Origin: a virus
Strand: one strand, 5' to 3'
Length of the DNA stretch: 40,092 bases
Virus record (IMG/VR): IMGVR_UViG_3300031851_000056
Location: 1-40,092 of that record
The notes below the pieces were generated by a model, which did no database searches, was not told the origin of the DNA, and saw nothing but the letters and a program-made list of their open reading frames with translations. Both the position numbers and the translations under genes were made by a program. Below are positions 1-40,092 of this stretch, in pieces (the stretch's first letter is position 1; every line of letters starts with the position of its first letter).

Positions 1-2
1 AA

Positions 3-131
3 GAATTCAAAAAAACTTTCACAAATCGTGTAGATCTAGCCGGTCAGACTCTGGCTAAAGACGAAGTTAATACTTCTAGCGTAGCTAGTGATACACCGGA
101 CGGAACCGAAAAGGTTCAAAAGGAGATCCAA
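3..131 (+). CDS. 3' part of an upstream frame continuous with the capsid gene (partial)
   Basis: From position 3 this frame is open and runs without a stop codon straight into the capsid start at 132, so the 43 visible residues are in frame with the major capsid protein. They are polar and look like a disordered linker (…GQTLAKDEVNTSSVASD…). In HK97-type phages the gene before the capsid gene is normally the prohead protease or scaffold, so the likeliest reading is the C-terminal end of a protease or scaffold fused in frame to the capsid protein. A capsid gene that simply starts further upstream is also possible. The left edge of the window cuts the gene, so the upstream product cannot be identified. 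Confidence 0.55.
120..125 (+). promoter_or_regulatory. Strong internal ribosome binding site for the capsid protein
   Basis: AAGGAG lies six bases before the ATG at 132, an almost ideal Shine-Dalgarno sequence inside a continuing open frame. It argues that the capsid protein is made separately by internal initiation, even if a longer fused product also exists. Confidence 0.7.
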
Positions 132-1562
132 ATGTCTGAAGTTAATACTCCAGAAATCGACTTGGAAGCATTTGCTAAGAAGGTAGCGGAAGAAACTGCT
201 ACAAAGATTGCAATGAAGCAAGCCGAACAAAAAGCCGCGGATGAAGCCGTAGCACAAGAAGTTGCTGAAAAAGCTGCTGCAGAAGCAGACGCTAAATCAC
301 AACAAGAAGCTCAAGTTAAGAGCGCAGTAGTAACTGCTGTTGAGTCAGGCGCTGAAAGGCTAATGGCTGATGTTGAAGCTAAAATGGCTGCTAAAGATGC
401 AGATATCGCTGAAATTATCGCCCAGCATCAAAAAGAACTTGAAGAAAAGTCTGAAGAGATGAGCAAAATGCGTGACTCTAAGCGTGTATTCTCTGATCGT
501 TCTGACAGCTCAGATACTGTCTCTAAGTGGGGCAAAGAGTTTATGAATGCACACCTTCTTGGTGTTATGACTGGTAAGGGCCTTGAAGGCACTGCGTATG
601 GTCGTGATGTTATCGAGAAAGCTGGTGTAACTTATGCTTCTTCAGCACCTAATATTGCTACTGAAGTATCTGGTCAAATCGAGAAAGAAATCATGCGTGA
701 GCTACGTCTTGCAAGTGCTTTCCGTGAGATTCAGATTAATTCACAGGCACAAGTGTTACCAATTCAGCAAGACGCTGGTTTGGCCACCTTTGGTACCGGA
801 GCAGCAAATGCTCAACAAAACGGTAACTTAACAACTCGTGGCGGTGCTGCACCACAACCTGCACAGGTAACTTTGAAAGCGTTCCGCTTGATTTCTAGTA
901 CTCTTATGGATAACCATGTAGACGAAGAAATTCTTATCAATTTAATGCCTATGCTTGTTGAATCAGTTGCTCGTGCACACGCTCGCGCTGTTGATAGTGC
1001 AATCTTAAACTTTGATGTTGGCCAAAGTGGCGAGGACTTCAGTGGTTTGGTAACTATTGCTGGTTCAAACATATTTGATACTTCAGTATCTGCTGCTAAT
1101 CCTGGAACTACTTCAGTAGACGCAGCTGACTTCTTAGGCGCACGTAAGCTTATGGGTAAGTATGGTATGGTTCCGAACGAACTCGTCTATATTGTGTCTC
1201 AGAAGCGTTACTACGACCTTATCGCTGATGCCGGCTTCGCAGACATCACTGATGTAGGTTCTGATGTTGCTACTAAGCTAACCGGTCAGGTAGGTTCTAT
1301 CTTCGGTACTCCAGTAATCGTATCAGACAACTTCGAAACTAGCGTTGCAAACGGTGTAGAAGGTGATAATGATTGTGTTGGACTTGCGGTCAATGTTCGT
1401 AACTTTGCTATCCCACGTCTCCGTGGCGTAAATGTAGAGCAAGACTACGAAGTAATGAATCAGCGTAACGTTATTGTTGCTACTCAGTCTCTAGGCTTTA
1501 ACCAGCTAGTTGCTGATACTGCAACTGACGTATCGGTTGTTCGTTTGAATGCAGTTGCTTAA
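132..1562 (+). CDS. Major capsid protein, HK97 fold, with N-terminal scaffold-like domain
   Basis: This is the major head protein. The first ~115 residues are Ala/Glu/Lys-rich and predicted coiled coil (EEMSKMRDSKR near the end), matching the delta (scaffolding) domain of HK97 gp5 that a prohead protease removes; a cut near the basic stretch at residues 114-118 would fit. Residues ~120-476 carry the capsid core, with the typical order N-arm, a segment with AFREIQINSQAQVLPI, a helix rich in Ala/Arg (ESVARAHARAVDSAIL), and a C-terminal segment around VRNFAIPRLRGVNVEQDYEV. The length of 476 residues, ~355 after removal of the delta domain, is normal for the family. The ATG was chosen because of the strong ribosome binding site, but the frame stays open upstream to the window edge. 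A terminator follows directly. The capsid assignment rests on pattern and position, without a database match. Confidence 0.88.
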   Translation: MSEVNTPEIDLEAFAKKVAEETATKIAMKQAEQKAADEAVAQEVAEKAAAEADAKSQQEAQVKSAVVTAVESGAERLMADVEAKMAAKDADIAEIIAQHQKELEEKSEEMSKMRDSKRVFSDRSDSSDTVSKWGKEFMNAHLLGVMTGKGLEGTAYGRDVIEKAGVTYASSAPNIATEVSGQIEKEIMRELRLASAFREIQINSQAQVLPIQQDAGLATFGTGAANAQQNGNLTTRGGAAPQPAQVTLKAFRLISSTLMDNHVDEEILINLMPMLVESVARAHARAVDSAILNFDVGQSGEDFSGLVTIAGSNIFDTSVSAANPGTTSVDAADFLGARKLMGKYGMVPNELVYIVSQKRYYDLIADAGFADITDVGSDVATKLTGQVGSIFGTPVIVSDNFETSVANGVEGDNDCVGLAVNVRNFAIPRLRGVNVEQDYEVMNQRNVIVATQSLGFNQLVADTATDVSVVRLNAVA

Positions 1563-1584
1563 TACTATTTAAGCTGCATAAACT

Positions 1585-1610
1585 GGGGCGGTTCGCCGCC
1601 CCAAGTTTTT
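1585..1610 (+). terminator. Rho-independent terminator behind the capsid gene
   Basis: A perfect seven-base-pair GC stem (GGGGCGG/CCGCCCC) with a TTCG tetraloop is followed by TTTTT. It lies 22 bases after the capsid stop and before the connector gene, so it probably lowers downstream transcription relative to the capsid message. Confidence 0.92.
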
Positions 1611-1622
1611 ACTAATATACTT

Positions 1623-2213
1623 ATGGCAAATTTAATAACATTAGCAGAGTACAAAGAAGCAGAAGGTCTATCCAACCCTAAGGATGATCTGCGTCTACAA
1701 ACTCTTATACCTTCAATAAGTGAATTAGTAAAGACTTACTGTGGAAACTCTTTACTCGACTATTACTCTACCAACAAAGTAGAGACTTTTAGTATAGACT
1801 GGGCTACGAGTGTGGTTCAATTAACAGAGAGTCCTTTAAATACAGTGGTTTCAGTAGAAGAAAGGAGATCATATAATGAAGCGTATGCGACGCTTACTAC
1901 TGCGAACTTCGACTATTATGTCGATGGAAATACCGACAGTATTATTAGAACTAATAGCGGTGGTCGTACTATTAATTGGGCTACAGGCGTTGGGGCCGTA
2001 AAAATTACCTATACCGCAGGGTACGCAACACTGCCGGTAGACTTAAAGTTAGCTGTAATTGACTTGGTAACATACTACTTTAAAAGAGAGCACAAAGAAA
2101 GAAGAACTCTGGGCAGTGCCTCTATACAAAATAGTGCTAGTACCAGTCAATCGGACAATGTAGGCTTCCCTGACCACATCAAACGGGTCTTAGACCTATA
2201 TAAAACCTATTAA
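1623..2213 (+). CDS. Head-tail connector protein, HK97 gp6-like
   Basis: The 196-residue protein resembles the gp6-like connector (adaptor) family, which forms a ring below the portal and links head to tail. The N-terminus LITLAEYKEAEGL… has the usual first helix, followed by an alpha-helical segment, a beta-rich central part, a helix with AVIDLVTYYFKREHKE, and a C-terminus ending in IKRVLDLYKTY, typical of the family where a basic helix precedes a VL.(P/L)Y motif. It follows the capsid gene as expected. The ATG has no clear Shine-Dalgarno sequence and lies 12 bases after the terminator T-run, so expression probably depends on read-through and may be low. Family length is usually 100-200 residues, so this is at the upper end. 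Confidence 0.75.
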   Translation: MANLITLAEYKEAEGLSNPKDDLRLQTLIPSISELVKTYCGNSLLDYYSTNKVETFSIDWATSVVQLTESPLNTVVSVEERRSYNEAYATLTTANFDYYVDGNTDSIIRTNSGGRTINWATGVGAVKITYTAGYATLPVDLKLAVIDLVTYYFKREHKERRTLGSASIQNSASTSQSDNVGFPDHIKRVLDLYKTY

Positions 2214-2215
2214 AC

Positions 2216-3508
2216 GTGTCTCGCGCTAAGCTTAAAAAATTCCTAGAAAAAATAGAAGGAGAACTACAAGTTAATTCTTCTACTTATAGAAAAGCTGTTT
2301 CTGATGTTAAGGTACATACTTTTTATCTGAGTCTGGAAGGATTAACAGATCATATAGCCTTTCAGATGTCCTTAGACTCTGTAAATATCTCAAAAAGAGA
2401 ATTAAATAGGATATGTAAGGTATTTTTCGAAGAGTTAAAGACTAACTTTATGGGCCCTTTACAAGGTGTAGAGATCTATGATAAGAAACAATCTTCTACG
2501 TCTTTCCGTCTGACTTTTAGAGCCACAGGCAGGTACAAAGGTGTAGTAGAAGGCTTAGATGCTAGAAGAACTTTTGATTATATAAAGTACATATATCGTA
2601 CCCCCTACCAGAATTTTTTATCGGTAGTTCAAGTGTACTACACAAAAAGTAAGCAACAGCTAAACAAGGACGCTTTTCTAGATTTAGGGCACGCAAATGA
2701 TTCTTCAGTTATTAAAAATAGAGTCTCTGATTTATTACAGAATGGTGAAATCCCTAAGAATCTAGCAAAGATACCCGAAGTAGAAACCTTGTTGAAGGCA
2801 GTAAAGGATGATAAACTCGGTACTGTAGCAGTTACCTTTGAAGCAGCGACTTTAAATAGAAGAAAAGGCTCTCAAGAAGAAGCAAAGTTTAAAAGAGATA
2901 TACAAGCAGACATAAGAGCAGCTATAGAAAAACTAGATATTGTTAATATGGGAGGATCTGATACCCCTATAATAAGAATTAGAAAGAAAAGCATTAAACG
3001 AATAACAGATCCTTTTAGAAAGATAAAGAACGTAAAAGTTATAACAGAGGATACAAAGTTAGACCCTTCCAGTACGGCACCGATTAAGTTGACTAGAAAG
3101 AAAAAAGCAGCACATCAAAAATCTAGAGGTGCACCAGCTATAGGAGGCATACCCGGGGGAAGACAGACAAAAGTAAGACAAAGTTCGGTAAATCTAGGAA
3201 GTCTTATAGGTATAATAAATCAACAACTGCCTGGAGTAGTAGCTAAAAATATGAGATACCCTCGATTAGTAAATCGAACAGGAGCATTAGCAAGAAGTGT
3301 ACGACTAGTTAGTATCACTCAGACTAGGCAGGGTTTTCCCAGTTTTGGGTACACTTATGATAGGTCTCCTTACGGAGTATTTGAAAGCTCAAGCGGTAGC
3401 AGACAAAGTAGTGTGGAGAGAGACCCTAGAAGTCTGATAGACGCTTCTATAAGAGAAATAGCAGCTCACTATACATTAGGAAGACTTTATACCAGGAGAG
3501 AGCAATGA
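2216..3508 (+). CDS. Large neck or head-closure protein with gp10-like C-terminal part
   Basis: The 430-residue protein starts at GTG, two bases after the connector stop, with no clear ribosome binding site, so it is probably translationally coupled. Residues ~320-395 resemble HK97 gp10-type tail completion proteins: a helix, then the NRTGALARS motif, then a beta hairpin and YGVFESSSG. That family usually has ~110-170 residues; here ~300 extra residues precede it, rich in Lys/Arg and beta strands, and I do not recognise them. Between residues ~245 and 320 a very basic stretch (KKSIKRI, TRKKKAAHQKSRGAP) looks like a linker. No separate head-closure gene was seen, so the extra part may supply that function (inference). 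The gene overlaps the next by four bases (ATGA). Confidence 0.6.
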   Translation: MSRAKLKKFLEKIEGELQVNSSTYRKAVSDVKVHTFYLSLEGLTDHIAFQMSLDSVNISKRELNRICKVFFEELKTNFMGPLQGVEIYDKKQSSTSFRLTFRATGRYKGVVEGLDARRTFDYIKYIYRTPYQNFLSVVQVYYTKSKQQLNKDAFLDLGHANDSSVIKNRVSDLLQNGEIPKNLAKIPEVETLLKAVKDDKLGTVAVTFEAATLNRRKGSQEEAKFKRDIQADIRAAIEKLDIVNMGGSDTPIIRIRKKSIKRITDPFRKIKNVKVITEDTKLDPSSTAPIKLTRKKKAAHQKSRGAPAIGGIPGGRQTKVRQSSVNLGSLIGIINQQLPGVVAKNMRYPRLVNRTGALARSVRLVSITQTRQGFPSFGYTYDRSPYGVFESSSGSRQSSVERDPRSLIDASIREIAAHYTLGRLYTRREQ

Positions 3509-3957
3509 CAGATAGAGCTTATACATCTAGAAGAGCTAATATAGTCTCGGCACTAGTTAGTAAACTAAAAGATATAAATGGAGCAGGAGCATTTTTAAGC
3601 GACTTAGCTCAAAATGTTCATCCCAACTTAAAATTTTGGGATGAAATAGAACAATTCCCTGCAATACACTTAAATGCAGGTAGTGAAACAAGAGAATACC
3701 AGGGCGGAGGATATAAGGACAGATACTTGTCCATAACTTTGCGTTGTTATGTCAACGAAGAAGGTGCACAAGACGCACTAAATGCATTAATGGAAGATGT
3801 GGAGACAGTACTAGAAGAAAACTCTAATATAGAGTATTTTGATAGAAAAAATAACGTCTTCAACGTTCAACAGATCACGGTAGTCAGTATAGATACTGAT
3901 GAAGGTGTACTAGAACCGCTAGGAGTTGGAGAGATTCTTATAGAGGTTCGTTATTAG
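3505..3957 (+). CDS. Tail terminator / tail completion protein (gpU-like)
   Basis: This 150-residue protein has the pattern of tail terminator proteins that cap the tube before it joins the head: an N-terminal helix (RRANIVSALVSKLKDI), strands around QFPAIHLNAG and YLSITLRCYV, a long helix (QDALNALMEDVETVLEE), and a final strand ending in VGEILIEVRY. Family members have ~130-150 residues. AGGAGAG upstream and the ATGA overlap with the neck gene support the start. Its place directly before the tail tube gene agrees with the role. The sequence match is by secondary-structure pattern only. Confidence 0.65.
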   Translation: MTDRAYTSRRANIVSALVSKLKDINGAGAFLSDLAQNVHPNLKFWDEIEQFPAIHLNAGSETREYQGGGYKDRYLSITLRCYVNEEGAQDALNALMEDVETVLEENSNIEYFDRKNNVFNVQQITVVSIDTDEGVLEPLGVGEILIEVRY

Positions 3958-4018
3958 AAAATACTGGCAGGAGCAAATGTTCACGTCCAAGTCTTTTCAA
4001 GTTTCATAGGAGATAACT

Positions 4019-5305
4019 ATGGCACAACAGCTATATTTTAGCCGCGACTCGAAAATGTTTATTGAGTTTGACGGCGCAGTATGGGAAGTACCCGTCTTAG
4101 ACGGATTTAGCTTTTCTCAAGCTACAAACAGTACTGAAATTACTTTGAACGAGATGGAATCAGCCGGTGGAGTTAGCCGTCGTGGACGAAGAGCCTTTAA
4201 TGACTCTTTGGCACCGGGTGAGTGGTCTTTCTCAACATACGTACGTCCGTTTAAATCTAGTACTACAGGTACCGGTAAGGCAGATAGTGCAGCTGAAGTT
4301 CACGCAGTAGAAGAAGTTTTATGGGCTTTGTACGCAGGCGCAAAAAACTACGATACTGGCACATTTGATTTTGATACAGGCGGCACCAACGTAATTACAC
4401 CAGCAACTGCTTCCTCTGTAATTACTTTAGGGTCTTCAAACTCATCAACTCTAGGTACAGCTAACGTGTACTTTGTACTGGGTGAATCTAACCGTAAAAT
4501 TATGAAGTTAAGGGATATTACTGTAAACGAGGCTTCAGTTGACTTTGATATTGATGGAATTTCTACAATTAACTGGTCAGGAAGCTCTAGTGAGCTAGTA
4601 GACTTTACGGGCAGTACTCATACAGACGCGACTTTACCCGTTACGTCGGATGTCACCGGAGACGGCAGCACTATAGCAGTAGGGGATGTATGGCTAGATT
4701 CTGATGATTCTCATCGTCTTTTTGTTATGACAAATGTAACAGGCGGAGCAGAGGCAGCAACCCCTTATATTAATGAAGGGATAGCAGCTACGAGTAACTT
4801 TATTCGTAACCGTCTTACACAACTAACAATAGTACCGACTAGTCAAGACCCGGATGGTGACTCAGTAAACGAGCTAGAATCAAGCTATAGTTTGACTCTT
4901 ACAGGAGGAAACGTAACATTTACTAATAATATTAGTTATATTACTCCAGAAGAATTAGGAACTGTGAACGTGCCTATTGGCCATGTTACCGGTACTCGCT
5001 CTGTTTCAGGGTCTTTCACTTGTTACTTAACAGAAGATACTGCAGCAACTAATGCTTCTGCTGATTTCTTTGAGGATGTGAGAGGTATTACTAACGTAGT
5101 TACAAACTCTTTTGCTTTAACTTTTAAGATTGGCGGAGCTTCGGGTACGCCTCGTCTTGAGATTAATATGGGCACTTGTCACGTAGAGGTTCCTACACAC
5201 TCCATCGAAGATGTTATCTCCTTAGAGACAAACTTCATGGCGTTGCCTAGTACTATTACGGGAACAGATGAAGCAACAATTACTTATTTCGGCGCACTAG
5301 TATAG
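4019..5305 (+). CDS. Major tail tube protein (large, probably two tube domains)
   Basis: This is the likely main tail tube subunit, polymerising around the tape measure. It has a strong ribosome binding site (AGGAGATAACT before ATG), more bacterial-like codon use than the genes before it, and its own terminator, all fitting high expression. At 428 residues it is about twice the size of a simple tube protein. Two halves show the same strand pattern: residues ~22-75 (GFSFSQATNSTEITLNEM … GEWSFSTYV) and ~290-345 (GGNVTFTNNISYITPEEL … SVSGSFTCYLTED). This recalls T5 pb6, whose two fused tube domains make trimeric instead of hexameric rings; applying that here is inference. It is paralogous in pattern to the next gene. 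Confidence 0.78.
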   Translation: MAQQLYFSRDSKMFIEFDGAVWEVPVLDGFSFSQATNSTEITLNEMESAGGVSRRGRRAFNDSLAPGEWSFSTYVRPFKSSTTGTGKADSAAEVHAVEEVLWALYAGAKNYDTGTFDFDTGGTNVITPATASSVITLGSSNSSTLGTANVYFVLGESNRKIMKLRDITVNEASVDFDIDGISTINWSGSSSELVDFTGSTHTDATLPVTSDVTGDGSTIAVGDVWLDSDDSHRLFVMTNVTGGAEAATPYINEGIAATSNFIRNRLTQLTIVPTSQDPDGDSVNELESSYSLTLTGGNVTFTNNISYITPEELGTVNVPIGHVTGTRSVSGSFTCYLTEDTAATNASADFFEDVRGITNVVTNSFALTFKIGGASGTPRLEINMGTCHVEVPTHSIEDVISLETNFMALPSTITGTDEATITYFGALV

Positions 5306-5323
5306 TCTAGCTAAGTACAAGGT

Positions 5324-5348
5324 AAAAAGGGGCTTAAGGCCCCTTTTT
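5324..5348 (+). terminator. Rho-independent terminator behind the tail tube gene
   Basis: A ten-base-pair stem (AAAAAGGGGC/GCCCCTTTTT) closes a five-base loop (TTAAG); the right arm itself supplies the T-run. It stands 18 bases after the stop of the tube gene. The A/T symmetry means it could also act on leftward transcription. Confidence 0.93.
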
Positions 5349-5358
5349 ATTTGACCAA

Positions 5359-5400
5359 AGAAAAATAAGTCTTGACATTTTTCCTCTCCTACCTTATAAT
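5359..5400 (+). promoter_or_regulatory. Sigma70-type promoter with consensus boxes and A-rich upstream element
   Basis: TTGACA (5372-5377) and TATAAT (5395-5400) are separated by exactly 17 bases, a full consensus promoter. The A-rich 10-mer AGAAAAATAA (5359-5368) lies three bases upstream of the -35 box. The same element at the same spacing occurs in the promoter at 17568-17609. The predicted start is near 5407, and the transcript would carry the second tube-like protein, chaperones and tape measure, restarting synthesis after the terminator at 5324-5348. Confidence 0.9.
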
Positions 5401-5417
5401 ATAAATTAATCAAAAGT

Positions 5418-5434
5418 GAGAATGCCTTATTCTC
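5418..5434 (+). other. Leader hairpin upstream of the second tube-like gene
   Basis: GAGAAT and ATTCTC form a six-base-pair stem around a GCCTT loop within the first ~30 bases of the transcript from the 5359-5400 promoter. A 5'-terminal hairpin of this kind could protect the message from decay. The gene start at 5451 has only a weak purine stretch (GGATAAGAA) upstream. Confidence 0.4.
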
Positions 5435-5450
5435 TTATGGATAAGAACTT

Positions 5451-6341
5451 ATGCCAAGTTATAACTTTAAAAGAGAAGCCCAACTGTTTGTCGTAGATTC
5501 GGGTAATAGGTACTTAATAGACATCAGTAGTATAAGTTTTAGTCAGACGTTTGCAGAAAAAAGTTATCCAGTAAAAACTCTGCACGCTCAAACAGACTAT
5601 TTCGAAGCTAGTATTATAAATAGAGCTAATGTAGGTAACTTTTCATTTGAAATTCCTGCATTGCAAGAGTCCGACTTTACAGTTCTAACTAGTCTTTTAG
5701 TGAGTGCCAACTCTTTTGATTTGTATGTAAGTACTCCCGAAGACATTTTTAAACTTGAAACTTGTGTAATTACAAATGGTAGTTTCGTAATTGAGAAATC
5801 ACGACCCCTGAGTATTGCGTTTCAAGGAGATGTAGCCAAGCTAACTCGTGGAGCAACCCTAACAGGAACTTTACAAGATAGATCTACAACTAAGTCTTAT
5901 ATAGTTAATCCAAAGCTGGATATAACTATAGCATCTGCCTCTCTTACAGATGTTATATCAGTTACAGCCGAATTACAGAATAATGTGTCCTGGACACCTT
6001 ATTCCACAGTTCAGGCCGCTAGGGATGTAACATCTGCCGCAAATTCAATGTATCCTAGCGGGTATGTTGTGTCGAAGAAAATACTCTCAGGGTCAATTTC
6101 TCAGTATCTTACAGATACAAATACTAGTAATGTACAAACATGGAGCAATTCTCCGTCAATAGAAATACGAGCGGGTAACGGTTTATCAGGAAGCTCTTTT
6201 AGAGGGTTTTTAATAGCGGCTGCATCTAGTACTTTTACTAACAGAATGGGAACGGGGGATGTGTTCGTACAGAACTACGATTGGAGAATAACAGATAATT
6301 CTTCTTCCCTGACTTCTATACTTCAATATATAACAAACTAA
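5451..6341 (+). CDS. Second tail-tube-like protein
   Basis: The 296-residue protein has the same architecture as the 428-residue tube protein. The N-terminal part (REAQLFVVDSGNRYLIDIS then SISFSQTFAEKSYPVKTL) parallels QQLYFSRDSKMFIEF…FSFSQATNSTEITL, and the C-terminal half (KILSGSISQYLTDTNTS) parallels RSVSGSFTCYLTEDTAA. It is probably a diverged paralogue. It lies between the major tube gene and the tail-assembly chaperones, under its own promoter. Possible roles are a tube-initiator ring at the tail tip, an adaptor ring, or a minor tube component (inference). The start ATG has only a weak ribosome binding site. Confidence 0.6.
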   Translation: MPSYNFKREAQLFVVDSGNRYLIDISSISFSQTFAEKSYPVKTLHAQTDYFEASIINRANVGNFSFEIPALQESDFTVLTSLLVSANSFDLYVSTPEDIFKLETCVITNGSFVIEKSRPLSIAFQGDVAKLTRGATLTGTLQDRSTTKSYIVNPKLDITIASASLTDVISVTAELQNNVSWTPYSTVQAARDVTSAANSMYPSGYVVSKKILSGSISQYLTDTNTSNVQTWSNSPSIEIRAGNGLSGSSFRGFLIAAASSTFTNRMGTGDVFVQNYDWRITDNSSSLTSILQYITN

Positions 6342-6355
6342 GGAGATTTAGTTTA

Positions 6356-6808
6356 ATGGATCTGAAAAAATTAGTAGTAGACAGTAAGTCTACATGGGTG
6401 GACTTCCCGGGCCTAGAAGGTTTCTCGGTAGAAGTCGCAAATCTTTCTAGAAAAGAATTAACGTCTTTAAGAAAGAGATGCACGAGCCAGAAATTTGATA
6501 GAAAAACTCGTCAATTAACGGAAAATTTGGACGAAGATAAATTCGTAGCGCAGTTTGCAGAAGCCAGCGTAAAAAACTGGAAAGGTCTGACTCTAGAGCA
6601 TTTAGAGACTTTAGTACTTATAGACGCGGACGCTGAAGATTTATCCCAAGATGTACCTTTTACTGTAGAAAACGCAGAAGTACTAGTAACTGGGTCTACA
6701 GAGTTTGATACTTGGCTAAACGAGGTGGTTTTTGACCTTGATAACTTTCGTGGAAAACGAAAAGGATCAAGTAATAAAAAGACTAAAGAGACTGTTTCAG
6801 AATCTTGA
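6356..6808 (+). CDS. Tail assembly chaperone, short form (gpG-like)
   Basis: This 150-residue, mostly helical and acidic protein sits just before the tape measure, where lambda gpG lies. Such proteins coat and solubilise the tape measure before tube polymerisation and are absent from the virion. AGGAG nine bases before ATG supports the start; the gene follows the previous stop by 14 bases. Its 3' end overlaps an open frame offset by +1 that encodes a second domain (6720-7133), the classical G/GT layout. The tail end is rich in Lys and Ser (RGKRKGSSNKKTKETVSES), as expected for a low-complexity stretch covering a frameshift site. Confidence 0.75.
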   Translation: MDLKKLVVDSKSTWVDFPGLEGFSVEVANLSRKELTSLRKRCTSQKFDRKTRQLTENLDEDKFVAQFAEASVKNWKGLTLEHLETLVLIDADAEDLSQDVPFTVENAEVLVTGSTEFDTWLNEVVFDLDNFRGKRKGSSNKKTKETVSES

Positions 6809-7133
6809 TACAGGAATGACCAGAGATAAATATCTGGACATGATGGAACAGCTAGGTAAGGAACCTATAGAAAGCGAGATTCCTCCAAGTGAGGACGATC
6901 TTCCTGAAATAGCAATAGTTGCTATAAACACTTTTGGAATGTTAGGGGACAGAGTGTACCCCGAGATTGGATATATGGGGAAAGATTATACTAATTTACC
7001 TCATTATATCGAAATTTTTGAGATTCAAGATAAGGAATTCTTCTTAGAGATTTTATCCTGGCTTGACTCCAGAGCTATCAAAAAGTCTGCCGAACAAATG
7101 AAGCGGCAGTATGATAAGCTGAAGAGAAAATGA
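6720..7133 (+). CDS. Tail assembly chaperone T domain, probably made by frameshift from the G frame
   Basis: This frame is open from 6720 and carries ~130 residues with no convincing own start: the first candidate is TTG at 6732 without a ribosome binding site, and an ATG at 6816 has AGGA directly against it, too close to work well. It overlaps the 3' end of the short chaperone by 89 bases and stops two bases before the tape measure. By analogy to lambda gpGT it is probably joined to the G domain by programmed frameshifting, needing +1 or -2. The T domain (KYLDMMEQLGKEP … LPEIAIVAINTFGMLGD) is acidic and helical and would recruit the tape measure. Independent translation from 6816 cannot be excluded. 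Confidence 0.65.
   Translation, partial: TRWFLTLITFVENEKDQVIKRLKRLFQNLDTGMTRDKYLDMMEQLGKEPIESEIPPSEDDLPEIAIVAINTFGMLGDRVYPEIGYMGKDYTNLPHYIEIFEIQDKEFFLEILSWLDSRAIKKSAEQMKRQYDKLKRK
6773..6782 (+). other. Candidate +1/-2 slip site in the chaperone overlap
   Basis: In the short-chaperone frame the codons read AAT AAA AAG ACT. The five-A run lets a lysyl-tRNA on AAA (6776-6778) move one base forward onto another AAA, placing AGA (6780-6782) next and entering the T frame. A two-base backward slip would leave the A-site tRNA on AAA but mismatch the P-site middle position. This is the best candidate in the 6720-6808 overlap; alternatives are UCU before the UGA stop at 6803-6808 or the purine tract at 6751-6767. 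Confidence 0.35.
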
Positions 7134-7134
7134 C

Positions 7135-10100
7135 GTGGCTGATAATACTGTAAAACTAACTATTAAAGTATCCGATGACGGGTCTTTACAGGTTACTGCA
7201 AAAAATGCGGATAAAGCCGCAAAGTCAACTGATAATCTGTCTAAAAGCACAGATAAGGCGTCTTCGTCTCGAAGAAAATATAGCAAAGGTGAAAAAGGAG
7301 TAGCGGGAGCAACTTCAAATAGTACTAAAGCTTTTTCTAAAATGCGTAATAGTATGACTGGGGACGGAGGTTTAGTCCCCGCGTACGCAACATTAGCTGC
7401 AAACGTATTCGCAGTTACAGCAGCTTTTGGAATTTTACAAAGAACCGCAGCAGTAAAACAGCTAGAAGAAGGACTTATCTTTACAGGAAGAGCCGCAGGC
7501 CAGAACCTTCCGTTTCTTGTAGAGAGTTTAAAAGAGATTACAGGAGCAGCCCTATCTACAGCGGATGCTATGAGAGCAGTGGCAGTTGGTACATCAGCAG
7601 GATTTAGTCAAACTCAGTTAGAAGGATTGACTAAAGTAGCTAAAGGCGCGTCTCTCGCTCTTGGTAGAGACATGGCTGACGCTATGGATCGTCTAGTACG
7701 AGGTGCCGCAAAGCTAGAGCCTGAGATTCTTGATGAATTGGGTATTATGGTACGTCTTGACGAAGCTTCTTCTAACTTTGCCTTAACACTTAATAAAACT
7801 GCAAATGAGCTAACAGTATTTGAAAAGAGGATGGCATTTACAAACGCCATCATTACTCAGGGTGAAGCTAAATTTGGAGCTTTGGCCAGAGTCATTGACC
7901 CGAACCCCTATGATCAGCTTGCCGCAACTTTTGATAACTTAACAAAGTCAGCCCTAAGTCTCTTCAACGACGTACTACAGCCTGTTCTCGGACTGTTAGG
8001 TAGTAATACAGTTATTTTAGCAGGAAGTATTGCGGCTCTAGGTGGAAGTGTAGTAAGACAGTTAGTACCTGCCTTAACCTCCGGGGGAGTTGCAATGGCA
8101 GCTATGGCCGATGAGGCCAAAGCGGCTGGAAAAGCTAACCTACAATCTTTAAAGTCGTTTAATGGAGCACCTAAGGTATTTGATAAGCTAGCAGACAAAG
8201 TAGCTGCAGGTACAGCCACTTTGGATGATAGAAAAAAACTTCTAGCAAGTATTGATAAGTCTGAACAAGCTCATCTGCGCACTATGGACTCCATGATTGC
8301 AAAGCACGGCAAAGAAAGTAAGCAATACAAAGAAAAGATAGCTAAAATGAACGGATTAGCGGAGGCCAAAAGAGTTGTAGCTGCTTCCGAGGTTCTGGAT
8401 ACCCAGGCAAAAGTAGCAAATACTCAAGCAACAGTATTAAACGCAGCAGCTCAAGGAAACCTTAAAGCTATGTTAGCTGCATTGCGGGTCGCATGGGCAA
8501 CAGATATTGCAGCAACTTTAGCGTCTACAAAAAGCAAAGGAGCTCTCACTACAGCACTAGCATTACTTCGTACAGGATTTTCTCTTACTATTTTTTCTGT
8601 AAAAGCCTTTTCTATTGCTCTGCTAAATAGTATTCCCATAATCGGACAAATATTATTAATACTGGGCTTAGTAGTGCCTATGATAATCGATTTTTTCAGC
8701 GAACCACCGACTGCATTAGAAGAGGCCATCAAAAGTAATGCAGAAGCAATGAGCAATCTAGCTGAAATAAATGCGCAGCTTGCTATTACCTACTCTCAAA
8801 GTACTACTGCCGCAGAGAGGTTTTTTGCAGTTCTTGAAGCTAGTACAGGAATTATTAATACCACAAATCAAGCCGTACAAAACGTGATACAAAGTCAGCT
8901 TACCGAGCAGCTAGGTAAAGAAATGAAAGCTCGAAAAAAGGTTGCAGAGGCTGTTCTTGCCCAAGAACGTGCCCAACAGGCTCTTAAGAAGGAACAAGAA
9001 GAAGGTGTAGGCTTTATAGATAGAATGGTGATGGGTTTCGCCCAAGGCGCTCTCATGCAGTCACAAAGCTTAGAAAAGGTTGAAACACCTATGCAAAATG
9101 CCTTGACGAAGGCCTCGCGCGCATTAGATAAGGCCAAGAAGGAGCTGGAGGACGTATTTACATTTTCAATAACCGATGTAGAAGCAAGTTCAGAGGCTAT
9201 GCTTACAGCCTTAATAGCGGCAACTTCAGCATTACAGACACAGAAAACAATGGCACAGGCTACGGGCAAGAGTGGAGAAGAAGTCGAATTATTAAAGCAG
9301 CGAATAGATGGTCTTAAAAACATCATGCTAGAGCTAAACGCGGGTGGTAGCGTAGAGAACGCAGCAGCGCAAATGACAGCTTTAAATACAGCAGTTCTTG
9401 CAACCCAAGATGCTGCTAAATCTGCTACCGATGCTATGCGTACTCTTCAAACATTATTTGTAGATAACACTAAGACAGGAGGAGAGTTTGGAGACAAAAT
9501 TGAAGCGACTCGTACCATCTTAGAGAAACTAAAGGCGGGAGGCTACGATGAGATCGTTAAAAAATATGGACAGTCTTTTGACCTTTTAGGAGTCGCTAGG
9601 GGCGACGTATCGGCTTTCTCGGAAGCGCTTAACCAAATGATAGACGTAAATGATAGACTACTGGCTATGCCTTATGAGGAGCAATTAACAAAAATTGCAA
9701 CTATGGGACTCAGGAATGCAGGATTAGAGCAGTCAGCTCTTAAGCAGGAATTATCATTAAACGAGAAAAAGAAAGAACTACTTTATGATCAAATGTCAAT
9801 TGCAGCAAGACAAGGGGATACTGCAAGAATACAGGAAATTAACTTAACTTTACTCCAGCTAGAGTTAGATACGAAAACAAAACTAAACAAAGAAGAAGCA
9901 GAGAGAAATAGACTATTAGGCTTGAGAACTGGAGCAAGCAGTGAAATAACTGCGGGACAGACAGCCATAGACATCGGCAGTACACTGCCTGAGAACGCAA
10001 CAATAGGAGAGACATTTAGTTCCGAGAACCTAGCTAGTATGAGGGAAGGTTTCCAAGGTATGATTGGCGATTTAGCCAAGCTTGGCCCTGAAGGAGAAGT

Positions 10101-11025
10101 AATGGCTGCTATAACTCAAGGCGCTTTTATTATGTCTGAACAGTTTGCAGGAGCTTTTGAAAAAATGGAAGAAGGTACCTTCGGATTGGCAGATGGAATA
10201 GGTATAGCAGCCTCGGCCATTAGTCAACTAGGTGCAATTCAATCAGCACAAGGAAAAGCTGCCGTAGCATCTATAGACAAGGAGATTAAGGCAGAGCAGG
10301 CTAGAGATGGACAGAGCGCAAAAAGTGTAGCTAAGATTAAAGCTTTAGAAGCAAAGAAAGAGGCTACAAAAAGAAAGAACTTTGAGCGTGATAAAAAGAT
10401 GCAGATGGGGTCGATTGTAGCATCTACAGCCGTCGGTATTATGAAAGCATATGAGCAAGGCGGGATGCTTGGGTTTGTCACCGGTTCTATTATAGCAGCA
10501 ATTGGTGCTATGCAGTTAGCAACTGTTGCGAGTAGCTCCTATGATGGGGGCGGTTCATCAGCGGTAGCCGGAGGAGGAGCACCTAGTAAAGTTACTATGG
10601 GGTCCAGGTCTAATGTATCTGATCTTGCTACTTCAAGGAGTGCAAGAGGAGAACTTGCGTATGCAAGAGGCGAGTCAGGCACAGGTAACATGTCCAACTT
10701 TAAATCAGCTTTTTCGGGCTATAGAAGTAGAGCAGAGGGCGGGAATACGGGATTAATAGTAGGAGAACAGGGACCGGAGTTATTTGTTCCTGAAATGCCG
10801 GGCAGAATAGTTCCTAATGATGACATCGCAGCAGGCGGAGTAAGTAATGTAAGCTTCAATATCAATGCAGTAGACGCATCAGGAGTAGAAGACTTACTCG
10901 TTGCACAAAGAGGGAACATCATAGGAATGATTAGACAAGCCGCAAATTCATACGGGCAGGACTTTGTAGAGGATGTAGACACTTCAACGTTTACACAATC
11001 TGCAGGTGGAGTGAGTAAGTACTAA
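7135..11025 (+). CDS. Tail tape measure protein
   Basis: This 1,296-residue protein sets tail length and is ejected with the DNA. It starts at GTG one base after the T-domain stop, with a weak AAGAG upstream, suggesting coupling. Visible parts: a polar N-terminus rich in Lys and Ser; a hydrophobic segment at ~81-102; long helical and coiled-coil regions (for example ~587-623); a strong hydrophobic cluster at ~482-520 (GQILLILGLVVPMIIDFF) that may insert in the membrane; a second at ~1092-1135 (VASTAVGIMKAYEQGG…GFVTGSIIAAIGAMQLA); and the C-terminal GEQGPELFVPEMPGRIVP typical of tape measures at ~1210-1227. With ~1.5 angstrom per residue for a helix it would fit a tail near 190 nm (inference). 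No lysozyme or peptidase motif was recognised. Confidence 0.93.
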   Translation: MADNTVKLTIKVSDDGSLQVTAKNADKAAKSTDNLSKSTDKASSSRRKYSKGEKGVAGATSNSTKAFSKMRNSMTGDGGLVPAYATLAANVFAVTAAFGILQRTAAVKQLEEGLIFTGRAAGQNLPFLVESLKEITGAALSTADAMRAVAVGTSAGFSQTQLEGLTKVAKGASLALGRDMADAMDRLVRGAAKLEPEILDELGIMVRLDEASSNFALTLNKTANELTVFEKRMAFTNAIITQGEAKFGALARVIDPNPYDQLAATFDNLTKSALSLFNDVLQPVLGLLGSNTVILAGSIAALGGSVVRQLVPALTSGGVAMAAMADEAKAAGKANLQSLKSFNGAPKVFDKLADKVAAGTATLDDRKKLLASIDKSEQAHLRTMDSMIAKHGKESKQYKEKIAKMNGLAEAKRVVAASEVLDTQAKVANTQATVLNAAAQGNLKAMLAALRVAWATDIAATLASTKSKGALTTALALLRTGFSLTIFSVKAFSIALLNSIPIIGQILLILGLVVPMIIDFFSEPPTALEEAIKSNAEAMSNLAEINAQLAITYSQSTTAAERFFAVLEASTGIINTTNQAVQNVIQSQLTEQLGKEMKARKKVAEAVLAQERAQQALKKEQEEGVGFIDRMVMGFAQGALMQSQSLEKVETPMQNALTKASRALDKAKKELEDVFTFSITDVEASSEAMLTALIAATSALQTQKTMAQATGKSGEEVELLKQRIDGLKNIMLELNAGGSVENAAAQMTALNTAVLATQDAAKSATDAMRTLQTLFVDNTKTGGEFGDKIEATRTILEKLKAGGYDEIVKKYGQSFDLLGVARGDVSAFSEALNQMIDVNDRLLAMPYEEQLTKIATMGLRNAGLEQSALKQELSLNEKKKELLYDQMSIAARQGDTARIQEINLTLLQLELDTKTKLNKEEAERNRLLGLRTGASSEITAGQTAIDIGSTLPENATIGETFSSENLASMREGFQGMIGDLAKLGPEGEVMAAITQGAFIMSEQFAGAFEKMEEGTFGLADGIGIAASAISQLGAIQSAQGKAAVASIDKEIKAEQARDGQSAKSVAKIKALEAKKEATKRKNFERDKKMQMGSIVASTAVGIMKAYEQGGMLGFVTGSIIAAIGAMQLATVASSSYDGGGSSAVAGGGAPSKVTMGSRSNVSDLATSRSARGELAYARGESGTGNMSNFKSAFSGYRSRAEGGNTGLIVGEQGPELFVPEMPGRIVPNDDIAAGGVSNVSFNINAVDASGVEDLLVAQRGNIIGMIRQAANSYGQDFVEDVDTSTFTQSAGGVSKY

Positions 11026-11750
11026 TGACAACTTTTGCAACTTTTCAGAATATTTTACCTGATCCTAATAATACAATTGGGGCAGCAGGCCAAGTAGCAG
11101 GAAACGCAGGCCCGGGATTTGCTTCAGTACAATTGACTTCTACTCAGCCTGTTATTAGAGACTCTACAAACTCAGGACAGTTATTAGCCAGGGCAATAGC
11201 AGCGCACAAGTGGTCTGTGAACATAACCTATAACCCTATGGTTAGATCAGACTTTGAGAATATATACTCCTTTATTATCAGTAAGAGAGGAGCGTTGACT
11301 CCCTTTTATGTTTCCCTGCCTCAGCACAGAGTGCCACAAGACTCAACTTTTGCAGCCTGGACGGACACTGTTAATTTAGACGCAAGTGGAGCCTTACTAG
11401 CAGGGACTACTAGTGCTTTACTAGGAAAAACAGGCTATAGTAATACTACTAATAAAACTCCTCTTCCCGGAGACCTATTTAATATAGATGGCGTAAACTC
11501 GAACCACACCAAAACTTACATGGTAACTAGGGTAGAAACTACTAGTGACTATCAGAGTGGCCAGCCTCAGCCTGCCTCAAACCAAGTTCGAATACATTTT
11601 GTACCGGGGCTACAGAAGGGCGTATCTAGCGCAGACGATTTTGTTTTCCATAATCCACTTATTAAAGTCGTTGCAAAAGATGTTCAACAGTATTCATTAA
11701 AAACAGATAACTTATACCAGTTTTCGTTAAGCTTAGAAGAAGTACAGTAA
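11025..11750 (+). CDS. Minor tail protein following the tape measure (gpM- or distal-tail-like)
   Basis: The gene starts in a TAATG overlap with the tape measure and ends in a TAATG overlap with the tip gene, so it is translated as part of a tight operon. The 241 residues include QPVIRDSTNSGQLLARAI, AAHKWSVNITYNPM and RSDFENIYSFIISKRG, a pattern (basic strand, W…Y.PM.R.(D/E)F..I..F) common in minor tail proteins placed between tape measure and tip. Members act as the distal ring linking the tube to the tip complex. The second half is beta-rich. Family is inferred from pattern and position; the exact counterpart (lambda gpM or a Dit) cannot be decided here. Confidence 0.6.
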   Translation: MTTFATFQNILPDPNNTIGAAGQVAGNAGPGFASVQLTSTQPVIRDSTNSGQLLARAIAAHKWSVNITYNPMVRSDFENIYSFIISKRGALTPFYVSLPQHRVPQDSTFAAWTDTVNLDASGALLAGTTSALLGKTGYSNTTNKTPLPGDLFNIDGVNSNHTKTYMVTRVETTSDYQSGQPQPASNQVRIHFVPGLQKGVSSADDFVFHNPLIKVVAKDVQQYSLKTDNLYQFSLSLEEVQ

Positions 11751-14700
11751 TGACAATTAGACAGCTAAATAGTACTTTAAGAGATTCTTTATTAGAAGGG
11801 GATGCATTTGCCTACGCTCACCTTGTAAAGTTTGAGAAACCAGTAGTAACAGAGGGGGGTAAGAGCGCCCGCAGAGCCTCGGATTATACTTATATAACAG
11901 ACGGCTCTCAAGAGATAGTATTTGATGACGGTAGTAAAGACGTATCGGGCAACTCTAATGGGGCCCAAACTTATTTGCCAGGTAAGCTAATTTCTGTTGG
12001 CGAAGTATCAGAGACTACACAAGCTAAAGTTTCAAGCATGACTTTAAAGTTGTCTGCTGCTGCTTTAAGCACGTCTCTAGTCGCTAATATTACTATTAAC
12101 TCCTCTTCTATTACAGTACCCTCCTCGGCCTCTAATTTCATAGAAGTAGGCTTTAGAGAAGGTGACTTAGTGCAGCTGCTAGGAAGCGGAAGTAATAATG
12201 AACTTAAAGTAAGACTTAATAGCTTCTCAAATGACAATAGAACCGTCAGCATTACTCCTATGGATGCTGTAACTAATGAATCAAATACAGCTTACGGTAT
12301 AAATTTTGCTAGTTCAGAAGTAAGCGGTATATTGAATACTCGTGCGGATACAGGGTACGCAGGGTATATCAATAGAGATGTTTTTGTGTATAAAGCTCAC
12401 TTAAATGTTGAAACGGGGCTAATTATAGGTGCTCCTTACTTATTATTTAAGGGTATCATCTCTACAGGTAAACTTTCCGAAGATGTAACTAGCAAGTCAG
12501 AGGTATCTTGGGGACTAACTAGTCACTGGGGAGACTTTAATAGAGTAAGCGGCAGATTAACTAGAGATGCGTCTCACAGAGCCTTGGATGCTAATAATGT
12601 GCCAGACCCAGAGAGTGTGCACAGACCCGCTTATGCTACTGACCTAGGCTTTCTCCATAGTGAGCAAGCAGTCAATCTAGTCTCTACCTATCAGGTACAG
12701 GAAACTCGAACAAAAATTAAACACAAGAAAGGATTCTTGGGCTTTGGTTCGTCTGTAAAACAGACAGAATATGAAGTATCAGTTGACAGAGAGGTAGATT
12801 TACGATTTAACTTAGATTCTAAGTATCTGCCTGTGCTGTACGGTGTAAATAAGATAGACAGTATACCCGTATTTGTAGATACTTTAGCTACTGATTCTAG
12901 ACAGATTTTTGTTGCCTACGCAATCTCGGAAGGAGAGATTGGGGGTATTTACGACATATATTTAGATGATACGAACTCCGTATGTTTAGACGCTAATGAT
13001 AGTGCTACAAGAACTCCCTCAGCAGGTAATGCTAATAACGACGATAATGCCATAGATGTAGTCTGTTACGGCAGAATGGATAGAGGAGATACTCTTTCGT
13101 CTAAGGTACGAACTTCCGGAACCTTTACAGGATATGGACATACGGCTGGTCGGGGGTATAGCGAGTGGCTAGGCATAGGGGAAGAAAGCGGATTTGCTCA
13201 ATATGATATAGGAACTCCTATACCTAACTTTAATCTGGGAGGAGCATCTACTCAGGGTGCCGGAATAACACATGGAAAAGCCACACACTTTGATATACCT
13301 ATAAATTCTAGTATAACTATACATACCGGAAAGTCGGACCAAAGAGCGGACTCTGTTTTAGTACAGAACGCTAGCAATTTTAAAGTTGGTCAGGACTACT
13401 ATACTGGGTCGTCGGACTACTGGGGTGCGAGCCATCGACTATTGGACACTGCTTATGCAGTAGCTAACTATACTATTGGAGAGGGAGAAACTACGATACC
13501 CTCCTTAGAGTTTGTTGTAAGAGGCAGAGGCATTCGCTGCTATAACTATGACTATTCTTACGAACAGTATCCTTCCTATGAAAGTAGTGATACGGCTCTT
13601 ACTTCCTGGAATATAGGAGAAAGCGTTACTATTAAAAGAACTAGCAACGATGCAGTTCTGTCCTCCACTACTATAGCAGATAAGTACCAAATCACTAATA
13701 TGGATGGTACTATCTCTACTCGAGTACGCTTAGCAGATAATCCTGTAGGTACGACTGAAGAAACAAGCTTTTATATGCAATCTGGTTCTAAAGTATACCA
13801 TTTTGCAGCTACGGGTCACGTTGCTAATTCAGGCACAGTGCCTGAATTACTACAAACAGTAGTATCCTCTGCAGCAGCAGCTTCGGATAATAATTCTGCT
13901 ACTGTTGTTCTAACTCCAGGCACTGCCGCTTTTAATGCCGCTATGGAGGCGGGTAGATTGATAAGCTTTACTTCTTCTAATATTTTTTCAAAAGATTGGT
14001 TAGATAGTTTTGTATACACATTTACTGCATCTACTAATACAGTAACGGGACTAGGCAATACTGGCTCAGGTGCTTCCAACTTAGCAACTCAGTATATTAC
14101 CGTGAAAGACGGTATAGCCTTGGCGTCTAATGCAAGTAGTGTTGATGACACTTATAACGAACTATTCATAGAGTTGACTTCTGTAAAAGCAGACAATAGT
14201 GTTAAAGTTCAACGCAGAACAATACTAGACTATGATGGCACTACTAAGGTAGCTACTGTGTCTACTCCTTGGGATGAGGATTCTATACCCAAAGCCTCCG
14301 ATACTTATAAAATATTTTTTAGAGAGGATGTAAGAGTATCTATAAATCCTGCTATGCAGTTTTTGGATTACGCAACTAATACTAGATTCGGTGCAGCTCT
14401 AGAAATAGGGGAAGACCTAAACTTAGAGTCTTTTCTAGACTCTGCTAGAAAATGTGATACTCGTTCCGATGTTACAATGCTGTTAACGGCTGCTCCAACT
14501 GTCGGCCAAGTATATAAGTACGCTACCTCAGGCGGTAAAACTCTATGGCAGGGAACAGTAGAAAGTGTAGTTTCAGTATCTGCAGGAGGTACTAAGTACT
14601 CCACTACGTTTACGAATGTTGTAGGCAAGCTAGGACTTAGATGGGAAAACTGGAAAACCATATATACTGGCGAGTTTTACTACTATAAGGGTGCTTTACA

Positions 14701-17548
14701 TCAAGCTAGCTCTGATGGCATACCCGGCACTCCTAGTACAACTAGCAGCATAGGCTCGTTTAACTTAACTAAAGTTAGCTCGGGAGCAGGGCCTACAACA
14801 GTAGGAGTAGACGTAGATTCTACAAGGAATCATGATGATAACCCTATAGTTAAAAAGTTTAAGACTGCTACTATATTTGACTCGGGATACGAATTGTACG
14901 ACTCATGTAGCGTTAAGTATTGGAGATACATCGGGTGGGAGTCTCAAAATCAAAGAGAGGTTACTCGGCATCAAACTAATGTAGTAATTGATACAAAAAA
15001 TCCTGTTTTCTCTAACATTAATAGTATGCTTAATCATTTCAATGGTCTTATTAGATATTCTAATGGTCAGTACTTTTTAGATGTTAAGTCTGCCGCTAGT
15101 CCAGCTACTTCGGTAACTGTGAACGGCACTACTTACGAAGTAGAAAAAATTACAGAAGACCATATAGTAGGTAACATTGATGTAGAAGATGCTGGCCAGA
15201 AGGGTACTTTTAATCATGTAGACGTCTCTTTAAAGGATCCTCAGAACTTATTCGAATCCAGATCTGTAGTTTTGTTTGACTCAACTTACTTAAAGCAAGA
15301 CAGAATGGTACCTAAGAAAGGCAGTGTTAAGAGCCCTTCTATATCTAATTATTACAACGCTAGGATTAATGCGAAACAATACTTAGAGCAGTCTAGAGCC
15401 GGGTTGAAAGTTAACTTTACTCTAGGTCCGTGGGCAATATTACTAGTAGCCGGTGACATAATTCAACTAAGCTACTCTAGATTTGGTTGGTCTAATAAGC
15501 TATTCCGTATTACTAATTTAAGATTTAAGAATAACTGTCTAGTCCAAGTAACTGCTGAAGAACATGAAGATGGAGCCTTTATAGTACAGCCTACTAATGG
15601 CGGTATAATTGTACCTGTGGACGGTACAAGTGCAAACGTACCTGCACCTGTTGCACCTAATAGTTTAACAGCTACTCAGAATAGTAGAGGAGGTATTGAA
15701 TTAAACTGGACAAATCCTTCTAACTTTAACGCATCTGTATACACTGTTCAAATATGGAGATCCGCCACTAACAATAGAGCAGTAGCAGAGCTTATAGGAA
15801 CTTCGAAAAGCGGAGTATACACAGATACAGTAATAGAAGGTGGAAGTACCACTAAGTATTATTGGATTAGATACACGGTACTAACTACTTCTCAGCGAAC
15901 CTCAGGAGTAGCTCCTAGAGAAGTATTTTCAGCATACCATCCCACCTCAGCAACAGCTGGAGTGTCTGGTATTTCAGATGGTGCAAGGGATGCATTACTA
16001 TTTACTTTAAGTAATGATAATGTTACTGTACCAGCAAACTCTAGTGGGGCACCTACATCTCTCGCAAATACTTCTACCATCATACAAGTATTTGCGGGGT
16101 CAACGCCCCTTACTTATGATGATTCGTCTCCCTATGCTAACTCTTCGTTCAGAGTATCTAGTGTTGCAGTGACGGGCGTACCTGGTAATAGCTCTGTTAC
16201 TACTACAAGTAATTCCTATCAATTAGGAGATATTACTTCTATGACGGGCAGCATCGGTACTCGTACTTTTACAATAGTAGCAACAGATAGTCTGGGCGCA
16301 ACAACAACAATTACTAAAGTTCAAACTCTTACAAAAGCTAATTCAGGTATAGTTGGCGTAGACTCTAGAGCAGTAAACCTTACTGTTGGTGACCAAGTAT
16401 TTAGTTATTCGGATGCAGGAGTAACTCCTTCTCCTACGAGTACTACTGTAACTGCGACTAAATTTAATAGTCCTGGAACAGCTTATTTTAATTTTATTAA
16501 GAACGGTACTTCTGTACAGCATACTACTTCAAATACTTATACATATAGCCCTCAAGCTAACGTAAGTAACATGCCTGACACTATTAAGGTAGAGTTACGT
16601 GAAGGAAGCACAGCTCAGTCAGTTTTAGCAACTGATCAGATAACGCTATCAGGAATAAGACCTGGTGTAGATGCCTTTGCTGTTATTCTAACTAATGAAT
16701 CTCATGCTTTACCAACAACAAGCGGAGGGGATGTAACGTATACTGGTTCCGGCACAAATGTTTTAGTCTATAAAGGTGTAACTCCGCTTAATAGTGTGGC
16801 AGGAACCCCAGGAGCGGGGCAGTTTCAGGTAAGTCGTAGTGGTAGCGGTATAACTCCAGGAGCAGTAACTGTAGTAGGTAATAGTGCCCAGATAGCAAAT
16901 CATAGCGAGATGACAGCTACTCAGGCAACTGTAACTATTACTATCAATATAGAGAATACTGCTACCTTTACACGTGTGCAGTCTCTTACTAAATCTATAG
17001 CGGGTGCAGACGGTGCTAGTATTACGGGTCCAACAGGTTCCAGAACGGTAACAGGATATGTGTATTATCAGTCCCCTTCCACAAGTAATCCTGGTACTCC
17101 TGTACTTAGTGGCTATAATTATTCTACGGGCGTTTTTAGCAGTAAAACTAGTAACTGGTCGGAAGACGCTCCTGAGTTTGTTGCAGGAAATTCAAATAAG
17201 TATTGGTACTCTTCTTACGTAGTAACCGAGTCGTCTTTTGGAGGTACTCAAACTGTGACGGAAGCTACCGCCAAGCCAGGAATTGGATTCAGCGGTTTAG
17301 TAACTTTTCAAGCAGATGGAGACATAGATGATGGTACTAACACATATAACCCAGCAGCAAGAGTTAACGCGGGTGTTACTACTATTAATGGAGGAAAAAT
17401 AACAGCTAATAGTATTAATGCTGCACAGCTAACAATATCTTCTAATAGTTCTACCAATAGTTCTATGTTTTTTGACGGAACCAATAATAGAATAGATATT
17501 AAAGATTCTAATGGAACTTTGCGCGTTAGAATAGGAGACTTATCATAG
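11750..17548 (+). CDS. Giant tail-tip protein, J-like, with FnIII and Ig-like repeats
   Basis: At 1,932 residues this is the central tail-tip protein, joining tube end to fibres. Residues ~1-290 look like a minor tail protein of their own (GDAFAYAHLVKFEKP…SVGEVSETTQAKVSSMTLKL). The region ~290-380 carries DPESVHRPAYATDLGF and KYLPVLYGVNKIDSIPVFV, as in tip proteins that build the hub. Residues ~1150-1275 show the J-type segment (KGTFNHVDVSLKDPQN … GDIIQLSYSRFGWSNKLFRI). An FnIII domain follows at ~1298-1390 (NSLTATQNSRGGIELNWTNPS), then Ig-like repeats (~1404-1757), a domain with SRTVTGYVYYQSP, and a C-terminus with GGKITANSINAAQL and NRIDIKDSNGTLRVRIGDL, typical of fibre-binding ends. It ends the tail operon; a new promoter follows. 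Confidence 0.85.
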   Translation: MTIRQLNSTLRDSLLEGDAFAYAHLVKFEKPVVTEGGKSARRASDYTYITDGSQEIVFDDGSKDVSGNSNGAQTYLPGKLISVGEVSETTQAKVSSMTLKLSAAALSTSLVANITINSSSITVPSSASNFIEVGFREGDLVQLLGSGSNNELKVRLNSFSNDNRTVSITPMDAVTNESNTAYGINFASSEVSGILNTRADTGYAGYINRDVFVYKAHLNVETGLIIGAPYLLFKGIISTGKLSEDVTSKSEVSWGLTSHWGDFNRVSGRLTRDASHRALDANNVPDPESVHRPAYATDLGFLHSEQAVNLVSTYQVQETRTKIKHKKGFLGFGSSVKQTEYEVSVDREVDLRFNLDSKYLPVLYGVNKIDSIPVFVDTLATDSRQIFVAYAISEGEIGGIYDIYLDDTNSVCLDANDSATRTPSAGNANNDDNAIDVVCYGRMDRGDTLSSKVRTSGTFTGYGHTAGRGYSEWLGIGEESGFAQYDIGTPIPNFNLGGASTQGAGITHGKATHFDIPINSSITIHTGKSDQRADSVLVQNASNFKVGQDYYTGSSDYWGASHRLLDTAYAVANYTIGEGETTIPSLEFVVRGRGIRCYNYDYSYEQYPSYESSDTALTSWNIGESVTIKRTSNDAVLSSTTIADKYQITNMDGTISTRVRLADNPVGTTEETSFYMQSGSKVYHFAATGHVANSGTVPELLQTVVSSAAAASDNNSATVVLTPGTAAFNAAMEAGRLISFTSSNIFSKDWLDSFVYTFTASTNTVTGLGNTGSGASNLATQYITVKDGIALASNASSVDDTYNELFIELTSVKADNSVKVQRRTILDYDGTTKVATVSTPWDEDSIPKASDTYKIFFREDVRVSINPAMQFLDYATNTRFGAALEIGEDLNLESFLDSARKCDTRSDVTMLLTAAPTVGQVYKYATSGGKTLWQGTVESVVSVSAGGTKYSTTFTNVVGKLGLRWENWKTIYTGEFYYYKGALHQASSDGIPGTPSTTSSIGSFNLTKVSSGAGPTTVGVDVDSTRNHDDNPIVKKFKTATIFDSGYELYDSCSVKYWRYIGWESQNQREVTRHQTNVVIDTKNPVFSNINSMLNHFNGLIRYSNGQYFLDVKSAASPATSVTVNGTTYEVEKITEDHIVGNIDVEDAGQKGTFNHVDVSLKDPQNLFESRSVVLFDSTYLKQDRMVPKKGSVKSPSISNYYNARINAKQYLEQSRAGLKVNFTLGPWAILLVAGDIIQLSYSRFGWSNKLFRITNLRFKNNCLVQVTAEEHEDGAFIVQPTNGGIIVPVDGTSANVPAPVAPNSLTATQNSRGGIELNWTNPSNFNASVYTVQIWRSATNNRAVAELIGTSKSGVYTDTVIEGGSTTKYYWIRYTVLTTSQRTSGVAPREVFSAYHPTSATAGVSGISDGARDALLFTLSNDNVTVPANSSGAPTSLANTSTIIQVFAGSTPLTYDDSSPYANSSFRVSSVAVTGVPGNSSVTTTSNSYQLGDITSMTGSIGTRTFTIVATDSLGATTTITKVQTLTKANSGIVGVDSRAVNLTVGDQVFSYSDAGVTPSPTSTTVTATKFNSPGTAYFNFIKNGTSVQHTTSNTYTYSPQANVSNMPDTIKVELREGSTAQSVLATDQITLSGIRPGVDAFAVILTNESHALPTTSGGDVTYTGSGTNVLVYKGVTPLNSVAGTPGAGQFQVSRSGSGITPGAVTVVGNSAQIANHSEMTATQATVTITINIENTATFTRVQSLTKSIAGADGASITGPTGSRTVTGYVYYQSPSTSNPGTPVLSGYNYSTGVFSSKTSNWSEDAPEFVAGNSNKYWYSSYVVTESSFGGTQTVTEATAKPGIGFSGLVTFQADGDIDDGTNTYNPAARVNAGVTTINGGKITANSINAAQLTISSNSSTNSSMFFDGTNNRIDIKDSNGTLRVRIGDLS

Positions 17549-17567
17549 CAGAAATGGGACAGACCTT

Positions 17568-17609
17568 AGAAAAATAAAACTTGACTACGCACGTCCCCTT
17601 TGTTATAAT
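17568..17609 (+). promoter_or_regulatory. Sigma70-type promoter opening the fibre operon
   Basis: TTGACT (17581-17586) and TATAAT (17604-17609) are 17 bases apart. AGAAAAATAA (17568-17577) lies three bases upstream of the -35 box, exactly as at 5359-5400. The predicted start near 17616 leaves a leader of only ~13 bases before the ATG at 17629, just enough for the GGAG ribosome binding site. No clear terminator separates it from the tip gene. Confidence 0.88.
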
Positions 17610-17628
17610 TTCATAATGGAGAAATATA

Positions 17629-17982
17629 ATGAGTGCAGCTAACTACGACCTAGTGATTGACCAAGGATCGACTTTTGCTATTGACTTAACAGTCAAGGTA
17701 GCGGGAATAGCTAAAGATCTTACAGGCTACGCTGCTCGTGCAAAAATTAAAACCAGCAAAAGTGCAACCTCAGATGCTGCTGAATTTACTTGTACTATAC
17801 CAGCACCTTTAACAGATGGTATAGTAAAGATGGAGCTTTTGCCCGCTATTACAGCTAATCTTGCGCCCGGCCAGTACTTTTATGACTTAGAAATACACAC
17901 ACCCGATAATGTCACGGTTAAGAGACTTATCGAAGGCACAGTAAATCTTACTGCGGGAATTACGGTGGGAGCTAGTGGCTGA
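17629..17982 (+). CDS. Small fibre-base protein, BppU N-terminal-like beta-sandwich
   Basis: The 117-residue protein has the pattern YDLVIDQGSTFAIDLTV … DLTGYAARAKIK … LAPGQYFYDLEIHTPD, seen in N-terminal domains of BppU-type baseplate proteins and in small phage proteins next to fibre genes. In those the beta-sandwich docks receptor-binding parts onto the tail tip. Here it stands alone as the first gene of the fibre operon, with GGAG seven bases before ATG and the promoter immediately upstream. Its end overlaps the next gene by eight bases. The attachment role is inferred from family and position. Confidence 0.6.
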   Translation: MSAANYDLVIDQGSTFAIDLTVKVAGIAKDLTGYAARAKIKTSKSATSDAAEFTCTIPAPLTDGIVKMELLPAITANLAPGQYFYDLEIHTPDNVTVKRLIEGTVNLTAGITVGASG

Positions 17983-18397
17983 ACAAAATACTACTCAAGT
18001 AAATGTAACCGAAGAAGTAAACGAGCTTACCGTACTTGGAGCCAGCGCTATAACAGTAGATATTGTAGGCGACGAGACAGATTTAGTAGTGAACAACTTT
18101 GCTCTTCCTATTAATGCTTCTGCTTCTAACGTATACTTTGCGCCCTATGGCCAAATTACAGCAACTAATATTAATGAAGCTGTAAAGCAACTAGCAGATT
18201 TAGCTTCTTATTCACAAGACAATACACCTGCCGCAATCGGCGGCTCCTCTGTAAGTGAGGGAAATATTTGGTATGATACTGATGATGACCAAATAAAAAT
18301 ATATCGCGAAACTAGTACTGGCAACTTTGAGTGGGTACCTATAATTGTAGGTGCAGCTGGAGATGACTCGGACACACTAGACGCAGGGGCCTTTTAA
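17975..18397 (+). CDS. Small fibre-associated protein with VNVTEEVNELTV motif
   Basis: This 140-residue protein starts at GTG inside the previous gene (eight-base overlap) after GGGAG, so the two are coupled. Its N-terminus VNVTEEVNELTV resembles short beta motifs found at the start of phage fibre-associated proteins. The middle contains ATNINEAVKQLADLA, a probable helix. The C-terminal part GNIWYDTDDDQIKIYRE … FEWVPI is a diverged copy of the (L/M)WxDT…YIYY…QWVE module found in four later genes. It probably belongs to the fibre base or neck of the adhesion complex. No enzymatic motif was seen. Confidence 0.55.
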   Translation: MAEQNTTQVNVTEEVNELTVLGASAITVDIVGDETDLVVNNFALPINASASNVYFAPYGQITATNINEAVKQLADLASYSQDNTPAAIGGSSVSEGNIWYDTDDDQIKIYRETSTGNFEWVPIIVGAAGDDSDTLDAGAF

Positions 18398-18415
18398 GGC
18401 CGCCCGGAGTTACAG

Positions 18416-20161
18416 ATGGCTCAAACAATTAGAATCAAACGCAGTAGTTCAACCGCGGCACCTAGTACCTTGGTCGCAGGTGAGTTAGCATACTCTGACA
18501 GTAGTGATAAACTATGGATCGGGGCACCTGCAGACAATGCTGTTATTGCAATTGGTGGTAAGTTGTACACTGATATGCTCGACCACACTGCAGGTACGCT
18601 TACTCTTAGCAGCGCTATTGTCGTAGATGCTAATAGCAAAATCGATCAGCTTAAAACTGCAAATCTTACTATAAATGCTAATGCTATTACTTCTGGTAGT
18701 GGTGATATTGATTTAGTTGCTGCAGGCAACCTCGATATTGATGCAGGTACTCTTGATTTTACTACGCAAGCAACCGAATTTAGCATTAAAGACAACGAAG
18801 CTAACTCTATAACCTTCAAAGAAAACAATAATAAATATCTTACTCTCGTAACTACAAACTCGGCTGAAGGCGTAGTCTTAGACAAGCCGCTTACTATTGG
18901 CTTAGACGGTACCGCAGGCTTTACTCTGCCTACTGTTGATGGTACTAATCTTCAAGCCTTAGTGACAGATGGCTCAGGCGCAGTTACTTGGGCAAATGTA
19001 ACTACTGTTCTTAGAATTAGCGGTGACTCAGGAGTTGCAGACGTATCTGGAGAAACCGCAGCGTATACTATCTCTGGCACAGATGCTATAGATACAGCCG
19101 CAAGTGGTACTGAATTAGCAATTTCTATCAAGTCTGCTTCATATACTCAACTAGGCGCATCTAAGTTTGATTCTACAGACTTTACAGTTACAGCAGGAGC
19201 TGTAGTTGTTAATCCAACTACTATAGGTAGTACTCAAGTAAACCCTGGTGAGACTACTACGGCATTTGCAGGTTTAACTCAATTAGACGTTGACAATCTT
19301 ACACTAAATGGTAATACTGTATCAACTACTAATAGCAATGGTAACTTAGAGTTAGCTCCCCAAGGAAATGGCGTTGTAAATGTTCCTGCTTCCTATAAAG
19401 ATAGACCTAATTTTGGTACAAACTCCTTAGTACCAAAAGCTTATGTAGACGCTGTAAAACAAGCACTAGATATAAAAGCTTCTGCTAAAGTTGCAACTAC
19501 TGCAAACTTAGCTTATACTTATGCTAATGGAGCAGGTACTTTAACAGCAGGTAGTGTAGGGGCGGTTTCTATAGATGGAGTAGCCTTAGACACTGCTCAT
19601 GTTGCAGACGTACCAGGTACTCCGGGCGTTCCTCAAAGAGTTCTTGTAAAAGATCAGACCGATGCTTTTCAAAACGGTATTTATAATGTAACTACTGTAG
19701 GAGATGGTTCCAATGCGTTAGTACTTACTCGTAGTATAGATGCTGATACTGACGAAGATCTTACTGGCGGAACATTTGTTTTCGTTGAAGCTGGAACCGT
19801 AGGCGGTAATAACGGATTTGTATTTACACACGACGGTATACCCACACTAGGCACCACCGCTCTTCCTGTATCCCAGTTTTCAGGTGCAGGCCAGGTTATA
19901 ACAGGCACTGGCTTAGTTAAGACTGGAAATGAAATAAATATAGGATCAAGTCCTACAATTTTGTCACAAGCTGATCAAGTCGAGATTAGGGGTATTACTA
20001 CTACAGCAATTGGTGATTTACTAATAGGTGCTGCATCTGACGCAGGGTATACTCGTCTTGTCAAGCCTTCTGGGGACGTAACAGCTTCTGATTACGTACT
20101 GAGCATGGGCACTAATGGTGTCGCTGCATGGGGCAACATATTAGATGGCGGCACATTCTAA
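18416..20161 (+). CDS. Tail fibre protein (581 residues)
   Basis: The N-terminus MAQTIRIKRSSSTAAPSTL followed by GELAYSDSSDKLWIG is the widespread phage fibre start domain (I.(L/I)KR(S/T)…L..GE(L/V)A…), also at the start of the gene at 20218. The middle has beta repeats (GDIDLVAAGNLDIDAGTLD, NLELAPQGNGVVNVPASY) of the kind seen in trimeric fibre shafts. Residues ~335-490 form a known marine-phage fibre domain: VPKAYVDAVKQALDIKASA, then SIDGVAL, RVLVKDQTDAFQNGIYNV and FVFVEAGTVGGNNGFVFTH. The C-terminus ends GVAAWGNILDGGTF. GGAG before the ATG supports the start. No intramolecular chaperone or enzyme signature was found. It probably forms one of the fibres on the tip. Confidence 0.82.
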   Translation: MAQTIRIKRSSSTAAPSTLVAGELAYSDSSDKLWIGAPADNAVIAIGGKLYTDMLDHTAGTLTLSSAIVVDANSKIDQLKTANLTINANAITSGSGDIDLVAAGNLDIDAGTLDFTTQATEFSIKDNEANSITFKENNNKYLTLVTTNSAEGVVLDKPLTIGLDGTAGFTLPTVDGTNLQALVTDGSGAVTWANVTTVLRISGDSGVADVSGETAAYTISGTDAIDTAASGTELAISIKSASYTQLGASKFDSTDFTVTAGAVVVNPTTIGSTQVNPGETTTAFAGLTQLDVDNLTLNGNTVSTTNSNGNLELAPQGNGVVNVPASYKDRPNFGTNSLVPKAYVDAVKQALDIKASAKVATTANLAYTYANGAGTLTAGSVGAVSIDGVALDTAHVADVPGTPGVPQRVLVKDQTDAFQNGIYNVTTVGDGSNALVLTRSIDADTDEDLTGGTFVFVEAGTVGGNNGFVFTHDGIPTLGTTALPVSQFSGAGQVITGTGLVKTGNEINIGSSPTILSQADQVEIRGITTTAIGDLLIGAASDAGYTRLVKPSGDVTASDYVLSMGTNGVAAWGNILDGGTF

Positions 20162-20187
20162 ATAGAATACTCTACATAAAATTCTCC

Positions 20188-20199
20188 GCGTATATACGC
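20188..20199. other. 12-base perfect palindrome between fibre genes
   Basis: GCGTATATACGC reads the same on both strands and lies in the 56-base gap before the gene at 20218, flanked on both sides by AATTC-type sequence. It could be a binding site for a dimeric protein or a weak RNA hairpin. No function can be assigned. Confidence 0.3.
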
Positions 20200-20217
20200 A
20201 ATTCTTAGGAGAGCCAA

Positions 20218-20511
20218 ATGGCACAAACTATCAAATTAAAGCGGACTTCCACAGCGGGGTCCGCTCCTACGACCGCACAACTTGCTCTTGGAGAAGTTGC
20301 TATAAATACCTATGATGGCGACATGTACATCAAGAAAAATGTTTCTGGCACTGAGAGTATCGTACACCTTAACAGAGGTTCTGTTTTTTTCACACAATCA
20401 GCCTCCGCCCCTTCTAGTCCATTGGAAGGAGATATGTGGCGTGACGAAGACGATCTAAAAACTTATATCTACTACAATGACGGTAGCTCATCTCAATGGG
20501 TAGAAATCTAG
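20218..20511 (+). CDS. Short fibre-like protein with shared N- and C-terminal modules
   Basis: The 97 residues consist of two modules only. The first is the fibre start domain (MAQTIKLKRTSTAGSAPTT, then LALGEVAINTYDGDMYIKK), close to the start of the 581-residue fibre. The second is the ASAPSSPLEGDMWRDEDD … TYIYYNDGSSSQWVEI module that recurs in later genes. It therefore looks like a minimal fibre piece, perhaps a cap, spacer or relic of a longer fibre. AGGAG lies nine bases before the ATG, and the next gene starts nine bases after the stop, so it appears to be expressed as part of the operon. Confidence 0.65.
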   Translation: MAQTIKLKRTSTAGSAPTTAQLALGEVAINTYDGDMYIKKNVSGTESIVHLNRGSVFFTQSASAPSSPLEGDMWRDEDDLKTYIYYNDGSSSQWVEI

Positions 20512-20520
20512 GGGCGCTTT

Positions 20521-23500
20521 ATGGCATTATCATTTCCTTCCAGTCCAAGTAATGGCGATACCGTAACAGCGGGCAATATTACTTGGACTTTTAACTCTTC
20601 TAAAGGCGTTTGGCAGAACAACGTTATCGGTCTGTCTGGCGCTTCTATAACTATTGCTGCCGACTCAGGCTCTGATGATCTTCTCACTCTAGGAGAAGAT
20701 ACTTTAACAATAGCAGGCGGTACGGGTTTAACAAGTACTGTTTCTGACAATCAAATATCTATAGCACTTGACAATACTGCCGTTTCTGCTGGACAGTACG
20801 GAGCGTCTAATGCTATTCCTCAGATCACAGTCGACGCACAAGGTCGAGTAACAAGTATAGCTACTGTAGATAATACTCCTACTGCGGAAATAGGCGTAGA
20901 AGACTCTATTATGGCTGCTACTGAAATAGTATCTGGCACAGCTTATGTTATAAAAGGGCTGGGAAATACGAACTGGGTAAGTCTAGGTGCAACAAGTGTA
21001 ACAGCCCCTAATTTAGTTAATGGCACACAATATATAATTACCTCAGTAGGGAATACTACTAACTGGACTGCTGTAGGTGCTGATAATACCCCCGCTGTAG
21101 GAGAGATTTTTACAGCAAATACAACGGGAGCAACAGGAAACGGTACCGGCACCGCTTTACAGACAGCTTTTACTGCATCAGGAAATGGTTCGGGTACCGG
21201 CACGGTAATGTTAAACTCTACCCACTTTGTGACTTTTGTAGATTCTCGTACGGGAACTTCAGATATCTTTGCTAGTTCTGCAATGACATACAATCCCGGC
21301 ACAAATACTTTTCAGGCAGGCAATGTTAACGGCTCATTTAGTGGATCGTTTTCAGGAGAATTTGCGGGAACCTTTACAGGTGTAAGTAGTTCAGCTTCTG
21401 TTGCTCAAACAATTAGCATTGTTAATAATGCTGGTGATGATGAAAGTATGTTTCTCATCTTGGCAGACGGCAATTCGGGAGTAAGAAATTTAGAAGGAAG
21501 CTCGGGCTTATTTTATAATCCGAACAGTACTATTCTTACTTCTCCTAAATTTGCTGGAGCTTTAACAGGTAATGTAACTGGTCAAGTATCCACACTAACA
21601 AACCATGACACTTCCGGCTTATCAGAAGACTCAAACGCAACAGTAACAAGTGGTACAATGTACTACACAGATGCTAGAGTCGCCACGAAGATTAACTCCT
21701 ATGTGACTGGATCCACTGGAATTACTGTAACCAACGGAAGCGTAAGTTTAAACGATACCACAGTAACCGGCACTAGTTATGGAAGTGCCAGTGAAGTACC
21801 TACCTATACAGTAGATGCTCAGGGTAGACTAACGGAAGCGGCAAATGTAACGATAGCAATACCGTCTACACAAATTACAGATTTCACAACAGCGGTAGAA
21901 GCAACTTTAAGTGTTGCTGGCAGTCAAACCGGAGATGGAAGTCTAACATATGACAATACCACTGGAGTATTTACATATACTGGTCCAAGTGCTTCAGAAA
22001 CAAGAGCACATATAACAGGTGGTACTGGAGTAACGATTACTAACGGCTCTATTGCTATTGATCAATCAGTTGCTACAACTGCCAATGTAGAATTTAATCA
22101 GGTAACAGCAGACTTAGTCGGCAACGCAGATACAGCTACTAGTGCGGCTGCTCTAACTACAGCTGTATCTATAGGCGGAGTATCTTTCGACGGTAGTGAA
22201 AGCATTCCCCTACCAGGTGTTAATGCTACGGGTAATCAGAACACCACCGGTAATGCAACCACAGCTACTACAGCTACTACAGCTGGGAGCTGGACTAATG
22301 CAGTAAATCTTACATTAACAGGAGCAATAACAGGTACAGCTAGTGTTCAAGGTACCGGTAATGTAACACTCGATACTAGCCTGGGGGGAACTTCAGGTAC
22401 AGTAACTATAGGTGCAGGTACTGACTCTACTCAAGATTTATCTTTTAGTACATCAGGCGCTCGTCTAGATATTGACGGAACTGCTAATGAAATAGACGCC
22501 ACTGTAAGTAAAACAGGCGAAGTAGTCACAGTACAACTAGGCTTGCCTAGCGATGTAACTATTGGGAATAATCTTTCTGTAACTAACGATTTCAGTGTGG
22601 CTACAAATAAATTTACTGTAGACGGTACAACAGGAAATACTGTAATTGCAGGAAACCTGACAATTCAAGGTACTACCACTACAGTTGATTCCAACACTGT
22701 TAACATTGGCGATAACATTATTGTTCTTAATGCTGACGAAGATGGTACTCCATCTCAGAATGCAGGAATAGAAATAGAAAGAGGAAATCAAACTAATGCC
22801 TCTTTCTTGTGGGACGAAGCTAATGATTATTGGACTACGGGCGCGTCTCATGGGTTAAATGTACCAGCATTAACAGCTACCAACATTACAGGCAATGTTG
22901 CAGGCAATGTTACAGGCAATGTTACAGGTGATGTTACAGGTAATGTTCTTGATGCTGGCGGTAATAGTGTACTATCAATTGCTACCAGTACCTCCATATC
23001 TAAATTATCAGGTAAAGCGGATAGAGCTATACAAGTACTCACTAATGAGAGTACTGCAGCCACTTTATTCCCTGTAGCTTTCTTTAATACAGGGGGAACG
23101 ACAGAAGACCAAACCTTTGGGCAGGCCAGTGCAGGCACATTTAAAACAACGTTAACGGATTCTGATACACTAAAGTACCAGCCTAGCACGGGAACACTAT
23201 ACGCTTCTAATTTCTCAGGTAACGTTGCAGGTTCCTCTAGCTCCGCGTCTACAGTTGCTATAGGTCAAGAGTTCACGAGCAGTAGTGACCATTTTCTTAC
23301 TTTTGTAAACTCGTCAGATGCAGGCAATAGATCTGTAAAAGTAGATAGTTTACTAAAATTTGTTCCGGGTACTAATACTTTATACTCTACCAACTTTAAC
23401 GGAGCACTATCAGGTAATGCAACTACTGCCTCTGCTTTGGATACCGCAAAAACCATCACTCTAGGTGGTAATTTAACGGGTAGTGTATCTTTTGACGGAT

Positions 23501-26500
23501 CGGCAAATGTAACCCTCACGGCCACTCTTAATGCAATTGCATTGGATCAGATCTCAGCAGGTACTGTACAGATTAGTTCAGAGACTTTTGCTGATAACGA
23601 CTTTACTATAATGACCTCTGCTGCAATTCAAGATAAGATTGCTGCTGATATTGCAACTTATAACTATTCAACAACTACTGGTACAGTAACAAATGTTGGC
23701 GGCGGAGCAGGTCTTACTGGCTCAATTACAACAACGGGGGCATTAGCAGTCGGTGCCGGTACACACATTATTGTTAATACTAACGATATAGCAGTAGATG
23801 TCGCATCAGCAAATACAGCGAATAAAATCGTCGCTAGAGACAGTAGCGGTAACTTTAGTGCTGGTATAGTAACAGCAGACTTAGTTGGTGATGTAACGGG
23901 TAATGTAACAGGTAACGTATCGGGGTCTTCCGGCACTGTATCAAGTTTAAGTGGATTAACTACTGCTAATTTATCAGAGAATACTAATTTATACTACACA
24001 GATGACAGAGTTCAAACTAAAGCAAGAGCCTTATTAGAACACTCCAATCATGTCGGAGCGACCGTAGCATTTGATTCAACTTCTGATGAGTTGGAAATCA
24101 CTGTCACATCTTCCAGTAATCTAAGCCTACAAGATGCCTCTAATGCGGATAGTTCTCATTTTCTTACTTTTGCAGCAGGCGCGGATGGCTCTGAGGCCAT
24201 ACTTACCGACTCAGGGTTAACTTATAATCCTAGTAGTAATATTTTATCGGCAACTTCTTTCTCAGGAGGGTGGTCAGGAACAACAATTCCTGTAGCTAAG
24301 GGTGGCACTGGACTAACATCAGTAGCGGCTGACCAGATTATATATACTACAGGCGCAGATACGTTTGGCTCCTCCGATATATCTTCGTTCGGTAGAACCA
24401 TAATCGATGATGCTGACGCATCAGCGGCCAGGACTACACTCGGCATAGGGTCTATAGCAACTCAGTCCTATACTTCTGTAAATATAGATGGTGGTGCAAT
24501 AGACGGCACTATTATTGGGGGAACGACTAAGGCGGCAGGTAGTTTTACAACTATTAATGCTACTGGTACAATTACAGGCAACTTATCCGGTAATGTTACG
24601 GGTAACGTATCAGGGACTTCTGGTTCAACAACGGGTAATGCTGCTACAGCTACAGCTTTAGCAACTGCTCAAAACTTTAGTATAACGGGCGATGTAACAG
24701 CTTCTGCAATTAGTTTTAATGGAACAAGTGCCGTTGCACTAAATACCACTCTAGCGACTACTATGAATAGTGCTAATGCTGCTACTACTCCGGGTACTTT
24801 TGGTTCAGGAACAACAATACCTCAAATAACAGTAGATGCTAAGGGAAGAGTTACCTCTGTAGCCACTGTTGCTGCAAGTTCTAGTTCCTCTCAAACAATA
24901 TCTGACGGCACCAACACAGATGCAGTAACTGCAGGTACGGATACATTAACGTTCTCTGGGGGAGAGGGAATAACTACCGCTGTTACTAATAACCAGGTAA
25001 CTATATCAGCAGAACTTGCTACAGCATCAAATAAAGGTGTTGCATCCTTTGATACGACAAACTTTTCCGTTTCTGGCGGCGCAGTAACTATTAACCCAGA
25101 AAGAGTACAAGATATAGTCGGTGCAATGGTTAGCTCCAACACTGAGAGCGGGATTACTGTTGTTTATCAGGATGATGATGGCACGTTAGATTTTGACGTT
25201 AATGACTTCACTATCACATTAGGCAATGATTTATCAGGAAACCTAACAATTACAGACCTAGCAGGTGGAACGTTGAACGCAACTATTGCTGACAACGCCG
25301 TAGCTCTAGGCACTAAAACAACAGGTAACTATGTCGCTACAATAGCTGATGCAGGCAATTCACATATTACTGTAGCCAACTCAGGCTCTGAAAGCGCTGC
25401 AGTCACTCTAAATATTGCAGATAGTGCGATTGATACGGATCAGATTGCTACCGACGCCGTAACTCTAGGAACTAAAACAACAGGTAATTATGTAGCAACT
25501 ATTGCAGACGCAGGTAACAGTGCAATAACAGTAGCTAACAGTGGCACTGAAACAGCAGCAGTAACATTAGATATTGCAGCAGAAGGTGTAGGCACTGCAG
25601 AAATTGAAAATTTAGCTGTTACTTCTGCTAAACTTGCAGATGATGCCGTTACTAACGCTAAACTAGATAGTACTACAAATTTTGAAGCTGTAAACTCGGA
25701 TGTTATTAGAACCGGTGCTATTACTACTGTTAAAATTGCAGATGATGCTGTTACTAGCGCTAAATTAGATACTAATATTCAAATTGCGGGTAATTTAACA
25801 GTTGATGGCAATTTGACAGTATCAGGAACCAGAGTACAAGTAGATGTAGAAACTCTGTCTGTAGAAGACTCCCTGATAGATCTGGCTAGAAATAACAGTA
25901 CGACTGATGCAGTTGATATTGGTTTATACGGCCTCTATGATACGACAGGCTCCCAAGATGTATATGGAGGCTTATTTAGAGATGCCTCTGACTCAGGCAA
26001 ATGGAAACTATTTAAGGATCTACAGACAGAACCCACTAGTACCGTTCTTGTAACAGGCACAGGGTATACTACAGGCACACTAGTTGCTGATATTGAAGGT
26101 AATGTTACTGGAGACGTTACTGGAGCAGCTACAAAAGTAACAGTTATAGCGGATAACAATACTAACTCTACTAATAACATTACTTTTGTCAATGCAGCCA
26201 GCGGTGACAGACAGGTCAGAACAGATAATCAATTAACTTATAATCCTAGTACGGGTACTCTAGCCGCAGGTAATATACAGGGTAGCTTGTTTGGTAACCT
26301 TGTAGGTAATGTTACTGGTAATATATCTGGCAACGTAACAGGTACAATTACAGGTGATACTTCAGGTAACTCGGGCACGGCAACAGCACTACAAAATTCC
26401 AGAAACTTTACTGTAGGTAGTACAGATGTAGCTTTTGATGGGTCGGCAGACGCAGACCTTACAGAAGCAGTACAAGATACAGTAGGAGCAATGTTTAGCT

Positions 26501-27660
26501 CAAATACTGAAAATGGTGTTACAGTAACATACGCAGATGTAGACGGTACAATAGACTTAACAGCTACTGCACTTTACAACGGTACTACAAAACAACTGGA
26601 AACTACCTCCACGGGGTTGCAAGTTTTTGGTACTATTCTTCCAGACGCTACGGAAACTTACGATTTAGGATCTCCTACTAAGAGATTTAGAAGAGGCTAT
26701 TTCGATGAAGGTACTATATTCTTAGGCACACAAGAACTTACTGCTGATAGTACCGGTATTTCTGTTTCTGGAAACTTTACCGCTAATAATATTACTGGTA
26801 CACTAACAGGTAACGCCACGGGTACAGCTTCTAGCTTAGCCACAAGTAGAAACATAACTATAGGCTCAGTAGCTCATGCTTTTGATGGGTCAGCCGATGT
26901 TGACCTAACCGAAGCTATCCAAGACACCGTAGGTGCCATGTTTAGCAGTAATACGGAAACTAATATTACTGCAACATATCAAGATTCTGATGGTACTATA
27001 GACTTAGCTGTTACGGCCGCTTCGTCAGCAGGTGGAGTAACTTCTGGAGGCAGTGTTGTAACTACTAGCGATAGCGCTCCTTCTAGCCCTAACGATGGAG
27101 CCCTCTGGTTCGATACAACCGGCTTAAAAATGTACGTCTACTATGCTGATGGCAGCTCGTCTCAGTGGGTAGAGAGTACACCAGGAGCAGGAGCAAGCTC
27201 AGATTCAGCTGCAGTAAGTATAAGTGAGACAGGCCCCTCTAATCCTGACGAGGGTGCCCTGTGGTTTGACCCAAGTAACTTAACACCTTATATCTATTAT
27301 AATGATGGAAATAGTTCTCAATGGGTTGAACTTACACCCGCGCCTTCAGGAGCAGGAGGAAGTGGGGTAGTTAAGTTTGCAGAACAAGCAGCTTCCGCAA
27401 CACTTGTAGCAGGCAACAAAAAAATAGTAGATACTTCTTCGTCAGCTATTACATTGACTCTCCCAGGCACGGCGTCCATTGGAGATGAAGTGCATATAAT
27501 TGATGGTACAGGAAATGCTTCTACTAACAATATAACTATAGCTAGAAATGGGCATAAAATTCAGGGTGCTGCGGAGAACTTAATAGTCTCTACTGATAGA
27601 GCGGCCTTTCAGTTAGTATACTATAACGCTAATAACGGCTGGGTTCTCATAAATAGGTAA
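20521..27660 (+). CDS. Very long tail fibre protein (2,379 residues)
   Basis: This is the largest gene in the window and probably forms a long trimeric fibre. It begins with the shared anchor module (residues 1-36: MALSFPSSPSNGDTVTAGN, ending KGVWQ). Then come two copies of a GTAYVIKGLGNTNW-type domain (~136-235), many short beta repeats with TGNVTGNV, a module at ~717-772 (TTTTVDSNTVNIGDNIIVL, then QNAGIEIERGNQTNASFLWDE), a 53-residue duplication near ~1595-1700, three VQD(I/T)VGAM(V/F)SSNTE modules (~1530, 1982, 2131) and two LWFD…QWVE modules (~2182-2270). The last ~100 residues (VVKFAEQAASATLVAGN … FQLVYYNANNGWVLINR) look like a compact fibre tip. All parts are low-complexity Thr/Gly/Asn/Ser-rich. 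The receptor is unknown. AGGGG before the ATG supports the start. Confidence 0.85.
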   Translation: MALSFPSSPSNGDTVTAGNITWTFNSSKGVWQNNVIGLSGASITIAADSGSDDLLTLGEDTLTIAGGTGLTSTVSDNQISIALDNTAVSAGQYGASNAIPQITVDAQGRVTSIATVDNTPTAEIGVEDSIMAATEIVSGTAYVIKGLGNTNWVSLGATSVTAPNLVNGTQYIITSVGNTTNWTAVGADNTPAVGEIFTANTTGATGNGTGTALQTAFTASGNGSGTGTVMLNSTHFVTFVDSRTGTSDIFASSAMTYNPGTNTFQAGNVNGSFSGSFSGEFAGTFTGVSSSASVAQTISIVNNAGDDESMFLILADGNSGVRNLEGSSGLFYNPNSTILTSPKFAGALTGNVTGQVSTLTNHDTSGLSEDSNATVTSGTMYYTDARVATKINSYVTGSTGITVTNGSVSLNDTTVTGTSYGSASEVPTYTVDAQGRLTEAANVTIAIPSTQITDFTTAVEATLSVAGSQTGDGSLTYDNTTGVFTYTGPSASETRAHITGGTGVTITNGSIAIDQSVATTANVEFNQVTADLVGNADTATSAAALTTAVSIGGVSFDGSESIPLPGVNATGNQNTTGNATTATTATTAGSWTNAVNLTLTGAITGTASVQGTGNVTLDTSLGGTSGTVTIGAGTDSTQDLSFSTSGARLDIDGTANEIDATVSKTGEVVTVQLGLPSDVTIGNNLSVTNDFSVATNKFTVDGTTGNTVIAGNLTIQGTTTTVDSNTVNIGDNIIVLNADEDGTPSQNAGIEIERGNQTNASFLWDEANDYWTTGASHGLNVPALTATNITGNVAGNVTGNVTGDVTGNVLDAGGNSVLSIATSTSISKLSGKADRAIQVLTNESTAATLFPVAFFNTGGTTEDQTFGQASAGTFKTTLTDSDTLKYQPSTGTLYASNFSGNVAGSSSSASTVAIGQEFTSSSDHFLTFVNSSDAGNRSVKVDSLLKFVPGTNTLYSTNFNGALSGNATTASALDTAKTITLGGNLTGSVSFDGSANVTLTATLNAIALDQISAGTVQISSETFADNDFTIMTSAAIQDKIAADIATYNYSTTTGTVTNVGGGAGLTGSITTTGALAVGAGTHIIVNTNDIAVDVASANTANKIVARDSSGNFSAGIVTADLVGDVTGNVTGNVSGSSGTVSSLSGLTTANLSENTNLYYTDDRVQTKARALLEHSNHVGATVAFDSTSDELEITVTSSSNLSLQDASNADSSHFLTFAAGADGSEAILTDSGLTYNPSSNILSATSFSGGWSGTTIPVAKGGTGLTSVAADQIIYTTGADTFGSSDISSFGRTIIDDADASAARTTLGIGSIATQSYTSVNIDGGAIDGTIIGGTTKAAGSFTTINATGTITGNLSGNVTGNVSGTSGSTTGNAATATALATAQNFSITGDVTASAISFNGTSAVALNTTLATTMNSANAATTPGTFGSGTTIPQITVDAKGRVTSVATVAASSSSSQTISDGTNTDAVTAGTDTLTFSGGEGITTAVTNNQVTISAELATASNKGVASFDTTNFSVSGGAVTINPERVQDIVGAMVSSNTESGITVVYQDDDGTLDFDVNDFTITLGNDLSGNLTITDLAGGTLNATIADNAVALGTKTTGNYVATIADAGNSHITVANSGSESAAVTLNIADSAIDTDQIATDAVTLGTKTTGNYVATIADAGNSAITVANSGTETAAVTLDIAAEGVGTAEIENLAVTSAKLADDAVTNAKLDSTTNFEAVNSDVIRTGAITTVKIADDAVTSAKLDTNIQIAGNLTVDGNLTVSGTRVQVDVETLSVEDSLIDLARNNSTTDAVDIGLYGLYDTTGSQDVYGGLFRDASDSGKWKLFKDLQTEPTSTVLVTGTGYTTGTLVADIEGNVTGDVTGAATKVTVIADNNTNSTNNITFVNAASGDRQVRTDNQLTYNPSTGTLAAGNIQGSLFGNLVGNVTGNISGNVTGTITGDTSGNSGTATALQNSRNFTVGSTDVAFDGSADADLTEAVQDTVGAMFSSNTENGVTVTYADVDGTIDLTATALYNGTTKQLETTSTGLQVFGTILPDATETYDLGSPTKRFRRGYFDEGTIFLGTQELTADSTGISVSGNFTANNITGTLTGNATGTASSLATSRNITIGSVAHAFDGSADVDLTEAIQDTVGAMFSSNTETNITATYQDSDGTIDLAVTAASSAGGVTSGGSVVTTSDSAPSSPNDGALWFDTTGLKMYVYYADGSSSQWVESTPGAGASSDSAAVSISETGPSNPDEGALWFDPSNLTPYIYYNDGNSSQWVELTPAPSGAGGSGVVKFAEQAASATLVAGNKKIVDTSSSAITLTLPGTASIGDEVHIIDGTGNASTNNITIARNGHKIQGAAENLIVSTDRAAFQLVYYNANNGWVLINR
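22888..22947 (+). repeat. Five tandem copies of a 12-base unit coding for TGNV
   Basis: The unit ACAGG(C/T)AATGTT is repeated five times with few changes, coding for TGNV/AGNV/TGDV at residues ~790-809 of the long fibre. Similar TGNVTGNV stretches occur near 21570, 23890, 24590, 26095 and 26300. Being multiples of three, gains or losses would keep the frame. Confidence 0.85.
25306..25623 (+). repeat. Direct duplication of a 159-base (53-residue) unit in the long fibre
   Basis: The sequence starting CTCTAGG(C/A)ACTAAAACA at 25306 recurs at 25465, an offset of 159 bases. Both copies code for LGTKTTGNYVATIADAGN then ITVANSG(S/T)E(S/T)AAVTL. The copies are strongly similar in protein and diverged mostly at third positions, so the duplication is old but conserved. 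Confidence 0.8.
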
Positions 27661-27664
27661 TAAA

Positions 27665-29359
27665 ATGACAAACTATATAGACATTAAAACAATATCAGCA
27701 GGTGTATCTACTACAACTGTGGCTGATATGGGAGCTTTGGCAGCTTTAACAGGAGTGTCCTCCGGAGATCAAGCATATGTTACTGCTAATAACAAGTTTT
27801 TCTTGTATAATGGATCCGGTTGGTACCTAATTGCAACAGTACAGAATAACGCTCCAAGCAGTATAACAGGAGTTAATTCTAGCTATGAGCTTCTTCAGAA
27901 TGGCACAGCAACTACCGTTACCGCGGTATCTACAGACCCCGAAGGCTTCCCTCTTACATGGTCCTATGCTGTTACAACCGGAGCTTTAGGGTCTACGGCT
28001 ACTGTATCACAAGCAGATAATGTGTTCACTATAACTCCTTCTACTTCGACTGGAGGAACCTTTACTCTTACTTTCAGTGCTACTGATGGTACGAACGGAG
28101 CAGTGAGTGCCGCGGCAGCATTTAGCTTATCTTTTGGTATAGACGTAACCTACCAAAGGGCTGTAACAGACCCCGATAATGATACGACTTTTTTCGATAG
28201 ACTCGACTCAGAGATTAGCGTAGGGGGCAATCGTTTAGCAGTTCCTAGGCTTGATGCAACAGCAGCAGACCAAGAAATACACTTATATTCTATAGATGAC
28301 GGAAGTTTCGAGAGAAGTATACCCGCCGAGTCTGGTAGAGACGCTTTTGCTTGGCTGGGATATGCACTACAGCTGTCTCCCAATGGCACCAGATTAGCCG
28401 CAGGATCTATGTACGAGCCAATGAGCGGTACATATACTAGAACAGGTGTGGTTGATATATACAATGCGGCAACGGGAAGTTTAATAAGAACACATAGTAA
28501 CCCCGTTACAAATGTCTCTAACGGCTACTTTGGTAATGGAGTTGCCTGCAATAATACATATGTTGCGATTTCATCGAATAACGCTACTTCCGGGTCTAGA
28601 AAAGGGATAATTTATATTTACAACTTATCAGATGGGTCTCTAGAGAGAACTATTGAAAATCCTACTACTGTTGTCTCGGGGTACGCCGATAAGCACTTTG
28701 GGGCATGTATGGATATGAGCGGCGACTATCTTATTGTAAGTCACCAAAAAGAAACTGTTTCAAGTAATGACTATGTAGGAGCAGTTTATATTTATGATTT
28801 ATCCGATGGTAGTTTACTAAGAAAAACTTCTTGGCCCTCTGACTTTACTTACTATTCAGATTCTACTCCTAATTTTGGACATCTTGTTAAGTTTAATTCA
28901 GATGGAAGCAAGTATGCCGTAACTGCACTTAGGAATCTTCCTGCTGCTTCTGCGGATGCAACCACGCAGAAAGGCTTAGGACGTGTTTATGTATTTAATA
29001 CATCTACTGGCAGTCTTGAGAATACTTTTACAAATCCAAATACTGGGGGGCAGGTATATAACAGCTCTACCAGCGAAACTATATTCGGGTTTGACCTCGA
29101 CTTTAATAATTCTCAAATATTTATAGGAGATCATCGCTACGGAGATTCAAGTAATCGTTTTCTTGGAAGAGTGTATGAGTATGACCTATCTGATAGCTCT
29201 TTAACAGCCACTATTGATAAACCAACTTCATTGGATTCTGGCTCTGTAGACAGTTTTCAAGAGCTAGGAAGAGGGGTTAGGATATCAGCAAACAACGAAT
29301 TAATTATTACATGTACTGGAGCAGGTACGAGGCGTGTAATAATATACGGAGCCTCGTAG
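27665..29359 (+). CDS. Fibre tip or adhesin with Ig-like domain and seven-bladed beta-propeller (type A)
   Basis: The 564-residue protein lacks the shared anchor module but has the same second module as the gene at 35358: residues ~18-65 (ALTGVSSGDQAYVTANNKFF, then WYLIATVQNN), followed by a cadherin-type Ig-like domain (~65-158; STDPEGFPLTWSYAV, VSQADNVFTITPS). Residues ~160-564 hold seven repeats with an inner strand such as VYIYDLSDGSL: IHLYSIDDGSF, VDIYNAATGSL, IYIYNLSDGSL, VYIYDLSDGSL, VYVFNTSTGSL, VYEYDLSDSSL, VIIYGAS. That is a seven-bladed propeller of the WD40/quinoprotein-like type, ending exactly at the C-terminus. No catalytic residues were recognised; carbohydrate or protein binding on the host surface is inferred. 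A weak AGG precedes the ATG. Confidence 0.7.
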   Translation: MTNYIDIKTISAGVSTTTVADMGALAALTGVSSGDQAYVTANNKFFLYNGSGWYLIATVQNNAPSSITGVNSSYELLQNGTATTVTAVSTDPEGFPLTWSYAVTTGALGSTATVSQADNVFTITPSTSTGGTFTLTFSATDGTNGAVSAAAAFSLSFGIDVTYQRAVTDPDNDTTFFDRLDSEISVGGNRLAVPRLDATAADQEIHLYSIDDGSFERSIPAESGRDAFAWLGYALQLSPNGTRLAAGSMYEPMSGTYTRTGVVDIYNAATGSLIRTHSNPVTNVSNGYFGNGVACNNTYVAISSNNATSGSRKGIIYIYNLSDGSLERTIENPTTVVSGYADKHFGACMDMSGDYLIVSHQKETVSSNDYVGAVYIYDLSDGSLLRKTSWPSDFTYYSDSTPNFGHLVKFNSDGSKYAVTALRNLPAASADATTQKGLGRVYVFNTSTGSLENTFTNPNTGGQVYNSSTSETIFGFDLDFNNSQIFIGDHRYGDSSNRFLGRVYEYDLSDSSLTATIDKPTSLDSGSVDSFQELGRGVRISANNELIITCTGAGTRRVIIYGAS

Positions 29360-29368
29360 GAGAAATAA

Positions 29369-32300
29369 ATGGCATTTACAGATTTTACAAATAGCCCAAA
29401 TAATGGGGATACTATCACAGTTACAGGTGGAGTGTATACCTATATCTCCGCTAAAGCTAGATGGGATTTTACTCCTTCAGCTTCCGCCTCCTCAGTAACC
29501 TCTGAAGAAGTACAAGATATTGTAGGAGCTATGTTTAGTTCTAACACCGAGACAGGTATAACAGCTACTTATCAAGATGTGGATGGAACAATCGATATAG
29601 TTATAGCTGATGATGGTATTGATTCGCAGCATTACGTAGATGGTAGTATTGACACAGCTCATTATGCTGATAACTCTATTACAGGTGATGAACTAGCTGA
29701 TAATATAGTAATAGCAGGCACACTTCAAGCAGCTGGAGGTTCAACTAACGGTGTAGCAATATCACAAGGTGCTATAGAAATTAAAAATGGCGGCTCTAAG
29801 TCTTATATAGATTTATACTGTGAATCAGGTAATGCTCACTATACTAGAATAGAGGCGGCTGCTCACTCAGCATACTCAGGAAATGTTACTGTAACTTTAC
29901 CCACATCAACAGGTACACTTGCTCTTACTTCCGGCGATATTACAGGATCAGCAGCTACTTTAACTACTTCAAGAAGTATTGGAGGAGTAGCTTTTAACGG
30001 TTCCGCAGATATTAGCTTACCCGGTGTTAACACTACAGGAAGCCAAGATACTACAGGAAATTCTGCCACGTCCACCACCTTAGCTACAGCTAGAAATATA
30101 GGTGGGGTATCATTCAATGGTTCTGCCGATATTAACTTGCCCGGCGTTAATGCAACAGGTAATCAGAACACCACTGGCTCTGCAGCTACTATAACTACCG
30201 CTAGAAATATAGGTGGGGTATCATTTAATGGCAGCGCAGATATTAACCTACCTGGAGTTAATGCATCTGGTAATCAAGATACTTCTGGTAATGCAGCCAC
30301 AGCCACTACTCTGGCAACAGCTAGAAGTATAGGTGGAGTGTCTTTTAACGGTTCTGCCGATATTATTCCTAATATTGTAACTGATACTACTCCCCAGCTC
30401 GGGGGCAGCTTAGACGTTAATGGTAATACAGTAACCTCAACAAATAATGGAAATATAGAAATAGACCCCGATGGCTCTGGCTTATTTAAAATAAAAGGAA
30501 ATTCAACTGCAGGGTCGGGCTCTTTAACTCTTAACTGTGAGCTTAACAGTCATGGAATAAAACTACAAGGGCCTCCTCATAGCGCGGGTGCTTCTTATAC
30601 TCTTACTTTTCCGGATAATGACGGTAATGCAGATCAAGTAATAAAAAGTGATGGAAGCGGAAACCTAGCTTTTGTAGATCAAATAAAAACAATTCAAGCA
30701 GAGCTTACTATATCTGATGCTGCTTCTGCCGGAGATGTTATTGTATATGAATCTGCAAATTCTCAGTATGCAACGGCCGGAGAAAGCACTATAGCGGCTT
30801 CTGTAAATAGCGTTTTGTCTTCTGTTAGCAGTGTATTAGACACATCATCATATGCAACAAACGGAGTACTAGTGCCTTCTTACAGCAGTAAAATATTTAT
30901 TGCAACGTATGAAAGTAGTTCGTACTATTTTAGATGGATTACTCCAAATACTAATGGAACATTTACTATAGGAAGTACAAACTCTTTACCTAGTATAGCT
31001 AGCAGTGGAATACAAGGTATGTTTTTAGTAGCTAGCAATAAAATTGTTCTAGTTGCTGATGATTCCTCAAACACTATATATAATGTAGGAACGATTAATA
31101 CTTCTACTGGTGCTATTTCTTGGCAAGCAAGCAATAGCACATTGTGGAGTGGTACTACTAGCCATATCGGGCAAAATGCATTCGTTTATGATGATAATGA
31201 TGGTAAATGGATAGTAACATACGTAGATGGCAATGGGCTCTCGCAAATAAGAGCACTCACATATGATAGCAGTAATGACAGTATAGCCGCAGGCTCGGTA
31301 GTAGCACTAAAAACTGGGACTCCAATTAGTTATTATAGTTCAAATATAGCGTATGACCCGACTAAAAATGCAGGATTAGTTATTTATGGTGTCGGTAACA
31401 CTACCGCCACTATCAAAGTATACTATAGGAAATGGACTTCTTCTAATGGCACTATTACACTCGGGACAGAGACGGAGCTAACAGCAGCTACCGGGACCCT
31501 GACCCCTAATCCTCTCGGAGCTAATATTGTATTTAACCCTATAGTAAACAGATTTTTAATGATATACGGGTGTACTTTTAATGATGGATTTAATACCAGA
31601 ACCCGAAAAACTCTTTATAACAGTGCCACCATAGAAACTAATGGTACAGTAACCATAGCAAATAAAGGGTCGCATGAAGTAACTCATGACTACCTTTTTT
31701 CTTCCCCGGAACGGTTGACAATAGATACAGATACGGGAACTTCTATGATTCTTACGAACGGTAGTTATAATAGCAACCGTAGAACTAGACTCGATAGACT
31801 TACTATGGCGGCCAACGGTGCTGTGAGCGTTTCAGCTACTACTATTGAAACGGGAGGTGTTAGTATTTATATGGGCCCTCTTGTCTATAGTCCTTTAGTA
31901 AAGAAGACTATGGCTATTATAAGAGAGAACGGTTCTGCTTCAGATTTTAATTCTGTACAAAATAGTATTACGGAAAGTAATATTGATAATACAATAGTAG
32001 GCATTGCTGAAGAGGCTATCTCAGCAGGAGCCACAGGAACGGTAAATCTAGTAGGGGGCTTGGACAATAATCAATCGGGTTTAACAACAGGCTCTACGTA
32101 TTATCTTACTTCTAACGGAACTCTGAGTACCACTGCCGATAGTTATAACAAGAAACTAGGTATTGCTATTTCAGCAACAGAACTAGTGATGGAGCATACT
32201 ACTGTGGCTGCGGGAGGCTCGGGAGATATAGAAGGAGTAACGGCAGGAACAGGACTCTCTGGAGGAGGTACTTCAGGTAGTGTAACTTTAAATGTTGCAG

Positions 32301-33592
32301 ATCTAACAGTATCTGAGCTGGCTGCGGATTCAATACAACTAAGCTCCGAGTCTTTTGTCGATAATGATACATCTTTGATGACTTCCGCAGCAATTGAAGA
32401 TAAAATTTTAAGTTACGGCTATTCAGCTGGAGGTATCGGTTCTGTGCTTGCCGATACTACCCCACAGCTTGGAGGATCGTTAGATGTTAATGGACAAAGC
32501 ATTATAAGTGCCAGTAATGGCAATATAGCCATTACTCCTAATGGTACAGGCGATATTATACTAGATGGCCAAAAATGGCCTCAAGCTGATGGAAGTGCTA
32601 ATCAAGTTTTGAAAACAGATGGTTCTGGGCAGCTCAGTTGGGCTGCCCAAAGTGGTGGGGGAGGCGGAGCTTCAGTATCTACTTCGGATACGGCTCCAAG
32701 TAGTCCTTCATCAGGAGACTTATGGTTTGATACAACTGAGCTAACTCCCTATATTTACTACGCTGATGGTAGTAGTAACCAATGGATTGAATTCGCAAAT
32801 CCGGACGTGGGAGGAACAGCAGGACTTGCTTTAAATGATATATCAGATGTTTCTACTTCTGGTGTATCGTCTGGTCAAGTATTGAAGTATAACGGATCTA
32901 GCTGGGCACCCGCTGCGGACTCAACAGGAACCGGAGGAATAGCTTCTGTAGTTGCTGATACTACACCGCAACTTGGAGGCAACTTAGATGTTAACGGGCA
33001 GGACATAGTCTCTGCCAGCAATGGAGATATTGAGCTAGATCCAAACGGTTCCGGTGTAGTTATATTCAAGGGAAATGCAACTAAGGGTGCTGGTCAATTT
33101 AAGTTAAACTGTGAGAACAATTCACATGGAATAACTATTAAGGGACCGCCGCATAGTGCTGCTGCTTCTTACACTTTGACACTACCTAATAATGACGGAG
33201 ATGCGAATCAAGTTCTTAAAACAGATGGTTCTGGGCAGCTCAGTTGGGCAGCACAAAGTAGTGGTGGAGGAGGTCTTGTAAAAGCATATAGGTACGATGC
33301 AGTACTAGCAACTAATGTCAGCACAAAACGTATTTATTTACATCAAGCATTTTCCTCGGTATTAATAGACGCGTTTGTGTCTGTTGCTCCTGCAGGATCT
33401 AATGCCACTTTTTCTATAAAGAAAAACGGCACTTCGTTTCAAACAATAACAATTACGGATGGAAATACTTCCTCTGTTAATACTAACAATACCACTGCAT
33501 TTGCAGAGGGAGATTATATAACTGTAGATATTACAGCAGTAGGAAGTACTACTGCTGGAGAAAATCTATACCTTGTACTTTCATTTTCATAA
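29369..33592 (+). CDS. Long tail fibre with embedded seven-repeat beta-propeller (type B)
   Basis: This 1,407-residue protein starts with the shared anchor (MAFTDFTNSPNNGDTITV … KARW). Then follow a VQDIVGAMFSSNTETGI module (~48), four IGGV(A/S)FNGSADI repeats (~202-332) and a TDTTPQLGGSLDVNG module that recurs at ~1027 and ~1196. Residues ~487-863 contain seven repeats with strands FIATYESS, IVLVADDSS, WIVTYVDGNG, GLVIYGVGN, FLMIYGCTF, SMILTNGSYN and TMAIIRENG, probably a propeller inserted in the fibre. A known fibre domain follows (VGIAEEAISAGATGTVNLVG … GLTTGSTYYLTSNG), then one LWFDTTELTPYIYYADG module (~1105-1140) and a beta-sandwich end (ATFSIKKNGTSFQTITITD … ENLYLVLSFS). AGGAG overlaps the previous stop. 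It probably forms a second long fibre with a lateral binding head. Confidence 0.78.
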   Translation: MAFTDFTNSPNNGDTITVTGGVYTYISAKARWDFTPSASASSVTSEEVQDIVGAMFSSNTETGITATYQDVDGTIDIVIADDGIDSQHYVDGSIDTAHYADNSITGDELADNIVIAGTLQAAGGSTNGVAISQGAIEIKNGGSKSYIDLYCESGNAHYTRIEAAAHSAYSGNVTVTLPTSTGTLALTSGDITGSAATLTTSRSIGGVAFNGSADISLPGVNTTGSQDTTGNSATSTTLATARNIGGVSFNGSADINLPGVNATGNQNTTGSAATITTARNIGGVSFNGSADINLPGVNASGNQDTSGNAATATTLATARSIGGVSFNGSADIIPNIVTDTTPQLGGSLDVNGNTVTSTNNGNIEIDPDGSGLFKIKGNSTAGSGSLTLNCELNSHGIKLQGPPHSAGASYTLTFPDNDGNADQVIKSDGSGNLAFVDQIKTIQAELTISDAASAGDVIVYESANSQYATAGESTIAASVNSVLSSVSSVLDTSSYATNGVLVPSYSSKIFIATYESSSYYFRWITPNTNGTFTIGSTNSLPSIASSGIQGMFLVASNKIVLVADDSSNTIYNVGTINTSTGAISWQASNSTLWSGTTSHIGQNAFVYDDNDGKWIVTYVDGNGLSQIRALTYDSSNDSIAAGSVVALKTGTPISYYSSNIAYDPTKNAGLVIYGVGNTTATIKVYYRKWTSSNGTITLGTETELTAATGTLTPNPLGANIVFNPIVNRFLMIYGCTFNDGFNTRTRKTLYNSATIETNGTVTIANKGSHEVTHDYLFSSPERLTIDTDTGTSMILTNGSYNSNRRTRLDRLTMAANGAVSVSATTIETGGVSIYMGPLVYSPLVKKTMAIIRENGSASDFNSVQNSITESNIDNTIVGIAEEAISAGATGTVNLVGGLDNNQSGLTTGSTYYLTSNGTLSTTADSYNKKLGIAISATELVMEHTTVAAGGSGDIEGVTAGTGLSGGGTSGSVTLNVADLTVSELAADSIQLSSESFVDNDTSLMTSAAIEDKILSYGYSAGGIGSVLADTTPQLGGSLDVNGQSIISASNGNIAITPNGTGDIILDGQKWPQADGSANQVLKTDGSGQLSWAAQSGGGGGASVSTSDTAPSSPSSGDLWFDTTELTPYIYYADGSSNQWIEFANPDVGGTAGLALNDISDVSTSGVSSGQVLKYNGSSWAPAADSTGTGGIASVVADTTPQLGGNLDVNGQDIVSASNGDIELDPNGSGVVIFKGNATKGAGQFKLNCENNSHGITIKGPPHSAAASYTLTLPNNDGDANQVLKTDGSGQLSWAAQSSGGGGLVKAYRYDAVLATNVSTKRIYLHQAFSSVLIDAFVSVAPAGSNATFSIKKNGTSFQTITITDGNTSSVNTNNTTAFAEGDYITVDITAVGSTTAGENLYLVLSFS
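29972..30365 (+). repeat. Four repeats of a ~111-120-base fibre unit
   Basis: Copies begin at 29972, 30092, 30203 and 30323 (spacing 120, 111 and 120 bases). Each codes for (S/N)IGGV(A/S)FNGSADI followed by LPGVN and a T/G/N-rich tail. A related single copy lies in the 2,379-residue fibre near 22165. Confidence 0.85.
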
Positions 33593-33608
33593 TTAAGGAG
33601 ATTCAATT

Positions 33609-34805
33609 ATGTACGCAAAACTAAAATTTAACAGCGGTGTTTCACCAGCTCTAGCTATTCGAGATATTGTTAGACTAATCACGGAGTCTGCTGCAGGAAG
33701 CGCTTCTTTGTCAAATCTGGGGTCTATTGATACATCTAGCTCTACTCTTACGGCAGGGGTGAACAGTGGTTGGACGCTTTACACGGGTCAAAGCATTCCG
33801 GCTAATAGTACGGCTGCAAGTGCGACATCAGATTCATTTTATACCTTACAAGCTACATCAGCCACTAATAGTCGCACAAAATATTGTGCAATTCATGGTA
33901 ATTGTCACTTCAGTTCTGGGTCAGGCATGACATATACCAACACCAACGCCGCCGGAATATTGATAAGTAATGTGAACGACCCTACTTTGTCTAACGCAAA
34001 CACAAACTATAATTTTGGATCAGGGTATAACTCTACTAATGCTGCTTATATGAATGACCAGGGCTTTATTGTTCCATCTATGTATGCAAGTCCTATTTAT
34101 ATTTGGGCAGATCCTACTCGAATTATTATGTATTCAGATACCTGGTATAGTGGAAGAGGGCCGTTATTCACAGGCAACTTTGAGGGCAATCAAGGCCCCC
34201 TTGATGTATGGAAACAAAAATGCCCTACTATGACTTTATTTGATACTACTTACAACCTTGCTACACAAATGGGTACTGAAGGCATGGGTAGAGGAGATAG
34301 TTACTGGACCGGAGGATACGGTAGAAGATATATGCAACTACATAATGTGACCAGTCATGGCCCCATGCCAGGCACTACAGCAGCCCATATATTCTCCCCT
34401 GCTTATACTCACACTTCACTAGGGATAGTGCATAGTAATATTCGGGCCATGGATACCTCTCTGACAGAGGTGAACACGACCACCATAAGACAAGCCTGGG
34501 GAGATTATGGTAGGGCAGAAACTAGTATATTAAATAACCAATCCGCCTCCTCTTATACTCAGGGTTTAGCAACTCATAAAGGTTTTGATAGCTCAGGAAA
34601 CTCTACTTTAGTAGCAGAACCTATGTATTACAGGGCTCCCGGGGCTAGTCCTACTACCTATGACTTTTCTACTTTAACTAATACTTGGAGAGTTCCTTCG
34701 AATATTGGCACTAACGGAGAAGTAGTTACTATTGGTAGCGATACATATACTTATATTACAATGGATGCCACATCTAGTAACTCTTACTTAATTAAGAATA
34801 CTTAG
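33609..34805 (+). CDS. Virion-associated protein of unknown function (398 residues)
   Basis: AAGGAG before the ATG is one of the best ribosome binding sites in the region. The N-terminus MYAKLKFNSGVSPALAIRDI, then VRLITES, resembles conserved proteins of marine myo- and siphoviruses that I know only as virion or fibre-associated. The rest is rich in aromatic residues, Asn, Gly and Met, with His/Trp/Tyr-rich stretches (YIWADPTRIIMYSDTWY, GRRYMQLHNVTSHGPM) unlike the Thr/Gly fibre repeats. Cys residues are rare. It has no anchor module and no signal peptide. Its place inside the fibre cassette suggests a structural or fibre-assembly role, but its function is unknown. Confidence 0.5.
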   Translation: MYAKLKFNSGVSPALAIRDIVRLITESAAGSASLSNLGSIDTSSSTLTAGVNSGWTLYTGQSIPANSTAASATSDSFYTLQATSATNSRTKYCAIHGNCHFSSGSGMTYTNTNAAGILISNVNDPTLSNANTNYNFGSGYNSTNAAYMNDQGFIVPSMYASPIYIWADPTRIIMYSDTWYSGRGPLFTGNFEGNQGPLDVWKQKCPTMTLFDTTYNLATQMGTEGMGRGDSYWTGGYGRRYMQLHNVTSHGPMPGTTAAHIFSPAYTHTSLGIVHSNIRAMDTSLTEVNTTTIRQAWGDYGRAETSILNNQSASSYTQGLATHKGFDSSGNSTLVAEPMYYRAPGASPTTYDFSTLTNTWRVPSNIGTNGEVVTIGSDTYTYITMDATSSNSYLIKNT

Positions 34806-34817
34806 GAGTATTATAAC

Positions 34818-35036
34818 ATGGCACTAACTATACAAGATGCAAGCGGGAATGATGTTACAGTTACTTCTTTATTAATTGCTGATATTCCACCAGGGTTATT
34901 TAGCTTAGGTATATCCGGCTTTATTAGCAATTCATGGTACTTTGGTACTGATGTACCTCCAGATTTGCAAAGTTTTACCTTCCCCGCCAGGGGAGCAGGC
35001 GGCTCTGCAGCCGTAGACCCAGAGGGATGGGAGTAA
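34818..35036 (+). CDS. Small hypothetical protein (72 residues)
   Basis: This short frame lies 12 bases after the 398-residue gene, with TAGGAG 11 bases before its ATG. The sequence begins MALTIQDASGNDVTVTSLLI and has a hydrophobic, proline-containing middle (LIADIPPGLFSLGISGF) and an acidic end (DPEGWE). It has no transmembrane helix of clear length. Gene spacing and a good ribosome binding site support a real gene. The start is a little like fibre anchor modules but much shorter. No function is recognised; a small fibre-assembly or spacer protein is possible. Confidence 0.5.
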   Translation: MALTIQDASGNDVTVTSLLIADIPPGLFSLGISGFISNSWYFGTDVPPDLQSFTFPARGAGGSAAVDPEGWE

Positions 35037-35039
35037 TTT

Positions 35040-35357
35040 ATGGAAATACTAACAACTTTAAAAATATCAAAGGGAATTCACAATAGTGAAAATATTTTAA
35101 CAGGAGTAATACTGACTTTAACTTGCGCAGACCCCGAGGAAGCGTCAAATACAAAAGACTTTACTTTTTCGTGGATACCCCCTTCAGACATTGATGCGAC
35201 AACTATGGCCGATGTTTTAACCTGGGATAATTTGCACAATAATGCAATACTAGCAGGTGACTATCCTCTTTTTGTTGATATTTGTACTAGAGAGTGTGAG
35301 CTACTCTGGGCGGGCAACACAGCAATCGCAGTAGATGTTTCTATGGGGGATGAATAA
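35040..35357 (+). CDS. Small hypothetical protein (105 residues)
   Basis: The gene starts three bases after the previous stop, with GGGAG overlapping that stop, and ends directly against the ATG of the next gene, so it is tightly packed in the operon. The sequence is acidic, with a beta-rich N-terminal part (ILTTLKISKGIHNSENIL), several Trp residues (FSWIPPSD, VLTWDNL, LLWAGN) and CTRECELLW with two Cys. I do not recognise the family. Together with the 398- and 72-residue genes it forms a block between two adhesin genes that has no repeats of its own. Confidence 0.5.
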   Translation: MEILTTLKISKGIHNSENILTGVILTLTCADPEEASNTKDFTFSWIPPSDIDATTMADVLTWDNLHNNAILAGDYPLFVDICTRECELLWAGNTAIAVDVSMGDE

Positions 35358-37106
35358 ATGGCAATTAACTTTACAGATAGCCCTAGCGATGGAGCTACTA
35401 TTACAGCAAATGGAACAACATATACATACAGAAGTGCTTCTACAAAATGGGAGATTACAGCATCTAGCATAATATCCCCGGTAACAGCAGTTGCTAATAT
35501 GACAGCATTAGTTGCGTTAACAGGAATGGCTACAGGTGACCAAGCATTTGTTACTGCTAATAATAAACTTTTTCTGTATAATGGTACGGGGTGGTATTTA
35601 GTCGCAACAGTGCAAAATAACTCTCCAAGTGCAATAACGGGTGTTAGTAGCAATTATGCTCTTGCCACAGACGGAACAGCAACTACTATTACAGCAGTAT
35701 CTACAGACCCAGAAGGCATTCCTCTTACATGGTCTTATGCCGTTACTACAGGCTCGTTGACTAACGGAGGAGGCGCGAGTGCTACTGTATCCCAAGCAGA
35801 TAATGTGTTCACTATAACTCCTACTACTAATACTTCTTATGCGGGAACATTTAGTATTACATTTAGCGCTACTGATGGTGTTACGGGTGCTGTGAGTGCT
35901 GTCAGTGCCTTTACTCTAACATTCGCGGCGGATTGGTCTTCCGTTTCTCAGCAAGCTAAGATACAATCTTCTGATATACAAGCAGGAGACCAGTTTGGGG
36001 TAAATGTTCACATAGCTACAAATGGTGATACAGTAGTGGTTGGGGCGCAGGCAGAAGATACAGGGGGCACAACCGCAGGCGCTGTATATGTTTTTACGCG
36101 CTCAGGAACCACATGGTCTCAGCAAGCTAAACTACAGCCGTCCGACGTAGCTGCGGGGGATACAGCAGGTTTTCAAGTCTCTATTTCGGGGGACGGAAAT
36201 ACTCTTGTATTAGCCTCCCACGGTGATGATACTGGTTATACAGGAGCGGGGGCTGCATATATATTTACTCGCTCAGGAACTACATGGTCCCAGCAAGCTA
36301 AATTAGTTGCTTCTAACCCGGGAGAGTACGATTCTTTTGGAAAAGGAGTTGGTATTTCTACTGATGGTAATACAGTACTAGTAGGTGCAACTGGCGAAGA
36401 TACTGGAGTTACTGACGCGGGGGCTGTCTATGCTTTTACTAGGTCAGGAACTACTTGGTCCCAACAAGCTTTCATACAATGCTCTGATCGAGCACAATAC
36501 GATGGATTTGGAGCCCAGATAGCCGTGTCAAGCAATGGAAACGATGCTATTATAGGAGTGAAGGAAAAATCTGGAGGAGGTGCTGCATATGTATTTACTC
36601 GTTCTGGCACTACTTGGTCTCAACAAGCTAAGATACTATCTTCAGACTTGCAAACAGGGGATGCATTCGGAAGTAATGTAGATATTTCGGATAATGGTGC
36701 TACAGTCATTGTTGGGGCCCCTACTGAGGACACAGGGGCCTCAAATGTTGGTGCCGCATATATATTTACTCGTTCAGGTACTAGTTGGTCTCAACAACAA
36801 AAAATACAAGCTTCCGACAAACAGATTTACGATAACTTTGGAATAGCTGTTGGCTTAGACACAACAGGAGATCTAGCTATAATAGGAGCTAATTATGAAG
36901 ACACAGACTACGGTAATGCTGGAGCTGCTTATGTTTTCACAAGGGACGGGACTACTTGGTCAGAAGAGTCAAAAATAACTCCTACTGACTCAGCTAGAGC
37001 AAGTAATGATCAATTCGGATATCATTTAGCAATTAGCAGCGATACTGCTATTGTAGGCGGTTTTAACGTTGAAGGTGAAGGCGCTGCCTACATATTTACA
37101 GCATAG
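35358..37106 (+). CDS. Adhesin with shared anchor, Ig-like domain and seven-bladed FG-GAP-like propeller (type C)
   Basis: The 582-residue protein begins with the anchor (MAINFTDSPSDGATITANG … TKW, residues 1-33), then the ALTGMATGDQAFVTANNK module and a cadherin-type Ig-like domain (~85-190; STDPEGIPLTWSYAV) shared with the gene at 27665. Residues ~191-582 form seven repeats with (V/A)Y(V/I/A)FTRSGTTW followed by SQQAK; the repeat Tyr codons lie at 36087, 36258, 36429, 36588, 36759, 36930 and 37089, spaced 57 or 53 residues. The last repeat ends at AYIFTA and the segment WSSVSQQAKI before repeat 1 would complete its blade, the usual circular closure of a propeller. FG-GAP-like propellers commonly bind proteins or glycans. 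GGGGGA precedes the ATG. Confidence 0.75.
   Translation: MAINFTDSPSDGATITANGTTYTYRSASTKWEITASSIISPVTAVANMTALVALTGMATGDQAFVTANNKLFLYNGTGWYLVATVQNNSPSAITGVSSNYALATDGTATTITAVSTDPEGIPLTWSYAVTTGSLTNGGGASATVSQADNVFTITPTTNTSYAGTFSITFSATDGVTGAVSAVSAFTLTFAADWSSVSQQAKIQSSDIQAGDQFGVNVHIATNGDTVVVGAQAEDTGGTTAGAVYVFTRSGTTWSQQAKLQPSDVAAGDTAGFQVSISGDGNTLVLASHGDDTGYTGAGAAYIFTRSGTTWSQQAKLVASNPGEYDSFGKGVGISTDGNTVLVGATGEDTGVTDAGAVYAFTRSGTTWSQQAFIQCSDRAQYDGFGAQIAVSSNGNDAIIGVKEKSGGGAAYVFTRSGTTWSQQAKILSSDLQTGDAFGSNVDISDNGATVIVGAPTEDTGASNVGAAYIFTRSGTSWSQQQKIQASDKQIYDNFGIAVGLDTTGDLAIIGANYEDTDYGNAGAAYVFTRDGTTWSEESKITPTDSARASNDQFGYHLAISSDTAIVGGFNVEGEGAAYIFTA
36087..37106 (+). repeat. Seven propeller repeats of 159-171 bases
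   Basis: Repeat starts at 36087, 36258, 36429, 36588, 36759, 36930 and 37089 give spacings of 171, 171, 159, 171, 171 and 159 bases. The FTRSGTTWSQQAK core is nearly identical in protein between units, while DNA differs mostly at third positions, so selection rather than recent copying keeps it. Confidence 0.9.
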
Positions 37107-37128
37107 ATTTCCAAAGGAGAAATAAAAA

Positions 37129-38331
37129 ATGGCAATTAATTTTACAGACAGTCCCAGTGATGGCGATACTATTACGGCAAACGGTAAAACATACACGTAT
37201 GAGAGTAGTAGTGCTAAGTGGAAAGCATCTGCGGCAGATAGTGGTGGCGGAGGTGGTGGTGTAACTACATATGCAAATATAGCAGCTCTTCCTAGCTCAG
37301 GAAATACTGGAGGAGACCTAGCATTTGTAACGGATGTGAAAGCTTTTTATGGCTGGGATGGCACAGAGTGGGATAGAGTTTTTTCAGGGAAAAATATGCT
37401 TCCTGAGTTCACTACTAGTCCAGCAGCTTCCTACGACCTAGCAGCTGACGGCACAGCAACTACTGTTACTGTAGCTGCTACAGACCCCGAAGGGTTTGCT
37501 GTTAGTTATAGTCACGATACCTCTCCAACTAATCAAGCTCAAGCTACAATTACTCAGAGTGGAGGTACATTTACAGTAACTCCTAGTACCTCTAGTTCTA
37601 ATGCGGGAACATTTACTGCTAGATTCAAGGCTTTTGATGGTGTAAGAACTAATAGTGCTTCTTCAACATTTAAGCTTAGCTTTTATCCTGGAGGCATCTC
37701 CCCTTACGGTTGGTGGGATTTTGGTGAGTCTTCTAGTTACGGAGGGTCAGGCACTACTTGGTCAGATATTTCCACTAATAGTAATGATATGACTTTTTCA
37801 GGAGGTACTTACACATCAAGTAGTAGTACCCATAGTGTTCCCACAATGCAGTTTGATAATTCAGGGGGCAACTTCATATTTCCTTCGGATGTTAGGTCTA
37901 ACGCCAAGACATATGTAATGATATTCTATCAACCTACAAATGCTAACTTTATGCTGATGGGGGACGGTACGACTTCTCGCTATCATTTTTACTTCGTAAA
38001 TGGTAATGCTGGACTTTTTAACGCTCCGGGCTTCTCTGCTTGGACAGGAGAGACTATACTACATTATGTAAATGGCTCCACACCTCCTACAAGTAAAGAT
38101 GTGGCTGCTGATGCTCTTGACTACACAAAGTATAATATGGCTGCTGTAACAGGTCTGGATGTGACTTCTCACTCATATAGGTGGATGGGCTATTCTGGTC
38201 TACAGAGAGCGGCGCACGTAAGAGCAGTACTAGCATATGATAGTATATTAACAACGACTCAATTGGCATCAATATCTAGTTATTATAGCGACGAGCTAGG
38301 ATCTAGCAATATGACAGCTTGGTCATCATAG
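37129..38331 (+). CDS. Adhesin with shared anchor, Ig-like domain and LamG-like lectin domain (copy 1)
   Basis: The 400-residue protein starts with MAINFTDSPSDGDTITANG … KW, then a Gly-rich hinge (GGGGGG, ~38-44), a small module with NIAALPSSGNTGGDLAFVTD … YGWDGTEWDRVFSGK, an Ig-like domain (~97-187; DPEGFAVSYSHDTSPT, FTVTPSTSSSN), and from ~190 a LamG/concanavalin-type lectin: YGWWDFGESSSY … TTWSDISTNSNDMTF, ending with AVLAYDSILTTTQLASISSYY. These last motifs are usual in LamG-type domains on virion and secreted proteins and point to sugar binding on the cell surface. AAAGGAG precedes the ATG. It is a close tandem relative of the next gene. Confidence 0.75.
   Translation: MAINFTDSPSDGDTITANGKTYTYESSSAKWKASAADSGGGGGGVTTYANIAALPSSGNTGGDLAFVTDVKAFYGWDGTEWDRVFSGKNMLPEFTTSPAASYDLAADGTATTVTVAATDPEGFAVSYSHDTSPTNQAQATITQSGGTFTVTPSTSSSNAGTFTARFKAFDGVRTNSASSTFKLSFYPGGISPYGWWDFGESSSYGGSGTTWSDISTNSNDMTFSGGTYTSSSSTHSVPTMQFDNSGGNFIFPSDVRSNAKTYVMIFYQPTNANFMLMGDGTTSRYHFYFVNGNAGLFNAPGFSAWTGETILHYVNGSTPPTSKDVAADALDYTKYNMAAVTGLDVTSHSYRWMGYSGLQRAAHVRAVLAYDSILTTTQLASISSYYSDELGSSNMTAWSS
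37259..37671 (+). repeat. Tandem duplicated segment, copy 1 (413 bases)
   Basis: This segment aligns with 38641-39053 over 413 bases without a gap. Identity rises toward the 3' half (Ig-like domain), where long stretches are identical, and then falls sharply where the two lectin domains begin. Confidence 0.9.
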
Positions 38332-38348
38332 TAGAATAAGGAAATAAA

Positions 38349-39728
38349 ATGGCAATTAACTTTACAGATAGTCCCAGTGATGGAGACACAATAACAGCAG
38401 ACGGTAGGACTTATACTTACAATAGTTCGGCTGCAAAATGGAAAATTACTGCTAGCAGTAGTGGTACTGGGTCTCCTATGGCGATCTCTGACACAGCTCC
38501 GGGCAGTCCTTCAAGCGGAGACTTGTGGTTTGATACAACTGAACTAGTACCTTATATTTACTATGCGGATGGAACTAGTAACCAGTGGGTTGAGTTTTAC
38601 CCTGCTTCTGGCAGCTCGGGAGGAGGAGGAGGAGGAGGGGGTGTAACTACGTATGCAAATATAGCAGCTCTACCTAGCTCTGGTAATACTGGTGGAGATC
38701 TAGCATTTGTAACAGATGTAAAAGCTGTATATGTGTGGGATGGTACGGAGTGGGATAGACTTTTTAGTGGACAAAATATGCTTCCTGAGTTTACTAGTAG
38801 TCCAGCCGCTTCTTACGACCTAGCAACTGATGGTACAGCAACTACTGTAACAATAGCTGCTACAGACCCCGAAGGGTTTGCTGTTAGTTATAGTCATGAT
38901 ACCTCTCCAAGTAATCAAGCTCAAGCTACAATTACTCAGAGTGGAGGCACATTTACAGTAACTCCTAGTACCTCTAGTTCTAATGAAGGAACATTTACTG
39001 CTAGATTTAAGGCTTTTGATGGTGTAAGAACTAATAGTGCTTCTTCAACATTTTCATTAGGTTTTGGCCCAGATAGTATATCAGGCTTAATAGGTTGGTG
39101 GGACTTTGGAGACTCCACTAGCTATGGAGGGTCAGGCACTACTTGGACTGATATTTCTTCTAATAGTAACAATATAACTTTTAGCTCGGGAACATATTCT
39201 TCTAGTACAAGTGCACATAGTGTAGCTGCAATGCAGTTTACACTGGGCGGGTATGGTACAGGAAACTTTGCCTTTCCTAGTGCGCTTGCGAGCACAGCTA
39301 AAACTGTTATTCTAATTTATCATACACCGACTTCTCTAGCGAATACTCTCCTGTGGAACTTAGGAACCAACAGTTCTAGTTATTTGTATGTAGCACAAGA
39401 TGCAGGTACCTCAGCACCTTTTGGCGGCTATAGCCCTCACAGCGGAGAAAGTATAGTTCATAGAGCTAATGGTAGTACCGCTTTGAGTACTAGAGATGCC
39501 ATATTCGACGCGCTTGATGTTACTAAATATAACAGTGCTATAATCTCAGGAGCCGTATTCACTAGTGGTACCAGGTTTAATGGATATATTACTGGCAGCT
39601 TTAGAAAGTCGCATGATGTTAGAGCACTTGTTGTTTTCGATAGTGTATTAACAACAACTCAAATGGAACTAGTACACAGCTATTATAGGTCTCAATTAGG
39701 AGCTTCAAATATGACAGCTTGGTCATAA
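38349..39728 (+). CDS. Adhesin with shared anchor, QWVE module, Ig-like domain and LamG-like lectin (copy 2)
   Basis: The 459-residue protein repeats the plan of the gene before it with one extra module. Order: anchor (MAINFTDSPSDGDTITADG … KW), SDTAPGSPSSGDLWFDTTEL … IYYADGTSNQWVEF (~44-83), a long Gly run (~93-100), NIAALPSSGNTGGDLAFVTD, Ig-like domain (~155-240), and a LamG-like lectin from ~245 (IGWWDFGDSTSYGGSG, TTWTDISSNSNNITF … ALVVFDSVLTTTQMELVHSYY). The lectin is clearly related to that of copy 1 but much more diverged than the upstream part, suggesting selection for a different ligand. TAAGGA precedes the ATG. It is the last gene of the operon, ending before a bidirectional terminator. 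Confidence 0.75.
   Translation: MAINFTDSPSDGDTITADGRTYTYNSSAAKWKITASSSGTGSPMAISDTAPGSPSSGDLWFDTTELVPYIYYADGTSNQWVEFYPASGSSGGGGGGGGVTTYANIAALPSSGNTGGDLAFVTDVKAVYVWDGTEWDRLFSGQNMLPEFTSSPAASYDLATDGTATTVTIAATDPEGFAVSYSHDTSPSNQAQATITQSGGTFTVTPSTSSSNEGTFTARFKAFDGVRTNSASSTFSLGFGPDSISGLIGWWDFGDSTSYGGSGTTWTDISSNSNNITFSSGTYSSSTSAHSVAAMQFTLGGYGTGNFAFPSALASTAKTVILIYHTPTSLANTLLWNLGTNSSSYLYVAQDAGTSAPFGGYSPHSGESIVHRANGSTALSTRDAIFDALDVTKYNSAIISGAVFTSGTRFNGYITGSFRKSHDVRALVVFDSVLTTTQMELVHSYYRSQLGASNMTAWS
38618..38640 (+). repeat. GGA triplet run coding for a polyglycine hinge
   Basis: GGGAGGAGGAGGAGGAGG-type sequence codes for about eight glycines between the QWVE module and the next domain. The matching place in the preceding gene (near 37240-37258) has a shorter GGT/GGC/GGA mix. 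Slippage in triplets would change hinge length without breaking the frame. Confidence 0.8.
38641..39053 (+). repeat. Tandem duplicated segment, copy 2 (413 bases)
   Basis: Partner of 37259-37671, with the same length and no gaps in the alignment read by eye. The two copies lie 1,382 bases apart. Confidence 0.9.
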
Positions 39729-39735
39729 TATAAAA

Positions 39736-39755
39736 AAAGGGGCGTAAGCCCCTTT
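39736..39755. terminator. Bidirectional terminator between converging operons
   Basis: AAAGGGGC and GCCCCTTT form an eight-base-pair stem with a GTAA loop. On the + strand it is followed by CTTTT, on the - strand by a run of T from the AAAAAAA before it. It ends the fibre operon and the leftward nrdB-side transcript. Confidence 0.92.
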
Positions 39756-39759
39756 CTTT

Positions 39760-39975
39760 TTACTCCTCTACTGGAGCTAGTGCTGACCCAAGGTCTGCGA
39801 CAAACCCATCTTTCGCTCGAGTGAGCTGGTGGGTTTTTGCTCTTAGCGGAGCTAGCTGAGTATCAATGTCTTGAATTTGATTCACTAGATACTTTTGCTC
39901 ATCTGTAAGATCTGCAATTGGATATTCTTCTCCATTGAAGTTTAATACAGGATTTTCTTCTACTTCATCGGTCAT
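39760..39975 (-). CDS. Small conserved phage protein (71 residues)
   Basis: The 71-residue acidic protein reads VLNFNGEEYPIADLTDEQ … LVNQIQDIDTQLAPLRAK, a beta-turn start followed by a helix-heavy, probably coiled-coil part (~25-60). Similar small proteins (FNG..Y.I.DL……LV.QIQDL) are common in large marine phages and cyanophages, with unknown function. AAGGA eight bases before the ATG on the minus strand supports the start. It lies 11 bases after the end of nrdB, as second gene of a leftward unit, and ends at the bidirectional terminator. Confidence 0.72.
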   Translation of the reverse strand: MTDEVEENPVLNFNGEEYPIADLTDEQKYLVNQIQDIDTQLAPLRAKTHQLTRAKDGFVADLGSALAPVEE

Positions 39976-39986
39976 TATAAGGTTCC

Positions 39987-40092
39987 TTATTTAAAAATGT
40001 CTTGCCAGTTACCTGTAGTACTAGCGCGAGAGTACTCAGTGGCACGTTGTTCGAAAAAGTTAGCGTGTTCTACGCCATTTAACATATAATCT
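39987..40092 (-). CDS. nrdB: Ribonucleotide reductase class I small subunit, C-terminal end (partial)
   Basis: Only the last 34 complete codons are visible; the gene runs off the right edge of the window. The residues VEHANFFEQRATEYSRAS, then TTGNWQDIFK, match the C-terminal tail of class I ribonucleotide reductase small subunits, where NFFE.R…EY is conserved (it is present in the human R2 subunit), and a final flexible tail binds the large subunit. The enzyme turns ribonucleotides into deoxyribonucleotides, and phages often carry it to supply DNA synthesis. The metal ligands are outside the window, so activity cannot be judged. Leftward orientation, opposite to the structural genes, fits a replication and metabolism module. 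Confidence 0.78.
   Translation of the reverse strand, partial: DYMLNGVEHANFFEQRATEYSRASTTGNWQDIFK

Follow-up and report, generated by a model that had tools for sequence, protein, structure and literature searches.

A shared N-terminal module on a run of modular adhesin-like genes in a marine phage with a T5-like tail

The locus and its shared N-terminal module

The window, i.e., the whole stretch of 40,092 nucleotides that was analysed, is a genome fragment (40 kb) from a siphovirus of marine type whose tail is T5-like. The fibre region is preceded by genes for a capsid protein, the tail tube, an overlapping chaperone-type pair, the tape measure, the distal tail protein, and a 1932-aa tip protein. 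The tape measure is related to the pb2 proteins of T5-like phages, and profile comparison identified the product of the gene starting at 17629 as a p132/BppU-N relative (E 1.5e-4 to 8hqz_Q, 0.0075 to T5 p132). The window thus holds both the p132-type collar protein and the pb2-type tape measure that mark T5-like lateral tail fibres. The fibre/adhesin genes from 17629 to 39728 all have the same orientation, and the intervals between them measure -8 to 56 nt (Table 1; genes are referred to by their start positions). When a phage collection was searched at the DNA level with the whole region, no match was obtained.

Table 1. Features of the fibre and adhesin region (positions in the window)
Feature	Position	Strand	Basis
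T5 p132/BppU-N-like collar protein; candidate platform, anchor specificity unsupported	17629..17982	+	profile
Anchor-like hairpin, C-terminus of the 97-aa protein 20218-20511, directly before the first anchored fibre	20398..20511	+	
Anchor, 2379-aa fibre gene (20521-27660), divergent	20521..20628	+	alignment, profile
Two anchor-like hairpins towards the C-terminal end of the 20521 product, residues 2183-2221 and 2235-2273	27067..27339	+	
Sixth gene, anchorless; connector and Ig-like block 27713-28135, FG-GAP-like region	27665..29359	+	
Anchor, 1407-aa fibre gene (29369-33592), divergent	29369..29479	+	alignment, profile
Propeller-like region embedded in 29369, with the module behind it	31142..32194	+	homology to L004 gene 8285
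Internal anchor-like hairpin of the 29369 fibre	32684..32797	+	
Anchor, 582-aa FG-GAP adhesin (35358-37106)	35358..35465	+	alignment, profile
Connector and Ig/cadherin-like block of 35358	35484..35924	+	sub-threshold Cadherin_5 match, E 0.0058
FG-GAP propeller head of 35358	35973..37103	+	Pfam FG-GAP_2, 7 stretches, E 1.3e-80
Anchor, 400-aa LamG adhesin (37129-38331)	37129..37236	+	alignment, profile
Connector and Ig-like block of 37129	37252..37683	+	95% aa / 93% nt to L005/L006
LamG/concanavalin-like head of 37129	37693..38328	+	iterated profile, relatives' Pfam
Anchor, 459-aa LamG adhesin (38349-39728)	38349..38456	+	alignment, profile; three strands in model
Second hairpin behind the 38349 anchor	38487..38603	+	model, profile
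Connector and Ig-like block of 38349	38643..39074	+	sequence comparison
LamG/concanavalin-like head of 38349	39084..39725	+	model, structure match, iterated profile
Terminator-like stem-loop with T-tract, end of the adhesin gene run	39736..39755	+	

An earlier note on this DNA had claimed that five genes, starting at 20521, 29369, 35358, 37129, and 38349, share a module at their start. All five ORFs exist, and each begins with a module of about 36 residues, referred to here simply as the anchor. On alignment, the other four copies were 78, 73, 50, and 43% identical to that of 37129. A profile made from other phages only, with all window sequences excluded, matched five of five genes, with E between 8.5e-21 and 7.2e-8 and each match beginning at residue 1; no anchor match at E<0.01 appeared in 200 shuffles of 13 proteins. 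The claim of a common start module is thus borne out. The consensus form given for it, MAINFTDSPSDG, holds literally for 35358, 37129, and 38349, but not for 29369 and 20521, whose anchors are divergent members of the module.

In a model of the 38349 product the anchor showed a three-strand pattern with moderate confidence (pLDDT about 60). Comparison of the anchor with solved structures gave sub-threshold matches only (phiKZ gp184 in 8y6v, E 0.2), and a PHROG scan of the five anchored genes matched tail-fibre families other than that of T5 pb1. No earlier description of the shared N-terminus was found in the open-access literature. The anchor is a previously unnamed module that has no matching Pfam family.

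Heads and internal blocks

The FG-GAP-like propeller proposed for 35358 was recovered by Pfam (FG-GAP_2, PF14312), with a score of 265.9 bits against a cut-off of 23. The heads of 37129 and 38349 had been read as LamG lectins. A direct Pfam scan of these heads gave no LamG match, and their direct profile comparison with LamG heads gave no link until relatives had been collected. Iterated profile search tied both to the phage Laminin_G_3 family, and Laminin_G_3 (PF13385) was matched by 67 of 78 head relatives; an A10 profile for the LamG heads reached E 1.5e-20 in the PDB. The 38349 head was modelled confidently from 78 sequences (pLDDT 85.8, pTM 0.87), and the model matched the tailspike of cyanopodophage Pan3 (Z 11.5, 171 residues, 3.5 A) and also the lectin domain of trans-sialidases. 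A full-length 38349 model from 12 sequences was unreliable in the head (pLDDT about 30) and was set aside in favour of the 78-sequence head model. Hence, a ConA-like jelly roll and the Laminin_G_3 family profile support the reading of both heads as LamG lectins. For the propeller said to be embedded in 29369, the outcome was mixed: the region is related to a propeller-like part of gene 8285 in the sister phage L004 (E 1e-15), but no Pfam repeat matched it. The compact tip named for 20521 stays a putative fold.

The sixth gene, 27665, lacks the anchor and retains internal modules, as had been noted; its connector and Ig-like block is 67% identical to that of 35358 over 164 aa. Its N-terminus, MTNYxxIK, belongs to an alternative recurrent type, M[TA]NYxxI[RK], which was found in seven distinct proteins, six of them adjoining anchored genes.

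By sequence comparison, domain swapping is directly apparent at residue 185 of the 37129 product. Residues 42-185 are 95% identical (DNA 93%) to L005/L006, and the head that follows residue 185 is unrelated. Against gene 11425 of L003, 37129 shows 82% DNA identity over its first 558 nt and is divergent afterwards. Within the adhesin region, paralogous blocks reach up to 88% identity over 300 nt.

The module in other phages

In 110 loci, 147 of 152 anchor matches lay at most 12 aa from the ORF start, many of these loci having been collected by a pattern that included the start, with the other matches in the same loci behaving alike. Four of the remaining matches had an evidently over-called start, with a methionine at the module, and one was truly internal. 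When the profile was used without its first residues, 142 of 143 matches were still start-bound.

The earlier note had asked whether different heads follow the anchor in related phages. Across the 110 loci at least 55 C-terminal types were found: by their C-termini, the 125 complete anchored proteins sorted into 55 clusters at E 1e-3 and 59 at E 1e-5. At least two anchored ORFs were present in 54 of 94 loci, and the heads were all different in 24 of 36 multi-gene loci. Pfam families behind the anchors included LamG_3, FG-GAP, Gly_rich_2, Collar, the S74 chaperone, and others. Four distinct anchored proteins were lambda gpM-like tail-tip proteins, not adhesins. The smallest anchored proteins, of 70-112 aa, have little beyond the anchor.

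The anchor is present in T4-, T5-, and T7-like phages, with up to nine copies per record. Among T4-like cyanomyoviruses it was found in the isolate S-H34 (nine matches), in ACG-2014f (four matches), and also in P-SSM2; in T4-like isolates the anchored genes adjoin baseplate-wedge genes. In the T7-like S-TIP28 it precedes a putative pectin-lyase protein, and the sister phage G011 has six anchored genes in a single run. Cellular genomes gave three weak anchor loci only, against 194 confirmed viral stretches. The head clusters, the arrays, and the domain swap largely support the earlier idea of a multi-adhesin array with exchangeable heads: as in known multi-adhesin systems, several genes have one N-terminal module and different C-terminal binding domains.

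Hairpin relatives of the anchor

The anchor was found to be homologous to an internal hairpin of the form APSSPSxGDLWFD...YIYYxDGxSSQWVE (hhalign 95.6%, E 1.3e-8), homologues of which sit within fibres and at their C-termini. In the model, anchor and hairpin have an equal three-strand pattern, with moderate confidence. Comparison of the internal hairpin with solved structures gave nothing meaningful. In gene 10221 of L024, tandem hairpins lie immediately behind the anchor. The homology to internal and C-terminal hairpins weakens a unique docking role for the anchor.

Anchors are more alike within a virus than between viruses, even when the remainders of the proteins are unrelated (0.549 against 0.469, p 5e-4). 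This similarity was considered as proof of a common dock and was ruled out by a control, since internal hairpins are likewise more alike within a virus (0.64 against 0.53). As the effect is equal for the two, a common dock cannot be read from the similarity of the anchors.

Proteins of the 20218 type, which end in the hairpin, were directly followed by an anchored gene in six of six cases. In the sisters L011, G007, and G009, where the anchor was undetected, the counterpart of 20218 forms a single protein with a long fibre. Beyond the 20218 type, no other anchorless proteins with a hairpin end were found adjoining anchored genes. The six pairs and the fusions hint faintly that the C-terminal hairpin of 20218 may be an alternative partner of the anchor.

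Probable joint expression, and anchored proteins in virions of a relative

No strong terminator was found within the gene run before the stem-loop at 39736, and no inverted-repeat pair of at least 40 nt, such as would mark a Gin/Cin-type invertible switch, was found in 17500-40092. The single strand, the short gaps, the one terminator-like site after the last gene, and the lack of inverted repeats favour simultaneous production of the proteins, and they speak against the switchable host range that had been suggested.

The earlier note had also asked whether anchored proteins are incorporated into particles. In the proteome of CsCl-purified virions reported for the relative S-CREM2, a cultured cyanophage (PMC10665884), gp114 is listed with seven unique peptides (15.6% coverage) and gp127 with one peptide (8% coverage). 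In each of the two the anchor starts at residue 1 (E 5.9e-14 for gp114, 1.9e-17 for gp127). The short tail fibre gp126, listed there with six peptides (PMC10665884), has a degenerate anchor copy that falls below threshold; gp113 is anchored and is absent from the virion proteome list (PMC10665884). The link of these virion proteins to the anchor is drawn here and does not appear in the accessible text of PMC10665884. Thus, for S-CREM2, the incorporation of gp114 and, by a single peptide, of gp127 is shown, and the possibility that the short adhesins are absent from particles is contradicted. The FG-GAP virion protein of S-TIM5 was considered as further virion evidence and rejected, as it is without the anchor.

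Discussion

It seems somewhat probable to us that the five genes encode modular virion adhesins that are expressed together, and that the anchor serves their assembly from the N-terminus. Its residues would form a small three-stranded beta-meander, a start-bound version of the fibre-shaft hairpin. This meander most likely caps the oligomer formed by the adhesin, presumably a trimer, and seats it, by insertion or stacking, at the tail tip or the fibre base. The seating may come about by pairing with the same hairpin on neighbours, e.g., the C-terminus of the 97-aa 20218 protein. Recombination at domain borders would swap what follows: shafts, the connector and Ig block, and heads, whether LamG lectins or propellers of the FG-GAP and other types. 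Through such exchange one phage could carry several receptor binders together, and those of the present phage may be assembled jointly on its particle.

The anchor could instead be only the first unit of the fibre shaft, a cap that nucleates the oligomer or a linker, with no docking partner and with attachment left to other parts or to other proteins. The homology and equal strand pattern of the internal hairpin, the tandem hairpins of the L024 gene, and the lack of a constant partner across phages all fit this explanation. However, the anchor is almost never internal and its hairpin relative almost always is, so the start version seems to have been selected for the N-terminal position, and the smallest anchored proteins contain little else; we regard a mere shaft unit as unlikely, yet to be taken seriously. 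The proteins might also be segments of a single long fibre joined end to end and not adhesins standing side by side; 20218 would lead into 20521, and 29369 and the short proteins would supply further segments or tips. The hairpin end of every 20218-type protein ahead of an anchored fibre, and the fusion of the two proteins in sisters where no anchor was detected, would agree with this, but the pattern is limited to the 20218/20521 pair and such a fibre appears improbable.

Docking on the T5 p132-like collar, with the 17629 product as the receiving site, had been put forward earlier and would resemble the L-shaped fibres of T5, in which about 50 N-terminal fibre residues probably thread between p132 subunits (PMC10038345); the relationship of 17629 to p132/BppU-N agrees with it. 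However, the sisters G007 and G009 have a collar homologue and no detected anchor, and several anchors occur with no detectable collar homologue in the long records G013 (101 kb, eight anchors), G034 (99.8 kb), G018, G022, G027, and others, in a comparison limited by divergence and by records that may be fragments. Co-occurrence as a general rule was therefore rejected. Since anchors and p132-like proteins occur separately, a general partnership of anchor and collar is not demonstrated and docking on the 17629 product is unsupported as a rule; even with a phage-specific use included, we find it quite improbable. Very improbable, in our opinion, is a silent or recombining store of cassettes expressed one adhesin at a time. 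Its paralogous blocks could recombine, but the region has no inverted repeats, no recombinase was recognised among the window ORFs that were read, all the genes are open and separated by short gaps with no strong terminator between them, and two anchored proteins are listed for one S-CREM2 virion preparation (PMC10665884).

To return to the assembly module, its occurrence on many marine phages and on two virion proteins of S-CREM2 makes it look like a widespread attachment of exchangeable receptor binders. How receptor binders are attached and swapped in marine phages is largely unknown because most of these phages are uncultured. A start-bound anchor that spans three tail types and dozens of head types is a simple handle for finding adhesins in metagenomic phages, and with S-CREM2 and S-H34 in culture the attachment question is now testable. 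It is conceivable, though rather unlikely, that the anchor is a near-universal plug by which contractile, long-tailed, and short-tailed marine phages swap whole adhesins and carry up to nine together, with plug and socket drawn from the same hairpin family, also on the lambda gpM-like tail-tip ring protein.

The architecture is akin to the branched fibres of T5-like phages and to the tailspikes of Ackermannviridae; its mark is a compact, start-bound module found across tail types. With T5, where the L-shaped fibre pb1 sits on the p132 collar (PMC10038345), the window shares a pb2-like tape measure, a p132-like protein, and fibre genes downstream. Here, however, there are several short adhesins against one fibre in T5, and the sisters keep collar genes with or without a detected anchor. 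The LtfA/LtfB fibres of DT57C and DT571/2 (PMC4728585) likewise place two or more fibre proteins on a T5-like tail, with different receptor heads and with recombination that alters specificity. LtfB is believed to be carried by LtfA, and a shared N-terminal module is unreported for them, whereas in the present group one sister (L024, L025) has as many as six genes with the module. Ackermannviridae tailspikes, e.g., TSP1-4 of CBA120 (PMC8825819, PMC11414711), are several receptor binders with modular N-termini on one baseplate; there the XD domains of TSP4 and TSP2 build branches and one protein holds the baseplate anchor, whereas here each adhesin bears the same 36-residue module. The collar/short-fibre arrays of the T4-like cyanomyoviruses S-H34, ACG-2014f, and S-CREM2 have the same anchor on consecutive genes with different heads and baseplate-wedge neighbours, but their tails are contractile and the annotation of the genes goes no further than tail collar fibre, tail fibre, or hypothetical; no description of a shared module in these arrays was found in the records or in the open-access literature. 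PF13385 and PF14312, the head folds of 37129/38349 and of 35358, are known, and they are combined here with the unnamed anchor.

Shared N-termini and anchored proteins

No anchor was detected in one sister phage (record G009, locus L028). Its fibre genes have a common N-terminus, MALxxIPxExxSTPxIVDxxNATAITIDxSENVGIG, that differs from the anchor and appears to be another module used with this type of tail. A second recurrent N-terminus, M[TA]NYxxI[RK], was found in the window (27665-29359); seven distinct adhesin-like proteins carry it, and six of these adjoin anchored genes.

One anchored protein, from the sister phage G011 (L024:14796-16334), has a Peptidase_S74-like chaperone sequence as its C-terminal end; some of the anchored proteins, at the least, therefore resemble fibres that process themselves. 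At four loci from other phages, the protein that follows the anchor is a lambda gpM-like minor tail protein (PF05939). At L052, one of the four, a fibre gene separates the end of the tape measure from the anchored gpM-like gene.

A candidate internal copy of the hairpin, the module homologous to the anchor, was seen in phiKZ gp184 (PDB 8y6v chain I, residues 74-101), with a non-significant E of 0.2. If real, it could reveal the placement of the module in a virion.

Array and collar genes

Three array genes of the window gave no significant match to Pfam or PHROG. Homologue-like genes (MYAKLKF...) of the one encoding a 398-aa protein occupy a comparable location in L004 and L030, and in L030 small genes also lie downstream, as in the window. 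Between the tip and collar genes, sister phages have variable small genes; the window has none there, unlike L012, L016, L014, and L017. Two conserved neighbouring collar-region proteins have a similar end motif.

Coordinates of the features described
Feature	Location	Remark
Fibre genes with shared non-anchor N-terminus	L028 (record G009)	three genes, reverse strand
Anchor + gpM-like protein	L052:3707-4228	
Anchor + gpM-like protein	L064:214-744	
Anchor + gpM-like protein	L069:1678-2208	
Anchor + gpM-like protein	L075:998-1528	
Array gene	window 33609-34805	398-aa protein; no significant match
Array gene	window 34818-35036	no significant match
Array gene	window 35040-35357	no significant match
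Collar-region protein	window 17975-18397	LDAGAF / LDGGTF-type end
Collar-region protein	window 18416-20161	LDAGAF / LDGGTF-type end
Tip-to-collar small genes	L012:16957-19094	variable
Tip-to-collar small genes	L016:17262-19384	variable
Tip-to-collar small genes	L014:16470-17099	variable
Tip-to-collar small genes	L017:17340-18529	variable
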